Shown here: piece after piece, positions 1 to 45,229 of the stretch
How positions within the stretch are numbered: the stretch's first letter is position 1
How the letters are laid out: the number at the start of each line of letters is the position of its first letter
The notes under the pieces: generated by a model
The model's input: only the letters and a program-made list of their open reading frames with translations
What the model was told of the DNA's origin: nothing
Databases searched by the model: none
Source of the DNA: a virus
IMG/VR virus record: IMGVR_UViG_3300025308_000007
Coordinates: 1 to 45,229 of that record
Direction: 5' to 3' (one strand)
DNA: 45,229 nucleotides
Made by a program: the position numbers and the translations under genes

Positions 1-127
1 CCATCACCCGGGTGCGACGGCGCATGCTCATGGCCGTGTAGATCGCGGTGCTCTTGGGGTCACTGTGCCCCAGCAGGTCCTGACGGGTGATCAGGTCGAC
101 GTCGTCCTCGGCCAGCTCCACGCCGAA
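1..127. repeat. Terminal direct repeat, left copy (circle overlap)
   Basis: Bases 1-127 are identical to 45103-45229. The repeat lies inside the integrase reading frame, and collapsing it restores that gene, so the molecule is circular or circularly permuted with a unit length of 45,102 bp. An overlap of exactly 127 bases is what an assembler using k=127 leaves on a circular contig, so it need not be a physical terminal repeat. Confidence 0.95.
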
Positions 128-955
128 CAGGTGCCTGAAGGCATGAGGGTGCCGCTCTTCGGCCGGCACGCCCACCTTCTCGCCATAGCGCTGGATCAGC
201 CGCCACACGGCGCCACGCGACATCCGCACTGCCTCGCCACGCCACTCGTGCGCCGGCACCTGGGTGTTGCGCGAGTTGACCCACAGCACCTTGTCGGGCC
301 GGCCCTTCGCGTCGACCACGTCGCGGTCGTAGGCCTTCAGCTCCTCATGGTCCAGGTAGATGCGCAGCAGCATCTCGGCCTCCTTGGGCACGGGCAGCAT
401 GCGTTCCTTCTCGCCCTTCTCGGTCACCCGCACCACCAGGCGCATCTGCCCCTCGATCTCGCTGTTGCGCAGGTCGCCCTCGTCCAGGTTAACCAGGCCG
501 CCCACCCGCACGCCGCAGCCCATCAACATGGCCAGCATCGCGGCATCGCGGATGCCGAAGAAGGTGTTCAGGTCGGGCGCCCACATCAGCTTCTCGGCGC
601 TGGCCAGGCTCAGCGCATGGGGCAGAGGCTTGCCCGTCTTCGGGTGCACCAGCCTGGTCGACGGGTCATCCGGCCGCAGCCCCATGCCCTGGGCCCAGGC
701 GAAGAAGCCGCGCAGCGCGCTGATGTAGGGCTTGCGGCTGCGCGCCACCACGCCGCGCTTGTGCAGCCAGATCCCGCTGAAGGCCTCCAGCTCGACGTCA
801 GACGCCGTGAGCAGCGAGTGCCCCTCGCCGAGAAACTCGCGCAGCTTGGCCAGCGCCATGCGGTAGGCCTCCAGGGTGCGTGGCCGGCGGCCCTTCGACG
901 ACTCCAGGTGCGTCACGAACGCATCGATCGCGTCTTCGTCGCTGATGATTTTCAC
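1..955 (-). CDS. int: Tyrosine recombinase / phage integrase (C-terminus continues at 45041-45102)
   Basis: Catalyses site-specific integration and excision of the phage genome. The gene starts at a GTG at 955, whose product begins MKIISDEDAIDAF, runs off the left edge and finishes at 45041 on the other end of the circle, giving 338 aa. An N-terminal SAM-like core-binding domain covers about residues 6-95, and a XerC/D-type catalytic domain covers about 120-315. The catalytic set is complete: R150 (in GCGVRVGGL), K180 or K183, H271, R274, H297 (in LLGHSDPKST) and Y306. No separate arm-binding domain precedes the core-binding domain, as in XerC/D-like integrases. No good Shine-Dalgarno sequence is visible, so the exact start is uncertain and the frame stays open upstream. 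It lies between the head morphogenesis gene and the 44 kb regulatory genes, splitting the structural genes. Confidence 0.95.
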   Translation of the reverse strand, partial: MKIISDEDAIDAFVTHLESSKGRRPRTLEAYRMALAKLREFLGEGHSLLTASDVELEAFSGIWLHKRGVVARSRKPYISALRGFFAWAQGMGLRPDDPSTRLVHPKTGKPLPHALSLASAEKLMWAPDLNTFFGIRDAAMLAMLMGCGVRVGGLVNLDEGDLRNSEIEGQMRLVVRVTEKGEKERMLPVPKEAEMLLRIYLDHEELKAYDRDVVDAKGRPDKVLWVNSRNTQVPAHEWRGEAVRMSRGAVWRLIQRYGEKVGVPAEERHPHAFRHLFGVELAEDDVDLITRQDLLGHSDPKSTAIYTAMSMRRRTRVM

Positions 956-997
956 AGTGGTTGCCGGTCTCGCAGCGAGGGGGGTAGCGCATTTTCG

Positions 998-1362
998 CCG
1001 TGGATCCGTGGATGGACAACCAGACCCACCAAAAACGTAATGCTGACAAGCACTTACCACCATGCGGTATCCACGGAAAACCCGTGGATGGCCTCTACAA
1101 CCCGTGGTTACATTTGCTTACCGTTTGTGCAACCTGTGGATTGCCAGCTTCAACCTGTGGACGCCTCTTCTTCTACTTCTTCTTTCAAATCAATAACTTA
1201 GAGAGAGATATAGAGGATTAACGGGTAAACCCTTGATGTGGAAGAAAAGACAGAACCCGTGGAGAAAAGCGCATGACCTGTGTAGATTTCTGTCATACAA
1301 AACGGGCATTTTCCTTAGGCAATGCTGGGTTCTTGGCCTTTGTATCCACGGGTCCACGGGTT
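998..1362. repeat. Cluster of CCGTGGAT / AACCYGTGGA repeats
   Basis: An 8-base element with consensus CYGTGGAt occurs ten times in 365 bp. Direct copies are at 998, 1006, 1082, 1102, 1134, 1155 and 1257, and inverted copies at 1069, 1344 and 1352. The first two are perfectly adjacent. Six share a longer form, AACCYGTGGa (1079, 1099, 1131, 1152, 1254, and inverted at 1353). The inverted form GTATCCACGG resembles a DnaA box (TTATCCACA). Such clusters usually bind a replication initiator, DnaA, or a recombinase or recombination directionality factor. Which applies here cannot be told from sequence. Confidence 0.8.
1164..1222. other. Polypyrimidine tract followed by AT-rich segment
   Basis: A run of C and T with one interruption (1164-1186) is followed by an AT-rich stretch ending in a purine-rich segment. 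It sits in the middle of the CCGTGGAT repeats. Easily melted DNA flanked by repeated protein-binding sites is the usual plan of a replication origin; a recombination site is the alternative. Confidence 0.5.
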
Positions 1363-1561
1363 TTTGCGCGTCTCCGCCCTCCCCCATTCAGAAAAACAGC
1401 ATGGTCGACCCCTTGCCCTTCGGGGTGAACCCTGATGCCGGGCGGCGCTTTCGGGTCGTGGGGTGCGGGGAGACAGGCATGGGCCGGGCGGCCGTTCACC
1501 AGGTCGGGAGGGGCACGGGGAACCCGCGCGTCGGCCTGCCCAACACACCAGATCGAGCCAG

Positions 1562-1665
1562 GCGCGCCTATCGGCGCGCAGTCAATGGGGTAGTGGCCTG
1601 GCGGCCACTGGGGGCCTCGTAGGGCCGAAACGCGCTCAGTCCAGAAATGGCCGCGCTGGCGGCCA
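1562..1665. terminator. Three consecutive perfect hairpins downstream of the head operon
   Basis: Perfect inverted repeats, each with a 4-nt loop, follow one another: 1562-1579 (GCGCGCC/GGCGCGC), 1593-1608 (GTGGCC/GGCCAC) and 1648-1665 (TGGCCGC/GCGGCCA). They lie just after the stop of the head morphogenesis gene (1674) on the minus strand. None has a U-tract, so they could act as transcript ends, RNA-stabilising structures or protein-binding sites. Confidence 0.5.
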
Positions 1666-1673
1666 CAGTGCAC

Positions 1674-2771
1674 TCAGATCCGGCCCTGGCGCGTCAGCCG
1701 CTGGCGCACGTCCTGCACCCGGCTGCGCACCATGCCGCGCGTCAGCAGGCCCTGGTCGAAGTAGCCGGCCTTCGTCGGGCCCAGCACGCCGGCGCGCAGC
1801 TCGGGCGCCAAGCGCTCCAGCGCCTGGTTCGTGGTCTCCTGGCCAGCGCGGTGCTCGTCGGTCAGCTCTTCCTCGAACACCGCCACCACAAAGCTCAGCG
1901 TGTTCGGGTGGGCCGGCCACGGCGTGCGCTTGCGGTCGGGGTAGACGCCCGGGCCCAGCCCGTGCAGGTTCTGGCTGGCCAGCAGGTCGCAGATGTCGGG
2001 CCGGGGGTGCCGGGGGCTCAGCAGGAACCGAAAGCCCATCACGCCCGGCGCACGGCCGGCGCCGTCCATGTAAGCCTCGCCATGCGCGCGGTTGATCTCC
2101 GTGCGCATCACCCGCAGCGTGCTGGCCAGCGGTCCCGTGTTCGGGTCGACCAGGTGGTCAGCGCCGCGCAGCACGTTGGCCACCGCCGAAGCCTGCTGCG
2201 CCTGCGCCGTGGCGTCGGGCACGGCCTGGCCGCGCAGCATGAAGTCCTGCGCCGCCTTGTCCGCGCTCCATCCCTGCACCACCGCCTGCTCCACCGTGCG
2301 CTGCACCGCCTCGCGGGCGCCCCGGTCCACGCGCCACAGCCGGTCGCTCAGCACCAGGCCATCGGCCGCGCGAAAGGCCCGCACGAACTGCACCGCGTCG
2401 TCGACCACCCGCAGCGCCTGCGCACCATCCAGCACCGCCTGCACCTCGCGCCCGGTGGCGGCCAGGCCGGCAGCCGTCAACGGGCGCACACCCAGCCCGG
2501 CCGCCTGGGCGATCGCCGCATCCAGCAGCTCGGTGCGCGCGCTGGCCAGCACCTCCAGCACGGCATCGATGCGCGCCAGCAGCGCGCGCAGCTGGTCGAC
2601 CCGCACCTGCGACGCCCCGTCGCCCGCGGCCGCGATCGCCCCGCGCACCTGCTCAGCCGCCTCGGTGTAGATCCGGGTCAGCTCCGCCTCGGTCGCAGCA
2701 TCCAGCTGCTGCATCGCATTGCGTGCCTGCTGGCTGGCGCGGCGGATCGCCGGGCCTGCGCGGTCGGCCAT
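1674..2771 (-). CDS. Phage head morphogenesis protein (Mu gpF / SPP1 gp7-like)
   Basis: 365 aa. It probably assists capsid assembly or DNA ejection in association with the portal. The N-terminal two thirds is helical. The C-terminal part has the diagnostic head-morphogenesis motif: RTEINRAHGEAYM, then PRHPRPDICD, then YPDRKRTPWPAHPNTLSFV, the usual D-x-C-D ... Y-P ... P-W-H-P-N pattern. The start MADRAGPAIRR at 2771 is chosen because it overlaps the portal stop as TGATG; the frame is open further upstream but that part is the portal gene in another frame. It is the last gene of the packaging/head operon and is followed by hairpins. Confidence 0.88.
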   Translation of the reverse strand: MADRAGPAIRRASQQARNAMQQLDAATEAELTRIYTEAAEQVRGAIAAAGDGASQVRVDQLRALLARIDAVLEVLASARTELLDAAIAQAAGLGVRPLTAAGLAATGREVQAVLDGAQALRVVDDAVQFVRAFRAADGLVLSDRLWRVDRGAREAVQRTVEQAVVQGWSADKAAQDFMLRGQAVPDATAQAQQASAVANVLRGADHLVDPNTGPLASTLRVMRTEINRAHGEAYMDGAGRAPGVMGFRFLLSPRHPRPDICDLLASQNLHGLGPGVYPDRKRTPWPAHPNTLSFVVAVFEEELTDEHRAGQETTNQALERLAPELRAGVLGPTKAGYFDQGLLTRGMVRSRVQDVRQRLTRQGRI

Positions 2772-4180
2772 CAGCCGCCCCTGCCGCGGCCGCCGTTGCT
2801 GCCCGGCACGCTGATCGAGGTGGCGCTGCCGCCCTTGGGCGCATTGCCCGGCGTCACGCTCACCCGCGGCGCCGGCAGGCCGGCCCCACCGCCACCTGCT
2901 GCCGGCGGCCCGATCGGGTACGGGTCGCTGCGCTGGCCCCAGGCCTCCACGGCCTTCAGGATCTGCGCCGGGTCGTAGCCCATCTCCGTCCACACCACCG
3001 GCGGCGGGAAGCCCAGCGCGCTCAGCTTCAGCGCCAGGTCAGCCACCTGGTTGGGCGTCTCCGTGCGCCGCTCGCTGAAGCGCAGCGAGAACTCCTCCGG
3101 CCCTGCCACGATGCCCTGCAGCAGCAGGTGGATCCGGAAGCACCACTCGTACTCGAACGCCAGGCTGTCCTGCAGGTGGTCGATCTCGTCGTAGTAGTCG
3201 CGCTTCAGGTCCTCCAGCACATCACGCGCCAGCCCGTCCACGTAGCCGAACAGCCCCTTCGGCGCCGGCGTGCCGGCAAAGAAGCTGTCCAGCAGGTGCA
3301 CCACGTCGGCTATCTCGCCCAGGTTCGCATCACCCTGCACCGCCGTCACGGCCCCCTTGCGGTTGGCATAGAAGTCGGTCGTGATCTCCCCCTTCTCGCC
3401 CTCCACCGTCTTGCGGTAGGCATCCAGCTCGTCTGGAGTTGCCCCCTCCAGCACATGGCTCAGCCGCACCGGTGCGCGCTGGCGTCGACGGATCACCAGA
3501 TCCTCCTCCGTCATCACCAGCTTGCGCCAGGTCTCGCACACCGCGTCCAGAAAGGGCCGGCCCATCTCGCCCATGTCGTCGAAGCTCAGCGGGTCGAAGC
3601 GCGCCATCTGCAGCTGCCAGGCCGCAAAGGTGGCAATCACCTGCCCCGTCAGCACATCGCGCTGCTCATAGGCCCGCGCCGGGTCGGCAAAGCGGCCGGT
3701 GGCGTCGACCAGCGGCACGATCGTCTCGGCCGGCATGCGCACTGCGGCCACCACCCGGTTGCGATCGTCCAGCACCAGCTGCAGCGGCAGGTTGCCCTCG
3801 GCCACCAGGCCGCGTGCATCGCTGCGCAGCTTCTGCACCCGGTTCAGCTGCAGCCGCTGCTTGAACGCCAGCCACTCGCGGCGCAGCGTTTCGCTGCTCG
3901 CCGTGTCGGTGAACTGCATCACCAGGCCGCCGCGCACCACGTCGCGACAGATCCGCCCGTGGATCGACTTCACCCGCCCGTCGCGCGCCTCCATCTGCCG
4001 CAGGATCAGGATCTTGTCGCGCACCTCGGTGCTCACCGCGAACTGCCGGTACCAGCGCGCCAGCGCCACGTCGGCCGGCGTGCGCGATCCGCTCTCCCCC
4101 GCCGGACGCTGGTACAGCGGCGCCAGTGCGGCCCGCATCAGATCGCCGCTCGCCGCGGCCAGGCTCTTCAGGTAGCCCAT
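2771..4180 (-). CDS. Portal protein
   Basis: 469 aa; the expected dodecameric DNA channel at the capsid vertex. Support is its position directly after the large terminase, a typical portal length, and family-like segments such as EVRDKILILRQMEARDGRV near residue 55 and a helical DVLEDLKRDYYDEIDHLQDS segment late in the protein. The C-terminus is Gly/Pro/Ser-rich and probably disordered. ATG 4180 (MGYLKSLAAA) is preferred because GAGGAGG lies 5 nt upstream; the GTG at 4186 would sit too close to it. The stop overlaps the next gene (TGATG). Confidence 0.85.
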   Translation of the reverse strand: MGYLKSLAAASGDLMRAALAPLYQRPAGESGSRTPADVALARWYRQFAVSTEVRDKILILRQMEARDGRVKSIHGRICRDVVRGGLVMQFTDTASSETLRREWLAFKQRLQLNRVQKLRSDARGLVAEGNLPLQLVLDDRNRVVAAVRMPAETIVPLVDATGRFADPARAYEQRDVLTGQVIATFAAWQLQMARFDPLSFDDMGEMGRPFLDAVCETWRKLVMTEEDLVIRRRQRAPVRLSHVLEGATPDELDAYRKTVEGEKGEITTDFYANRKGAVTAVQGDANLGEIADVVHLLDSFFAGTPAPKGLFGYVDGLARDVLEDLKRDYYDEIDHLQDSLAFEYEWCFRIHLLLQGIVAGPEEFSLRFSERRTETPNQVADLALKLSALGFPPPVVWTEMGYDPAQILKAVEAWGQRSDPYPIGPPAAGGGGAGLPAPRVSVTPGNAPKGGSATSISVPGSNGGRGRGG

Positions 4181-4195
4181 GGGCACCTCCTCATG

Positions 4196-5806
4196 TCATC
4201 GCAGGGCCAGCGCCGAACCGCCGGCGCCCATCCCCATCAACTCATCGCGGCCCACCTGGCGGGTGGCCACCACCGCCGGCGCGTCCTCGAGGCCGCGCGT
4301 CAGCAGCGCATACACCCCGGCGCAGGTCGCGTCGAACAGGTCATCGCCCACCTTCTGGTCAGCCATCTGAAAGCTGCTGTAGCTCGCCCGCGTGGGCAGC
4401 GCCTTCATGTTGCCCAGCTGGCGCACCATCGCCAGCCACTCATCGCTCTCCAGCTCCCAGCCCGTGTCCACATAGGGCATCGCCGCCCGGCCGTGGTGGA
4501 ACACCTCGCGCACCGCGCTGGCCATCACGTGCTTGGTCATCCCGTCGAAGCGCATCGGCGCAAACGCCCACTTGTTCCACGCCGTGGCCGTGCTCTGCCC
4601 ATCGTCCACCGTCTCGCGGTTCACGTGCGTCAGCCCCTTGCGGAACAGGTCGTCATTCACCGCCGTCAGCATGCCCACGCCGTAGGCATCGCCGATCGCG
4701 TAGTCGGGGCGGAAGTAGTCCCACAGCGCCACCAGGTCGCGCCGCAGCGCCTGATCGCTCACCCCGGGCGCCCACACCTTCACGAACGGAAACGTCACCC
4801 ACTGCCCCAGCACCTCGCACACCACCAGCGCGCTCTTCGATGCGGACGGGTTCTCGCCGTGGCCCGTGTGGTCATAGCCGAAGCTCACCAGCCCGCGGCG
4901 CTTGTAGCGCTCGCCGGGCACGGGCCCCGCCCTCTGCAGCCCCGCCTCCAGGCCCACCGCCATCGCCTTGCGGATGTGCTCTTCCCAGATCCAGTTGCGC
5001 GCCTGGATGTTGCGGCACAAGAACTGGCGGATGTACTCATCGGCCGGCAGCTGCACCCGCATGCTCTCGGCCCACGCCGGGTCCAGGATGCCCAGCCGCA
5101 AACCCAGGTGGATGTCCACCGTCGTCAGCGGCTGGTACTCGCCCGTGGCGATCAGGCTCTGCAGCACACCCGCGCCCTTGAACACCCCGCTGATGCGGAT
5201 CTCCGGCGCAAACTTCGCCGCGCCGGCGTCCACCCCCAGGCGCCGCGCGGCGCCCAGCATCGGCAGAAAGCGGCTCATCAGCCGCTCCTGCGGCATGTCG
5301 TCCGTCTCCTCCAGGCTGGCGATCGTGATCGAGTCGCCGTCGATCTGGCTCATGATCCCGTACGCCCCGCCCTTGCTGTGGTTGTCCAGCTCGAAGCCCG
5401 TGTCCTTCAACTGCGGGCGGCCCTGCTTGTAGGCCACGTAGGCGCTCAGCATCGGGCTGCGGCGGATCGCCTCCAGCATGTAGTCGAGATTGTTCTGGCT
5501 CTGCTGCATGCGCGGCGCCACGATGCCGCACTCCTGGTACGGCTCGGTCGCCAGCCGCTCCAGGTTGTACATCTCCTTGACCGACGTCTTGCCCGTGCGC
5601 CGGCAGCTGAAGTCCACCGTGTTGCGATGCCGGTCCATCTCCAGCATCTTCAGCGCCTGGATCGGGTCCAGCTCCACGTTGTGCACGTGCTTGTGCCACA
5701 GCACATGCGGCCGCAGCCCGGTGCGCGAGTCGGGCTTGGCAAAGCGCATGATCTCCGCCTCGGCCACCGAGGCGTGCTTCACCCGATCGGCGGCTGACAC
5801 CCTCAT
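4196..5806 (-). CDS. terL: Terminase large subunit
   Basis: 536 aa. It is the ATPase motor and nuclease that packages and cuts phage DNA at the portal. A Walker A motif is visible at residues 68-75 (CRRTGKTS), within a TerL-like N-terminal segment (LDPIQALKMLEMDRHRNTVDF). A likely acidic/coupling segment ITIASLEETDDM follows, and the C-terminal half has nuclease-like acidic positions such as FGYDHTGHGEN and FRPDYAIGDAYGVG. ATG 5806 (MRVSAADRV) overlaps the stop of the upstream gene as ATGA; the longer open frame upstream is a shadow of that gene. The portal follows after a 15-base gap. Confidence 0.88.
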   Translation of the reverse strand: MRVSAADRVKHASVAEAEIMRFAKPDSRTGLRPHVLWHKHVHNVELDPIQALKMLEMDRHRNTVDFSCRRTGKTSVKEMYNLERLATEPYQECGIVAPRMQQSQNNLDYMLEAIRRSPMLSAYVAYKQGRPQLKDTGFELDNHSKGGAYGIMSQIDGDSITIASLEETDDMPQERLMSRFLPMLGAARRLGVDAGAAKFAPEIRISGVFKGAGVLQSLIATGEYQPLTTVDIHLGLRLGILDPAWAESMRVQLPADEYIRQFLCRNIQARNWIWEEHIRKAMAVGLEAGLQRAGPVPGERYKRRGLVSFGYDHTGHGENPSASKSALVVCEVLGQWVTFPFVKVWAPGVSDQALRRDLVALWDYFRPDYAIGDAYGVGMLTAVNDDLFRKGLTHVNRETVDDGQSTATAWNKWAFAPMRFDGMTKHVMASAVREVFHHGRAAMPYVDTGWELESDEWLAMVRQLGNMKALPTRASYSSFQMADQKVGDDLFDATCAGVYALLTRGLEDAPAVVATRQVGRDELMGMGAGGSALALR

Positions 5807-6795
5807 CGCCGCACGCCCGGCTTGCCGCCCACCACGTCGCGCGGCACCGCGGTGCCGGTGGCGGCCTCGTGCTCGAGCAGCACCTTGTCCTTTGCCGAAT
5901 CGGCAGCCGCATCGCGCAGCAGCGCCGGCACCTTGTCCAGTGCCGCGGCCATGCGATCGGCAAACCGGTCCAGCGTCTCGCCGGTGTTGGCCGACAGGCC
6001 CAGGCGGCCGCGCAGCTCGGCACCCTCCTCCTCCGACGACTTCACCGTCATGCCCAGCTCGCTCAAGCTCAGGCCCAGGCGCGTCACCAGGTCGGCGATG
6101 GGCTTGAACACCGGGTTGGCCATGTACTCCAGCACCGGGTGGCGGTTGCCCTCCTTGTCCTCCCACTCCAGAGTCACCGACTTGCCGTCCTTGTCCAGCT
6201 GCACCTTCGGCACCTTGATCACCACGCCGTCGCCCAGCACCGTCTGCAGGCACATCTGCAGGCTGGCCACCAAGGCGGCATGCAAGTCACCGTGGATGCG
6301 GCTCAGCGCCTTCGGGTCGCGCTGCTCGAACGCCGCGTGGTGCAGCATGAAGATCTCCGTCTGCTTCACGCACGCCGGCTGCTCGCTGCACCAGTAGCGG
6401 TCGACGTCACAGCTCTTGCAGAAGGCATAGCCATCCGGCTTGGCTGGAAAGTAAGTGGCCGTGCGCGCATTCAGTCCGTGCTTCATGCCGTTGAAGCGCG
6501 TGCGCAGCGCCTCCTCTGGCGTGGGGTGGCCGTCCAGGTTAGATGCAGTCGCCACCTTGCCCTCGGGGGTGCGGGGGCCGGTGCTCATCTGGTGCGCTTT
6601 CAGCAGCGCGCGCTCCCACGGCGCCTGCGGCTGGTGCCGGGCTTCGCACATGGGGCAGTTGCCGAAGTAGGCCCACGGGTGATGCTCGGCATCGTCGTCG
6701 GGCTCCACCAGGTCGGGCGGCTCCTCCCAGGTGTGGCGGCACACACCACACCGGAAGGTGACAGCGTCCAGCTTTTTTGACCAATCCTTGCGCAT
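5803..6795 (-). CDS. Zinc-finger protein, putative small terminase subunit
   Basis: 330 aa from ATG 6795 (MRKDWSKKLDAV). A start at 6873 is possible but adds a low-complexity leader, and neither has a clear ribosome site. It has two cysteine clusters: CGVCRHTW ... CPMCEARH near the N-terminus and CKSCDVDRYWC ... C near residue 120. Between them is the TGPRTPEGK...NGMKHGL pattern seen in many phage proteins encoded next to terminases. The C-terminal half is helical. It lies immediately before TerL with an ATGA overlap, the usual place for the DNA-recognition subunit. That role is inferred from position, not from a recognised fold. Confidence 0.5.
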   Translation of the reverse strand: MRKDWSKKLDAVTFRCGVCRHTWEEPPDLVEPDDDAEHHPWAYFGNCPMCEARHQPQAPWERALLKAHQMSTGPRTPEGKVATASNLDGHPTPEEALRTRFNGMKHGLNARTATYFPAKPDGYAFCKSCDVDRYWCSEQPACVKQTEIFMLHHAAFEQRDPKALSRIHGDLHAALVASLQMCLQTVLGDGVVIKVPKVQLDKDGKSVTLEWEDKEGNRHPVLEYMANPVFKPIADLVTRLGLSLSELGMTVKSSEEEGAELRGRLGLSANTGETLDRFADRMAAALDKVPALLRDAAADSAKDKVLLEHEAATGTAVPRDVVGGKPGVRR

Positions 6796-6884
6796 CGTGC
6801 CAGCAGCATGTGCTGCAACGGCGGACGCTTGCAGGGGTGTAGCGCGGGCCGGGCGCCCGGGCCAAATGGCCAAATGGCAAGCGT

Positions 6885-7121
6885 CTACCCGCCGTCAGCA
6901 GCCTGCGCCAGGCGCAGGGCCTGGCTGGCCTGGACCAGCTGGTCGCTCACCGTCAGCATCAACGCACGCAATGCCACGGTGCGCACGCGGTGCTCGGCCG
7001 GTGCGCTGGCCATCAAGTCCATCAAGGCCTCCATTCCCAAGGCCGAGGTGCTCAGGCTGGCGTCCAGCTCTTGGAACACCGGCAGCTCCAGTCCCACCGG
7101 CAACACAGGTACTTTGCTCAC
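6885..7121 (-). CDS. Small helical protein, paralogue of the 13373-13651 product
   Basis: 78 aa from GTG 7121, chosen because AGGGAG lies about 9 nt upstream; GTGs at 7142 and 7139 are in frame but have no such site. Function unknown. The segment starting DASLSTSALGMEALM aligns without gaps to the one starting DADMHDAHRALQALV in the protein at 13373-13651, with about 40% identity over 54 residues counted by eye. The two therefore look like paralogues, each preceded by a long structured noncoding stretch. It ends 90 bases before the chosen start of the putative small terminase gene. Confidence 0.6.
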   Translation of the reverse strand: MSKVPVLPVGLELPVFQELDASLSTSALGMEALMDLMASAPAEHRVRTVALRALMLTVSDQLVQASQALRLAQAADGG

Positions 7122-7575
7122 TCTCTTGCACTCCCTCACCACCCTGTCGCGGCAGCGTTCCCGCCAGGGTGTGAGTTCAGTCTAGGGGGGTACGCAGTCG
7201 GGTATAGCCCCGTGATCAGGGGGTAAAACGCCAACCTGTAAGGGGTGACAGGAACCCATCTGGGGGAGACAGAACCCCCCTTCAGTGGGGCCCACAAATG
7301 CCCCCCAAAAGGGGGAGCTTTCCCGGCCCCGCCCGTGGCCCTATCAGTTCTGGTGTGGCAGCCGGCATCCACCTTAAAGGGGGATGGCCCACCGCCCCCG
7401 ACCCAATGCACACTGAAAAGCAGGCCGGCGCAGTGGTAGCCGCAAGGCGCACCGGACACACGCGACAGCGGAGTGATCGCGCCGGCCTACCCGGTTTATC
7501 AAGGTTGGCCGTCCACAGCAGGTCGGGTTGATAAGTGATGCCCGCAGCGGCAGGCAGTCTTGCGTGGCCTGCCCA
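7122..7575. other. Noncoding region rich in G/C tracts, upstream of the terminase genes
   Basis: About 450 bases without a credible gene. Runs of four to six G or C alternate every 10-25 bases between about 7180 and 7320, forming several possible stems such as CCCCC-aaaa-GGGGG near 7303-7316 and a nearly palindromic block at 7208-7223 around TGATCA. It separates the HNH gene from the small helical gene and the terminase genes. A leader RNA, a terminator or a packaging (cos/pac) site would all fit; the sequence does not decide between them. Confidence 0.55.
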
Positions 7576-7980
7576 TTAGAACAACTCCAGCGTGTTGGCC
7601 CGGGCCCTGCGCGTGGCCGCGGCCGTCAGCCGGTGGTGCTCGGCGTCATAGGCCAAGTGGTGCCGCTGGCACCAGGCGCACAGGTTGTCGTCGGCGCAGT
7701 TCTCGGGCTGGTGGTCCAGGTGCGCGATCGTCAGCACGATCTTGATGATTCTTATCGTGCCTCCATCCGCGCAGCCGATCACGTGCCCCACCTTCGCTCC
7801 GGCGCGCCACAGTGCATCAGGCATCGGCACGAAGCGGCCGCCGTGCCAGTAGCCGGTGACACCATGCTGAGCTCTACATCCCGTGTGTTCACAGCGGTAG
7901 TTGGCTCGCAGCAGGATGCGTTGACGAATCTGCTTCCAGTTGGCCGGATAGCGGGTGCGGTTCTCGGGCTTGATGGGCAT
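7576..7980 (-). CDS. HNH endonuclease
   Basis: 134 aa. The HNH signature is clear: basic N-terminus YPANWKQIRQRILLRANYRCE, then IAHLDHQPENCADDNLCAWC and QRHHLAYD (first His in AHLDH, Asn in DNL, last His in RHH), with Cys pairs for a structural zinc. Phage HNH proteins of this type beside terminase genes often take part in genome cutting during packaging with TerL. ATG 7980 (MPIKPENRTRY) is chosen because AAGGA lies 6 nt upstream. A noncoding stretch and a small gene separate it from the terminase pair. Confidence 0.85.
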   Translation of the reverse strand: MPIKPENRTRYPANWKQIRQRILLRANYRCEHTGCRAQHGVTGYWHGGRFVPMPDALWRAGAKVGHVIGCADGGTIRIIKIVLTIAHLDHQPENCADDNLCAWCQRHHLAYDAEHHRLTAAATRRARANTLELF

Positions 7981-8035
7981 GCTCAATCCTTGTGCGCAGA
8001 GCCTGCACGGGGCATCGAACTCTTGTTGGGCGCTT

Positions 8036-8305
8036 TCAGGCGGGCCATCCTTCAATCTCATCGGCCGTTGGCGGGTTCATGCCGTGATGGCAGTTCCGAA
8101 CGCAGTCCTCATGCCCGGGACCGCCAGGCCGGCCGTAGTCGTACTCGCCGGTCTTTGCGTCGACGTACACCGGCTGCGAGCACCCACCCCAGCCAAGCGG
8201 GCAGGCCCGGCCTCCCCCGCCTTGCCAAAGTCGTGCGCCGTGGCTTACAGCGTCGCCGCCAGCCAGGCTCACCGCAGCGGTTATCAGTTCATCCAGCAGT
8301 CGCAT
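8036..8305 (-). CDS. Small cysteine-containing protein of unknown function
   Basis: 89 aa from ATG 8305 (MRLLDELITAAVSLA), with AAGGA 6 nt upstream. The initiation region AAGGAcTGAGCATG is nearly identical to that of the HNH gene (AAGGAtTGAGCATG). A short N-terminal helix is followed by a Gly-rich loop and four cysteines (ACPLGWGGC ... EDCVRNCHH) that could bind a metal. No known family recognised. It lies in the small-gene train between a Lar-like gene and the HNH gene. Confidence 0.6.
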   Translation of the reverse strand: MRLLDELITAAVSLAGGDAVSHGARLWQGGGGRACPLGWGGCSQPVYVDAKTGEYDYGRPGGPGHEDCVRNCHHGMNPPTADEIEGWPA

Positions 8306-8324
8306 GCTCAGTCCTTCTCGCAGC

Positions 8325-8651
8325 TCAAACGTTGTGCTGCTTGTGGGCCGCGTTCCACAGCTGCAGCGCCTGGCTTTCGCTGTCCGCCCATGGCCCTCGC
8401 GTGCCACAGTTGCCGCAGCACACGAAGTGGATCAGCCGCCCCCAGTGCAGCGTCTCGTCGGTCAAGATCACCGCCGGGTCTCGGTCGGCCGGCAACGGCG
8501 CGCACAGCAGACACGGGGCAATGTCGTGCTCCCAAATCCCTGCGGCCGTGAGGTCATAGCCGCGGTACAGGAACACATGGCTGTAGCAAGGGTCCAGGCC
8601 AGGATCCAGGTCGTCCAGCCAGTCCAGCGAGTCATCGCACGGCAGCGTCAT
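8325..8651 (-). CDS. Lar-like zinc-ribbon protein (restriction alleviation family)
   Basis: 108 aa from ATG 8651 (MTLPCDDSLDWLDDL). The C-terminal half carries the Lar-type zinc ribbon: CLLCAP..., then VCCGNCGTRGPWADS followed by ESQALQLWN, where the family consensus ends in CG..GP ... A...WN. The founding Lar/Ral proteins of Rac and lambda weaken host type I restriction, so this may be an anti-restriction factor; many family members are untested. The N-terminal acidic segment is not part of the family core. The start overlaps the upstream stop as ATGA. Confidence 0.65.
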   Translation of the reverse strand: MTLPCDDSLDWLDDLDPGLDPCYSHVFLYRGYDLTAAGIWEHDIAPCLLCAPLPADRDPAVILTDETLHWGRLIHFVCCGNCGTRGPWADSESQALQLWNAAHKQHNV

Positions 8652-9370
8652 GGGTGGGAACCCCCTGCCAGCACTCGGCGCACCTCGTCCTCCACGAACG
8701 TTCCGTTCCATGCCTTGCCCTTCTCACCGGCGTCGATGCGGTTGTTCTTGTCCACCATGCCCAGCACGAACAACGCATCCGCCAACCGCTCGGTGGTGCG
8801 CTGTTGATCGAGCTCTTTCGTGGCCAGCTGGCCAAGCAAGTCGTTCACACGATCCTCGGCATCCCGCGTCCACGGCTGGCGCTGCGCCGCGGCCGCCTCA
8901 GGCCATACAGGTTGCACAGGCCGGTCAGCGGCGCCGACGCACGTTCCAGCGCGCAGGGCAATCACCGCCTTGCCAAGCTCGGTCTCATAGCCCCAATCAC
9001 CGGGCGGCCCAAAGGCCTTGATCGGCGGCTTTCCGTCCATCAAGTTGGCCAGCACGCGCAGCAGGTCGCCGGCGTCGCGCAGCAGGTCAAAGTCATCACT
9101 GCTCTGCACTTCCACTTGCTTTACCTTGGCGGCGGTGTTGCGCAGTTCGGTCGCAATCGGGCCTGTGTCCATCTGGTCTCCAGTCGGTTCGTTCAGCACG
9201 CAGTCTCCGCACAGAAGCAGCCTCTCGGCTGCGCTTCGCGGGTCGTCAGCGCTTGGTCCGCAGTTCATCGTGCAGCACTTGCTGCGGGGGTCGAAGCTGG
9301 CCAGCGCCTGCGGGTCGGCGCGCGGCCATTCGATCGGGGCCAGCATCGTGGTCCTGCGTGTCCTGCTCAT
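8648..9370 (-). CDS. Hypothetical protein with N-terminal cysteine motif
   Basis: 240 aa from ATG 9370 (MSRTRRTTMLAPIEW), which overlaps the upstream stop as ATGA; the longer frame upstream is not supported. A possible metal site KCCTMNCG ... CGDC lies in the first 60 residues. The rest looks helical, with segments such as LLRDAGDLLRVLANLM and a C-terminal LLGQLATKELDQQRTTERLA. No family recognised. It is part of a translationally coupled train with its neighbours. Confidence 0.7.
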   Translation of the reverse strand: MSRTRRTTMLAPIEWPRADPQALASFDPRSKCCTMNCGPSADDPRSAAERLLLCGDCVLNEPTGDQMDTGPIATELRNTAAKVKQVEVQSSDDFDLLRDAGDLLRVLANLMDGKPPIKAFGPPGDWGYETELGKAVIALRAGTCVGAADRPVQPVWPEAAAAQRQPWTRDAEDRVNDLLGQLATKELDQQRTTERLADALFVLGMVDKNNRIDAGEKGKAWNGTFVEDEVRRVLAGGSHP

Positions 9371-9723
9371 ACAGCGCCAGGCGGAATCACTCGCCAGCCA
9401 TTGGCCCGCAGCAGTGCGACAGCCCGCGCAACTGCGGCGCCCGGGAAGTCGGGCACCAGTTCCCAGCGACCAGCGTCGAAGCGCACCCGCCCATCGGCCC
9501 GCGGGGCCTTCAACAAGCCCCACACCTGCCTCGGCTCCAGGTCTGCCTGCAGGGCCAGGGCCAGCGTCGACGGGGTGCCCAGCTCCTGCAGGGCAGCCAG
9601 CAACGCGGCCAGCTTGGTGCCTGGCCGGGCCTCGTCCAGCGCCACGGCCGCATCGCCGCTACACAGCCTGATCGGCCGGCGATTGCGCAGCAGGGCATCC
9701 CAGGGTGATGCGGTGGCGGCCAT
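9367..9723 (-). CDS. Probable winged-helix DNA-binding protein
   Basis: 118 aa. The central segment KLAALLAALQELGTPSTLALALQADLEPRQVWGLLKAP reads like a helix-turn-helix, followed by DGRVRFDAGRWELV, which fits a wing. The C-terminal VARAVALLRANGWRVIPP is a further helix and strand. The start overlaps the upstream stop as TGATG. The DNA-binding role is inferred from this pattern; no regulatory target can be assigned. Confidence 0.7.
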   Translation of the reverse strand: MAATASPWDALLRNRRPIRLCSGDAAVALDEARPGTKLAALLAALQELGTPSTLALALQADLEPRQVWGLLKAPRADGRVRFDAGRWELVPDFPGAAVARAVALLRANGWRVIPPGAV

Positions 9724-9980
9724 CAGTCAATCAGCCTCAGCTGCCCACGTGATTCGAGTTCTGCCGGTGACGGCTCCTTCCTGCCGGCCCGCACAGGCCG
9801 CATGGCCTGGGGCTTGAAGTAGCTGCGCAGCGCCTTCAACCAAGCCTTGTAGGCCCAGCCAGACCGCATGCCCCATGGGTAGTTCTTCGAGCACCAGCGC
9901 CGCAGCTCGGCGCGCGTCATCTCGGGGTGGGCCTTGATCTGCACCTGTAGCCATTCAGCGCTGTCGTCGGTCCAGCTCAT
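9723..9980 (-). CDS. Small conserved phage protein of unknown function
   Basis: 85 aa from ATG 9980 (MSWTDDSAEWLQVQI). Basic and tryptophan-rich: TRAELRRWCSKNYPWGMRSGWAYKAWLKALRSYF resembles small phage proteins of unknown function. It could bind nucleic acid given its charge, but no motif proves this. It overlaps the ASCH gene upstream (ATGA) and the winged-helix gene downstream (TGATG). Confidence 0.65.
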   Translation of the reverse strand: MSWTDDSAEWLQVQIKAHPEMTRAELRRWCSKNYPWGMRSGWAYKAWLKALRSYFKPQAMRPVRAGRKEPSPAELESRGQLRLID

Positions 9981-10411
9981 GGTGCGGGGCGGGGGCCACC
10001 AGACCGGTACCCCATCGGAAAGTCCACATCCCGCAGCCCCAGGTCGGCCAGCGGCGTGTGGAACAGCTGCAGCGCCCCCTTGCAGGCATGGAAGGGCAGC
10101 ACGCGTGCATCGCGCAGCAGCCAGGCCACCGCACCCGTGTACCAGCGCGATTCGCTGTCGGCCGCGCAGTCCACCAGCGTGGCCATGCCCACGATGCCGC
10201 CCAGCTCCACCACCTCGAGCTCGGGCACCAGGATGCCCGTCTCCTGGTACACCGCATCGGCCTGCGCGCGGTACTCGCCCTTGGCCAGCGTCTTGCTGGC
10301 GTGGATCAGCAGCGGTCCGCGGTAGTCGGTGGACCACTCGCGGTTCTCCACGTCCTTGTGCCCGTGCACGATCAGCCAGGCCCAGGGCTGGCGGATGCTC
10401 AGCGTGCGCAT
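9977..10411 (-). CDS. ASCH-domain protein
   Basis: 144 aa from ATG 10411 with GGAGG 4 nt upstream. It has the ASCH (PUA-like) signature at the very N-terminus: RTLSIRQPWAWLIVHGHKD, then VENREW, YRGPLLIHASK and IVGMATLVDC. ASCH domains bind RNA or act on modified nucleosides; one member, YqfB, hydrolyses N4-acetylcytidine. Phage versions are common beside recombination and nuclease genes, but their substrates are mostly unknown. It overlaps the previous gene by 13 bases. Confidence 0.82.
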   Translation of the reverse strand: MRTLSIRQPWAWLIVHGHKDVENREWSTDYRGPLLIHASKTLAKGEYRAQADAVYQETGILVPELEVVELGGIVGMATLVDCAADSESRWYTGAVAWLLRDARVLPFHACKGALQLFHTPLADLGLRDVDFPMGYRSGGPRPAP

Positions 10412-10782
10412 GCCACCTCCTCCAGCCGCGCGCCGGCGGCCAGCGCGGCCTCCGCGCCGGCCAGTGCTTCGTCCCACTCGCTGTCCGTGGCGCGGTCGTC
10501 GTACTGCACGTCGGGCCCGCAGCGCTTCACCATCGCCACCAGCAGCGCCAGCCGCTCGCGCAGCGCTGGCGGGCCGTCGCCCTCGATCGCCTCGAACCCA
10601 GGGCGCAGCCCCGTCCAACGCTCGGTGCCCGCCGTGGCACAAGTCAGGCCCATCAGCCTGAAGGCAAATGCCGTGCCGCGAGGTTGGGGCCGATGCGCGC
10701 CCGTCACCAGCCACAGCTGGCCTTGCCAGCGCACCCGCCGGCCGATCAGCAGATGGCGCACCAGGTTCTTCTTGCCGGCCAT
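10399..10782 (-). CDS. Hypothetical protein
   Basis: 127 aa from ATG 10782 (MAGKKNLVRHLLIGR). The N-terminal half is beta-rich (RRVRWQGQLWLVTGAHRP), suggesting a small barrel. The C-terminal half is helical (LRERLALLVAMVKRC, then WDEALAGAEAALAAGARLEE). No family recognised. The start overlaps the stop of the upstream HNH-like gene as TGATG. Confidence 0.6.
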   Translation of the reverse strand: MAGKKNLVRHLLIGRRVRWQGQLWLVTGAHRPQPRGTAFAFRLMGLTCATAGTERWTGLRPGFEAIEGDGPPALRERLALLVAMVKRCGPDVQYDDRATDSEWDEALAGAEAALAAGARLEEVACAR

Positions 10783-11300
10783 CACGCCACCCCCACGTTC
10801 TTGTAGGTCTGGCCACGCAGGATCCGGCATGCCACGCTCTTGGTCACGCCGAATCGCTTGGCCAGCTCCACGCCCGTGCCCGTGCCCGCCGCTGCCCGCA
10901 CCGCCGCCACGACGTCGTGTGGCGTATCCACGTGGCCCGCCTTGATGCGCGCTTTCGCCAAGTGCGCGTCGCAGCTGCCAGGGGGCCGGGCCAGCAACCC
11001 GGCGCGGCTTGTTGCAGCGTTCACCTGCAACTGCGTTCCCCGCCGCACATGCACGGGGCACACGCAGTCGCGCGTCCAGCAGCCCATGTAGGCGCGCAGC
11101 GAGAACAGCCTGCTGCCGTGCGCGATGTACCAAACCGCCCGCGGCCCCGACAGCACCCGTTTGTCCATCATGTCCAGGTCGGCCGTCCAGATGCGCGGGC
11201 GGCCGTCGATCTTGGCCGCCTGCCAGTGCCAGCAGTGCGTCACCGGGTCCACGATCGACCGCGCCAGCAGATCGTCGATGGTGTTGATGCCTCGTTTCAT
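10782..11300 (-). CDS. Degenerate HNH-like DNA-binding protein
   Basis: 172 aa. The N-terminal half resembles phage HNH endonucleases of the CWxW...A(H)R..W...HG type (THCWHWQAAKIDGRPRI, then GPRAVWYIAHG), but the usual catalytic His-Asn-His cluster is reduced to CWTRDCVCPVHV. The C-terminal segment GTGVELAKRFGVTKSVACRI, followed by a short basic tail, is the helix-turn-helix often found at the end of such proteins. It may therefore bind DNA without cutting it, or use a divergent active site. ATG 11300. Confidence 0.65.
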   Translation of the reverse strand: MKRGINTIDDLLARSIVDPVTHCWHWQAAKIDGRPRIWTADLDMMDKRVLSGPRAVWYIAHGSRLFSLRAYMGCWTRDCVCPVHVRRGTQLQVNAATSRAGLLARPPGSCDAHLAKARIKAGHVDTPHDVVAAVRAAAGTGTGVELAKRFGVTKSVACRILRGQTYKNVGVA

Positions 11301-11304
11301 GGCA

Positions 11305-11604
11305 TCAGCCCCTCAACGTGTGGCGCACGATGCCCACGATCCCGTTGCCCGGCACCGCCTGCGCCTCGCTCACCCCGTCTGGCAAGGCCGGCGCCTGAGG
11401 CTTCTGTTCCAGGAACGTCGACCTCTGTGCCGCGTCGGTGGCCCGCACGTAGTCCACCTCCACCTTGGCCGTGTTCACGATCACCTGCGCCAGCTCGCTC
11501 ACCTGCCGCGCCTGGTCCAGGCTCACCGCGCCCGACTTCACCCCGTCGATCGTCTCGAACAGGCGCCGGCGCAGATCGTCGATGCCGTAGTTGTTGCTGC
11601 TCAT
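11305..11604 (-). CDS. Small conserved phage protein
   Basis: 99 aa from ATG 11604 (MSSNNYGIDDLRRRL). The segment LFETIDGVKSGAVSLDQARQ, followed by VSELAQVIVNTAKVEVDYVR, is typical of a small helical protein widespread in phages of beta- and gammaproteobacteria. Its function is not known. It overlaps the following HNH_3-like gene (ATGA) on the upstream side and is 4 bases from the next gene downstream. Confidence 0.75.
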   Translation of the reverse strand: MSSNNYGIDDLRRRLFETIDGVKSGAVSLDQARQVSELAQVIVNTAKVEVDYVRATDAAQRSTFLEQKPQAPALPDGVSEAQAVPGNGIVGIVRHTLRG

Positions 11605-12269
11605 GATGCTGCGGCCTCCCTGGCCTTGCGGTTGATGGCGCGAACCAGCAGCCCGCGCAGGCGGGCCAGCTCGGCAAACTCGGGCGGCAGGCGGTGCACG
11701 CTGTTGCGGCGCATCAGCTCGGCCATGTCCACCAACTCCACGGCGTCCAGCGTGATCAGATCCAGCTGCACGCTGTGCCGCCCCGGCTTGAACACCACCC
11801 GCTGCCCATCGGGCACCGGGCCATGCACGGCCTCCCACACCAGCCGATGCACCGGCTTCCAGCGGATGTGGTTGGCACCCGGCAGGTCATTGACCTTGCG
11901 CTCCAGGTTGCCGTCGCCCTTGTTCAGGCGGTAGCTGCCGATCGGCATCCAGGTGTGCGGCCGCTCGCCGGCCTTGAAGCGCGTCGCGTGGCTGCGCCCG
12001 CCGGAGTCCCAGCCCTTCACGCCCTTGTTCAAGGGCACCTGCCCCTTGCGGAACTGGTGCAGCTTGAAGCCGTGCCCCGGCGCCTGGCTGTTGGCCAACG
12101 CCTCGGCAGCGATCAACTCGCGCGACTTCTTCAACCCCAGCGCGTTCGCCTTGGCCTGTATGTGCGCCGGCTCACGGCCCAGCGTTCTGGCGATGTTGGC
12201 GGTGTTGCAGTGGGCATAGGTGGCCCGCAGCACCGCTACGTCCTCGTCGGTCCAGTAGCGGCGCTTCAC
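11601..12269 (-). CDS. HNH_3-type endonuclease with N-terminal helix-turn-helix
   Basis: 222 aa from GTG 12269 with GGAGGG about 9 nt upstream. The N-terminus (VKRRYWTDEDVAVLRATYAH, then TANIARTLGREPAHIQAKANALGL) is a Myb/SANT-like helix-turn-helix. The C-terminal domain has HRLVWEAVHGPVPDGQRVVF followed by LDLITLDAVELVDMAELMRRNSVH, matching the HNH_3 family of phage free-standing nucleases. It could be a homing-type selfish nuclease or act in DNA processing. GTGA overlap with the next gene. Confidence 0.82.
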   Translation of the reverse strand: MKRRYWTDEDVAVLRATYAHCNTANIARTLGREPAHIQAKANALGLKKSRELIAAEALANSQAPGHGFKLHQFRKGQVPLNKGVKGWDSGGRSHATRFKAGERPHTWMPIGSYRLNKGDGNLERKVNDLPGANHIRWKPVHRLVWEAVHGPVPDGQRVVFKPGRHSVQLDLITLDAVELVDMAELMRRNSVHRLPPEFAELARLRGLLVRAINRKAREAAAS

Positions 12270-12532
12270 GAGGCGGCCCTCCACTGCGCGGCCTTGTCGT
12301 CCAGGCGCATCAGCACCAGCGGCAGCGGCTCGTCGGTGGCGATGCGCCAGCTGTAGCCGGGGTTCACCTGGTGCAGCAGCTCGGCGGCCTGCATCGCCGG
12401 GTCGGCCTGGTGCTCGTCGGCCGCGTCGAAGCGGGCCACCGTCTTCCACGATCCGCTGTTGTTCAGCTCCATCTTCACCGGCTTCGATGCCAGCTTGCGC
12501 GCCGGCACCACGGTCTTGGCGGCGGCGTTCAT
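12266..12532 (-). CDS. Small hypothetical protein
   Basis: 88 aa from ATG 12532 (MNAAAKTVVPARKL). The basic N-terminus is followed by SGSWKTVARFDAADEHQADPA and a helix MQAAELLHQVN, ending in a beta-like YSWRIATDEPLPLVLMRLDD. No family recognised. It overlaps both neighbours (ATGA upstream, GTGA downstream), so it is translated as part of the train. Confidence 0.65.
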   Translation of the reverse strand: MNAAAKTVVPARKLASKPVKMELNNSGSWKTVARFDAADEHQADPAMQAAELLHQVNPGYSWRIATDEPLPLVLMRLDDKAAQWRAAS

Positions 12533-12927
12533 GCGGCAGTCCTCCGGCTCTTGGCCAGCAGCTCGCCCACGTAGGCCAGCACCTCGGCGCGGTTGGCGGC
12601 GTAGTTGGCCGCCGCCGGGTCTGCGGCTCGCGCCGAGGCCTCCATCGCGTTCAGCAGGTACTCGAAGGGGCGGATGTCGGCCGGCGTCGTCTCGCCCGGC
12701 AGCGTGTCTGGCAGCCCCACCTTCCACCGGGCCAGCAGATCCTGCAGGGTGGCCACGCCCGCATCGCGCGGCACGTTCGATGCGTACTGCGCCACGTCGC
12801 CCGCACCCACCACCAGGATGATGTTGTGCTGCCCGCGGCCCACCAGCGCATCGAAGGCGGCGCTGATCGCGCTCATCACCCGCTGCAGGTTCAGCGCCAC
12901 CGCGTTCACCTGGTCGCGCTTGTTCAT
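12529..12927 (-). CDS. Hypothetical helical protein
   Basis: 132 aa from ATG 12927 (MNKRDQVNAVALNLQ). A helical N-terminus is followed by LVGRGQHNIILVVGAGDVAQYASN, resembling a short nucleotide-binding-like strand-turn, and then a helical C-terminus (NYAANRAEVLAYVGELLAKS). No family recognised. ATGA overlaps on both sides. Confidence 0.65.
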   Translation of the reverse strand: MNKRDQVNAVALNLQRVMSAISAAFDALVGRGQHNIILVVGAGDVAQYASNVPRDAGVATLQDLLARWKVGLPDTLPGETTPADIRPFEYLLNAMEASARAADPAAANYAANRAEVLAYVGELLAKSRRTAA

Positions 12928-13376
12928 GACGCCCCCCGCATCGCATCGTCGATCGCGGCGCGCAGGTCGGCGCCCGTGCCGATCGTCTCGCCGTCCACGT
13001 CCTGCAGATCGAACACCGCGGCCGCGCCGGGCTCGGCCGGGTACCACTCGTAGATCGTCAACTGGGCCTGCGCCTCCAGCCAGTTCAGCCGGGTGCTGTC
13101 CTTGGGGCCGTCGTCGCGGTCGGCTGGGTCGTCGCCATCCGCCGCAGCGCGGCTGTTCCAGGCTTGCTCCAGGTCTTGCAAGGTGGCGCCGGACACCTCG
13201 GGCATGGCCCGGCATTCCTTGCCCTCGCACATGGCGAAGTAGTGGCTGTTCGTGAGGTCGACCGGCTCGCGCTCTAGCACAAATGGCGCAGCGCCGCAGA
13301 ATGGGCAGCCCTTCAGGCTGAGGCTGCAGATGGACAAGGCGGCCTGCGCCGCTGCTGTGGTGGCGAGGTCGTTCAT
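12924..13376 (-). CDS. Lar-like zinc-ribbon protein with C-terminal extension
   Basis: 150 aa from ATG 13376 (MNDLATTAAAQAALS). Residues about 20-75 form a Lar-type zinc ribbon: LKGCPFCGAAPFVLE, then FAMCEGKECRAMPEV, ending in the family-typical DLEQAWNSRA. It is closer to the consensus than the gene at 8325-8651. An acidic C-terminal domain (TRLNWLEAQAQLTIYEWYP) follows that is not part of Lar. Restriction alleviation is the role known for the family founders and is only inferred here. It lies second after the first structured leader. Confidence 0.72.
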   Translation of the reverse strand: MNDLATTAAAQAALSICSLSLKGCPFCGAAPFVLEREPVDLTNSHYFAMCEGKECRAMPEVSGATLQDLEQAWNSRAAADGDDPADRDDGPKDSTRLNWLEAQAQLTIYEWYPAEPGAAAVFDLQDVDGETIGTGADLRAAIDDAMRGAS

Positions 13377-13651
13377 TGCAGGCTCCCTTCCTGCTCGGTG
13401 CCCTGCAGCAGCGCCAGGGCCTCGAACGCCTGCGCCACGTTGTCGGCGATGGGCAGCAGCAGCGCGCGCAGGTCGTGCGGCTTGATCGGGTGGGTGTCGT
13501 CGGCGCCGGCCAGCAGCCCGACCAGGGCCTGCAGCGCGCGGTGCGCGTCGTGCATGTCGGCGTCGATCTCGTCGACGGTCGGGCCGATCGCGGCCCAGGT
13601 GGGGGCGAACGGGCGCAGTTGCTGCGCCTCGGGTGCGGTGGTGTCAGCCAT
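13373..13651 (-). CDS. Small helical protein controlled by structured leader 1
   Basis: 92 aa from ATG 13651 with GGAGG 6 nt upstream. Mostly alpha-helical (HRALQALVGLLAGADD, then LRALLLPIADNVAQAFEAL). Function unknown; about 40% identical by eye to the product at 6885-7121. It is the first gene after the C4/CI-like RNA element (13652-13926), whose b' segment ends directly at its Shine-Dalgarno sequence, so its translation is probably the direct target of that RNA. In P1 the equivalent position is held by icd/ant. It starts the coupled gene train that ends with the packaging genes. Confidence 0.72.
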   Translation of the reverse strand: MADTTAPEAQQLRPFAPTWAAIGPTVDEIDADMHDAHRALQALVGLLAGADDTHPIKPHDLRALLLPIADNVAQAFEALALLQGTEQEGSLQ

Positions 13652-13890
13652 GGTTGGCCTCCAAGCGGTGCGGTCTACAACAACCGACGCCATGGCTGCA
13701 AAACGATGGCGGCGGCTCGACGGGTTTGCAGACCGGGCACCGCTTGCGCGAACCGGCAGGGCTTGCGCCCTCCCGCCGAGCCGCCATAAAGGGGGCGCGA
13801 ACGAAAAAGCCGCAGTACCTGTGCGGTGGCTGCGGCTCTCGCTGCAGCGGTGCTTCGGGCTGCAAAACCCGATCCCTGATGAGCAGGGAT
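13652..13890 (-). ncRNA. C4/CI-like antisense immunity RNA leader, copy 1
   Basis: Read on the minus strand, this 240-nt leader contains in order: hairpin TCCCTG-ctcat-CAGGGA (13889-13873); sense motif GGGTTTTGCAG (13870-13860); an intrinsic terminator (13836-13804); antisense b AAGCGGTGCCCGGTCT (13745-13730); antisense a CTGCAAACCC (13731-13722); target a' TTTTGCAG (13703-13696); target b' AGACCGCACCGCTT (13676-13663); then GGAGG and ATG 13651. Segment b pairs with b' over 14 bp with a 2-nt bulge, and a pairs with both a' and the upstream sense motif. This is the plan of P1/P7 C4 and P4 CI RNA, where a processed leader fragment blocks translation or causes early termination. It shares its plan with 43451-43681 but has different a/b sequences. 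Confidence 0.75.
13804..13836 (-). terminator. Intrinsic terminator inside leader 1
   Basis: On the minus strand GCCGCAG (13836-13830) pairs with CTGCGGC (13815-13809), with further pairing inside the loop, followed by TTTTT (13808-13804). It lies about 55-85 nt after the predicted transcript start, ahead of the antisense segments. Full-length transcription must therefore pass it, which fits an attenuation mechanism. Confidence 0.75.
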
Positions 13891-13896
13891 GCCGCG

Positions 13897-13926
13897 ACTG
13901 TAGACGCGCGAAAGGCGCAGTGTCAA
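13897..13926 (-). promoter_or_regulatory. Sigma70-type promoter of leader 1
   Basis: TTGACA (13926-13921) and TACAGT (13902-13897) are separated by 18 bases. Predicted transcription starts near 13890, exactly at the first hairpin of the leader. The second leader has the same spacing (TTGCCA-18-TACACT). Confidence 0.75.
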
Positions 13927-13944
13927 GCGATGGGGTTTTCATGA

Positions 13945-14517
13945 TCACGCCCCATCGCCCATGCCCGGCAGGGGCTTCTGCTGCAGGATGGGCGCCAGCC
14001 CTTCAGCGGCAGCCGTGTCCATGCCCAGCGCCTCGTCGATGCGCTTGAGGCTCTGCCACATGGCGCGGGCGATGCTGGGGTGCTTCGCATCGCCCAGCTG
14101 GGCCAGCACGCGGTTGCGCTCCTTGATCCACGCCAGCTTGCCGGTGTCAGCACTACCGGCCGAACTGGCGCTGTCGGTGGTCCAGTGTCGGTAAAGCGCC
14201 TCCTCGCACTCTTCCTGGTAGCGCATCATCTTGTCGCGCAGCTCGGGCTTCACCTTGTTCGGTTGCAGCGTGTAAAGCCAGGCCGGGAGCTTGCGCAGGG
14301 GAAGGCAGACCATGGAGCGCAGCTTTCCATCCTCTGCAACCGTCACGATTTCCGTGACGGTTGACCCGAATTTCTCCATCAACTTGATGTGCTGCGGCTG
14401 CCAGGACAGGCCTAAATTGGCCACCACGGTACGCATAACGACATAGGGTTGCCCCTCAAAGTCGGCCAACACCACGGTGTCACCGTGGAACTCAACAGGT
14501 AGTAACTGGGTTCTCAT
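13945..14517 (-). CDS. P22_AR_N-type antirepressor-like protein
   Basis: 190 aa from ATG 14517. The N-terminal 100 residues match the phage antirepressor N-terminal domain: MRTQLLPVEFHGDTVVLADF, then PYVVMRTVVANLGLSWQPQH, and CLPLRKLPAWLYTLQPNKV before a helical YQEECEEALYRHW. The C-terminal domain (about 110-190) is helical and variable, as is usual. Family members include P22 and P1 antirepressors, which inactivate repressors. It lies immediately upstream of leader 1: its stop is 18 bases from the leader's -35, so it may be cotranscribed into the leader or controlled together with it. Confidence 0.82.
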   Translation of the reverse strand: MRTQLLPVEFHGDTVVLADFEGQPYVVMRTVVANLGLSWQPQHIKLMEKFGSTVTEIVTVAEDGKLRSMVCLPLRKLPAWLYTLQPNKVKPELRDKMMRYQEECEEALYRHWTTDSASSAGSADTGKLAWIKERNRVLAQLGDAKHPSIARAMWQSLKRIDEALGMDTAAAEGLAPILQQKPLPGMGDGA

Positions 14518-14535
14518 TTCGTCCTCGTCTCGTCG

Positions 14536-17334
14536 TCAGATCGGCGTCTTGTCAACCGGGCGCGCCGCACTCAGCCCGTACTGCTCCAGCGCCGGCAGGC
14601 TCAGGCCCACCATGTGCGCCACGCGCCTGCCGTTGCAGGTGCGCTCGATGTCGTCCTCGGCCAGCACGTTGGCCGTCTGCAGGGCGCGCTTGAACACCCG
14701 GTCGCTCTTGACCGGCAGCGCGTCCCAGAACTCGCGCAGGCTGTGCTCGCGCGCCATGTGGTCCATCACGTGGCTGGTGCGCACTGCCAGGAAGGGCTCG
14801 CCCTCGGCCGTCTCGTCGAACAGGAACGGGTGCCTGAACGTGCCGCGCGAGATCTCGCTCAGCAGCAGGTCCACGATCCACACCCATGGCTGGCGGTCGC
14901 CCTTGCTCTCGGTGATGTGCGCGTTCATCTGCGCCGTCAGGTCGCGGATGAAGCCGCCCTGGCTCAGGTCGATGTCGGCAAACTCGCACAGCAGCACCCA
15001 GGCCGCGCGCACCGCCGCGTAGTTGGTCAGGATGCGCACCGCGCCGGCGTCGTCCTCCTTGGCCGCGCAGCTGGTCTGCAGCTCGGCGATGCACTTGGCG
15101 TGCAGCTCCTGCACCCGCGCCTTTGGCAGCCCGGCCAGAAACTCCAGCCACTGCCGTACCGGAAACACCGGCAGGTCCTCCGGCATCAGCGGCCCGCGCA
15201 TCGCCTTGCTCAGGTGGTTGCGCACCAGCTTGCCCTGCAGCGTGGCCACCGGCACGTCCTCGCCGGCCAGCAGCACCGGCGCGCAGATCAAGAAGTCCTT
15301 CAGCTCAGCGCCGCGCCGCGTGTGGCTGTACTGGTAGGCCTCCTGCAGGTTGTTCACTGCCTTGTTGATCAGGTCCTGCTTGTTCGCGCTCAGCTCGCCC
15401 CAGCCCACCGGGTGGCTGGTGTAGCTCACGCTCGTCAGGATGCGGAACTCCGTCTGCATGCTCTGGCGGCTGAACACCGTCATGCCGATCGTGCGCTCCA
15501 GCCGCTTGAGCACCGTGTCCTTGCCCACCCCCTTGTCGGCCTGCATCACGAAGTGCGGCCAGAAGCCCAGGAAGGCCTTCAGGTGCGCGCCCAGCGCCCA
15601 CACCAGCATCTGCAGCGCCCCGTTCTCGGCAAACGTGGCCTGGTAGGCCGTCACCACCTCGCGCGCCGAGCTGCGCGGCCCCGAGGGGAACGTCAGCGCG
15701 TTGTACGGGCACTGCTGCGCCGGGTCGGTGAAGTAGCAGTCGGGCCCCTCGTTGACCACCGGCCGCCCGTTGCGCCAGGCCAGCCCCACAAAATTCACCG
15801 CGTCGCGCGCCCCGATGTCGGCCGCGCGCTCCATGATGTTGATCATCCGGCTGAAGTTCTGCGGGCTGAACACCGGCCCCAGCTTCTTCCAGTGCTCCAC
15901 GTTGTGCAGCTGCTCGTCGGACACCACCTTGCGCAGCAGCCGGCTGCCGTAGCGCGGCACCTGCACGCTCACCGCAAAGATCGTGTGCGGGCTCGTGTCC
16001 TTGTCGCCCGTCATGGTGCTGGTGGGGCTGGCAATCGTCACCCGGCTCACCCCCGCCACGCGAAAGCCGCACACATTGCCCAGCGTCAGCTTCTCCCGGG
16101 CGCCGTCCTTGCCATCGTCGTCGTCACCGGGCTTGGGGCTTTCGTACTTCTCCACGTAGCTGGTGAAGTCGGGCCGCACCCTGAAGCGCCAGTACACCTG
16201 GTTGTCATGGAAGGGCAGCCAGATCCGCGGCTTGCCCTTGTGCTCCTTGCCCGGCATGCCGGGGATCAGCCACTGCTCGAGCTTCTGGATCGCGTTGCCC
16301 AACCGCTCGGGCCCGTGCGCCTGCAGGTAGTCGTTCAGGTCGTTGATCGGCTCCTTGTCGTCGTCCAGCCAGTCGTCCATGTCCACCATCAGGGCCGGCA
16401 CATCCAGGCCCATCAGCCCCTCGTGCGCGGCCCAGGCCGCCACCAGCCCGGCGCAATAGCCCGCCTTGGGGCCGTGCTCGATCGGCTTGTCGTTGTCGAA
16501 GGCCAGGATCACCTGCTTGCCGATGAACAACCGCCAGTCCATGCCCGCCACGCTGCCCGTGCCCCGCACCGCCACGGCCGCGGTGTGCGGCAGCGCGCAG
16601 GTGTCCACGCTCAGCGCATTGATCGCGCTCTCCACCACGAACACCCGCTTGGCCGCCGCAAACCGCCGCCAGTCGCTGCACCAGGGCGCGCCCACCTTCT
16701 CGCCCTGGCTCTGCGTCTTCATGCCGCCGTTGGCATCGGCGTCGATGTAGCGCATGTCCACCGCCACCACGTTGCCCGCATCGCTCGTGCGCACGATGCT
16801 GGCCACCGCCAGCCCGCCGTGGTTGATCTCGCCGACGGCAAATTTCGGGTTCACGTAGTCGTTGATCCCCAGCGTGCCGCGGTCGATCGCATGGGTGATC
16901 GCCTTCTCGCTGATCCCCCGCCCCGTCAGGTAGTCCACCAGCGCCGCGCGCTTGGTGGCGTCCTTCAGGTTGGCCGTGCAGTTGTCGGCGATCCACTCCA
17001 CCTTGGTGCGCTCGCGCCGCTCGCCGGGCAGCTTCGGGTCGACCACCGCGATGCGGTACATGTCGCCCAGTGCGCGCACCGCCTCGCGGAAGTCGCAGCC
17101 CTGCACGTGCATGTACAGGTCCACCGGGCCGCCGCCGGTGTCCTGGCTGAAGTCCTTGAAGTAGCTGCGCCCGTCCTTCTTGTAGGTGCTCAGCGAGGGC
17201 ATCTTGTCGGCGTGGTGCGGGCTCTTGAAGTTGCCCCGGTCGCCCGGGCGCTCCAGGCCCAGGCGGATCGCCAGGTCCTCGCAATCCACCCGCCCGTTGA
17301 TTTCGTCGGCGAGTGATGGTCTGTTGGTGCTCAT
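14536..17334 (-). CDS. TOPRIM primase-helicase
   Basis: 932 aa, probably the phage replication protein combining primer synthesis and DNA unwinding. A CHC2-like primase zinc-finger region (residues about 33-80: FKSPHHADKMPSLSTY, then YFKDFSQDTGGGPVDLYMHV) keeps the fold pattern but has lost the zinc cysteines. A TOPRIM domain spans about 228-290, with E235 in VFVVESAINAL and acidic D280/D282 in ILAFDNDKP. A P-loop ATPase domain starts near 590, with Walker A at about 600-607 (DKGVGKDT) in a region resembling virus-type helicases. ATG 17334 begins MSTNRPSLADEINGR. It is the only recognisable replication gene in the genome. Confidence 0.87.
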   Translation of the reverse strand: MSTNRPSLADEINGRVDCEDLAIRLGLERPGDRGNFKSPHHADKMPSLSTYKKDGRSYFKDFSQDTGGGPVDLYMHVQGCDFREAVRALGDMYRIAVVDPKLPGERRERTKVEWIADNCTANLKDATKRAALVDYLTGRGISEKAITHAIDRGTLGINDYVNPKFAVGEINHGGLAVASIVRTSDAGNVVAVDMRYIDADANGGMKTQSQGEKVGAPWCSDWRRFAAAKRVFVVESAINALSVDTCALPHTAAVAVRGTGSVAGMDWRLFIGKQVILAFDNDKPIEHGPKAGYCAGLVAAWAAHEGLMGLDVPALMVDMDDWLDDDKEPINDLNDYLQAHGPERLGNAIQKLEQWLIPGMPGKEHKGKPRIWLPFHDNQVYWRFRVRPDFTSYVEKYESPKPGDDDDGKDGAREKLTLGNVCGFRVAGVSRVTIASPTSTMTGDKDTSPHTIFAVSVQVPRYGSRLLRKVVSDEQLHNVEHWKKLGPVFSPQNFSRMINIMERAADIGARDAVNFVGLAWRNGRPVVNEGPDCYFTDPAQQCPYNALTFPSGPRSSAREVVTAYQATFAENGALQMLVWALGAHLKAFLGFWPHFVMQADKGVGKDTVLKRLERTIGMTVFSRQSMQTEFRILTSVSYTSHPVGWGELSANKQDLINKAVNNLQEAYQYSHTRRGAELKDFLICAPVLLAGEDVPVATLQGKLVRNHLSKAMRGPLMPEDLPVFPVRQWLEFLAGLPKARVQELHAKCIAELQTSCAAKEDDAGAVRILTNYAAVRAAWVLLCEFADIDLSQGGFIRDLTAQMNAHITESKGDRQPWVWIVDLLLSEISRGTFRHPFLFDETAEGEPFLAVRTSHVMDHMAREHSLREFWDALPVKSDRVFKRALQTANVLAEDDIERTCNGRRVAHMVGLSLPALEQYGLSAARPVDKTPI

Positions 17335-17394
17335 GAAGGGGTTGGTGCGGTCAGCGCCGCCTGGTGGCGGTCGGGTTGTTGTTCGGTGCAGCGC

Positions 17395-17679
17395 TCAGAA
17401 CAGCTGCGGAGTGCTGTCGCTCGCGTGGGCCAGCCGCACCAGCTGCTTGGCCTCCACCGCGTCAACGGCCTGCCCCACCACCTTCAGGTAGGCCCGGCTG
17501 TTGTGCAGGCAGGGCGACCGGCGCAGCACCTTCCACGCCGCGTACACCTCGCGGCGCAGCCCCACTGGCACCATGCGCCAGTGGCCGTTGCACATCAGGT
17601 GGCTGCGCAGCACCACGTGCTGGCAGCCCACGGCCCGGCACCGGTAGCGCTGGCCATTCGCGTCCGGCGGCTGCATCAC
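17395..17679 (-). CDS. Small zinc-binding protein
   Basis: 94 aa. The pattern CRAVGCQHVVLRSHLMCNGHWRM resembles small phage proteins with two Cys pairs plus His that probably bind zinc, followed by VPVGLRREVYAAWKVLRR. Function unknown. It ends about 60 bases before the primase-helicase gene and overlaps the upstream gene by 4 bases. Confidence 0.7.
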   Translation of the reverse strand: MMQPPDANGQRYRCRAVGCQHVVLRSHLMCNGHWRMVPVGLRREVYAAWKVLRRSPCLHNSRAYLKVVGQAVDAVEAKQLVRLAHASDSTPQLF

Positions 17680-17996
17680 CGGCCCCCGGCCGCCCGCGCC
17701 GATGCCGGCAGCGACAGCGCCAGCGCCACGTCCGCGCTGCAGCTCAGGCGCCAGCCCTCACCGCAGAACATCGCGTCGCCGCCCTCCTGCATCGCGTCCA
17801 GCACCACATCGGCCACCCAGAACGGCACCGCCAGCGCCACCGCCAGCGCGCCGGTGGTCACATGCGTGCAGCGGTGCTGCCACAGAAGCGCCAGCGCCTT
17901 ACTGCGCAGCGGTGCCACCTCGTAGATCTGCATGCTCTGCTCCATCGCCTGCAGGCAGGCGCTCGTGTCTGTCGGGCGTGGGTCGGTCGGGTTCAT
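17676..17996 (-). CDS. Hypothetical protein with possible helix-turn-helix
   Basis: 106 aa from ATG 17996 (MNPTDPRPTDTSACL). The central part (ALALLWQHRCTHVTTGALAV, then VPFWVADVVLDAMQ) could form a winged helix-turn-helix. The C-terminus is Ala-rich. No family recognised. ATGA overlap with the upstream gene. Confidence 0.6.
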   Translation of the reverse strand: MNPTDPRPTDTSACLQAMEQSMQIYEVAPLRSKALALLWQHRCTHVTTGALAVALAVPFWVADVVLDAMQEGGDAMFCGEGWRLSCSADVALALSLPASARAAGGR

Positions 17997-18409
17997 TGCT
18001 GCGCCCAGCTCGCCACGCAGCCGGCCAGCCTGGCCACCGAGTCGATGTCGCCGTAGTCGGCCTGCAGCTCGGCCATCACCAGCTGCTCGGTGCCGTCGGC
18101 GCTGTCCACGCGCTGCGCCAGGCCCACATGGGCGTGCTTGCGGTCGGTGCTCTGGCCCATCACCGCGGCGCGGCGCACGCCACGGCGCACCAGGTCGCGC
18201 ATCGCGCGGCGGGCCCACAGCGTGCCGCCCAGCCGGTACTCGCGGCCCCGGGCGTTGAACATCACCGTGCCGGCCACCACCAGGTCGGCCAGCTCGTCGT
18301 CCAGCACCGCATCGCCCCAGCGCAGGCCGGCGGTCAGTTCGGTGCGGCCCATCCAGCCGCCATGCTCGGCCAGGCGCTTGGTCAGCGCCGCTGCGCAGGG
18401 GTTGCCCAT
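17993..18409 (-). CDS. Putative winged-helix DNA-binding protein
   Basis: 138 aa from ATG 18409, which overlaps the upstream stop as TGATG. The N-terminal ALTKRLAEHGGWMGRTELTA, followed by DDELADLVVAGTVMF and REYRLGGTLWARRAMRDLVR, is the helix-helix-wing pattern of small winged-helix proteins that decide chain by helix pairs. The C-terminal region varies. Regulator or structural DNA-binder; target unknown. Confidence 0.62.
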   Translation of the reverse strand: MGNPCAAALTKRLAEHGGWMGRTELTAGLRWGDAVLDDELADLVVAGTVMFNARGREYRLGGTLWARRAMRDLVRRGVRRAAVMGQSTDRKHAHVGLAQRVDSADGTEQLVMAELQADYGDIDSVARLAGCVASWAQQ

Positions 18410-18564
18410 CACGCGGCCCTCCGGTCCAGGCAGATCAGCGCCAGCGACAGCGCCGGCCCGTACATCGCCTCGGCCAGCAGCTCGGCGGCCAGCCGGCTGC
18501 AGTGGTGCAGCTCCACCTGGTGGCGCCGGCCGGCCGCGTCGCGGTGCGTCACGCGCCAGCTCAT
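18409..18564 (-). CDS. Very small hypothetical protein
   Basis: 51 aa from ATG 18564 (MSWRVTHRDAAGRRH), overlapping its neighbours by 4 bases upstream (ATGA) and 1 base downstream. A basic beta-like N-terminus precedes a helix LAAELLAEAMYGPALSLALI. Nothing beyond the coupled position supports a role. Confidence 0.5.
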   Translation of the reverse strand: MSWRVTHRDAAGRRHQVELHHCSRLAAELLAEAMYGPALSLALICLDRRAA

Positions 18565-18983
18565 GGCCGCACCGCCTGCATTGCCGCCTGCGCCGGTGCC
18601 GCCACCGGCTCGGGCAGGCCCTTCAGCAGCATCTGGCCAGCGCCCTCGGTGGGCAGATTGGCCCGCGTGCACGCGCCCTTCAGCCGCCACGAATGCGCCA
18701 TGTGCTCCAGCCGGTGGCCGAAGTCGCGGCGCCCGAAGGCCCGGTTCAGCACCTCGTGCACCTCGGGCCAGTTGAGGTTGGCGTCCATGGCCAGCACGTC
18801 GAAGGCCGCGCGCAGCAGCGCTGAATCCAGCCGCCGCAGCTCCGTCAGGTCGAAGGGGAAGCGCCGGCCGTTGTACAGCCCCAGCAGCAGCCGGGCGCAC
18901 ACCCCCGACTGGCCGGTGTCGTTCTGCGCCACGTTCCACAGCGCGATCAGCGCCTCCAGCCGGGTGCGGTCGGTGCTCAGCAT
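18561..18983 (-). CDS. Conserved phage protein (DUF7673-like)
   Basis: 140 aa from ATG 18983 (MLSTDRTRLEALIAL). The pattern GVCARLLLGLYNGRRFPFDL, then TELRRLDSALLRAAFDVLAM, followed by WPEVHEVLNRAFG, is typical of a small phage/plasmid protein family of unknown function. The family name is from memory. It overlaps the end of the recombinase gene by 7 bases. Confidence 0.65.
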   Translation of the reverse strand: MLSTDRTRLEALIALWNVAQNDTGQSGVCARLLLGLYNGRRFPFDLTELRRLDSALLRAAFDVLAMDANLNWPEVHEVLNRAFGRRDFGHRLEHMAHSWRLKGACTRANLPTEGAGQMLLKGLPEPVAAPAQAAMQAVRP

Positions 18984-19678
18984 GGCGCCACCTCATGGGT
19001 GCCTGTCACCTCGGCGACCACACCCGCCGCGCGGCGGGCGGCCTTCTTGGGCATGCGCCCACCGGCGGTGGCCTGCAGCGCCTGCACGTACTCGTCGCGC
19101 GCCAGCTGCGTGTAGATCGCCGTGCTGGCCGCCGACACATGGCCCAGCGCCAGCTGCGCCACCTTCATCGGGTTGGCCGCCCGGCTGCGGTTGATGATGT
19201 TCACCCCCCGCGTGTGCCGCAGCCAGTGCGGGCTCACCCCACCGGCCAGCCCGCCCGCCTGCGCCCAGGCCTTGATGCGCACCTGGTAGCTGCGCACGCT
19301 CAACGCCTTGCCGTCGCGCCCCCAGATCAGCGGCACCGGCGCGTCGGGCTCCAGCGCAGCGCTCTCCTCGCGCTGCAGGGCCAGCAGGGCCAGCAGGCTG
19401 GTGCGCACCGGCTCGGTCACCAGGTACTCATGGCCGCGGCGCTTGCCCTGGCTGTTGGCCTTGCGCTGGGCGGGCGCCACCACCAGCCAGCCGCTGGCCA
19501 GCGCGGCCTCGGCCTGCGCGGCGGTAAAGCTGGCCAGCTCAGAGACGCGTGCCCCAGTCTCGATCATCAGCCGCATCCAGTGGTAGTCGCGCTGCGCCAG
19601 CGGGTCGCTGCTCTGCCGCGCGGCCCGCAGCAGCGCGCGCTGCTCCGTCTCGTTCAAGAATCGCTTCAGCATGTCCAT
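18977..19678 (-). CDS. Minimal tyrosine recombinase (catalytic domain only)
   Basis: 233 aa from ATG 19678, with AAGGAG 6 nt upstream. It has all the catalytic positions of a tyrosine recombinase: R44 in TGARVSELAS, a basic hairpin near K79, H151 and R154 in SPHWLRHTRG, H180 in LALGHVSAAST and Y189 in AIYTQL. It lacks the N-terminal core-binding domain present in the integrase at 1-955 and starts almost at the catalytic fold. It may resolve multimers, act with host or phage partners, or be a regulator; it is not obviously decayed. A third recombinase, of the serine type, is at 41446-43071. Confidence 0.82.
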   Translation of the reverse strand: MDMLKRFLNETEQRALLRAARQSSDPLAQRDYHWMRLMIETGARVSELASFTAAQAEAALASGWLVVAPAQRKANSQGKRRGHEYLVTEPVRTSLLALLALQREESAALEPDAPVPLIWGRDGKALSVRSYQVRIKAWAQAGGLAGGVSPHWLRHTRGVNIINRSRAANPMKVAQLALGHVSAASTAIYTQLARDEYVQALQATAGGRMPKKAARRAAGVVAEVTGTHEVAPC

Positions 19679-19778
19679 GGTCTTCTCCTTGTCGTGCCTC
19701 GTCGGCATCCAGAAACGCACACAGGCCCAGGTAGATGGCGGCCCACAGCACGGCCCCGCCCCACGCACCGGCCCTCAT
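19539..19778 (-). CDS. Possible small membrane protein overlapping the minimal recombinase
   Basis: 79 aa from ATG 19778. The N-terminus MRAGAWGGAVLWAAIYLGL, continuing CAFLDADEARQ, has one plausible membrane segment. The second half lies in another frame of the recombinase gene and looks like shadow sequence. No good ribosome site precedes the ATG. If real, only the first 35 residues or so carry information. Confidence 0.3.
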   Translation of the reverse strand: MRAGAWGGAVLWAAIYLGLCAFLDADEARQGEDHGHAEAILERDGAARAAAGRAAEQRPAGAARLPLDAADDRDWGTRL

Positions 19779-20266
19779 GGCGCGGGGCCTACCTCGTCCG
19801 CGCCGCTGCCGCCCGCACGCGGGCCAGCCAGGCCTGGCGGGCGCACACCGTCAGCACGTGCCGGCGTTGTGGGTCGGCCAGCAGCTCGTCCAAGCTCCTG
19901 AACCGCCGCCTGAAAAACGGCCGTGCCTGCCAGATGCGCTGCACCTCGGCCAGCACCTCGTCCGCGCTGGGCTCCAGCGGCAGGGCCTGCTGCTGGCTGG
20001 GCACCGGCGCGCGCCGCGGCGGCCAGCTCACGTTGTGCTGCGGCATGGGCGGCCTCCTTCTGGCGTTTGAAGTCGATCAGCGCGCTCCCGAAGCAGGCCA
20101 ACAGCCGCGCTGCCACGGCGGGCCCGCCGATGCCCTGCCCCGGCTGCAGGCCGTGCACGATGCGGCGCTGCGTCACCGGCAGCGGCGCGGCCGGCAGCGG
20201 GGGCGCCAGGGCCACCAGGGCCACAGGGGCGCCCTCAGGCGCGCCGGGCGGTTTGTTGGTCGTCAT
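19775..20266 (-). CDS. Hypothetical protein, tail overlapping another frame
   Basis: 163 aa from ATG 20266, with GGAGG 8 nt upstream. The first 75 residues (MTTNKPPGAPEGAPVALVAL ... ALIDFKRQKEAAHAA) look like a genuine protein. The remaining 90 are Ala/Gly/Arg-rich, in the frame overlapping the well-supported 85-aa gene at 19789-20046. The natural end may have been lost by an indel, or the two genes are truly nested. No function can be assigned. Confidence 0.45.
   Translation of the reverse strand: MTTNKPPGAPEGAPVALVALAPPLPAAPLPVTQRRIVHGLQPGQGIGGPAVAARLLACFGSALIDFKRQKEAAHAAAQRELAAAARAGAQPAAGPAAGAQRGRGAGRGAAHLAGTAVFQAAVQELGRAAGRPTTPARADGVRPPGLAGPRAGGSGADEVGPAP
19789..20046 (-). CDS. Small hypothetical protein with strong ribosome site
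   Basis: 85 aa from ATG 20046 (MPQHNVSWPPRRAPV), preceded by AAGGAGG at a spacing of about 6. The central part SADEVLAEVQRIWQARPFFR, then RFRSLDELLADPQRRHVLTV, is a basic helical protein. It lies wholly inside the longer frame 19775-20266. Function unknown. Confidence 0.65.
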   Translation of the reverse strand: MPQHNVSWPPRRAPVPSQQQALPLEPSADEVLAEVQRIWQARPFFRRRFRSLDELLADPQRRHVLTVCARQAWLARVRAAAARTR

Positions 20267-20738
20267 CGACGTAGTCCTCCAGCCGGTGCAGCACCGTCAT
20301 CAGCGCGGCCACCACGTCCATCGCCTCGCCGTGGATGTGGCCCATCTCCTGGCGGCTGAAACGCTTCGCGCGCAGCCCGGTGGCCAGCGCGCCGTGGAAC
20401 TCGCCCGCCTGCTGGCCCATGTCGGCCAGCAGGGTGAGCAGTTCCTCGTCGGTGGCCGTGGCGCGGTCGGTGGTGTCGAAGGTCACCCGCCCGAAGGTGC
20501 CGGCCAGGGCCTCCACGATGCGCAGGTCACCGGTGATCTCGGTCACCAGCACCACGTCGCGCAGGGTGGGCTGGTTGTGCGTGTCGTCGCCGGCCTCGGC
20601 CTTGTTGTAGAGCGTGCCGGTGCGCAGCCCCATGCGGGCGGCCAGCGCGGGCACGTCGCCCGACAACATCACGGCCTGGCGGAAGGCCTCGAACACGTCG
20701 CCAGCACGCTGGCGCTGCAGTGCGTACTTCTTTCCCAC
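20235..20738 (-). CDS. Phage regulatory protein CII / CP76-like
   Basis: 167 aa from GTG 20738, with AGGAG 7 nt upstream. Matches the phage CII (CP76) regulator pattern: GDVFEAFRQAVMLSGDVPAL, then AARMGLRTGTLYNKAEAGDD with HNQPTLRDVVLVTEITGDLR. The central helix-turn-helix lies at about residues 25-50. Family members regulate early transcription in P2-type and related phages. It lies just downstream of the BRO-N gene, consistent with an early regulatory operon. Confidence 0.78.
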   Translation of the reverse strand: MGKKYALQRQRAGDVFEAFRQAVMLSGDVPALAARMGLRTGTLYNKAEAGDDTHNQPTLRDVVLVTEITGDLRIVEALAGTFGRVTFDTTDRATATDEELLTLLADMGQQAGEFHGALATGLRAKRFSRQEMGHIHGEAMDVVAALMTVLHRLEDYVDDDQQTARRA

Positions 20739-20802
20739 GGGTGGGCTCCTGGTGCGGTGGTCATTGGTGCCGGGCGCGGGGGCCCGGCACAGTGGCGGCA
20801 TG

Positions 20803-21384
20803 TCAGGCCGTGCCACCACCGCCGTCAGTCAGGGCCATCTGCCGCAAGCCCGGGCACAGGCCGACCAGCGGCTGCACCGGCAAGCCCACCCAGCGGCACA
20901 GCTGGCGCAGCTGCGCGTACAGCTGCTCGGCATAGCTGCGCGCCGAGCTGCTGCCCAGCGTCCCCAGCTCGCGGGCGATCAGCCGGCATTCCTTCATGTA
21001 GGCCAGCCGGATCGCGTGGCTCAGTGGCTTCATCTGCTGGGGCACGTCCACGCCATCCAGCACATCGAGCACCCAGCGGCGGAAGGCTGCGGCCACGGCG
21101 GTGCGCGCCAGCATGCCCAGCAGATGGGCGCCGCGCAGGCTGAAGATGCGCACCTGCTGCCGGCCGCCGGCGGTGGGCAGATCGACCACCTGCGTCATGA
21201 CGTCGGAGAACTCGGCGGAGTTGCGGTCGTAGAGCTTCTGCATGTCCTGCCGCGTGTTTTGGTACCCCAAGGCGTCACCAATCTGGTGACCCCTCAGCCA
21301 CGGTTGACCATGCAGGTCAATGACGTTGAACTCGGTGTCTTGGAACTGCAGCGTGACAGCGCTGCTCGAATTCGGGTTGCTCAT
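20803..21384 (-). CDS. BRO-N domain antirepressor-like protein
   Basis: 193 aa from ATG 21384. Residues about 10-115 form a BRO-N DNA-binding domain: LQFQDTEFNVIDLHGQPWLR, GHQIGDALGYQNTRQDMQKL, then RQQVRIFSLRGAHLLGMLA and AAFRRWVLDVLD. A helical C-terminal domain follows. It lies downstream of an Arc-like gene and has its own promoter containing the operator half-site TAGTAC, the position of ant in the P22 immI region. Role inferred: an antirepressor used during induction or superinfection. Confidence 0.83.
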   Translation of the reverse strand: MSNPNSSSAVTLQFQDTEFNVIDLHGQPWLRGHQIGDALGYQNTRQDMQKLYDRNSAEFSDVMTQVVDLPTAGGRQQVRIFSLRGAHLLGMLARTAVAAAFRRWVLDVLDGVDVPQQMKPLSHAIRLAYMKECRLIARELGTLGSSSARSYAEQLYAQLRQLCRWVGLPVQPLVGLCPGLRQMALTDGGGGTA

Positions 21385-21444
21385 GTCGATCTCAATTCAG
21401 TGGGTTTAATGCCGCGCGTAGTCACGGAAAAGCGCAGTTTGTGC

Positions 21445-21474
21445 ATAGTACGTGATGACGACAGTGCGCGGCAA
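21445..21474 (-). promoter_or_regulatory. Promoter of the BRO-N gene with operator half-site
   Basis: TTGCCG (21474-21469) and TACTAT (21450-21445) are 18 bases apart on the minus strand. The -10 lies on TAGTAC (21446-21451), the same half-site as in the divergent operator at 21714-21729. The two ribbon-helix-helix proteins could therefore also repress this promoter. Confidence 0.55.
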
Positions 21475-21488
21475 ACTGCCGCGTCAGG

Positions 21489-21677
21489 TCAGGGCACAGC
21501 AGAAACGCTGGTCGTGATCGTTGCCGTCACTGCCTTCGCGCGTGACAGGCTCTCCTCAAGCCGCAACCGCAACTCCTCGCTGCGTGAGCGCCCTGCGCGA
21601 CGTGCAGCGGCGTCGAGTCTCTTGATCAGCGGCTCAGGCATCCGCGCGAGCACAGGGCGGTCGTATTGCTTCTTCAT
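21489..21677 (-). CDS. Arc-like ribbon-helix-helix repressor
   Basis: 62 aa from ATG 21677 (MKKQYDRPVLARMPE). The order strand VLARMPEPLIKRLD then helices AARRAGRSRSEELRLRLEES matches the Arc/CopG/Mnt ribbon-helix-helix fold. Transcribed leftward toward the BRO-N gene and divergent from the plus-strand ribbon-helix-helix gene. By analogy with P22, where Arc sits ahead of ant, it probably limits antirepressor synthesis. Confidence 0.8.
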   Translation of the reverse strand: MKKQYDRPVLARMPEPLIKRLDAAARRAGRSRSEELRLRLEESLSRAKAVTATITTSVSAVP

Positions 21678-21765
21678 GGCAGCGGTCTCTGTAGTGCAGT
21701 TGGTGTAGTTCAATAGTACTCGCGTACTACACGCCGTGCAATACCCTGCCGCTACATTTGTATTC
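21678..21765. promoter_or_regulatory. Divergent promoter/operator between the two ribbon-helix-helix genes
   Basis: The centre holds a perfect palindrome TAGTAC-tcgc-GTACTA (21714-21729), flanked by GTGTAG (21704-21709) and CTACAC (21727-21732) and a further GTAGT at 21691. A leftward promoter TTGCAC-17-TACTAT (21741-21736 and 21718-21713) runs through it, and a weaker rightward one (TTGGTG-18-TACTAC, 21701-21730) overlaps it. Binding of either Arc/Mnt-like protein would block both promoters, as at the P22 immI operator. Confidence 0.72.
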
Positions 21766-22083
21766 ATGGAGAACACAAAGCTTCGGGATCTGCCACCGTT
21801 CAGCATCCGGTTGCAACCGGAACTGCGCGCGGCGCTTGAACGAGAAGCAGGGATCAATGGCCGCACGTTGAGCGCGGAGATCACGCGCCGGCTGAAGGAC
21901 AGCCTTGACGTGGATCACGTCTCATCGGTGGTTCACACAGGCAGTGGGGGGCCGGCCCCGTCGCAGGCTGCCGAGCTGCCGCGCCAGCGCCCGGTCAGCG
22001 ACGCTCACCGCATGCTGCTGGCGCTGTTCGATGCCATGGGCCCTGACAAGCAGCTGGCGCTGCTGACGGTGCTCAAGCGGTGA
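21766..22083 (+). CDS. Mnt/Arc-like ribbon-helix-helix repressor
   Basis: 105 aa on the plus strand from ATG 21766 (MENTKLRDLPPFSIR). A strand PPFSIRLQPELRAALE followed by helices GINGRTLSAEITRRLKDSL forms a clear ribbon-helix-helix domain in the first 50 residues. A linker and a second helical segment (DAHRMLLALFDAMGPDKQLALL) follow, perhaps for oligomerisation as in Mnt. Its divergent arrangement against the Arc-like and BRO-N genes copies the mnt / arc-ant layout of P22. An in-frame ATG at 21736 is possible but lies in the operator region. Confidence 0.8.
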   Translation: MENTKLRDLPPFSIRLQPELRAALEREAGINGRTLSAEITRRLKDSLDVDHVSSVVHTGSGGPAPSQAAELPRQRPVSDAHRMLLALFDAMGPDKQLALLTVLKR

Positions 22084-22096
22084 TCAGGCCTTGGCG

Positions 22097-22351
22097 ATGT
22101 TTCCGATAGACAGCCCGATCCCTTGCCCGCTTTGCGGGGCACGGGTCAAGTTGTCGGACCGCAAGCACAGCATCCAGTTGGCGGCGGTACAAGCCACGTG
22201 CACTGCCTGTGGCGTAACTGGGTCGGCGCCCATCCAACCGCTTGAGGTCGAGACTGTCGAAACCAGGGCATGGCCGCCTGGCATGCAGGAATTGGCGTTG
22301 TTCCTGGACGCAGGCCGGCGCGCTACCAAACAGATCGGCCAGCCCGACTGA
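22097..22351 (+). CDS. Small zinc-ribbon protein, Lar-like
   Basis: 84 aa on the plus strand from ATG 22097 (a TTG at 22091 is in frame). CPLCGARVKLSDRK ... ATCTACGVTGSAPIQ forms a zinc ribbon of the type seen in Lar-like and related phage proteins. It lies 13 bases after the Mnt-like gene, so it is probably expressed from the same lysogenic promoter. Function unknown; anti-restriction is possible but weakly supported. Confidence 0.62.
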   Translation: MFPIDSPIPCPLCGARVKLSDRKHSIQLAAVQATCTACGVTGSAPIQPLEVETVETRAWPPGMQELALFLDAGRRATKQIGQPD

Positions 22352-22457
22352 ATGCCGGCGCATCACCCGGCCCAGAACCACCACCAGGTGAATCCAGGTC
22401 GGCGTGCATCCCGGCCCGCCAAGCAACCGATGCACCAGCCTCTTCACGCGCGCCAGA

Positions 22458-22475
22458 CCCCGCTCCAGGGCGGGG
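22458..22475. terminator. Hairpin between convergent genes
   Basis: CCCCGC-tccagg-GCGGGG (22458-22475) is a perfect 6-bp stem, with a further weak pairing outside. It lies between the plus-strand zinc-ribbon gene and the minus-strand lipoprotein gene, where a two-way transcript end is expected. It lacks a U-tract. Confidence 0.5.
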
Positions 22476-22494
22476 CTAGGTGTTGCGGTGCGCC

Positions 22495-22629
22495 TCAGAG
22501 GCAGGGCTTTGGGTCGGTGGCGCATGCGGGCGGGTTGATCGTCTGCTGCGGCTCTTCGGTCTCCGGGTCGCCCCCGCCACAGCCCGTCAGGGCCAGGCCA
22601 AGCAGCAGGATGGCGAGCAGTCGGTTCAC
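22495..22629 (-). CDS. Small lipoprotein (Rz1-like position)
   Basis: 44 aa from GTG 22629, with AAGG 7 nt upstream. It has a signal peptide with a lipobox: basic VNRLL, hydrophobic AILLLGLAL, then L-T-G-C at residue 17, followed by GGGDPETEEPQQ and a proline-containing tail. It is an outer-membrane-type lipoprotein as predicted for Rz1-like spanins or small phage lipoproteins. It stands alone at the end of the tail operon, without a nested Rz partner, so a lysis role is only suggested. It is shorter than usual ORF-calling limits. Confidence 0.65.
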   Translation of the reverse strand: MNRLLAILLLGLALTGCGGGDPETEEPQQTINPPACATDPKPCL

Positions 22630-22724
22630 GTCGGTGCCTTGGTGTTTCGTGGGGGCTGGCCATGCTATCGACGCCGCTGCACCGTGGCGCTATCGATGGA
22701 AAGCCGCTCCCTGCCCATGCGCAT

Positions 22725-23378
22725 TCACCCCGGCGCGCCAGGCCAGGCGATCGCCGCCACCGCAGCGGCGTTGCCGGCCGCGTCGATCTCCGCGCGCAGC
22801 GCCGTGGCCGTCTCGCGATGCATCTGCACCCGGTGGTGGCTCAGCGCGTACACCGCCGCCATCTGTCGCGGGGTCAGGCTCACCGTGGTGTCGTCGGCCA
22901 GCGTGGCCACCACGTCGGCGCTGGTCACGCTGGCGCCGGTGGCAATCTCAAGCAGGGCCTGCCTGGCCTTGGCGTCGTGGTCGAACGTGCCGTGCTCGGT
23001 GGGCAAGGGGGCATCGGTGGCGGCATCGCGCACGGCTTTGATCTCGGCCCACTTGTCGGCCTTCAGCTTCTTCAGCCGCGGGCGCAACGCCCAGCGCTTG
23101 ATCGCTGCGTTCCACCACCACACGTACAGCGTCAGGTCGGTGCCGTCCCAGGGCGGGTCGGGCTTGTAGTCGACCAGCGCGCCGGTGGCCATGTCCAGCC
23201 GCTGGCTCAGGTAGTCCACCTCGCCACGCCAGGCCCCCACACCGGGGCCCTTGTGCTGCAGCTGGGCCTGCAGCTCGGCAGCCGTGCCCCTGAACCACGC
23301 GCCCGAGAACAGCCCGCTCGCCTGGTCGTAGAAGTGCCAGGTGTCCACAGCATCGGCGGGGGCGGCTTGGTCGGTCAC
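22725..23378 (-). CDS. Tail fibre assembly-like protein with DUF4376 domain
   Basis: 217 aa from GTG 23378, overlapping the previous stop as GTGA. The first half (DAVDTWHFYDQASGLFSGAW) has the aromatic-rich pattern of proteins at the end of tail operons. The second half is DUF4376-like: KADKWAEIKAVRDAATDAPL, TFDHDAKARQALLEIA, then VSLTPRQMAAVYALSHHRVQ, as found in tail-fibre assembly and tip-associated proteins. Last large gene of the tail operon; probably a tip-attached fibre or its chaperone. Confidence 0.7.
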   Translation of the reverse strand: MTDQAAPADAVDTWHFYDQASGLFSGAWFRGTAAELQAQLQHKGPGVGAWRGEVDYLSQRLDMATGALVDYKPDPPWDGTDLTLYVWWWNAAIKRWALRPRLKKLKADKWAEIKAVRDAATDAPLPTEHGTFDHDAKARQALLEIATGASVTSADVVATLADDTTVSLTPRQMAAVYALSHHRVQMHRETATALRAEIDAAGNAAAVAAIAWPGAPG

Positions 23379-23695
23379 TTCTTCCTCAGCTCCAGCACCA
23401 TCTTCAGCTCGGTGAAGCCATAGGTGGCCGTGCCGCTGGTCACCGTGGCCAGGGTGTCGGTGGCCACCGCCCACGATGCGCTGCCGCCGGGGTAGTCCAG
23501 CTCGTAGCTGGTGGTGGGCGCGTTGCGGTCGATCGCCGGCCCGGCGTTGCCATTCACGGTGGGCCTGATCAGCATGTTGCTCGCGCCCGACGGAAACCCC
23601 GCATCGCGGCCGGTGCCTTGGTAGAAGGTGCCGCTCAGCGTCACCGTCAGCTTGCCGGCCGCGGCGTTCGAGAAGGTGCCTGAGATGTGGGCCAT
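23375..23695 (-). CDS. Hypothetical tail-associated protein
   Basis: 106 aa from ATG 23695 (MAHISGTFSNAAAGK). A beta-rich pattern (KLTVTLSGTFYQGTGRDAGF) suggests a small jelly-roll or Ig-like unit. It is placed between the tip protein and the DUF4376 protein, so it is probably a tip or fibre component. No family recognised. Confidence 0.65.
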   Translation of the reverse strand: MAHISGTFSNAAAGKLTVTLSGTFYQGTGRDAGFPSGASNMLIRPTVNGNAGPAIDRNAPTTSYELDYPGGSASWAVATDTLATVTSGTATYGFTELKMVLELRKK

Positions 23696-23706
23696 GGCGA
23701 GTTCGA

Positions 23707-26700
23707 TCAGCAGCTCGGGCAGATGTACACGCCACCGGTGTCGGCATACGTCACGGTGTAGGTCACCGCGTTGTCGGCAATGTCGGTGGTGGCCGCCTGG
23801 CCGGTGATGTTCACGCCGAACTGCGCGCCCACGGTGGCGTTGTCGGCGGGCTTGCCGGTGCCGCTCACGCTGGCCCAGGTGGCCCGGGTGCCGGCAACCT
23901 CGGCAAATTTGTTCAGCAGCGCCTGGCGCGTGGTGTACACGTCGGCAAACTTGGTGCGGAAGGTGCTGCCGGTGATCGCGGTGTCGGTACCGGTGTCGTT
24001 CCAGGCCGGCGACAGCCCGCTCAGGTAGGAGCTAAGGGCCGCCACCGCGTTGTCGTAGGCCGTCTTCTCGGTGGTGATGGTGTAGGCCGTGGCCTGCGCG
24101 TCGATACCCGATTGATCGCCCGATATGGCGGCCCAGTCCAGGATCACCTGCCCCTTCTCGCCCTTGCTCAGCACGTTGTCCGAGCTGATGTTGCCGATGG
24201 CGGCATTGGCGGTGTCCGCGTCGGCCTGGGCATCGGCCGCAGCGCTGGCGGCAAGGCCGGCGAACACACCTGCGGCGGTGGCGTCGGTCTGGGCGTTGTC
24301 GGCCAGGGTCTTGGCGATGCCTGCGATGGCATCGAGCACCGCTTGCCGGTACAGGTACACGTCCGAGAACTTGGTGCGGAAGGTGGTGCCCGTGATCGGG
24401 GTGTCCTGCGTCGCGTCGTTCCACGGCGGGGTCAGCGATGTCAGGTACGCGCCCAGCGCCCCCTTGGCGGCGATGTAGTTCGTCAACTCCGAGCCCACCC
24501 CGTAGGCGATGGCCTGGTCAGTGATGAAGGAGTACTCGTTGTCGATGGCGGTCCAGTCGAGGATCACCGCCCCCTTCTCGCCCTTGGCCAGCACGTTGTC
24601 GCTCACGATGTTGGCGATGGCCGCGTTGGCAGTGTCGGCGTCGGTCTGGGCATCGCCGGCGGCCGCGATGGCCGCGTCTGCAGCGGTCTTGGCGTCGACC
24701 ACCTCGGTCACTTCTTCAAAGCTGAAGTCCTGCACCTCCCAGTAGCCGGCCGCAAGCGAGTAGTTGTCCAGGAAGTCGGGTCGCACAAACTGCACACCCG
24801 CCTGCCAGTCGGCAGCCTCCCAGATGTAGCTGTACTCGCCCCACTGGTCGGTGCCGCCGAACTGAGTGTTGTGGGCGTCCCGGCTTTGCCCGCTAGGCTT
24901 GTACGGGCTGCGCCCGCCGTTGACAGGGCCCGTGGTGCCGGCGTTGTCGGTGAACTGCTGCAGGCTGAAGTACAGGATGCCAACCGTCGTCGCCGATGGC
25001 CGTGCCCAGAAGCGAACGCGGTATTTCTTGGTGCGGTCGATGGCGGTGTAGTTGCCCTGGTTCGGGTAGCCGCCGGCAGACAAGCGCAGCGCGGCGCTGC
25101 CCACCTTGCCGTCGCCCAGGGCAACGATCGTCTGCCCGTTCAGGTTCCACGACTCGAACGGCAGGCCCAGCGATTTGCCCACGGTCGCGTAGCTTGCGGG
25201 CTTGCCCGCGCCGGTCACCGCCGACCACACGTTCACGTTGGCAGCGGGTATGCCGGCCACCGTGCCCGTCACGTCACCCGCAAAGGCCACGCTCGACGCG
25301 GGTTGGTACGGGTCTTCCGCCGTCAGCGACGGCTTCACCCAGGCGCTGAACAGCAGGCCCGCCGCGTCGATGTCGGGGTCCACCACGCGGTAGGCCCGCA
25401 CCGCAAAGGTGATGTGCTGCGTCGGGTCGAGCCCCAGCGCGACGAAGGCGCGCTTGTTCGCCGGCATCGCCAGCACCGTCTCCTGCGCCGGGCTGGCGCC
25501 CACCGTGTAGGCCCCACCGGTGGCCGACACCCGCACCAGCACCTGAAAGCCGTCGATGTCGGGCTCCGACCCCGCCCACGCCCACTCGAACGACACGTCG
25601 GCGCTGGCGTTCACGTTGATGGTGTGGTCCACCGCGCTGCCGTCGGTGGCGATGGTGGGCGCCGGCACCGCGGTGGCAATGCGGTCGTTGCGGCCGTTGA
25701 AGTTGACCAGCGCGGCCTCGCCCAGCGCCAGTACGTTGGTCACCACGAAGGTGGTGCGCCAGTCGCTCACCGCGCCCAGGCCATTGCGCAGCCGCGCCCG
25801 GATGAAGTACAGCCGATTGTTCTGCGGCCCCTGCAGGTCGCAGCGGGTGGCCAGCGCATTGATCTCGGGCACGCGCGCCCACTCGGTCGACTCGGCCGGC
25901 CGGTATTCCACCTGCACCGCGCCGTTGCTGATCACCAGCGTATCGGTCACGGCCGTCCACGACACGCGCACCCGGCTCAGCACCGTGCCGTCGCTGTCGC
26001 GCTGCGCAATCGCATCACTGCTCACCGCCGCCAGCCCGGCCACCGGCGCCACCACCCACGGGTCTTGCGCCGCGGCGGTGGGCGATGCCAGCGGCGCCGG
26101 CGCATCCGCCTCGTCGTAGTAGCTGGCGTCGTCCTGCTCCATCGACAGCATCACCGCACCACCGGGCTTGAATTCCTTCTTCACCAGGCGGAACACCGCC
26201 GCATCCAGGTTCAGCCACGGCACCGTCAGCGTCACGCGCTGGCCCACCTTCAGCCGCACCGCGCGCAGCTTGGCAGGGAACACCAGCTGCTGCCCGCGCG
26301 AGCGCTCCACCTGGATGCGCGCTAGGTTCGTGGCCCGCCAGTCGGCCGCGGTGAAGGGCATGTTCAGGCTGCCCCACATGGCAACGCCGCCGTCTGCGCT
26401 CACGAAGGCGGTGTTCTGGTAGGGCGTGTAGTCGGTCAGCTGGTCGAAGCGATCGGGGTCGAAGTACTTGCCACGCAGGCCGTTGAACACCTCCAGCCCC
26501 GCCGCGCCGGCCAGCAGCTCGATGCTGCCCGCGTTGTCGGCCACCGTCAGCGCCATCACCGGCGCGGTGTAGGCCCCGGCCTGCAGGCGCCAGGCGCCGG
26601 CATCGGTGGCAAAGCCGGCCATGCTCTGGCACAGCGCGTCCAGCGTCTGGTCGGTGTCGGCGTCGGTCAGCACGGCGCCGTCGCAGCGGTAGCGCGCGGC

Positions 26701-27747
26701 ACCGCCGTGGCTGGCCAGCGCTTCGTCGCACACGTTGGCCGCGGCATCCACCGTGGCCCAGTCGATGGCGTTGCTGGGCTGCTGCTTGCCGTACTCGCCC
26801 ATCAGAAAGTCGGCCACGCACAGCGCCGGGTTGGCGCTCCAGGTGGTGGCCAGCGTGCGGTGGTCGTACAGCTTCTTGCCGCGCAGGCGCACCTTCAGCG
26901 CCGGCGGCCCGCTCTGGAACTCGGGCTCGTCGAGGTTGAAGCGGAAGATGCTGTAGCACTTGCCGGTCAGCACGTCGGTGCTGCTCCAGTCGCCGGGGCA
27001 GTCGGTGATCAGCTGCGCATCAGCCACCGGCCCGGCGCCGCCCAGGTAGTGGCGCACCCGCACCATGGGCTGCGTGGCGTTGTCGCTGAAGTTGGCCTGC
27101 ACCGTGCGGCCAGCCCACGCGGCCACGTGGCCGGCCGTGAGCGTGATGGTGTTGCCCGCCACCGTCCAGTCCCCGGCCACCAGCACATCGTTTGTGATGT
27201 AGTCGCCGACGTACTGCTCGAAGCTCAGCGTCAACAGGCTAGCGCCAGGGCGCCCAAGATCCACGTAGCCGGCGCCATCCAGCGTCACCGTGGTGGTGGT
27301 GGTGCCCGTCAGCGTCTTCAGCCACTTGCCGCTGGTCACGTCGCCATTGCTGTCCAGCGTGCCCAGAGCCACCCCGGCCAGGTAAGTCTCGGTGATGGCA
27401 TCGCACTCGTGGTCGACCCACACCACCACCAGGTGCTTGTACTGGTCGCGGTCGCCGCTGGTCAGCATCGCCACCACGCGCCCGCCCACGGTCGGCTCGC
27501 CGTAGCAGATCTGCCAGGGCGCGTTGGGGTCGGTGAAGGTAACGGTGCGGTCGGTCAGCCCGGCGTTGTAGGCATCACGCGCCTGGTTGCGCGATCGGCG
27601 CGCGCCCTCGCGGGCGTTCACGGTGCCGTACACCGCAAACGTGGTCGTGATCACCTGCGCCCAGGTCAGGCTGGCCACGGCCGTGCTGCCCAGCCAGGCG
27701 CCCACGGCCTGGGCACCAGCGTACAGGGCGGCCAATGCATCGGGCAT
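23707..27747 (-). CDS. Tail tip / host-specificity protein (gpJ-like)
   Basis: 1346 aa. The central attachment protein at the tail tip, which contacts the host. The N-terminal part (WAQVITTTFAVYGTVNAREG, then DPNAPWQICYGEPTVGGRVV) matches J/TipJ-type tip proteins. The middle has fibronectin-III-like segments (RVRVSWTAVTDTLVISNGAV). A carbohydrate-binding-like jelly roll lies near residues 880-1020. The C-terminus contains two tandem repeats of about 110 residues (each with NVLxKGEKGxVILDW and a FRTKFxDVY block). The C-terminal module is likely the receptor-specific part and the most variable. ATG 27747. Confidence 0.85.
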   Translation of the reverse strand: MPDALAALYAGAQAVGAWLGSTAVASLTWAQVITTTFAVYGTVNAREGARRSRNQARDAYNAGLTDRTVTFTDPNAPWQICYGEPTVGGRVVAMLTSGDRDQYKHLVVVWVDHECDAITETYLAGVALGTLDSNGDVTSGKWLKTLTGTTTTTVTLDGAGYVDLGRPGASLLTLSFEQYVGDYITNDVLVAGDWTVAGNTITLTAGHVAAWAGRTVQANFSDNATQPMVRVRHYLGGAGPVADAQLITDCPGDWSSTDVLTGKCYSIFRFNLDEPEFQSGPPALKVRLRGKKLYDHRTLATTWSANPALCVADFLMGEYGKQQPSNAIDWATVDAAANVCDEALASHGGAARYRCDGAVLTDADTDQTLDALCQSMAGFATDAGAWRLQAGAYTAPVMALTVADNAGSIELLAGAAGLEVFNGLRGKYFDPDRFDQLTDYTPYQNTAFVSADGGVAMWGSLNMPFTAADWRATNLARIQVERSRGQQLVFPAKLRAVRLKVGQRVTLTVPWLNLDAAVFRLVKKEFKPGGAVMLSMEQDDASYYDEADAPAPLASPTAAAQDPWVVAPVAGLAAVSSDAIAQRDSDGTVLSRVRVSWTAVTDTLVISNGAVQVEYRPAESTEWARVPEINALATRCDLQGPQNNRLYFIRARLRNGLGAVSDWRTTFVVTNVLALGEAALVNFNGRNDRIATAVPAPTIATDGSAVDHTINVNASADVSFEWAWAGSEPDIDGFQVLVRVSATGGAYTVGASPAQETVLAMPANKRAFVALGLDPTQHITFAVRAYRVVDPDIDAAGLLFSAWVKPSLTAEDPYQPASSVAFAGDVTGTVAGIPAANVNVWSAVTGAGKPASYATVGKSLGLPFESWNLNGQTIVALGDGKVGSAALRLSAGGYPNQGNYTAIDRTKKYRVRFWARPSATTVGILYFSLQQFTDNAGTTGPVNGGRSPYKPSGQSRDAHNTQFGGTDQWGEYSYIWEAADWQAGVQFVRPDFLDNYSLAAGYWEVQDFSFEEVTEVVDAKTAADAAIAAAGDAQTDADTANAAIANIVSDNVLAKGEKGAVILDWTAIDNEYSFITDQAIAYGVGSELTNYIAAKGALGAYLTSLTPPWNDATQDTPITGTTFRTKFSDVYLYRQAVLDAIAGIAKTLADNAQTDATAAGVFAGLAASAAADAQADADTANAAIGNISSDNVLSKGEKGQVILDWAAISGDQSGIDAQATAYTITTEKTAYDNAVAALSSYLSGLSPAWNDTGTDTAITGSTFRTKFADVYTTRQALLNKFAEVAGTRATWASVSGTGKPADNATVGAQFGVNITGQAATTDIADNAVTYTVTYADTGGVYICPSC

Positions 27748-27756
27748 CGTGTGCTC

Positions 27757-28185
27757 CTATACCCGCCACGCCGCCACGGCATGGGCCATGGGGGCGGCCA
27801 CCAGGCCCTGGTGCGAGGGGCACATCGCGGCCACGCCGTTGCACACCGCCAGCAGGGCCTGGGGGCCATCGGGCTGCAGCAGCAGCACCACGTCGCCGCG
27901 CTGGGCCAGCGCTGGCGCCACGCTGGGCAGGCCGGCGCGCGCCATCGCGGCGGCGTAGCCACCACCGCGCTTGATCTGCCGCTTCGCCTCGCGCCAGTTG
28001 CGCCGCGTGCCGCGCAACTCGGCCAGCGTGTCGTGCCCGTGCTGGGCGGCCACGGCATCGGCCACCCAGGCCGCGCAGTCGTTGCTGCCCCAGACAAAGG
28101 GCACGGTCAGGCGTTGGGCCACCAGGTCGCCAAAGCGCTGCGGCCAGTCGGCCACGCGGGCATGAAGCGGGGCGGTTGGCTGCAT
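27757..28185 (-). CDS. Tail-associated NlpC/P60-like protein (DUF6950-like)
   Basis: 142 aa from ATG 28185. VPFVWGSNDCAAWVADAVAA has the W-G-x-N-D-C-x-x-x-V pattern of phage-tail NlpC/P60-type peptidases, with the Cys as likely nucleophile and later HQGLVAAP as the His region. It lies between the gpL-like and tip genes, the position of lambda gpK. Role inferred: local peptidoglycan cutting or tip assembly. Confidence 0.75.
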   Translation of the reverse strand: MQPTAPLHARVADWPQRFGDLVAQRLTVPFVWGSNDCAAWVADAVAAQHGHDTLAELRGTRRNWREAKRQIKRGGGYAAAMARAGLPSVAPALAQRGDVVLLLQPDGPQALLAVCNGVAAMCPSHQGLVAAPMAHAVAAWRV

Positions 28186-28187
28186 CG

Positions 28188-28760
28188 TCACACCCGTTGG
28201 AACCGCTTGCTCAGCCAGGGCTGCGGCTGGCCGGTCAGCTGCTCGATGCGGCTCAGCCCCGTGTCGCCCGGGTAGCGCGCCTGGTGCTGGGCGTTGTTCA
28301 ACCGCAGGCCCTGCGCGGCCCGGCTGTCGCGCCCGGGCCGCTCGCAGCGCAGCACCACCGCGCCGGTGTCCGATTCGCCGTTGCCGGTATTCACGCGCAC
28401 CTGGTCCATCAGCCCGGCCCACGCAATCTCGGGGTCGTCCACCGGGCGCAGCTCGTCGTCGAGCACGCCCATGTACAGCGTGATCGGCCGGCGCCGGTAC
28501 TCGGCCACGCTGCCCAGCGCCAGCGCCAGGTGTGCCGAGTTGGCGATGCTCAGCCCCAGATCGAGGGCCGGGTACTGCATGCGCTCGCTGTCGCTGATCG
28601 TCGACACCGACACCACCGACGTCAGCCCCAGCCAGGTGTGCCCGGCCCATTCAATCGCGTGGCCCCAGGTGGTCACGTAGCTGGTGCCGCTGGCGAACTC
28701 CAGTTTCACCAGGTACAGAAAGCCCGCGTGCGCGCTGGCCAGCTGGGTGTCCACCGTCAT
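28188..28760 (-). CDS. Tail tip protein (gpL-like / DUF2163-like)
   Basis: 190 aa from ATG 28760. An N-terminal beta domain (AGFLYLVKLEFASGTSYVTT, then WGHAIEWAGHTWLGLTSVV) and the segment YRRRPITLYMGVLDDELRPV, followed by CERPGRDSRAAQGLRLNNAQ near the end, are typical of minor tail hub proteins of this kind. It overlaps the preceding gene by 4 bases (ATGA) and is followed directly by the NlpC-like gene. Family assignment from memory of the pattern. Confidence 0.7.
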   Translation of the reverse strand: MTVDTQLASAHAGFLYLVKLEFASGTSYVTTWGHAIEWAGHTWLGLTSVVSVSTISDSERMQYPALDLGLSIANSAHLALALGSVAEYRRRPITLYMGVLDDELRPVDDPEIAWAGLMDQVRVNTGNGESDTGAVVLRCERPGRDSRAAQGLRLNNAQHQARYPGDTGLSRIEQLTGQPQPWLSKRFQRV

Positions 28761-29362
28761 GGCGTCAGGTCTTCCTCGAAGGTCAGCGTCCAGCCGGTGC
28801 TGCGCGCGCCCTCTTGCGGCATGCTCGGCCGCGTGGTGGTCAGCAGGAACTTGGCCTTGGGCTTGATCACGTACAGCACGGTGCCCACCGGTGGCGCAAA
28901 CCGCAGCGGCGGGCGCAGCACCAGCGTGGCGCGGCCCAGCGCGTCGCTGTCGGCGGTGGCGCTCAGGCGCTTGAGTTCGCTGTTCACGCTCAGGTAGCTG
29001 CCCGCGCGGATGATGCCGGTCACGTTGGGCGTCCAGCCCTCGGTCTGCAGGCTCACGCCCAGGGCGCTGACCCGCACCACCGGCGCGCCGGTGGCGGGGC
29101 CGATCGGCAGCTCGCGGCGCCAGTCCCACAAGCGGATGCGGTTGATCATGCCGTCGAGCTGGTCGATCAGCGCCTCCCACTCGGGCACCTCGTCATGGCG
29201 CAGCACGCCGGTGGTGATGGTGCAGGTCCAGCGCGCGGCGCCCAACGTCACCGCCTGCGCGCTGGAGTCGAAGGTGCTGCGTGCGGCGGCCTGCGAATGG
29301 ATCAGCCCCCACTCCACCGAGCGGGGTCGCAAAACGTCGGGCCATTCGAGGATCAGCGCCAT
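28757..29362 (-). CDS. Minor tail protein (gpM-like)
   Basis: 201 aa from ATG 29362. The beta-rich sequence MALILEWPDVLRPRSVEWGL, followed by WEALIDQLDGMINRIRLWDW, resembles minor tail proteins between the tape measure and hub genes. It probably forms the distal tail ring around the tape-measure end. It overlaps the next gene by ATGA. Confidence 0.72.
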   Translation of the reverse strand: MALILEWPDVLRPRSVEWGLIHSQAAARSTFDSSAQAVTLGAARWTCTITTGVLRHDEVPEWEALIDQLDGMINRIRLWDWRRELPIGPATGAPVVRVSALGVSLQTEGWTPNVTGIIRAGSYLSVNSELKRLSATADSDALGRATLVLRPPLRFAPPVGTVLYVIKPKAKFLLTTTRPSMPQEGARSTGWTLTFEEDLTP

Positions 29363-29442
29363 GGTGCCCCGCAGGTTGCCCGCAATCGCCTGACAGAGGC
29401 AGGGGGGCGTGGCGGCCTATGGGTGGGGCCGCGCCGGGGCCC

Positions 29443-31821
29443 TCAGGCCATGCGCCGGTCCATCATCTCCAGCAACTCGGCCTGAGACTGGCGCATGGCG
29501 CTTTGCACCAGGGCGCCCACCTCGGCGCGGTCGGTGCGGCTGTCGATGCTGATGTTCGGCGCGAAGGTGATGCGGTTGCCGCCCACCTTGGCCAGGTCCG
29601 ACACCGGCGCCATGGCCTTCATCTGCCCCTGGGTGAAAACGCCCTCCGTGCGCTGCAGCACGGCCGGCACCTCGTCGGGCCCGATGCCGGTGTGAAAGCG
29701 TGGCGCACCGGCCCAGGTGGCGGCCGGCAGGCTGCGGGTAAAAGCTGGACGGTCGGTACCGCCCACACCGCCACCGTGCCAGCCCTCGCCAACGCGGGCG
29801 AAGCCGGCCATCGGCAGACCGGTCTGAAACTCCGCGCCGATCGGCACACCACCGCCCGAGAACAGGCTCATCGCCGCAGAGAACAGGCCACCCATCCCGC
29901 TGCCGCCGCCCAGGCCTGCGGCAATGGGCTCGATCATCGGCCGCAGCACGGTGCGGGCAAACTGGGCCTTCAGCTCGTTGAGGAAGATGTCGGCCAGGCT
30001 GCCCCCATTGCGGAAGCCGTTCATCAGACCCTCTTCGATGCTGTTGGCCAGGCCCTCGGTGCGACGCCGGTTCTCGGCGGCCTCGGCCACCGCGCGCTGC
30101 TCGTTGTCCTTGCGCCAGGCCTCGTTGCTGGTCTTGAACGCGGCATCGCCCTGCAGCCCCTTCATGCGCTCCAGCGCAGCAATCTGCCGCTGCAGTGCCT
30201 CGGTCTGGCGCTCGTAGCCGGCAGCGCCCTCGATCACGCTCAGCAGCGTGGCGGCCTCGCCGATCTGCGCATCCAGCTGCGCCTGCCGGCGGGCCAGCAG
30301 GGCGCCCTCGTTCAGGCCGATCTCGGCGGTGTGGTCGGCCAGGGTTGCCGCCTCGCGCTCCAGCGCCTGGGCACTGCGCTCGGCCGCGGTGGCTGACGAC
30401 TCGCGCGCCTTCGTGATCGCATCCTCGGCCTGTGCGGCTGCGGTGCGCATGGCGGTGTTGGTCGCATCGGTGCTTCCGATCTCGCTCAACCGGAACCGCC
30501 TATCCAGGGCATGACGCCGTTCATCCTGCAGAGCGAGCGTCTGGTCAGGCGTGGCGTACTTGGGATCGATGTATGGCAGGCCGCCGTACACCCGCCCCAT
30601 CAGCGCAATGCGCTCGGCCAGCGTCTTGTCGGCTGCCGATGGGCCTTTGTCCTTCTCGCGCGCGGCGATCTCGTGCTTGACCTTCTCGGCCGCCGCAGCC
30701 TTGTTGGCAGCAGCCGCCTCCTCGTCGAACTTCTGCCGCAGCAGCATCGACAGGGTCAGTTCCTCCTGCATGATTTGCGCGTTGCCCGACAGCGTGCGTC
30801 GGCCTGTGGCGCCATTCAGGGTCGACGGCTCATCAGCCCGACGCCGGGCGGCGGTAACCCGCTGCTGGGCCTGCTTGATCTGATCATCAAGCGTCTCCTG
30901 CCGGCCGATACCCAGCATCCGATCCCAGGCCAGACCGGCCTCGTCCTTGACGCGTTTCCACGCACTTTCGATATAGCCGAGACGGCCTTCCAACTCGTCC
31001 AGACGCGTCTTCATCACGTCAGCAAGTGCGTTCTGGGCCACGCTGGCGGCGTCCGCCGTGCGGCCCTGCTTTTCCAGGGCGCGGATCTGCTCGTACAGGC
31101 TCTTCGTCAGGAAGTTTGTGCCCTCGTTGAGCTTGATCGATGCCTGCAGCGGCGCGCGGCCCAGCTCGGCGAAGGTCTTCACCGTCTTGTCGACAGACTG
31201 ACCGGTCATCCGCTCCATCTGGATGGCCAGCTCGCCGAACTTCTGCAGGTCGCGCCCCGCCACCTGGGCGGTGCCCGCCAGTTGCGCCAGCGCATCGCTG
31301 GCCTCGGCCTGCGTGCCGCGCACCTGGGCCATGCCCCGCGCCATGGCCACCATCTGGTTCATGGTGGTGCCAGCCGCATTGCCGGTCATCACCATCGACC
31401 GCGCAAATGCATCCTGCTCGCGGGCGCCCTGCGCGTAGGCCAGCCCCAGCGCGCCGGCGCCGGCGGCAAGCCCACCCACGGCCACCGCCAGCGGGTTCAT
31501 CAAACCCAGCAGTGCCTGCCCGGCGGGCACGATGCCGCCAAAGCTGTCCTTGATCTGACCGCCCTGCTGAATGGCCACCGTGAAGGCGCTTTGCCCGCTG
31601 GCCAGGCTGGTCACGATGTCGGTGATCTGGGCAGGCAACTGGCGCATGGCCGCCCGGGTCTGCCCCGCGCTGATGCCCAGATCGGCCAGCGGCTTCTTCG
31701 CGTCGTTGGCGGCCCGGGCCAGCTTGTCCACCGCCGCGGCAGACAGGTTCATGCCGCTGGTGGTCTCCACCACCCCGTCCGCGCGCAGGCGGATGCCTAC
31801 CTCCTCGATCTGGCTACTCAT
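29443..31821 (-). CDS. Tail length tape measure protein
   Basis: 792 aa from ATG 31821 (MSSQIEEVGIRLRAD). It sets tail length and helps DNA entry. The N-terminal part contains the prophage tape-measure pattern (RQLPAQITDIVTSLASGQSA, then FTVAIQQGGQIKDSFGGIVP) and a hydrophobic segment PLAVAVGGLAAGAGALGLAY. A long coiled-coil region occupies residues about 330-610. The C-terminal part (SIEEGLMNGFRNGGSLADIF, then FSAAMSLFSGGGV and FHTGIGPDEVPAVLQRTEGV) matches lambda gpH-type ends. At roughly 1.5 angstrom per residue the tail would be about 110-120 nm. It overlaps the GT stop by 8 bases. Confidence 0.92.
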   Translation of the reverse strand: MSSQIEEVGIRLRADGVVETTSGMNLSAAAVDKLARAANDAKKPLADLGISAGQTRAAMRQLPAQITDIVTSLASGQSAFTVAIQQGGQIKDSFGGIVPAGQALLGLMNPLAVAVGGLAAGAGALGLAYAQGAREQDAFARSMVMTGNAAGTTMNQMVAMARGMAQVRGTQAEASDALAQLAGTAQVAGRDLQKFGELAIQMERMTGQSVDKTVKTFAELGRAPLQASIKLNEGTNFLTKSLYEQIRALEKQGRTADAASVAQNALADVMKTRLDELEGRLGYIESAWKRVKDEAGLAWDRMLGIGRQETLDDQIKQAQQRVTAARRRADEPSTLNGATGRRTLSGNAQIMQEELTLSMLLRQKFDEEAAAANKAAAAEKVKHEIAAREKDKGPSAADKTLAERIALMGRVYGGLPYIDPKYATPDQTLALQDERRHALDRRFRLSEIGSTDATNTAMRTAAAQAEDAITKARESSATAAERSAQALEREAATLADHTAEIGLNEGALLARRQAQLDAQIGEAATLLSVIEGAAGYERQTEALQRQIAALERMKGLQGDAAFKTSNEAWRKDNEQRAVAEAAENRRRTEGLANSIEEGLMNGFRNGGSLADIFLNELKAQFARTVLRPMIEPIAAGLGGGSGMGGLFSAAMSLFSGGGVPIGAEFQTGLPMAGFARVGEGWHGGGVGGTDRPAFTRSLPAATWAGAPRFHTGIGPDEVPAVLQRTEGVFTQGQMKAMAPVSDLAKVGGNRITFAPNISIDSRTDRAEVGALVQSAMRQSQAELLEMMDRRMA

Positions 31822-32601
31822 CAAGGGCCTCCACTGCGGCGTGTTCCATTTCCACCAGGTGCGCAAACACCTGGTCCTGTTCGGTGATGCTGGCGCCGCG
31901 CAGGGTGCGGACAATCACCACGTCGGCCGCGTCGTAGCGCAGCCCCTGCATGTGGCCTGAAGGGGTGAGGTGCCATTGCGTCTGCAGCAGCTGCCACACC
32001 CGCAGCGCGGGCCAGTTCTCGGGCCACACCGCCAGCGTGCCGCCGGGCTGTTCGTCGCAATCGGCGCCGTCGTCGGGGTCGCCGGCCTGGTCCTGGTCGG
32101 CCAGCCAGGCCTGCGCCAGGCTGGGGTCCAGGCCCATGCGCTCGAGGTCGGGTTGTCGTTCATCGTTGCCCCGGCCGCTCCGCCTCTCCGCCACCCAGCG
32201 GCGGGCGACCGCTACGCGTTTTTTCGCGCGCCCATCCCCGACATCACCGCCAGGTAGGTGGCCACGATGCTCGGGCGCACCACCGGCACGTCGAGCAGCT
32301 GGTCGAGCCTCTCGCTGCCGAAGGGCTGCACCACGCCGGCCTCGTCGGGCAGGTTGCGCCAGCCGCACACCACCTCGTGGCAGATCTCGCGCTCGCTGGG
32401 CAGCGTCTGGCCCTCGGCCAGCCCGATGCCGCGGAACTGGTCGATGCGCGCCTGCGGCAGCGGCTTGAACTGCAGGTCCAGCGTGGCCACCTGGTAGTCG
32501 TTCTCGGCCGGCAGGGGCACACGCACGGTCCACCAGAAGGCGGCCGGCATGCGCATCACGAACGGGCTGGTCTTGGTCTCGCTGTTGATCGTCTGGCTCA
32601 T
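31814..32601 (-). CDS. Tail assembly chaperone GT fusion (programmed -1 frameshift)
   Basis: Predicted product of -1 slippage at A-AAA-AAC (32224-32218): 128 residues of the G-like frame joined to 134 residues of the -1 frame, 262 aa in all. The -1 extension starts RVAVARRWVAERRSG and contains a DUF1799-type domain (VWPENWPALRVWQLLQTQWH). It is open exactly from the slippery site to 31814. In lambda the GT fusion recruits tail tube subunits onto the tape measure; the same two-frame arrangement in front of the tape measure gene supports that role. No independent start for the T frame was found. Confidence 0.85.
32212..32601 (-). CDS. Tail assembly chaperone G-like protein
   Basis: 129 aa from ATG 32601 (MSQTINSETKTSPFV). 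The central part VRVPLPAENDYQVATLDLQF, then EGQTLPSEREICHEVVCGWR, is the type of protein found between the tube and tape-measure genes. It ends RKNA-stop at a TAG five codons after the slippery site begins. It is the shorter, major product of the G/GT pair and follows the tube gene by 7 bases. Confidence 0.82.
   Translation of the reverse strand: MSQTINSETKTSPFVMRMPAAFWWTVRVPLPAENDYQVATLDLQFKPLPQARIDQFRGIGLAEGQTLPSEREICHEVVCGWRNLPDEAGVVQPFGSERLDQLLDVPVVRPSIVATYLAVMSGMGARKNA
32218..32224 (-). promoter_or_regulatory. Ribosomal -1 slippery heptamer A-AAA-AAC
   Basis: On the minus strand the zero frame reads CGA-AAA-AAC-GCG-TAG, so A-AAA-AAC is in the correct phase for tandem -1 slippage. About 12 nt downstream, CCGCC ... 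GGCGG can form a stem that would stall ribosomes. The site is one codon before the zero-frame stop. Confidence 0.85.
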
Positions 32602-32608
32602 GGTCGCC

Positions 32609-33538
32609 TCAGGTGTACACGCTGGTCATCTCGTCGTTGCCGACGTTGCGCGCCAGGTGCAGGTCGCACTCCAGCATCAGGATCCCGGCCTCCGACTTGG
32701 CCTTGGGCTTCATCAGCTGCACGCGCGGCAGCGTGCGGGTGATGATGTTGCCGGCTGCCGTGCCGTGCACGATGCTCATGGCCGCGGGCGTGGCCAGCGT
32801 GCAGATGCCCGCCGCGCCCAGAAAGTCCTGCTCGGCCACCAGCGGCAGCTCCACCACCACCTTGCCGCTCATGCGCCGGCCCACGATGCTCACGTCCTCG
32901 CGGCCGGTCAGGTTGCGGTACTGCACGTCGTTGTTCTGGTCGATGGTGAAGCTACTCAACCGCGCCGCATAGCCGCCGATCGTCAGCACCGTGTTGGCCT
33001 TGTTCATGGCCACCGGGCGCGGAATGGTGGGCAGCGTGGGCACGGGCAGCGTGGCATCCACCATCGGGATGTTCAGACCGATCCCCTTGAAGGTCAGGCG
33101 CGGGGCCTTGCGGGCAGTCCAGTTCTCGCTGATAGAGCCGCGGATGCCCACCATCTTCTGCAGCACGCCGTCCATGTAGTAGTACATGGCGCCCGACTCT
33201 TCGCCGGTGCTGATCAGGCTGTAGGTCACGCTCACACCGGCGGCCACCGTCTGCGCCCAGCCCGCCGCGCGCAGCATGGGCCCGTGGTTGGGCGCCGTGC
33301 CGGCGGCACCACCGCCGCACAGCAGCACGTCGAAGCTGATCGTCGACCACACCGCGCCCACGATCATCTCGTTCGAGCCGAACGAGTTCGACACCGGCGT
33401 GTAGTCGTCGGTCTCCATCTCCAGCGGGTTGATGTCGACGTTCTGGGCCACGATCACGTTGGCCACGTTGGTGGGCACCGGGTCGACGCCGTACGTCGCC
33501 TCGGGCTTCCACAGCAGCACCTTCAGTGCGTCTTTCAT
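32609..33538 (-). CDS. Major tail tube protein
   Basis: 309 aa from ATG 33538 (MKDALKVLLWKPEAT). Beta-rich, with repeated strands as in tube proteins (VLLCGGGAAGTAPNHGPMLR, then YMDGVLQKMVGIRGSISENW and CTLATPAAMSIVHGTAAGNI). Position directly before the G/GT chaperone pair is typical. It is longer than lambda gpV, so it may carry an extra surface domain. Confidence 0.82.
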   Translation of the reverse strand: MKDALKVLLWKPEATYGVDPVPTNVANVIVAQNVDINPLEMETDDYTPVSNSFGSNEMIVGAVWSTISFDVLLCGGGAAGTAPNHGPMLRAAGWAQTVAAGVSVTYSLISTGEESGAMYYYMDGVLQKMVGIRGSISENWTARKAPRLTFKGIGLNIPMVDATLPVPTLPTIPRPVAMNKANTVLTIGGYAARLSSFTIDQNNDVQYRNLTGREDVSIVGRRMSGKVVVELPLVAEQDFLGAAGICTLATPAAMSIVHGTAAGNIITRTLPRVQLMKPKAKSEAGILMLECDLHLARNVGNDEMTSVYT

Positions 33539-33544
33539 GGCCGT

Positions 33545-33739
33545 CTACTCCTGCTGGGCCGGCGTTTCTGCCGGCCGGGTGTTGTCGGGTGCCGCGGCGG
33601 CCTCTGCCGGGTCGGGGCTCAGCGTGCCGTCGGCATTGCGCACCCAGCAGCCGCCCTTGGTGGGCATGGCGTGCTGCGGGCTGACCGGCGCGGGTTGTGC
33701 GGCGTCGGCGGTAACGGTCTTGGTCTTGGTCGTGGCCAT
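33545..33739 (-). CDS. Small protein of unknown function upstream of the tail tube gene
   Basis: 64 aa from ATG 33739 (MATTKTKTVTADAAQ). Lys/Thr-rich N-terminus and acidic, Pro/Ala-rich C-terminus around MPTKGGCWVRNADGTL. Probably disordered. It overlaps the holin-like gene stop as TGATG and ends 6 bases before the tail tube gene. Confidence 0.6.
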   Translation of the reverse strand: MATTKTKTVTADAAQPAPVSPQHAMPTKGGCWVRNADGTLSPDPAEAAAAPDNTRPAETPAQQE

Positions 33740-34143
33740 CACGGCTCCCGGTTCGGTGTTGGTGGCAGGTTGGGCGCCTGGCTGGGTGGGTTGATCGTCA
33801 CGCTGATGCCCAGGCGCTGCTTGATCATCAGCAGCACCAGGTCGATGGTGCTGGCCACGCCCATGCCGCTGAAGATGCTCAGCCCCAGCAAGAACGGCAG
33901 GTCGTCGCTGGCCTTGCTGTAGCTCAGCATGAACATCGCCGCGCCCCAGGCCGCGCTGTGCAGCAGCGTGCCCAGCACCACGCGGCTGGTCAGCGTCTGG
34001 TTGCTGCGCAGCAGCATGCCCAGCGCCAGCATGCTGGCGCCGCTGCCACCGATCACCGCGAAGATCAGCCACAGGCTGGTCTCGTCGACCACGCGCTGCA
34101 GGCTGCTCGACGCACCCGACGATGCCGTGCTGCCTTCAAACAT
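33739..34143 (-). CDS. Putative holin (three membrane segments)
   Basis: 134 aa from ATG 34143. Three hydrophobic segments at about 25-45 (WLIFAVIGGSGASMLALGML), 54-73 (RVVLGTLLHSAAWGAAMFML) and 82-107 (LPFLLGLSIFSGMGVASTID), with a polar C-terminus (TINPPSQAPNLPPTPNREP). This is the layout of class I or LydA-like holins. A holin lying between connector and tube genes is unusual, since the lytic enzyme is at 38978. Alternatively it is a membrane protein of unknown role. Confidence 0.6.
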   Translation of the reverse strand: MFEGSTASSGASSSLQRVVDETSLWLIFAVIGGSGASMLALGMLLRSNQTLTSRVVLGTLLHSAAWGAAMFMLSYSKASDDLPFLLGLSIFSGMGVASTIDLVLLMIKQRLGISVTINPPSQAPNLPPTPNREP

Positions 34144-34555
34144 AGAGCGCCTCCAGGGCCATCACGATCCACCCCACCGGCGCCTCCAGGCCGCGGCTGT
34201 AGGCCACGTCCTTCGGGTACACGGCATCCAGCGGTGCCGCCTTGATCGCCCGGCACCAGGTCAACAGGTCTTCTTCGATCGCGGCCTCGGCCTGCTCGAG
34301 CTGCTCGGTGCTGGCGTCGTCGGCCACGCGCAGGTAGCACACCGCGGCGAACTTCAGCGTGCCGTACTCGCCCTCTCGGCCCGAGAAATCGGCCCATCCA
34401 TTGGTGCCCTCGGCCACCAGCGCGATCACGCCCTGCATCAGCAGCGCGTCGCCCAGCTGGGCCGGGTCTTGCAGGCCACGCACCACGTGCCGAGCCGGCA
34501 GCAGTGCCTGCAGCGAAGCCTGGGCAGCGGCCATGGCGGCTTCGCGGTTGCTCAT
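34136..34555 (-). CDS. Tail terminator-like protein
   Basis: 139 aa from ATG 34555 (MSNREAAMAAAQASL). The pattern with GEYGTLKFAAVCYLRVADD and helical EEDLLTWCRAIKA resembles tail terminator or tail-completion proteins (lambda gpU class) by size and position after the gp10-like connector. Assigned by context. Confidence 0.62.
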   Translation of the reverse strand: MSNREAAMAAAQASLQALLPARHVVRGLQDPAQLGDALLMQGVIALVAEGTNGWADFSGREGEYGTLKFAAVCYLRVADDASTEQLEQAEAAIEEDLLTWCRAIKAAPLDAVYPKDVAYSRGLEAPVGWIVMALEALYV

Positions 34556-35118
34556 GCGGCACCACCGCCCGATCGGATGGCGCGGCGCACTGCATCGGCC
34601 AACGTGTTGGCCGCGCCGGGCACAAAGGCGGCCAGGGTGCGGTCCACGTAGGGGTTGGCCTTGATGCCGTGCAGCTTCACGTGGCGCGACAGCGCCATGT
34701 ACCGGTCGCGCAGCTCGAGCTCGGCCTGGGTGCGGCGCTGGCTGCCCAGCTTGGCACTGCGCCAGCGCGGGTTCAGCGGACCAGCGCTGCCGGTGGCACC
34801 CAGGTTGCCCTGCAGCCACGCCACGATGCTGGCCGAGGCCGGGTCGAAGAAGCGCGGCAGGCCCTTGCCAGGCTTGCGGCCGCGGTTCACCAGGGCGGCG
34901 TAGTCGACCTTGGGCGACACCAGCACCACCAGCGGTTCTTCCTGGTGCACCGTCACGCTGTTGGCCAGCGTGCTGCGGAACTTCGGGGCCTCCTGGCGCA
35001 TGCGGGCCGCCAGGCGTTGGGCCAGTGGGGCCATGTCGCGCACCAGCTGGGCCTGGATGGACGCACCCATGCCGCGCAGGCGCAGCGCGGCCCGGTCGGC
35101 GTTGTGCTCCAGGATCAC
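34552..35118 (-). CDS. HK97 gp10-like head-tail protein
   Basis: 188 aa from GTG 35118 with GGAGG 5 nt upstream, overlapping the previous stop as GTGA. The sequence LAARMRQEAPKFRSTLANSV, then SPKVDYAALVNRGRKPGKGL and a C-terminal GIKANPYVDRTLAAFVP, matches the HK97 gp10 family, which helps form the head-tail interface. The longer frame upstream of the GTG belongs to the neighbouring gene. Confidence 0.8.
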   Translation of the reverse strand: MILEHNADRAALRLRGMGASIQAQLVRDMAPLAQRLAARMRQEAPKFRSTLANSVTVHQEEPLVVLVSPKVDYAALVNRGRKPGKGLPRFFDPASASIVAWLQGNLGATGSAGPLNPRWRSAKLGSQRRTQAELELRDRYMALSRHVKLHGIKANPYVDRTLAAFVPGAANTLADAVRRAIRSGGGAA

Positions 35119-35735
35119 CGCGCGTCCTCCCACTCGGCCAGCAGCTCGCGGTACAGCGCGGCGGGCGTGCTGTTGCGCGGCGTGCCGCTCAGGCCGTCCC
35201 GCAGCTGGGTCGGCTTGTTGATGTTGCGCATCGTCAGTTCGCGCATGGCCTCGGCCTGTGCGCGCAGCAGCAGCAGTGGGCGGTCGGCATCGGCCAGCGT
35301 CGAGTCGCCCGCCGTCGCGCCCACGGTGTGCTTGCCAAAGTACCAGAACTTGAAGTCCGAACCGTAGGCGTTGATGTGGGCCCAGGTGGGTGCCGGATCG
35401 AACACCAGCTGCCACGCGCTGCCGTTCTGCACCGCCGCCACGCGCGGCAGCGCGCCAGGGTAGGCCTCGGTCCAGGGTTTGGGCGGCCGGCCACCCCAGA
35501 CGTGGGTCTTGTAGGCCGCAAAGTCGCTGCCGGGCACGGCGTACAGCGGCTCGTCGGCACTCAACGTCACCTGACCCAGCAGCGTGCGCGGGCGCTTGCC
35601 CTGCATGGCCGTAAGAGCGATCGCCAGCAGGCGCTTCCAGTCGGCATCGGCCGCGGCATTGAACACGCTGGCCGCATCGTGCAGCGAGCGCTGCAGATCT
35701 GCGATCAGGTCGTCCTGGCTCATGGTGCCGGCCAC
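35115..35735 (-). CDS. Head-tail connector-type protein
   Basis: 206 aa from GTG 35735 with AGGAG 7 nt upstream (an internal ATG at 35723 is also possible). A helical N-terminus (LQRSLHDAASVFNAAADADW) is followed by a beta region with LLGQVTLSADEPLYAVPGSD and a helical end. Size and position between the capsid region and the gp10-like gene suggest a connector. No family recognised with certainty. Confidence 0.65.
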   Translation of the reverse strand: MAGTMSQDDLIADLQRSLHDAASVFNAAADADWKRLLAIALTAMQGKRPRTLLGQVTLSADEPLYAVPGSDFAAYKTHVWGGRPPKPWTEAYPGALPRVAAVQNGSAWQLVFDPAPTWAHINAYGSDFKFWYFGKHTVGATAGDSTLADADRPLLLLRAQAEAMRELTMRNINKPTQLRDGLSGTPRNSTPAALYRELLAEWEDAR

Positions 35736-35769
35736 GGTCGTCTCCTGGGGGCTGCCGGGGTGGGGGTGC

Positions 35770-36150
35770 TCAGTCGGCCGAGTCGGGCACGTCGGTGCGC
35801 GCCTGCGCGCGCTGCAGCTGCTGCTCGCCGATGGCGTTGAGCAGCGTCACGCGAGGCGTCTCTCGCGCGTTCTCGTGCGCAGCAAGATCTTTCAGATCCT
35901 CGTCGCCCAGGCCCTTCAACTGCGGCATCAGCTTGCTCAGCGGCAGCAACACCAGCGCGGCATAGTCAATGCCATCCCGCACGATGTCATCGCCGCCGGC
36001 GGCGTCATCACTGACGGCATCGGCTGCAGTCGTCTCGTCGCCGGGCGGCAGAAACTGCTCGTCGACCTCGCGGCCCTCTCCGGGCGGCAGCATCGTTCCA
36101 CCGATGAAACGCACCTGGTCGGTGTCGTTGTGCACATAGCGCTTGGCCAT
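35770..36150 (-). CDS. Hypothetical head protein
   Basis: 126 aa from ATG 36150 (MAKRYVHNDTDQVRF). The N-terminal stretch VHNDTDQVRFIGGTMLPPGE resembles small head-completion or decoration-type proteins encoded after capsid genes. The C-terminal half is helical (LKGLGDEDLKDLAAHE). Assigned by position. Confidence 0.62.
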   Translation of the reverse strand: MAKRYVHNDTDQVRFIGGTMLPPGEGREVDEQFLPPGDETTAADAVSDDAAGGDDIVRDGIDYAALVLLPLSKLMPQLKGLGDEDLKDLAAHENARETPRVTLLNAIGEQQLQRAQARTDVPDSAD

Positions 36151-36177
36151 CTGGGTCACTCCTGGGTGTGCGTGCAA

Positions 36178-36204
36178 CCCTGCCGGCGCTAATGGCCGGC
36201 AGGG
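36178..36204. terminator. Perfect 10-bp hairpin after the capsid gene
   Basis: CCCTGCCGGC (36178-36187) and GCCGGCAGGG (36195-36204) form a perfect stem with a 7-nt loop just after the capsid gene stop (36236). There is no U-tract. It could reduce read-through, or stabilise the abundant capsid transcript. Confidence 0.6.
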
Positions 36205-36235
36205 GGCAGCTTCGCGGGCTTCAAGAATCCCGGGG

Positions 36236-38905
36236 TCAGGCCGCGCGGGCCACGCGCGCTGTGGCGCTGTACAGCACCAGGCTCGTGTTCGCGTTCTTGC
36301 GCTGGGTGGGCGTGTGGCACACGATGAACTGCTCGCCGTAGTTTTCCTTGGCGCCGGTGAACAGGCCGTTGCTGTCGCGGGCCTCTTCCAGGTTGTTCAT
36401 CGAGAACGGCCGCATCATGCGGAACCGCGTGTTGCCCCGCTCGCCCACCACCACGCGCACGTCGCCGGTGTTCAGGCCCGGCGCGCGGGTGTTGAAGGCC
36501 GGGATGCCCTTGACCATGCCCACGCTGCCGTCGGCGTTCAGGCCCGAGCCGGGGCGCGAGCCGTTGGCCGTGAAGCTGGTGGCCTGGCCCAGCGCGTTGT
36601 CCACCGCGCCGCTCATCAGCAGCAGGTTCGAGGTGTAGTAGCGGTCGTTCTCGATCACCACCTTGCGCGCGCCGATGTAGTTCAGCACCCGGTCGTACAC
36701 CGCGGCGATGGTGTCGGGCGATGCGCCGACGTCCAGGTTCACCTTCGACACGTTCTGCGTGTAGGTGTAGCCCACCGTCAGCACCCAGGCCGAGGTGGGC
36801 GTCTGCAGCACGCCCGCCTCGTTGACGAAGCGGATCTCGCCCATGTTGTAGTCCATCACCCAGTACAGGCCGGCCGCCAGGGTGACGCCGGTCACGTACT
36901 CGATGCGGGCCACCGCGTTGAGCGTCACGGTGATGGCCGCGGAAGTGGCGCCCTGCTGCACGCCCTTCAGGTCGTACACCTTGCGCGGGCGCACCACCGG
37001 GAACTGCGTCAGCACGAAAATCTTGTTCGTGCCGTTCACCTGGGCGGTCAGCGTGTCGGTGATGGTGGCCGACAGCGCCTCGTCGCTCGAGCGCAGCACC
37101 TCGTTCTGGATGATCGCGTCGGTGTCCTCGCCCACGATGCGGATCACGTTGCGCGTGTTCTCGGCCAGCGGGTCGAAGTCGATCGGCGCGCCGGCCAGCA
37201 GATAGCGCATCTCGTTGTTGAGCTTGAACGCCAGCTTCTGCGGGATCGGGCGGGCTTCCTCGTAGGTCTGGATCACGCCGGCACGCTGGATCGGCTGGCC
37301 TTCATAGGTGCGCACCGCGCTCGTGCCGGCGCCGGTGGTGTCGCGGTAGCTGTAGGGGATCTGCACCACGGGTGCAAAGTCCACCGTGCCCACGTTGACG
37401 AAGCCCAGGCCGGTCAGCTGGTACAGAGACTCGCGCAGCACCGTGCGTTCGAAGATGGCCGGCACCGCGATGTCGCTGCTGGTGCCGCTGCCGGCGGCCA
37501 GCAGCTTGTGCTCGGCCGACAGCTGCGCGCCGTGCAGTGCATCGAACTGGGCCAGCGCCTTCTCGGCGAACGCCTTGTTCATCACCAGCAGCTGCCCGCC
37601 GGTGCGCTCGAAGCGCTGGGCATCGGCCATGCCGTCGAAGCCCAGGCGGCGGTCCACCTGCTGCTGCAGGGCCTTCACCTGGTTGCCCGACTCCACGGTG
37701 ATGTGCACGCTGCCCGAGGCCGGGCGATAGCCCAGCGTGGCCAGCTGCTGCGCGGCGCTGATCTTGGCGTAGTTCGACAGCGCGAACTCGGCAAGGCGCT
37801 TGATCTGGTCGTCCGACAGGTCCTTGGTCACCAGCGGCTGCAGCTCGGCCAGGATCACGGTCTTGGCCTCGTCGGCGATCGCGGTGTTCGCGCCCACGGT
37901 GTCGGACAGCAGCTTCACTTTGGCGCCCAGCGTGGCGGCCTCTTCAGCCAAGTTGCGGGTCTGGGCCGCCATGGCATCGGCAACGGCCTTGCGCACCGCG
38001 GCAGGGTCGACATCACTGCCCACCTGCAGGGTGATCACCGGCGTCATGGTGGCGCCACCACCGGCGGCCGCCAGCGTCTTCAGCTGAGCATGCAGAGACT
38101 GGCCCGCAGAGGCAAAGGTCTCGACCAGCGCCAGGCACTTGGCCTCGTCGGCGGCGGCCGCCTCGAGCTGCTTGAGCGCGGCGTCGAGGATGGGTTGGAT
38201 CTGGGTTTCGGTCAGGCCCAGCGAGAGCAGTTTGTCGCGCAGGGCTTTGAGGTGCTTGTTCATGGTGTCGGACTCCGTCAGGGTCTTGAGCAATGAGGGA
38301 TGGATGGCCAGCTTGGCCAGGTCGTCGTCGGCATCGCCTGCGCCGTCGTGGCTCAGGGTCACCGGGTCCAGGTGCTTGATCACAGGCCGGGTGGTCAGCC
38401 CGGCGCCCAGCAGCACGCAGCCGTGGGCATCGCCTTTCTCGTTGTCTCGCCAGTCCTCGTGGTACTCCGCAGATAGGTACGAGAACCCGCGCGACTTGAC
38501 GGCATCGATCCCGAAGTCCGTCCACTCCACCAGGGCGCGCAGCCGGCCGTTGGCCACGGCCAACTTGAGCACCCGGCAGGCTGCCCCGTCGGTGGGCTTG
38601 TGCGCCACGTCGAAGAACACGTCCTGTCCCAGAACGCGCCCGTCGAAGTTGCTCACCATCTGCGCCAGCATGGCCGGCGTGATGTCGAACTGCCCGTAGC
38701 GGGGGTCGGTGAAAGTGCCCGTCCGGGTCACCGTCACCCATGAAGTCTTGGCCCCATCGGCCAGCGAGATCGGCAGCGAGAGAAACCTCACCCGACCAGG
38801 TGCCGGCTTGTCCCCTTCGGCCAAGAAGATGTGGCGCGCTACGTTGCCGCAGCGCGCCACGAACTCGGCACGCCGAGGAGACAAGGACTTGGCAATGGCT
38901 TGCAT
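36236..38905 (-). CDS. Protease-scaffold-major capsid protein fusion
   Basis: 889 aa from ATG 38905. Residues about 40-185 form a Mu gpI-type head maturation protease (RYGQFDITPAMLAQMVSNFD, then FFDVAHKPTDGAACRVLKLA and SRGFSYLSAEYHEDW; D99/H102 and S142/S145 are candidate active residues). Residues about 195-400 are helical and Ala/Lys/Glu-rich, as in scaffolds. The remainder is capsid-like, including AVPAIFERTVLRESLYQLTG and FNTRAPGLNTGDVRVVVGER. An internal ATG at 38263 (residue 215), with GGAG 9 nt upstream, could make a separate scaffold-capsid protein of 675 aa. One-gene fusions of this kind occur in some Mu-like and related phages. Confidence 0.85.
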   Translation of the reverse strand: MQAIAKSLSPRRAEFVARCGNVARHIFLAEGDKPAPGRVRFLSLPISLADGAKTSWVTVTRTGTFTDPRYGQFDITPAMLAQMVSNFDGRVLGQDVFFDVAHKPTDGAACRVLKLAVANGRLRALVEWTDFGIDAVKSRGFSYLSAEYHEDWRDNEKGDAHGCVLLGAGLTTRPVIKHLDPVTLSHDGAGDADDDLAKLAIHPSLLKTLTESDTMNKHLKALRDKLLSLGLTETQIQPILDAALKQLEAAAADEAKCLALVETFASAGQSLHAQLKTLAAAGGGATMTPVITLQVGSDVDPAAVRKAVADAMAAQTRNLAEEAATLGAKVKLLSDTVGANTAIADEAKTVILAELQPLVTKDLSDDQIKRLAEFALSNYAKISAAQQLATLGYRPASGSVHITVESGNQVKALQQQVDRRLGFDGMADAQRFERTGGQLLVMNKAFAEKALAQFDALHGAQLSAEHKLLAAGSGTSSDIAVPAIFERTVLRESLYQLTGLGFVNVGTVDFAPVVQIPYSYRDTTGAGTSAVRTYEGQPIQRAGVIQTYEEARPIPQKLAFKLNNEMRYLLAGAPIDFDPLAENTRNVIRIVGEDTDAIIQNEVLRSSDEALSATITDTLTAQVNGTNKIFVLTQFPVVRPRKVYDLKGVQQGATSAAITVTLNAVARIEYVTGVTLAAGLYWVMDYNMGEIRFVNEAGVLQTPTSAWVLTVGYTYTQNVSKVNLDVGASPDTIAAVYDRVLNYIGARKVVIENDRYYTSNLLLMSGAVDNALGQATSFTANGSRPGSGLNADGSVGMVKGIPAFNTRAPGLNTGDVRVVVGERGNTRFRMMRPFSMNNLEEARDSNGLFTGAKENYGEQFIVCHTPTQRKNANTSLVLYSATARVARAA

Positions 38906-38962
38906 GATGTTGGCATCATGGGCCGCACATCAGTGACGTTTGCAGGGGTGCTGCGTGGCTCG

Positions 38963-38991
38963 CATTGGCGGGCATGCTCATGCCGCCAATG
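38963..38991. terminator. Long hairpin over the end of the lytic-enzyme gene
   Basis: CATTGGCGG (38963-38971) and CCGCCAATG (38983-38991) pair perfectly, and the inner CATG/CATG extends the stem to 13 bp with one bulged base. It overlaps the last codons and stop (38978) of the lytic transglycosylase gene. It may set the boundary between lysis and capsid transcripts. Confidence 0.6.
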
Positions 38992-39454
38992 CGATGGATT
39001 CGAGTGCGCTGCGATAGGCCTGCGCCCATGTCTCCATGTGGGGCTTGCCGGGGCGCCACACCCGCACGTACAAGTACCACGCGCCGGCCTCGTCGCCCAG
39101 CTCGGGAAGGCGCTTCGGGTCTGTGAACAGCAGCAGCCGCGCAGCACCTGCGGCCAGCACATCGTCGGTTTCGATCTGGCGCCAGAGCGCGTCCGGTGTC
39201 GGCTCGCAGTTGCGCAGCTTGCACAGGTGGTGCATCCAGTAGCGGCTGGCCTGGTGCTTCAGCACGCCAGCACAGCCACCGCCGCGCTCGAACTGCCAGA
39301 ACCCTCGCGCCGGGCCCTTGGCGCCAGGCGCACCGTCAACCACCTGGAAGCGATGTGTGAAGCGGCTTTCCTGCCAGCCGATTGCGTGCAGCATCACGCG
39401 CGCCTCGGCGCTGTCCATCTGGGCAGGTAGCAGGGCGAGGGCGGCGTCGATCAT
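38978..39454 (-). CDS. Lytic transglycosylase-like endolysin
   Basis: 158 aa from ATG 39454 (MIDAALALLPAQMDS). MLHAIGWQESRFTHRFQVVD has the helix with catalytic Glu (W-Q-E-S) of soluble lytic transglycosylase-type enzymes, followed by GPARGFWQFERGGGCAGVLK. It would cleave peptidoglycan glycan strands at lysis or entry. No signal peptide, so it would need a holin; the candidate is at 33739-34143. It lies just before the capsid gene. Confidence 0.8.
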   Translation of the reverse strand: MIDAALALLPAQMDSAEARVMLHAIGWQESRFTHRFQVVDGAPGAKGPARGFWQFERGGGCAGVLKHQASRYWMHHLCKLRNCEPTPDALWRQIETDDVLAAGAARLLLFTDPKRLPELGDEAGAWYLYVRVWRPGKPHMETWAQAYRSALESIALAA

Positions 39455-39479
39455 CGTGTGCCCAGGCGGGATGCGCGAA

Positions 39480-39755
39480 TCAGCCGGCCGGCGTGAAGTC
39501 CACGTAGAAGCGATCGCCCGCCTTGAACTTGTCGAACAGCGCCGGATTGGCGATGTTGATGGTCAGCTGCGCACGGGGAGAGTAGCGCGCGTAGGTGTTG
39601 TCCTCGTCCAGGCCCTCGCCTTCGTACCGCGGGGCGCAGACAGCGTGCATGGTCAGTTGCTCCGACGACACCTTGGTGCGCTCGGCGTCGCTGAAGTGCT
39701 TATGCACGAAACCGACTTGGAGCTTGGCGCGCATCGTGGTCTTGGTGGTGTTCAT
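39480..39755 (-). CDS. Small conserved phage protein
   Basis: 91 aa from ATG 39755 (MNTTKTTMRAKLQVG), with AAAGG about 6 nt upstream. The pattern AKLQVGFVHKHFSDAE, then ANPALFDKFKAGDRFYVDFT, is typical of a small beta-barrel phage protein that occurs in many phages and has no known function. It lies between the fibre-like gene and the lytic enzyme. Confidence 0.72.
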   Translation of the reverse strand: MNTTKTTMRAKLQVGFVHKHFSDAERTKVSSEQLTMHAVCAPRYEGEGLDEDNTYARYSPRAQLTINIANPALFDKFKAGDRFYVDFTPAG

Positions 39756-39878
39756 GGTTGCCTTTCTGGCAGTTGTTGCTGGGTGGGCGGGTTGGCGGTT
39801 CAGCCACTTAGCCTGGTCGGTGCCCGTGGGCTCCGGTACGGACCTTCCCGAAACTATGTGCACCGGCAGGGGATGGGA

Positions 39879-41363
39879 TCAGAACAAGCCGCGATAGCGC
39901 AGCCAATCGCCGACCGTGCCGGCACCGCCAAGTTGCCCAGAAGAAACCGCAGCAGCCACAGCATCGGCAAACGTGGTGAACTCGGCCACCGGCCAAGTCA
40001 CGGTATCGGCGTAAGTCGTGCCTTCCACCTTGTGCGCCATCGTCACCATGTCCTCGCAATAGTCGATGGCATCTTGCAGGTGCGTCAGCATTGCGGCCAG
40101 TTCGATCCCCGATCCGAAACTGCGCACCGGCACTTCATTGGTGTTTTGGTGCCTGAACAGCGGCTCTGCGTTTGCATCGCTGACCCCGCGCAGCAGGCGC
40201 ACACCTTCCGCACGCAATGCCGCCGCGCCCGCAGCGGTGCAGTCGCCCTGCACCCACGGGTGGTAGTGGCTCCCGTTCAGCGAACCGCGACCAGCGAGCA
40301 GCCACTTCGTGTCGCGGTATTCGTCCAGATAGGTTGCCAGTCCGGCAGATGTGATGGTGGTGTTGTTGACGTTGTGCGAGGCGACCTCATGCCCCGCTGC
40401 GGCCAGCGCATCGATCTGCGCCAAGGTCATCTTCCCGGCGCCGCCAAGTGACAGCGAATTGATGCCAAACGTGCCACGCATGCCCCGCGCCTTCAGGATG
40501 TCGGCATAGGTCTGCATGGAATCGTCGTCGTCATCAATCGACCAGACCAGGAACGGAGGCACCCGGTCAGGCAGATACAACCCGTCGATGTAGGCATCCA
40601 CCGTCTGCCCGGCGTTGACGTACACCCGGATGCGGTATTGCGTCACATCGTCGGTTTCGGTCAGGGTGTCGCTGACGGCAGAAGTGCCATCGTGGAAGCC
40701 GTAGGTGCGCCCCTCGTTGCATTTGTCCAAACTGTGCGGGAACTTGCGCCCACGGAAAAACCGAGCCAGCCCAGATGTGCCCGCGTACAGTTCAAACTGC
40801 CCAATCTTCGACGGATCGCTGAAAGCTGCCCGAATCGCAAAGCGGCGCTTGACTGACTTCCAGGCAGGGAAGTTGATGGCATCGGTTGCGGATGTCACAT
40901 CGACATAGCGGGCCGCTCCTGCTGCGTTGACGATGGCGAGTTTGAGCGCAGTCGTACCCAGCTGAGTTGAGGTCTCAGCGGTCATCGTCACTGTGATGTT
41001 GGCGTCCTGCGCCGATGCCGTCAGCCCGCTGGTTTCAGCGAACGCACGGACCACTGAATGCCGCTGCAGTCCAGCCCCGACCAGTGGCGCGGCTGGCGCT
41101 GCCCCCCAGGGCTGCAACGATGCAATGCCATCCCCTGACACCAGGGATTTGACTGAACCTGCCAGAGCGGCCGGGATAAGCCCGAACCGATCACCGGCAA
41201 CGATCAACTCGGGGTCACTCCCAGCGTCTCTGATGGCCGACACGTTCAAGACTGCCGGCGCTTGAGCGTTGTCATCGACAAAAGCGCCATCTCCAGGAAG
41301 GACCAACTTCCCGCCAATGGGCTTCACTGACGATCCGCTGTTTTGCACCCAGGTCTTGCCCAT
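39879..41363 (-). CDS. Tail fibre/spike-like protein with NodB polysaccharide deacetylase domain
   Basis: 494 aa from ATG 41363 with AGGGAG 5 nt upstream. The N-terminal 110 residues resemble fibre attachment or oligomerisation repeats (KLVLPGDGAFVDDNAQAPAV). Residues about 120-265 look like a beta jelly roll. A carbohydrate-esterase-4 (NodB) domain occupies about 268-494, with SIDDDDDS (D277-D281) as the metal-binding first motif, GHEVASHNVNN (H325, H330) as the second and HYHPWVQGD as a possible third. It would remove acetyl groups from a surface polysaccharide (capsule, O-antigen or similar), acting as a receptor-modifying spike. It stands away from the tail operon, next to the serine recombinase. 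Confidence 0.78.
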   Translation of the reverse strand: MGKTWVQNSGSSVKPIGGKLVLPGDGAFVDDNAQAPAVLNVSAIRDAGSDPELIVAGDRFGLIPAALAGSVKSLVSGDGIASLQPWGAAPAAPLVGAGLQRHSVVRAFAETSGLTASAQDANITVTMTAETSTQLGTTALKLAIVNAAGAARYVDVTSATDAINFPAWKSVKRRFAIRAAFSDPSKIGQFELYAGTSGLARFFRGRKFPHSLDKCNEGRTYGFHDGTSAVSDTLTETDDVTQYRIRVYVNAGQTVDAYIDGLYLPDRVPPFLVWSIDDDDDSMQTYADILKARGMRGTFGINSLSLGGAGKMTLAQIDALAAAGHEVASHNVNNTTITSAGLATYLDEYRDTKWLLAGRGSLNGSHYHPWVQGDCTAAGAAALRAEGVRLLRGVSDANAEPLFRHQNTNEVPVRSFGSGIELAAMLTHLQDAIDYCEDMVTMAHKVEGTTYADTVTWPVAEFTTFADAVAAAVSSGQLGGAGTVGDWLRYRGLF

Positions 41364-41445
41364 GCCAACTCCCTGATCGCGGGCAAACGCCCACACGGTC
41401 AGTAGTTGGCACGCCTCTTCAGGACATTTGCACCCGGGGCCGCAG

Positions 41446-43071
41446 TCACGCGGCCAATCGCCTCATTGATCGTCCTTTGAACGGGTGTGCGAGAAGCACT
41501 CGGCCGGTTCGCAGCAAGCCCACCACGGGGAGCCAATTCTTGGTGCTATGAACCATGGCACCTTGCTCGCGTATGAGGCACTCAGGGTGGTAATCCACCC
41601 GGAGCTCTGCCAGGTCGACCACGATCTCCTTTACGATCGAAGCGACGAAGGCCCGAAGCGCCTTCGGGCTCTCGCAGTCGGCCACCATCTTCCGCATCAC
41701 CGCCACGGCTTCATCGGCTGACACGCTGATCTGGCCCACGATCGGCTCGGGCTCATCCTCGATCTGCACCAGGGCCAGCTCGAGCCGCCGCACCTGGTCG
41801 TTCAGCTCGCGCAGGCGTGGGCCCATCTCGCTGATTCCGGGTGTGTCCTTGCCATGCGTCTCCAGCGCGTCGTACAGCTTGGCACGCCGCCCCTCCACGC
41901 CGCGCAGCTCCAGCACCAGCGCCGATCTGCGCCTGGCGCGATCCTTCACCCAGTCGGCGGCCGCGGTGTCCAGCTGGGCGATCACGCCTCGCAGGTTCTC
42001 GGGCGTGAACACGTGCCGCATCAGCTCGTCCATCATCCAGCGGTCGAAGGCCTCGGCCGGCAGGCGCTTGAACGTGCACTTCTTGCCCTGCAGGTCGCCC
42101 CGGCAGGCGTAGTAGCTGTAGACCTTGCCGGCGCGCCCGGTGCCGGTGGCGATCACCAGCGACGATCCGCACAGCGCGCAGCGCATCAGCCCGGCAAAGG
42201 CGTGCTCGCTGTTGGCAGGAGCGCGGCCCTCGGTGGGCATGCGCTCGGCCAGGCCGCGCTGCACCTGGTCAAACTGCTCAGGCGTCACCAGCTCGTCGTG
42301 GCCCTTCACTCGCACCCACTCGCCCTTCGGCCGCCGGCGCTCGCGCTTGCGGTCGAACCGGTTGAAGATCACCTCGCCCATGTACACCTCGCTCTTCAGG
42401 ATGTGAAGGATCGCGCCCTTGGTCCAGGGCTTGCCGCGCAGGGTCAGCCCCTGCCCGTTCAGATTCGTCGCGATCGCGTAGGCGCCCACCTGGCGCGCGC
42501 TGGCCGCGAACATTGATTGCACCACCGGAGACTCTTCGGGATGCGGCTGCAGCCGCTTGTGCCGGCCATCGGCCGCGGGCACGGTCTGGTAGCCGAACGG
42601 TACCCGCCCGCCCATGAAATAGCCCTCTGAGGCCGCCGAGATCATCGACCGCCTTGTGTCCTTCGACACTTGCCGAGAATAGGCCTCGTCGAAGATCTGC
42701 TGCACGCTGTCGGTAAGCCAGCCCTCGTCGGTCCACAGATCGATGCCCTGGCTGGCGTACACCAGGCGCGTGCCCACCCCGCGCAGCGACTCCTTGTGGA
42801 CGATGGCATCGCGCTGGTTGCGGGCAAACCGGCTCGAGCTCCACACCACCAGGTAGTCGGGCTCGGCAACCCGGCAATGCTCGATCGCAGCCCGAAAGCC
42901 GGGCCGCGCATCGGTGGTGCCGGAGATCCCGTCGTCCCTGTAGACGCCCAGCACCGCCGCATCCAGTTCGAGCACCTTGCGCCTGCAGGATTCGATCTGG
43001 CTGTCCACCGACTGCCCTTCCTCCGCCTGGTTGTCGCTGCTCACGCGTGCGTAGATCACCGCCCGCTTCAT
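41446..43071 (-). CDS. Large serine recombinase
   Basis: 541 aa from ATG 43071 (MKRAVIYARVSSDNQ); an ATG at 43083 adds four residues. The N-terminal resolvase domain (1-150) has the nucleophile region YARVSS (S11/S12), RDDGISGTTDARPGF and VWSSSRFARNQRD. A recombinase domain follows (VPFGYQTVPAADGRHKRLQP, then IATNLNGQGLTLRGKPWTKG). A zinc ribbon is CALCGSSLVI ... CRGDLQGKKC, and a C-terminal coiled coil contains LRELNDQVRRLELALVQIED. Such enzymes integrate phages or invert segments. With the tyrosine integrase also present, it may be a second integration system, an inversion enzyme for the neighbouring fibre gene, or an acquired element. Confidence 0.9.
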   Translation of the reverse strand: MKRAVIYARVSSDNQAEEGQSVDSQIESCRRKVLELDAAVLGVYRDDGISGTTDARPGFRAAIEHCRVAEPDYLVVWSSSRFARNQRDAIVHKESLRGVGTRLVYASQGIDLWTDEGWLTDSVQQIFDEAYSRQVSKDTRRSMISAASEGYFMGGRVPFGYQTVPAADGRHKRLQPHPEESPVVQSMFAASARQVGAYAIATNLNGQGLTLRGKPWTKGAILHILKSEVYMGEVIFNRFDRKRERRRPKGEWVRVKGHDELVTPEQFDQVQRGLAERMPTEGRAPANSEHAFAGLMRCALCGSSLVIATGTGRAGKVYSYYACRGDLQGKKCTFKRLPAEAFDRWMMDELMRHVFTPENLRGVIAQLDTAAADWVKDRARRRSALVLELRGVEGRRAKLYDALETHGKDTPGISEMGPRLRELNDQVRRLELALVQIEDEPEPIVGQISVSADEAVAVMRKMVADCESPKALRAFVASIVKEIVVDLAELRVDYHPECLIREQGAMVHSTKNWLPVVGLLRTGRVLLAHPFKGRSMRRLAA

Positions 43072-43159
43072 GCGCACCACCATAGCGCCGGCGCGGCGCC
43101 GTCTCCAATGACGGCCGGGCCGCTGGTCATCCATGCCGGGCGGCCCGGCCGTTGGTGGG

Positions 43160-43450
43160 TCAGCTGTTCGCCGCGTCGGTGCCCAGGGCGGCCAGCACCG
43201 GAAAGCCCAGTTTCATCGCCGTCTGCACCAGGCCGTCGTTCGCGCACTGCAGCCGGCCGTGCAGGCCCTCCAGCAGCACGCTGAAGCCCTGCAGGTCGTA
43301 GTCGACCCGCGCCACGCTCATGAGAAGCGTGGTGGCCCGCATGCTGCCGATCACGTCGAGCATCAGTTGCTCGAAATCGGTTTCCATCACCACCTGATCC
43401 TCGGTGGTATCCAGGTCGGGGTGTATCGGGGGTGGGGGATTGGTTGCCAT
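43160..43450 (-). CDS. Small helical protein controlled by structured leader 2
   Basis: 96 aa from ATG 43450 with GAGG 5 nt upstream. Proline-rich start (MATNPPPPIHPDLDT), then helical FEQLMLDVIGSMRATTLLMS and RLQCANDGLVQTAMKLGFPV. Function unknown; size and position match the product at 13373-13651 after leader 1, though direct similarity is weak. It is the first gene after the second C4/CI-like leader, whose b' segment overlaps its Shine-Dalgarno sequence, so it is the likely direct target of that RNA. The serine recombinase starts 88 bases further on. Confidence 0.68.
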   Translation of the reverse strand: MATNPPPPIHPDLDTTEDQVVMETDFEQLMLDVIGSMRATTLLMSVARVDYDLQGFSVLLEGLHGRLQCANDGLVQTAMKLGFPVLAALGTDAANS

Positions 43451-43681
43451 GTTGGCCTCGCAGGTGCAGTTGAACAACTGCCACCCACGACGCCAATCGG
43501 GGCGGCAGCCCAAGATGGGTTGGCGTACCGGGCACCCGCGAACGGAACCGGCGAGCCTTGCGGCTCCCCACCCGGGCTGCCATTGAAATGGGCCGGGCGC
43601 GAAAAAGCCGCAATCCTGTCGGTGCGGCTATGCGCCGCGAGTGCAACGGGACGCCAATCCCGATCCCTGATGAGCAGGGAC
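43451..43681 (-). ncRNA. C4/CI-like antisense immunity RNA leader, copy 2
   Basis: On the minus strand: hairpin TCCCTG-ctcat-CAGGGA (43680-43664); sense motif GGGATTGGCGT (43661-43651); terminator (43629-43602); antisense b TTCGCGGGTGC (43542-43532); antisense a GTACGCCAACCC (43528-43517); target a' GATTGGCGTC (43498-43489); target b' GCACCTGCGAG (43467-43457), which overlaps the GAGG ribosome site; then ATG 43450. Segment b pairs with b' over 11 bp including two G-U pairs. The order of parts and the 22-nt block around the first hairpin match leader 1, while a and b differ entirely, so the two RNAs should not cross-regulate. The architecture is that of P1/P7 C4 and P4 CI. Confidence 0.75.
43602..43629 (-). 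terminator. Intrinsic terminator inside leader 2
   Basis: On the minus strand AGCCGCA pairs with TGCGGCT (stem arms 43629-43623 and 43612-43606), followed by a T-run (43606-43602). It has the same place relative to the first hairpin as the terminator in leader 1. Confidence 0.72.
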
Positions 43682-43687
43682 ACCCGC

Positions 43688-43717
43688 AGTGTAGGTGATT
43701 GAAAAGCGCAGTGGCAA
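43688..43717 (-). promoter_or_regulatory. Sigma70-type promoter of leader 2
   Basis: TTGCCA (43717-43712) and TACACT (43693-43688) with an 18-base spacer. Predicted start near 43681, directly at the first hairpin. It overlaps a possible rightward promoter (TTGAAA 43699-43704, CATGAT 43722-43727) for the plus-strand gene at 43749, so the two may compete. Confidence 0.7.
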
Positions 43718-43748
43718 GCGGCATGATCTGGCGTAGAAGGGGTCGAAA

Positions 43749-44261
43749 TTGAAACGTTCACTTGCCGTCGTGTTGGCTATCTTCTTGCTGCCTGAATTCC
43801 TGTCCGCGAAGACGGCCCAGGAGACGATCAACGACACGCCTTGCTTGTTTGAGTACCGGTATTGGCATCTTGATCAACGGCAATCTCCGGTGTTCGTGCC
43901 ACCACCTCAGTTCACTGCGGAACAGTGCGAGAACGCCAAGCTGGTGAACGAATCCATCGGGGCCTTGCAAGCGCAAGAGAACGCCGACGCGCAGCGCCGC
44001 AATGACGTGGCCAATGCCCGGGCCAGAGCGGCAGCAGCCAAGCGTGCGCAGGCCGCCAAGGTGGCGCGAGATGAGTTTCAGTCCCGGCCAGGTGTGCGTA
44101 TCGGAATGACGGCCGACGACGTCGTCAACCGCACAAACTGGGGCGCTCCACAAAGCCGAAACCGCACCATCACGGCCGGCGGGACGCGCGAACAGTGGGT
44201 GTACGGACCTGGCCAGTACCTGTACTTTGAGAATGGCCGGCTCACCGCCATTCAAGACTGA
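43749..44261 (+). CDS. Secreted BamE/SmpA-like protein (probable moron)
   Basis: 170 aa on the plus strand from a TTG start at 43749, chosen because GAAGGGG lies about 6 nt upstream and the product then begins with a signal peptide (MKRSLAVVLAIFLLPEFLSA). A coiled, Ala/Arg-rich middle (residues about 80-110) is followed by a C-terminal SmpA/BamE-like domain: PGVRIGMTADDVVNRTNWGA, then REQWVYGPGQYLYFENGRL. Periplasmic. Opposite orientation to its neighbours and its own promoter suggest expression in the lysogen, as for lysogenic-conversion genes. Confidence 0.75.
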   Translation: MKRSLAVVLAIFLLPEFLSAKTAQETINDTPCLFEYRYWHLDQRQSPVFVPPPQFTAEQCENAKLVNESIGALQAQENADAQRRNDVANARARAAAAKRAQAAKVARDEFQSRPGVRIGMTADDVVNRTNWGAPQSRNRTITAGGTREQWVYGPGQYLYFENGRLTAIQD

Positions 44262-44278
44262 CGCCCGCGTAATTCCGC

Positions 44279-44794
44279 TCACCCCTCACGTCTCGTCCGT
44301 CCCGCCGCCGCCAGCCGCTTGATGTGCCGGTGGCTCAGCGATTCGCCCAGGTCGGCCTTGACCATCTGGTGAATCTCGCTGGGCCGGATGCCCGACTGCA
44401 CCAGCGTAGCGATGTAGCGGTTGCGCTGGTACCGCTCGAATGCGCGGAAGGGCCGCAGGCGCAGCTCGATCTGCCCGTCGTCATTGCGCAGCGCCGGATC
44501 CGCCGACAGCAGCCGCCACATGGCCACGAACTGGTCGTAGCCCAGCAGTTGCGCCACCGACAGCCACGTGGCCGACAGGCCGATTTCGGCGAGTTCGCGC
44601 AGGCGAAGGTCCTGGCGAACTCCTGACGGAGTGCATCCGTTCAGGTACCCACCTCCCCCCCCGGGGGCGGCCGATCGACGGCGCCGACCCCCCACCCGGG
44701 GGGGTGATGGTGGGGGTGCAGGGGGCCGCGGGTGCTCAGGCCACAGGTCCAGGGTGAGGGCTGCAGCCATCTCACTGCGCACTTCAGTGGCCAT
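44279..44794 (-). CDS. Putative Mor-like DNA-binding protein
   Basis: 171 aa from ATG 44794. The N-terminal 55 residues are a Pro/Gly/Arg-rich linker encoded by long C and G runs (44648-44745). The rest (LRELAEIGLSATWLSVAQLL, then AFERYQRNRYIATLVQSGIR, and SEIHQMVKADLGESLSHRHI) resembles Mor/C-type phage transcription activators and related helix-turn-helix proteins. If correct, it could activate late genes. Assignment is by pattern and is tentative. Confidence 0.55.
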   Translation of the reverse strand: MATEVRSEMAAALTLDLWPEHPRPPAPPPSPPRVGGRRRRSAAPGGGGGYLNGCTPSGVRQDLRLRELAEIGLSATWLSVAQLLGYDQFVAMWRLLSADPALRNDDGQIELRLRPFRAFERYQRNRYIATLVQSGIRPSEIHQMVKADLGESLSHRHIKRLAAAGRTRREG

Positions 44795-44945
44795 GGGCTG
44801 ATGCCTCCCCAGGTGAGCCAGGCCGCATCACTGCGCTTTCCAACGGCATGCGCAGTGGGGTAGCCCCGCCCTGTTTGTGTTGCTCAAACGAGTTAGCCCG
44901 GGTTGTAACAGAGTTGCAGGCCCGTCCGGAATCGTCTCGCGCCAT
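44784..44945 (-). CDS. Possible small protein following int
   Basis: 53 aa from ATG 44945 (MARDDSGRACNSVTT), with AAGGA about 7 nt upstream. Polar, no motif. It overlaps the start of the Mor-like gene by 11 bases and lies 95 bases after the integrase stop. Excisionases are often small proteins beside int, but this one does not show the expected winged-helix pattern. Confidence 0.35.
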   Translation of the reverse strand: MARDDSGRACNSVTTRANSFEQHKQGGATPLRMPLESAVMRPGSPGEASAHGH

Positions 44946-45040
44946 CGATGTTTCCTTGTTCCTAAGCAGCGGCCGCAGGCGCCACACCGTGAGTTGTGTG
45001 GCTGGAACGGGCGTGGATGCGTGCATGACTGGGCCTCGCC

Positions 45041-45229
45041 TCAAAGGCGCTTCAGCAGTTCACTGACGGGAGACTTCATCTTGGCCAGCGGCCCGCTCTT
45101 GTCCATCACCCGGGTGCGACGGCGCATGCTCATGGCCGTGTAGATCGCGGTGCTCTTGGGGTCACTGTGCCCCAGCAGGTCCTGACGGGTGATCAGGTCG
45201 ACGTCGTCCTCGGCCAGCTCCACGCCGAA
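45041..45229 (-). CDS. int: Integrase C-terminal part (joins 1-955 through the circle)
   Basis: Encodes the end of the tyrosine integrase, including H297 of LLGHSDPKST, the nucleophile Y306 and the terminal KSPVSELLKRL-stop at 45041. Bases 45103-45229 duplicate 1-127, so the complete gene is 45041-45102 followed by 1-955 on the minus strand. Confidence 0.95.
   Translation of the reverse strand, partial: FGVELAEDDVDLITRQDLLGHSDPKSTAIYTAMSMRRRTRVMDKSGPLAKMKSPVSELLKRL
45103..45229. repeat. Terminal direct repeat, right copy (circle overlap)
   Basis: Identical to bases 1-127; see the left copy. One of the two should be removed when the genome is closed into a 45,102-bp circle. Confidence 0.95.

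Follow-up and report, generated by a model that had tools for sequence, protein, structure and literature searches.

What kind of RNA lies between the Ant-type gene and the 92-aa gene (p92) of an uncultivated virus, and how far along the genome does its control reach? The window, the 45,229-nt stretch of DNA analysed here, is IMG/VR record IMGVR_UViG_3300025308_000007. The initial annotation, made from the letters alone, had proposed (i) that positions 13652–13926 hold a C4-type antisense RNA, and (ii) that this RNA sets immunity and gates the gene train from 13651 down to the packaging genes. The first proposal is borne out by the analysis below, and the second is not.

In a Rfam scan of the whole window, copy 1 of the RNA matches the C4 antisense RNA family (RF01695) over model positions 1–87 with 61.0 bits, and a second copy scores 62.4 bits (threshold 45; E 1.7e-9 for copy 1 in the whole window). 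Full-length model alignment and free folding both give the cloverleaf-like fold of the family: a closing stem, two inner hairpins, and a single-stranded a' box after the second. The a' and b' boxes are complementary to a1 and b1 boxes upstream and to a2 and b2 boxes downstream, and this complementarity is specific and covarying. In local searches, the leaders also match c4-a1b1 (RF03163; 13903–13852 in copy 1) with 44.5 and 45.8 bits in copies 1 and 2 (E ~1e-10 for both), under the curated threshold of 46.7, and isrK (RF01394; 13890–13803 in copy 1) with 37.6 and 42.3 bits, under the threshold of 50. Since the boxes pair with their own C4, the a1b1 element of the window probably works like a1b1 despite its sub-threshold RF03163 score; the leaders share the anatomy of isrK, and are not filed as isrK. 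No Rfam family besides these three was matched here. The locus contributes two further members of a known RNA family, carried by one phage, and copy 1 is an ordinary locus for that family.

Copy 1 is, by sequence reading and Rfam scan, a complete C4 module on the minus strand (13926–13652; Table 1). No promoter besides its own (sigma-70 match 10/12) turned up in 1.8 kb, against 0.1 expected from shuffled sequences. The 5' hairpin has a counterpart at the equivalent place in most C4 loci, as judged by eye, and a terminator-like hairpin lies in the a1b1-to-C4 interval of 77 of 113 loci, compared with 8 of 60 shuffled sequences. The computed b'/b2 duplex has an energy of −25.9 kcal/mol, and the predicted pairing stops 6 nt before the p92 start codon, which lies at 13651, 53 nt past the end of C4. 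Folding z-scores are −4.1 for C4 (none of 200 shuffles was equal) and −3.6 for the leader. The promoter, 5' hairpin, sense motif, terminator, antisense boxes and targets all lie at or within a few bases of their first positions, the last target abutting the Shine-Dalgarno sequence. The earlier layout therefore stands in its coordinates, with two amendments: the RNA does not end near 13722, since C4 runs from 13791 to 13705, and the b1 box and the C4 fold had not been described.

Table 1. Coordinates of the two C4 modules and associated genes in the window (lower coordinate first).
Feature	Position	Strand	Remarks
Ant-type gene (P22_AR_N)	13945..14517	-	PF10547, 4.8e-43; directly upstream of the C4 promoter
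Copy 1 −35 hexamer TTGACA	13921..13926	-	sigma-70-like
Copy 1 −10 hexamer TACAGT	13897..13902	-	18-nt spacer from −35
Copy 1 5' hairpin TCCCTG-CTCAT-CAGGGA	13873..13889	-	predicted transcript start; from sequence and fold
Copy 1 a1 hairpin	13856..13871	-	a1 box 13867–13860, complements the a' 7-mer of the copy 1 C4 exactly
Copy 1 b1 box GCACCGCT	13846..13853	-	pairs with AGCGGTGC in the C4 P3 loop
Copy 1 intrinsic terminator	13804..13839	-	would end a short a1b1 (IsrK-like) RNA of ~85 nt
Copy 1 C4 antisense RNA	13705..13791	-	RF01695; b' 13745–13730, a' 13731–13724
Copy 1 a2 target box GTTTTGCAG	13696..13704	-	includes the exact complement of the a' 7-mer
Copy 1 b2 target box AGACCGCACCGCTT	13663..13676	-	abuts Shine-Dalgarno GGAGG, 13662–13658
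p92, 92-aa gene	13373..13651	-	predicted target gene of C4 copy 1
Lar-like (restriction alleviation) gene	12924..13376	-	PF14354, 1.4e-6; phrog_599
Copy 2 promoter TTGCCA-18-TACACT	43688..43717	-	from sequence
Copy 2 leader	43602..43680	-	5' hairpin 43680–43664, a1 hairpin 43662–43647, b1 43644–43636, terminator 43630–43602
Copy 2 C4 antisense RNA	43498..43587	-	RF01695
Copy 2 targets	43456..43497	-	a2 43497–43489; b2 43469–43456, including Shine-Dalgarno GAGG
p96, 96-aa gene	43160..43450	-	predicted target gene of copy 2; followed by the large serine integrase gene, 43134–41446

Copy 2 spans 43717–43451 on the same strand; the start of p96 lies 47 nt past the end of its C4, and the folding z-scores are −2.6 (C4) and −1.7 (leader). 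The ends of the window carry an exact 127-bp direct repeat (1–127 and 45103–45229) inside a tyrosine recombinase gene, which occupies 1063–1 and runs on at 45229–45041. This terminal repeat indicates that the record is a closed circle of ~45.1 kb holding both C4 copies. The idea that the copies stem from two prophages joined in one contig was rejected, because the contig closes on itself via the repeat.

We examined the pairing in a comparison set of 111 other Burkholderiales C4 loci and the two window copies. The 111 loci are most of those found in 55 of 399 sampled Burkholderiales genomes, which often carry several copies, and the same C4 anatomy recurs across them. For 112 loci, the guide (P3 loop through a') was paired with its own and with foreign flanking regions. 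Own guides outperform foreign ones, with median ranks of 0.01 upstream and 0.04 downstream (Wilcoxon p ~1e-19, an optimistic value since the loci are partly related), and for copy 1, the flanks of every dissimilar locus in the set, upstream as well as downstream, pair less well with the guide than its own do. In 77 of 104 loci, the a' 7-mer complements the a1 of the same locus exactly, and in 72 it does so for the a2, while shuffling guides among loci gives means of 7.0 (maximum 15) and 6.4 (maximum 14) matches, respectively; in copy 1, it exactly complements both. The a' box occurs in 35 distinct sequences, and at most of its positions two to four kinds of standard pair are seen. The covariation of boxes among homologous leaders, on which the C4 assignment had been made to depend, is thus present.

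The two window copies are predicted, from their sequences, to be mutually specific and to use different pairing codes. The copy 1 guide reaches −36.3 and −35.4 kcal/mol on its own sites and −27.3 and −20.6 on those of copy 2; the copy 2 guide reaches −36.6 and −31.6 on its own sites and −27.3 and −24.4 on those of copy 1. With a code of its own for each copy, several C4 modules could operate in parallel within a single phage or host. A full guide is shared in none of 208 same-genome C4 pairs; between genomes, C4 pairs share guides almost never either, and hence there is no sign of selection for orthogonality. Within genomes, the own downstream target outdoes every sibling target in only 67% of cases. 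When duplex energies were scanned across the entire window, no additional C4 target stood out; raw duplex energy alone cannot single out targets here, as a genome of 68% GC gives equally stable chance duplexes. Six Burkholderiales contigs carry two C4 modules ~1.4–36 kb apart, and in the two-module pairs read, the a' box or the P3 loop differs.

Where does C4 act? Across the comparison loci, the first gene starts 40–57 nt past the end of C4 in 105 of 111 cases. Predicted b pairing stops within the Shine-Dalgarno zone in 64% of loci when the guide is the locus's own, and in 28% when it is foreign. Both the position of b2 at the Shine-Dalgarno sequence and the near-constant spacing to the start codon speak for the ribosome site as the C4 target. 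An alternative is that pairing of C4 with a2b2 leads mainly to early termination of transcription, rather than to a translation block. This is the mode of the P4 CI RNA, as far as it is described in PMC4825925: an antisense RNA that acts on the flanking seqA and seqC. The likeness to P4, judged by description, extends to an antisense RNA that is cut from a leader and flanked by its targets, and to the genes controlled, in that up to seven of 99 second genes behind Burkholderiales C4 loci match one primase family. Yet in the window b2 lies on the ribosome site in both copies and the primase gene is upstream. We consider attenuation as the main effect unlikely, while noting that attenuation and translation block can follow one another.

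The genes behind C4 are diverse. First genes, chosen by start codon and Shine-Dalgarno score, fall into more than 40 groups without detectable mutual similarity (median 95 aa); as the picking rule is simple, single assignments can be wrong. Domains recognized among 106 first genes (overlapping counts) are Bro-N in nine, Rha in three, AntA in two and ORF6N in two, so that roughly one in six or seven is antirepressor-like, with a few more among second genes. For the most part, then, C4 in Burkholderiales precedes small genes without known function, not antirepressors. The window follows suit: p92 and p96 match no Pfam or PHROG family, and homologues of p92 were absent by sequence, at the sensitivity used, from phage records and viral contigs, apart from one gene, orthologous to its paralogue, that matches weakly. 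This paralogue (35% identity to p92) is an 85-aa gene at 7142–6885 (minus strand); no C4 module was found before it or before its orthologue in one relative (from 13008). The p96 gene is related to the C4-gated gene of a Methylibium prophage. The stop codon of p92 and the start codon of the Lar-like gene share bases (ATGA).

We then compared both C4 regions with those of relatives, found by their primase and by their large serine integrase among IMG/VR contigs. In contigs whose primase is 84–85% identical, the C-terminal part of the Lar-like gene follows ~70–120 nt after the primase gene, with an HNH gene beyond; Ant, C4 and p92 are absent between primase and Lar part in these contigs. At the same place, the window has ~1.4 kb. 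The Ant-type gene of copy 1 was not found in relatives, and C4 gave no match anywhere in the relatives' records, which include fragments and a pair that seems to represent a single population. As the flanking genes occur in relatives without Ant or C4, copy 1 is a 1.4-kb insert of Ant, C4 module, p92 and the start of the Lar-like gene. The Lar-like domain is N-terminal only and lies within the insert, while the C-terminal half is a conserved phage gene, for which reason the Lar-like gene looks like a fusion at the insert border. The place of copy 2 shows a similar difference—~100 nt in a relative versus ~1.1 kb in the window—and here the insert holds a divergent plus-strand gene, the C4 module and p96. 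The Methylibium prophage has the order primase, Lar part, terminase, portal, and its single C4, accompanied by a p96-like gene, sits at yet another location. The modules behave as discrete cassettes with cargo; gain in the window and loss in the relatives both fit.

These comparisons bear on two further readings. Firstly, copy 1 might be an immunity switch of the P1 type, in which C4 silences an operon needed for lytic growth; the gated genes would run from p92 past HNH and terminase as far as portal, with Ant affected indirectly. P1 C4 does control an antirepressor and heteroimmunity (PMC8546580; PMC12197685), an Ant-type gene adjoins copy 1, and from p92 on the genes are co-directional and overlapping. 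Against this, the relatives possess the neighbour genes on either side but neither Ant nor C4, Ant precedes the C4 promoter, and the genes further upstream are co-directional, meaning that the later genes could be transcribed from a start other than the C4 promoter. The same train exists in the relatives and in the Methylibium prophage without C4 at this place and so does not need it; the proposed gating down to the packaging genes fails here. We judge a switch of this type to be quite unlikely; most likely, copy 1 gates only p92 and the Lar-like gene, locally. Secondly, the module could be a remnant, its RNA preserved by recent acquisition and no longer regulating. Both copies are indeed inserts absent from close relatives, but each retains an intact promoter, terminator and cloverleaf and the full set of pairing boxes, and a1, a' and a2 match, which makes a remnant highly improbable.

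P1 itself is one of the closest known systems. Its C4/immI locus (c4, icd, ant) scores 68.8 bits for C4 and 51.0 for c4-a1b1, has the order a1b1, terminator, C4, a2, gene in common with the window, and carries a terminator and a weak isrK match as well. According to work cited in PMC11143913 and PMC8546580, P1 C4 is a stable processed RNA of 77 nt and a substrate of RNase P. The differences lie in the cargo: P1 has icd and ant behind C4, whereas in the window no antirepressor follows a2b2 but p92, without a family, coupled to the Lar-like gene. With its Ant-type gene ahead of the C4 promoter, the window inverts the P1 order, and it has two copies per genome.

A second known system is the isrK region of the Salmonella prophage Gifsy-1. 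Rfam places isrK at 34316–34240, c4-a1b1 at 34329–34277 and C4 at 34214–34131 (69 bits) of the Gifsy-1 record. Both systems have the order isrK, c4-a1b1, C4, an a1 that complements the C4 a' box, a gene start ~55 nt past C4, and an overlapping stop/start pair within the controlled genes; Gifsy-1 has the antirepressor gene anrP directly behind C4, and the window has none there. Along 33406–34316 of Gifsy-1, isrK, C4, anrP and isrJ lie in one row. When 34316 is taken as nucleotide 1, the nucleotides of PMC4825925 fit the sequence: G28 and G31 fall in the loop of a1, the ACGCCAA stretch of C4 (the a' box) holds C159 and C162, and the orf45 start (nucleotide 107) lies inside the 5' end of C4. Judged by its sequence, Gifsy-1 "IsrK" is the a1b1-plus-terminator head of a C4 module.

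PMC4825925 likens IsrK to P4 seqA and reports a stable RNA, STnc1160; C4 RNA is not named there, the region being orf45/STnc1160. Among the papers searched, none was found that links IsrK to C4, and one genome table lists both families without comment. In PMC4825925, native gels and lacZ fusions, together with the compensatory double mutants G28A/C162U and G31A/C159U, established that G28 pairs with C162 and G31 with C159; changes at C162 or C159 lift basal anrP expression from 4 to 484 or 926 units; short IsrK activates in trans; and translation from orf45, starting inside the C4 region, is needed. As the published compensatory mutations fall exactly on the C4 a' box, short IsrK probably acts as a decoy for C4. 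One observation speaks against a plain decoy model: co-expression of the C4-region RNA STnc1160 strengthened IsrK toxicity in Gifsy-1 (PMC4825925).

Together with the published P1 and Gifsy-1 work, the anatomy of the window suggests the following mechanism. The copy 1 promoter (13926–13897) would yield two products: (i) transcripts that stop at the terminator, giving a short, IsrK-like a1b1 RNA, and (ii) read-through transcripts carrying the C4 cloverleaf, which may be cut out or left attached. The a' and b' boxes of C4 would pair with a2 and b2, the latter directly before the Shine-Dalgarno sequence of p92, and so block p92 translation; by way of the stop/start overlap between the two genes, the block would extend to the Lar-like gene. 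The a1b1 RNA would pair with the same a' and b' boxes and mop up C4, such that excess a1b1 releases the block. Copy 2 may act likewise on p96, with a different pairing code. We consider it fairly probable that copy 1 is a self-contained C4 insert in a circular, temperate-type phage genome, blocking translation of p92 and the Lar-like gene with a1b1 as decoy; besides the STnc1160 and orf45 results, the points against it are the sub-threshold a1b1 and isrK matches and the failure of duplex energy by itself to discriminate in a GC-rich genome.

More tentatively, C4 modules in general could be one-promoter, three-part switches—C4, an a2b2 target, and a terminator-ended, a1b1/IsrK-like decoy that neutralizes C4 in trans—that are small mobile inserts with interchangeable cargo and their own pairing codes, a generalization for which and against which we see nearly equal grounds. 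If it is true, Salmonella IsrK is an anti-C4 decoy, and orf45 is largely the C4 RNA itself. The tie between IsrK and C4 makes published IsrK mutants readable as C4 mutants, and offers a direct test of the role of a1b1. The RNA switch type was known already; what the comparison adds are the interchangeable cargo genes and the suggested role of IsrK. C4 control emerges as common in Burkholderiales, mostly with small genes without known function and usually with an upstream decoy-like RNA, and the main value of the work lies in the comparison with relatives and with IsrK more than in the locus itself.

Finally, some features of the circular genome deserve mention. It carries three recombinase genes: that of the large serine integrase (41446–43134) and two of tyrosine recombinases (18977–19768 and 1–1063/45041–45229), one of which sits between head morphogenesis and the copy 2 region. 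The plus-strand gene in the copy 2 insert (43749–44261), divergent from C4, encodes a signal-like N-terminus. A Bro-N antirepressor-type gene (20803–21384, minus strand) adjoins a CII-like gene and, unlike the Ant-type gene of copy 1, is kept in two relatives.

Follow-up and report, generated by a model that had tools for sequence, protein, structure and literature searches.

Two C4 leaders in a temperate phage

The window, meaning the whole 45,229-nt stretch of viral DNA analysed here, is a circular contig with a 127-nt end repeat and with nearly all of its coding on the minus strand. By gene content it is a temperate siphovirus-like phage, with a primase, head and packaging genes, and tyrosine and serine recombinases; its regulators include P22_AR_N and Bro-N antirepressor-domain proteins together with CII-like and Arc-like proteins, and its host probably belongs to the Burkholderiales. 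A gene encoding 1346 amino acids (27747-23707) contains direct repeats with a 420-nt period at 23915-24663 (119 nt at 82% and 71 nt at 79%), corresponding to a repeated domain near the C-terminus of its product. The two matched minus-strand leaders reported in an earlier note on this DNA do exist, and in both the C4 RNA scores above the Rfam gathering score. The features of the first are as follows.

13926-13651, minus: leader 1, a complete C4 antisense-RNA leader
13897..13926, minus: promoter-like site, -35 TTGACA, 18-nt spacer containing CACTGCGCCTTTC, -10 TACAGT
13846..13889, minus: upstream target (RF03163, 44.5 bits, E 3.9e-8), with a 5' hairpin (13873-13889), a1 TTTTGCAG (13860-13867) and b1 GCACCGCT (13846-13853)
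13804..13837, minus: isrK-like intrinsic terminator between a1/b1 and C4 (RF01394, 37.6 bits, E 1e-4)
13705..13791, minus: C4 antisense RNA, C4-1 (RF01695, 61.0 bits, E 1.7e-9), with loops b' CAAGCGGTGC (13737-13746) and a' CTGCAAACCC (13722-13731)
13658..13703, minus: downstream target, with a2 TTTTGCAG (13696-13703) and b2 GCACCGCTTG (13662-13671) running into the Shine-Dalgarno sequence GGAGG (13658-13662)
13373..13651, minus: ORF92, the first ORF of leader 1, its stop overlapping the next start (ATGA)
12924..13376, minus: Lar-like restriction-alleviation domain protein (PF14354, E 1.4e-6), coupled to ORF92
13945..14517, minus: P22_AR_N antirepressor-domain protein (PF10547, E 4.8e-43)

By gene spacing, an accessory operon of tightly packed genes begins at the Lar-like gene. 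The P22_AR_N gene is immediately upstream of leader 1, not downstream of C4-1. An inverted repeat, GATGGGG...CCCCATC (13929-13956), spans the stop codon of this gene just upstream of the leader 1 -35 hexamer and may be terminator-like or an operator. The second leader and its surroundings comprise the following.

43717-43450, minus: leader 2, a complete C4 antisense-RNA leader
43688..43717, minus: promoter-like site, TTGCCA, 18-nt spacer containing CACTGCGCTTTTC, TACACT
43637..43680, minus: upstream target (RF03163, 45.8 bits, E 1.6e-8), with a 5' hairpin (43664-43680), a1 ATTGGCGT (43651-43658) and b1 GCACTCGC (43637-43644)
43602..43629, minus: isrK-like intrinsic terminator (RF01394, 42.3 bits, E 6e-6)
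43498..43587, minus: C4 antisense RNA, C4-2 (RF01695, 62.4 bits, E 7.8e-10), with loops b' GCGGGTGC (43532-43539) and a' ACGCCAACCC (43517-43526)
43456..43497, minus: downstream target, with a2 ATTGGCGT (43490-43497) and b2/Shine-Dalgarno GCACCTGCGAGG (43456-43467)
43160..43450, minus: ORF96, the sole leader 2 ORF before the hairpin below, from a family of C4-headed small ORFs
43111..43152, minus: 13-bp perfect G+C-rich inverted repeat directly 3' of ORF96, terminator-like but without a T run (fold z -2.75, reached in 0 of 200 shuffles)
43770..44261, plus: divergent ORF in the leader 2 insertion (phrog_11546, E 3e-18), with an uncertain start at 43749 or 43770

A homologue of the divergent ORF adjoins the C4 of the related phage G001, and the ORF is possibly a lysogenic-conversion gene.

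The whole window was scanned against all Rfam families, the gathering scores being 45 for C4 (RF01695), 46.7 for c4-a1b1 (RF03163) and 50 for isrK (RF01394). Both C4 elements exceed theirs (61.0 and 62.4 bits), and the scan found no third C4 anywhere in the 45,229 nt. The c4-a1b1 matches reached 44.5 bits in leader 1 and 45.8 bits in leader 2 against 46.7 (E 4e-8 and 2e-8), while the isrK matches (37.6 and 42.3 bits) fall below 50 and are claimed for the terminator-like part only. Hence, the RNA family of both leaders is one already known, the phage-P1-type C4 switch. Membership of the class would also entail processing of the RNA from a leader transcript by RNase P and silencing in trans.

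The elements follow the same order in both leaders at near-identical spacing: promoter-like hexamers 18 nt apart, a common 5' hairpin (TCCCTGCTCATCAGGGA), a1, b1, an isrK-like terminator with a T run, and C4, followed by a2, by b2 leading into the Shine-Dalgarno sequence and by a small ORF 47-53 nt after C4. Promoters and terminators were called by match to consensus; the promoter-spacer block of leader 1 is conserved in leaders of other phages. The earlier note was also right that a shared backbone carries diverged pairing segments, as an 80-nt block is 76% identical (73% over 229 nt by BLAST) and TTTTGCAG in the one leader stands against ATTGGCGT in the other, each twice in its own leader. 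The C4 folds are more stable than shuffled sequences (z -4.1 for C4-1 and -2.6 for C4-2), and 12 related leaders show compensatory changes at 11 of 28 consensus C4 pairs. The three-stem fold is thus backed by covariation, and the a' and b' loops are complementary to the upstream and downstream Shine-Dalgarno targets of their own leader. Leader 1 had no BLASTN match among GenBank phages, and the exact 21-nt a1-hairpin pattern was present in only one of the viral contigs searched.

Pairing addresses and predicted specificity

The C4 of each leader has a 7-nt address, TTTGCAG in leader 1 and TTGGCGT in leader 2, which recurs unchanged in a1 and a2 of that leader and is absent from those of the other, so that predicted pairing favours self. 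Leader 1 also contains ATGGCGTC, which has six of the seven letters of address 2. Duplex energies with the own and the other C4 for the four targets were -52.2 and -37.3, -45.7 and -30.8, -48.3 and -37.5, and -40.1 and -33.1 kcal/mol, values that leave structure and kinetics out. The second pair is the downstream target of leader 1 with C4-1 and C4-2, and the fourth that of leader 2 with C4-2 and C4-1. The predicted self-preference is therefore ∼7-15 kcal/mol, with cross-pairing still sizeable (-31 to -38 kcal/mol).

The self-matching is general among C4 leaders. Among the matches listed, the C4 a' 7-mer is matched exactly by the leader's own a1 in 88 of 93 leaders (shuffle mean 11.6, maximum 19) and by its own a2 in 80 of 93 (shuffle mean 10.4, maximum 19), leaders 1 and 2 matching at both positions; likewise among the matches listed, the own C4 pairs better than the mean of the others in 90 of 94 leaders. 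At least 22 different addresses occur among the 93 C4 leaders collected, and in sister leaders that precede the same downstream ORF the C4, a1 and a2 all switch address together, from TTTGACAG to TTTGGAAG between G003 and G036, from TTAGCAG to TTCGCAG between G093b and G134b, and from TTGGCGT to TTAGCGT between G027a and G027b. Such joint switching is what heteroimmune variants like P1 and P7 should show, and these sister pairs provide natural triple-compensation pairs for specificity. Since C4 addresses can be read from sequence, immunity groups become predictable; for C4-2, for example, duplex energies predict an effect on the G137 leader as strong as that on leader 2.

Because the a' addresses of the two window C4 RNAs differ and each matches its own targets only, the phage is expected to have two immunity specificities that are largely independent, and the two switches would be orthogonal in the cell. 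That one or both leaders have decayed or cross-react, leaving a single immunity specificity in practice, would fit the strong cross duplex energies and the a1b1 scores just below the Rfam gathering score, but we regard it as distinctly unlikely, given that in both leaders every one of the four target elements pairs exactly or with G-U tolerance, that promoters and ORFs are intact and that the stems covary. Moreover, the a' loop gives specificity in P1 and P7, whose C4 RNAs differ by ∼4 nt in the specificity region and are nevertheless heteroimmune (PMC5320573).

Insertion sites, transcript extent and origin of the leaders

The closest relatives of the window phage (L003/L085 and L033/L084; terL protein 92-93% identical) are collinear with the window and continuous through both gene arms, and none of them carries a C4 leader. 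The inserted cassette that holds each leader measures ∼1.2 kb. At site 1, window positions 13121-14540 (the P22_AR_N gene, leader 1 and ORF92) correspond to 86-120 bp in L084/L085, and at site 2, positions 43152-44297 (leader 2, ORF96 and the divergent ORF) correspond to 20-68 bp in L033/L003. Among other related phages, G046 has C4 at site 1 only, after the primase, and G059 at site 2 only, between the 44279 gene and the recombinase, whereas two copies were found in 0 of 50 scanned records related by terL or primase. Cassettes of this kind are found at other boundaries in G002, G003, G036, G049 and G050, and in G001 C4 directly precedes a homologue of the Bro-N gene of the window. Boundaries used in related phages include the one just before the gene at the small-terminase position and the one between MuF-like and integrase genes. 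By these comparisons each leader behaves as an independent insertion cassette, in the window at two gene boundaries.

In G001, a Paucibacter prophage (L135, 908-1594), the Bro-N homologue (57% identity) is the first ORF after the C4 leader; the Bro-N gene of the window, unlike that of G001, has no C4 leader.

Since the closest relatives have both arms without leaders, the arms exist independently of them, and we find no support for the proposal of the earlier note, given there as an inference, that each leader heads one half of the lytic program. Nor does leader 2 appear to head an arm running from recombinase to capsid, as its single ORF, ORF96, is followed by the 13-bp perfect hairpin (43111-43152) that separates the leader from the recombinase gene. 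Just before that gene is TTGGAG-18-TATGGT, with a counterpart TTGGCG-18-TAAGGT in L003; this weak match, recognized by eye, may be a promoter belonging to the recombinase gene itself. Beyond leader 1, from 13651 to ∼8325, successive genes lie <25 nt apart, and no promoter- or terminator-like site was found in window 6700-13660. In the absence of a downstream terminator a long transcript is possible, and the overlap of ORF92 with the Lar-like start, together with the compact operon to ∼8325, makes C4-1 control of the accessory genes plausible. Thus, leader 1 may govern the tightly packed accessory operon. Control of the packaging genes by C4-1 would have to cross the gaps of ∼340 and ∼470 nt that precede them. 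Many-kb transcripts, by which C4-1 would gate accessory and packaging genes and C4-2 would gate recombination, lysis and capsid genes, draw on this packing and on the orientation of both leaders into long same-strand gene runs. Such control is nonetheless very unlikely in view of the leaderless arms of close relatives, the hairpin after ORF96, the two gaps and the presence of C4 cassettes at other boundaries in related phages.

A terminator after the small ORF was considered as a cassette-wide rule and rejected; it is present for leader 2 of the window and absent in most relatives.

The earlier note had further suggested duplication followed by a change of specificity. In a tree of 95 leaders, leader 2 (WIN_2) groups with G137a/b (98/86) and leader 1 (WIN_1) with G046, G141, G163, G108a and G122b (94/83), and each has higher BLAST scores to leaders of other phages than to the other window leader. 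The two are thus not each other's nearest kin, recent duplication is unsupported and independent acquisition is the favoured reading of these relationships. Duplication inside this phage lineage with subsequent address change would account for the 73% identity over 229 nt and the same 5' hairpin, and forcing WIN_1 and WIN_2 together, at a cost of 27.8 log-likelihood units, was not rejected by the AU test (p 0.125). It is nevertheless unlikely on the branching of the best tree and the BLAST scores, on the occurrence of a leader at site 1 without site 2 in G046 and the reverse in G059, and on the lack of detectable BLASTP relationship between ORF92 and ORF96. Another phage, G137, does show duplication with address change: its two leaders are within-phage sisters with different addresses (99/95).

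The block CACTGCGCYTTTC is located in the -35/-10 spacer of both leaders (13910-13922 and 43701-43713), and a one-mismatch copy lies just ahead of the Bro-N antirepressor gene (21427-21439), all three on the minus strand. It precedes the C4 leaders of G046, G059, G001, G002, G049 and G050 and is also found elsewhere in related phages. With up to two mismatches there are 7 matches in the window compared with 3.2 expected, and 5 of 100 shuffles reach 7. It may act as a common operator through which both leaders are co-regulated at the DNA level.

Downstream proteins, proposed mode of action and recurrence of multiple leaders

In the usual account of C4 immunity there is one switch per phage, ahead of an antirepressor. 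Across the leaders examined here, the first ORF after C4 is one for an antirepressor-domain protein in some and for a small protein in the others. Both window leaders lack an antirepressor gene directly downstream, the genes after the small ORFs being the Lar-like gene and the serine recombinase gene. At least five related phages have an ORF96 family member directly after C4 (E 1e-9 to 5e-6), and the kin of ORF92 are remote (22-34% identity in an alignment with ORFs of G046, G141 and G148). Neither protein matched Pfam or PHROG. The predicted structures consist of long helices joined by a turn, with pLDDT 82 for ORF96 and 68 for the helical hairpin of ORF92. BLASTP detected no similarity between the two and a profile comparison gave a weak match (35.7% probability), so a common origin is only suggested. 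When 30 C4-headed small ORFs were compared with Pfam, PHROGs and NCBIfam, nearly all were without assignment; one is a DUF6124 member and two have partial similarity to antirepressor profiles. C4 cassettes often precede small proteins without an assigned role, and an antirepressor-like or Icd-like role for ORF92 and ORF96 is a guess from their position.

In each leader, we propose, the promoter starts a transcript that has a1/b1 at its 5' end, then the terminator and C4, and finally a2/b2 covering the small ORF's ribosome-binding site; read-through transcripts would yield the C4 RNA. Pairing of C4 with a1/b1 of new transcripts would favour early termination, and pairing with a2/b2 would block translation of the small ORF, probably with Rho-dependent termination. 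The cassette would thereby be kept silent in the lysogen and in a superinfecting phage of the same address. The leaders were inserted on two separate cassettes, each at a gene boundary of its own. Leader 2 probably governs ORF96 alone, whereas leader 1 would govern ORF92 and, possibly, the Lar-like gene coupled to it and the rest of the accessory operon. Precedents for this mechanism are P1/P7 C4 and its processing (PMC5320573), and IsrK and P4 (PMC4825925). The anatomy, the RNA family, the self-matched addresses and the insertion in cassettes are seen in the sequence itself; termination, translation block, orthogonality in the cell and transcript extent are inferred. Taken jointly, the best explanation, and one that we consider probable, is a temperate phage with two autoregulatory C4 leaders of largely independent specificities, carried on separate cassettes and not heading lytic halves.

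The leaders resemble the P1/P7 C4 of the immI operon (RF01695) in having a three-stem RNA above the Rfam cut-off that is co-linear with a downstream small ORF, and a'/b' loops complementary to their own upstream and Shine-Dalgarno-proximal targets, the a' address setting specificity. Unlike P1 and P7, the window carries in one genome two C4 copies whose addresses differ, neither of them directly followed by an antirepressor gene, and these copies are dispersed over a 45-kb siphovirus-like genome and not confined to one immI locus. The IsrK/orf45/AnrP locus of Salmonella prophage Gifsy-1 (RF01394) shares the succession of promoter, short terminated RNA, C4-like RNA (STnc1160 in Gifsy-1) and small ORF, but the isrK scores of the window are 42 and 38 bits against a cut-off of 50 and there is no anrP homologue downstream. 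The likeness to the CI immunity RNA of phage P4, with its seqA/seqC targets, is one of logic only, in that a processed leader RNA ends transcription by pairing upstream and downstream of itself (PMC4825925). The Group 1 sRNAs of Acinetobacter baumannii likewise consist of many C4 RNAs in one genome that differ from one another mainly in the a' loop (21 C4-like RNAs in strain AB5075, reported in 2016; PMC5320573), although they were described genome-wide and not as self-matched paired leaders in one phage.

A degenerate C4 pattern was found in at least ∼80 viral contigs and C4 was confirmed in at least 77, in a sample that was not dereplicated. Among the matches listed, 11 of the 77 confirmed contigs have two or more C4 (G093, G099, G103, G108, G112, G117, G122, G134, G137, G148 and G160); the second copy in G112 is cut by the contig end, G117 has two within 0.5 kb, the second being unusual, and G160 is a 99-kb contig. 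For contigs of ≥30 kb in the same non-dereplicated sample, ∼10 of 45 that bear C4 have at least two leaders among the matches listed. The C4 switch can be seen as a movable cassette, and a sizeable minority of the phage contigs that bear C4 have more than one copy. Among the matches listed, 9 of the 10 usable phages with several leaders, window included, have addresses that differ; as random pairs would differ in ∼89% of cases, this equals chance, and no selection for differing addresses within a phage is claimed.

The view in the earlier note that such two-channel RNA immunity is not known to be described is not supported, as paired leaders recur in other phages and the Acinetobacter precedent exists. 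Self-matched, differently addressed leader pairs carried as cassettes in single phages were not found described in a literature search short of subscription papers. Two differently addressed C4 copies in one phage, heading small helical proteins, are apparently new, and phages may stack RNA immunities. A more far-reaching reading, that two orthogonal RNA channels gate small helical lytic or antirepressor-like effectors and that mobile modules of C4 and small ORF are collected at gene boundaries, is offered tentatively, as we judge it to have somewhat less than an even chance. If it is true, each new address would widen the range of superinfecting phages that are excluded.

Two related phages, G093 (L331/L332) and G134 (L342/L343), have leaders ∼36 kb apart, and both addresses have changed between them; in leader b, C4 precedes a small ORF, after which comes an antirepressor-like protein. 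G148 (L347, 214-10237) has three C4 leaders inside 14 kb; their addresses are all different, and each heads a related small ORF (62, 87 and 76 amino acids).

Follow-up and report, generated by a model that had tools for sequence, protein, structure and literature searches.

Does a phage that carries one C4-type antisense RNA switch hold, near the end of its record, a second switch with a pairing code of its own, and what would that switch control? The window, by which we mean the whole stretch of DNA that was analyzed, is a virus record from IMG/VR with a length of 45,229 bases. Its first 127 bases are identical to its last 127, and the genome is therefore most likely circular, with 45,102 unique bases. 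None of the annotated isolates is close (the sole near match covers 5% at 71%), and neither leader had a match when isolated phages were searched directly at the DNA level. A preliminary description of the locus had proposed a second C4/CI-type antisense RNA (copy 2) that confers an independent immunity specificity.

Organization of the copy 2 leader

Copy 2 is a complete C4 leader on the minus strand (43448–43717, ATG at 43450; Table 1). The parts recognized in the preliminary description were all present in the expected place and order on this strand. The promoter spacer indeed comprises 18 nt between TTGCCA and TACACT, the 22-nt hairpin block at 43659–43680 is identical to that of copy 1 at 13868–13889, and the b' site does overlap the ribosome site (b2', 43457–43467, lies over the Shine-Dalgarno GAGG at 43456–43459). 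Apart from the two copies, TCCCTGCTCATCAGGGATCGGG does not recur in the window, even when 3 mismatches are allowed (0 expected). One part had been omitted, namely b1', between the sense motif and the terminator; with b1' present, the leader is complete by the P1 standard (a1', b1', C4, a2', b2'). A GG start is present at 43581. The terminator at 43602–43629 was not listed by a simple terminator scan.

Table 1. Positions of the two C4 leaders and of the neighboring genes in the window.
Feature	Position	Strand	Remark
Copy 2 promoter, −35 TTGCCA	43712–43717	minus	
Copy 2 promoter, −10 TACACT	43688–43693	minus	18-nt spacer to −35
Operator-like motif CACTGCGCTTTTC	43701–43713	minus	over −35 and spacer of the copy 2 promoter; putative function
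5' hairpin block, 22 nt, TCCCTGCTCATCAGGGATCGGG	43659–43680	minus	part of c4-a1b1 (RF03163, 43643–43694)
a1' target site (sense motif) TTGGCGT	43651–43657	minus	loop of stem-loop 43647–43662
b1' target site GCACTCGCGG	43635–43644	minus	10 pairs with b, G-U included
Intrinsic terminator	43602–43629	minus	seen in the fold and the isrK alignment
C4 antisense RNA, copy 2	43498–43587	minus	RF01695; expected mature part 43501–43581
b loop TTCGCGGGTGC, copy 2	43532–43542	minus	precedes a
a core ACGCCAA, copy 2	43520–43526	minus	7-nt unpaired joint of the C4 fold
a2' target site TTGGCGT	43490–43496	minus	7 nt complementary to a
b2' target site GCACCTGCGAG	43457–43467	minus	11 contiguous pairs with b, 2 of them G-U
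96-aa ORF, putatively C4-controlled	43160–43450	minus	small, predicted helical family
Serine integrase (Resolvase + Recombinase + Zn ribbon)	41446–43071	minus	ORF as listed starts at 43134
Divergent ORF, 170 aa	43749–44261	plus	C-terminal phrog_11546 match (unknown function)
171-aa ORF	44279–44794	minus	homologues lie immediately ahead of the serine integrase in five relatives
Three CACTGCGC sites before the 171-aa ORF	44773–44780; 44829–44836; 44850–44857	plus; plus; minus	
Cassette: copy 2, 96-aa ORF, divergent ORF	43152–44300		absent in L238
C4 RNA, copy 1	13705–13791	minus	
a core CTGCAAA, copy 1	13725–13731	minus	
b CAAGCGGTGC, copy 1	13737–13746	minus	
a1' and b1', copy 1	13860–13866; 13846–13853	minus	
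a2' and b2', copy 1	13696–13702; 13662–13671	minus	
ORF under copy 1, 92 aa	13373–13651	minus	weakly DUF1484-like
P22_AR_N antirepressor	13945–14517	minus	directly upstream of the copy 1 promoter

Family assignment and predicted fold

Copy 2 matched the Rfam C4 family (RF01695, cut-off 45 bits) over its full length (1–87) with 62.4 bits (E = 7.8e-10 for the whole window), and copy 1 matched it with 61.0 bits. The hairpin block and sense motif of copy 2 correspond to c4-a1b1 (RF03163) over the full length (45.8 bits, slightly below the cut-off of 46.7; E = 2.1e-10), and a local search aligned 43601–43681 with isrK (RF01394) at 42.3 bits, below the cut-off of 50 (E = 8.6e-8). At copy 1, a permissive local search gave 44.5 bits for c4-a1b1 and 37.6 bits for isrK, against the same cut-offs. 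A close leader (L003) exceeds the c4-a1b1 cut-off with 52.1 bits. At both copies, the c4-a1b1 and isrK matches stand directly upstream of C4. As a control, the c4 region of P1 yielded C4, c4-a1b1, and a sub-cut-off isrK match (35.1 bits) in the same order as in the window; the P1 record annotates a1, b1, C4, a2, and b2, together with translational repression of icd-ant. The Rfam C4 match and the three matches shared with P1 bear out the assignment to the C4/CI type. The short leader of copy 2 may work like the isrK leader, yet we do not call it a member of that family.

The minimum-energy fold of the C4 body, with an outer stem and two inner hairpins, matches the structure of the family (z = −2.6 for copy 2 and −4.4 for copy 1). 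The three-stem fold of copy 2 presents b within a loop and a within a joint. Copy 2 is confirmed as a nearly textbook C4 leader, a known kind of phage RNA switch.

Pairing specificity of the two copies

The a and b segments had been described as different between the copies, and they are: the a core reads ACGCCAA in copy 2 and CTGCAAA in copy 1, and b also differs. The copy 1 a core is flanked by TTTGCAG on both sides, and the copy 1 b pairs over 10 positions with GCACCGCTTG. Within the window, cognate pairing covers 7 nt for the a core and 10–11 nt for b. Crossed pairing covers 6 nt for the copy 2 a on the copy 1 leader, 4 nt for the copy 1 a on the copy 2 leader, and 6 nt for b; the 6-nt match of the copy 2 a core, TGGCGT, lies at 13687–13692 inside the copy 1 leader. 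RNAduplex energies of the a segment alone did not cleanly separate cognate from crossed pairs and were a poor test, because the C-rich end pairs with many G-rich places. The contiguous complementarity of the 7-nt a core was adopted instead.

A comparison of leaders from viral records revealed matched changes of a, a1', and a2' across 53 viral leaders with distinct a and b. The leaders were collected by three routes (leader pattern, terminase relatives, and C4 pattern). Because two of these relied on patterns that preset part of the sense motif or a GCCAA-type a, the sample is non-random and biased towards common a types. The a core matched the downstream part of its own leader over at least 7 nt in 49 of 53 cases and the upstream part in 51 of 52; in leaders carrying a different a, the rates were 3.6% and 3.2%, respectively. 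For b, matches of at least 8 nt with G-U allowed occurred downstream in 41 of 53 leaders (vs 5%) and upstream in 31 of 52 (vs 11.5%). One viral pattern match, L004, was discarded as a chance occurrence inside another sequence. An independent pairing specificity of copy 2 is well supported by these sequence comparisons; of the proposed independent immunity specificity, it is the separate pairing code, and not the immunity, that survives.

A divergent C4 leader not called by Rfam was observed at 3950–4400 of L144 (record G042), before a DUF1484-like ORF. Its a segment is CTTCCCGG, and CCGGGAAG occurs both upstream and downstream.

Frequency of two C4 RNAs in one record

Two C4s were present in 3 of 24 leader-pattern records. 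Among 50 terminase relatives, eight held one C4 and none held two, and a third set contained two C4s above the cut-off in 4 of 48 positive records, with one more record showing a weak second. Two C4s thus occur in roughly one in ten C4-bearing viral records, many of which are fragments, and the two-copy arrangement is uncommon, not unique. Pseudomonas genomes picked as leader carriers held 1 to 41 C4s each.

Among the eight dual-C4 records, the window included, a differs in six and b in all eight. The idea that selection makes the a segments of dual C4s diverge was not supported: random C4 pairs from different records differ in a in 78% and in b in 98% of cases. Selection is not required to explain two different codes within a single phage. 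In one dual record (L390, record G135, 107 kb), one of the two C4s has an unusual third stem, ACCGT...ACGGT, not GCCGG...CCGGT.

The copy 2 cassette

Alignment with L238 (= record L160) identified 43152–44300 as extra sequence in the window, its flanks being about 22 bp apart in L238. In five relatives (L130, L160, L133, L138, and L144), the 171-aa ORF and the serine integrase are adjacent, separated by 17 to 119 bases; the gap measures 1,207 bases in the window and 1,598 in G053. Within the G053 gap lie a C4 leader and an ORF that shares 38% identity with the 96-aa ORF; the window and G053, a sixth relative, thus carry an orthologous cassette at one genomic place. The a core in G053 is CTTCTCA, with TGAGAAG on both sides, vs ACGCCAA in the window. 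All of a, a1', and a2' have changed, and their joint change indicates that pairing has been maintained.

The 96-aa ORF had no match in Pfam, PHROG, NCBIfam, or PADLOC, and a single-sequence search of viral contigs and phages returned no relatives; those in G053, G047, and G048 surfaced only by their position beside C4 leaders. A structure predicted from the one sequence is all-helical, at low confidence (pLDDT 71, pTM 0.32). The ORF is fast-evolving and probably helical. No known lysis-lysogeny gene lies under copy 2; the ORF is followed by the serine integrase, and the P1-type icd-ant order, with an antirepressor behind the small ORF, was not found here.

Between the 96-aa ORF and the integrase, 43104–43152 contains a perfect 13-bp inverted repeat (ACGGCCGGGCCGC/GCGGCCCGGCCGT) with no U tract. 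It is perhaps a terminator or a recombination site, and the hairpin might end the transcript ahead of the integrase. In place of the divergent 170-aa ORF, G053 has a different gene. Besides the serine integrase, the window encodes a second, tyrosine-recombinase-like protein, whose gene spans the record ends (about 45041 onward) and whose L238 homologue lies at 2144–3160. Direct repeats of 119 and 71 nt, with 420-nt spacing and 82% and 79% identity, were noted at 23915–24663, inside the long ORF 23707–27747.

The copy 1 cassette

A Lar-like gene comes within about 90–120 bases after the primase in both L130 and L160. In the window, copy 1, the 92-aa ORF, and the P22_AR_N antirepressor separate these two genes; copy 1, too, sits in a cassette missing from close relatives. 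Because close relatives lack both C4 cassettes, neither can be the core lysogeny switch of the phage group. The copy 1 and copy 2 ORFs are unrelated and belong to different small families.

The antirepressor stands upstream of the copy 1 promoter, not downstream of C4, which is the reverse of the P1 order, and antirepressor relatives carried no C4. Other phages can have an antirepressor as the first gene under C4 (P22_AR_N in L123, Rha in L120, Bro-N in L125), an arrangement closer to P1. Homologues of the copy 1 ORF were also seen upstream of the terminase (L161, 9197–9379; L160, 8455–8634). No C4 was called near them, so this ORF family seems to occur without the switch as well.

A candidate common operator

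The motif over the copy 2 promoter has five matches with at most one mismatch in the window, vs 0.41 expected. The form CACTGCGC[CT]TTTC (also written CACTGCGCYTTTC), a candidate operator, occupies the −35 and spacer of both window C4 promoters and the equivalent position in the C4 promoters of G053, G039, G047, and G048, standing 126–141 bases before C4 in these six promoters. It had no occurrence in the other 31 leaders of the first set. The 8-mer CACTGCGC alone is not enriched, either in the window (9 vs 10.6 expected) or in the terminase relatives (101 vs 121 expected). The same-strand pair of CACTGCGC sites before the 171-aa ORF, 56–57 bp apart, is kept in five relative records (L131, L133, L145, L160, and L161), two of which, L131 and L160, are near-identical there. 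The cluster at 44773–44857 resembles an operator cluster. What points to an operator is the longer motif, its position at C4 promoters, and the conserved 56–57 bp pair. Since both promoters bear the motif, one repressor may control both. The C1 operator of P1 (Oc4) overlaps a c4 promoter, and the operator-like motif of the window lies at the equivalent place.

Proposed mechanism and alternatives

Copy 2 is, in our judgment, very probably a P1-type C4 antisense leader that would hold a small accessory ORF off. Published work on relatives suggests a three-RNA model, with a short leader as decoy, C4 as repressor, and a read-through mRNA as target. In Burkholderia cenocepacia, isrK and C4 are transcribed as a single unit (PMC4603805); the short IsrK activates translation of the longer, read-through transcript from its own locus, where it is followed by the processed RNA STnc1160 (PMC4825925). 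The C4-like RNAs of Acinetobacter baumannii are expressed and processed at a GG motif (PMC5320573), and the account of P1 C4 given there describes RNase P processing and binding at the ribosome site. The trans-acting c4 RNA represses Ant synthesis (PMC8546580).

On this model, one promoter would produce the leader transcript. Most transcripts would probably end at the intrinsic terminator and yield a short isrK-like RNA bearing a1' and b1'. Read-through transcripts would contain C4, which would be cut out (by RNase P in P1) and would fold into three stems that expose b within a loop and a within a joint. This RNA would then pair in trans with a2' and b2' of the read-through mRNA and mask the site where ribosomes bind ahead of the 96-aa ORF. 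The pairing would stop translation of the ORF and would probably lower transcription further downstream, perhaps that of the serine integrase as well. Since it has the same target sites, the short leader could titrate C4 and so promote expression, like the short IsrK in Gifsy-1. Copy 1 would be the same machine with another a and b and another ORF, and the two copies should therefore not strongly cross-regulate.

Copy 2 could act mainly by leader transcription termination, like the P4 CI RNA, rather than by ribosome blocking; C4 paired with a1'/b1' or a2'/b2' would then bring about premature termination. The placement of the terminator at 43602–43629 between the upstream target and C4 follows the P4 seqA-CI-seqC layout, which PMC4825925 compares with IsrK, but b2', with 11 pairs over the Shine-Dalgarno, is consistent with blocked translation. 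Both effects could operate together, and we regard a predominance of termination as rather doubtful.

Superinfection immunity, the role originally proposed, would have a prophage C4 silence the matching leader of an incoming phage, the two copies providing two specificities. The C4 RNAs of P1 and P7 are immunity determinants, a trans-acting RNA could in principle act on an incoming copy of its own leader, and a divergence of 4 nt in C4 and its targets reportedly limits cross-reaction (Citron & Schuster 1990, cited in PMC5320573). Behind copy 2, however, the gene to be silenced is a small helical accessory ORF, with no antirepressor or replication gene; moreover, close relatives lack both cassettes, so silencing of a leader need not block their infection. 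Given this absence, an immunity system is less likely than accessory-gene control, and we consider it unlikely.

A more far-reaching reading joins the switch to the integrase. The inserted cassette would put the integrase under the copy 2 leader, C4 would keep integrase low in the lysogen, and relief would permit excision; one repressor would govern both circuits, and the different a and b would keep the switches separate. We hold this combination as tentative and, taken as a whole, quite improbable.

Alternatively, copy 2 could have decayed, or could be carried passively in a mobile cassette, and regulate nothing at present. The absence of the cassette in relatives and the variable sites of C4 cassettes would agree with this reading, but it is very hard to reconcile with four matching target sites, an intact promoter and terminator, and the maintained pairing of the orthologous G053 leader.

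Relation to known systems and implications

The copy 2 leader resembles that of the c4-icd-ant operon (immI) of P1 and P7, which shares the order a1', b1', C4, a2', b2', small ORF and the C4, c4-a1b1, and isrK matches. Unlike P1 and P7, the window has the serine integrase, not an antirepressor, behind the small ORF, and it has two leaders with different a and b. The Gifsy-1 IsrK-STnc1160-orf45-anrP locus of a Salmonella prophage likewise combines a terminated short leader, read-through, and a small ORF; there, read-through yields a processed RNA, and the short RNA has sequence complementary to part of the read-through (PMC4825925). This likeness is drawn from the publication; the isrK match of copy 2 is 42.3 vs 50 bits, and the downstream genes differ. 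In the satellite phage P4, the CI RNA (seqA-CI-seqC) is an antisense RNA cut from a leader between two target copies, but it acts by premature termination, whereas copy 2 fits the P1-type C4 model with its target over the ribosome site. Bacterial chromosomes provide further parallels in the isrK-C4 unit of Burkholderia cenocepacia J2315 (ncS23/ncS24; PMC4603805) and the C4-like sRNAs of Acinetobacter baumannii (PMC5320573), with C4 directly behind an isrK-type terminated leader and several C4s of different a within a genome. Unlike these, the window has its two copies in one 45-kb phage.

These comparisons suggest that C4 leaders are portable switches, in which the promoter, decoy, antisense RNA, and matching targets move with an ORF as a cassette. 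A new pairing code may arise by changing a, a1', and a2' together, as the G053 ortholog shows at one fixed genomic place. Code changes of this kind supply naturally occurring pairs, defined by sequence, with which to determine the number of mismatches that keeps two C4 switches insulated within a cell. Should the integrase be transcribed from the copy 2 leader, the switch would constitute an RNA gate on phage excision.
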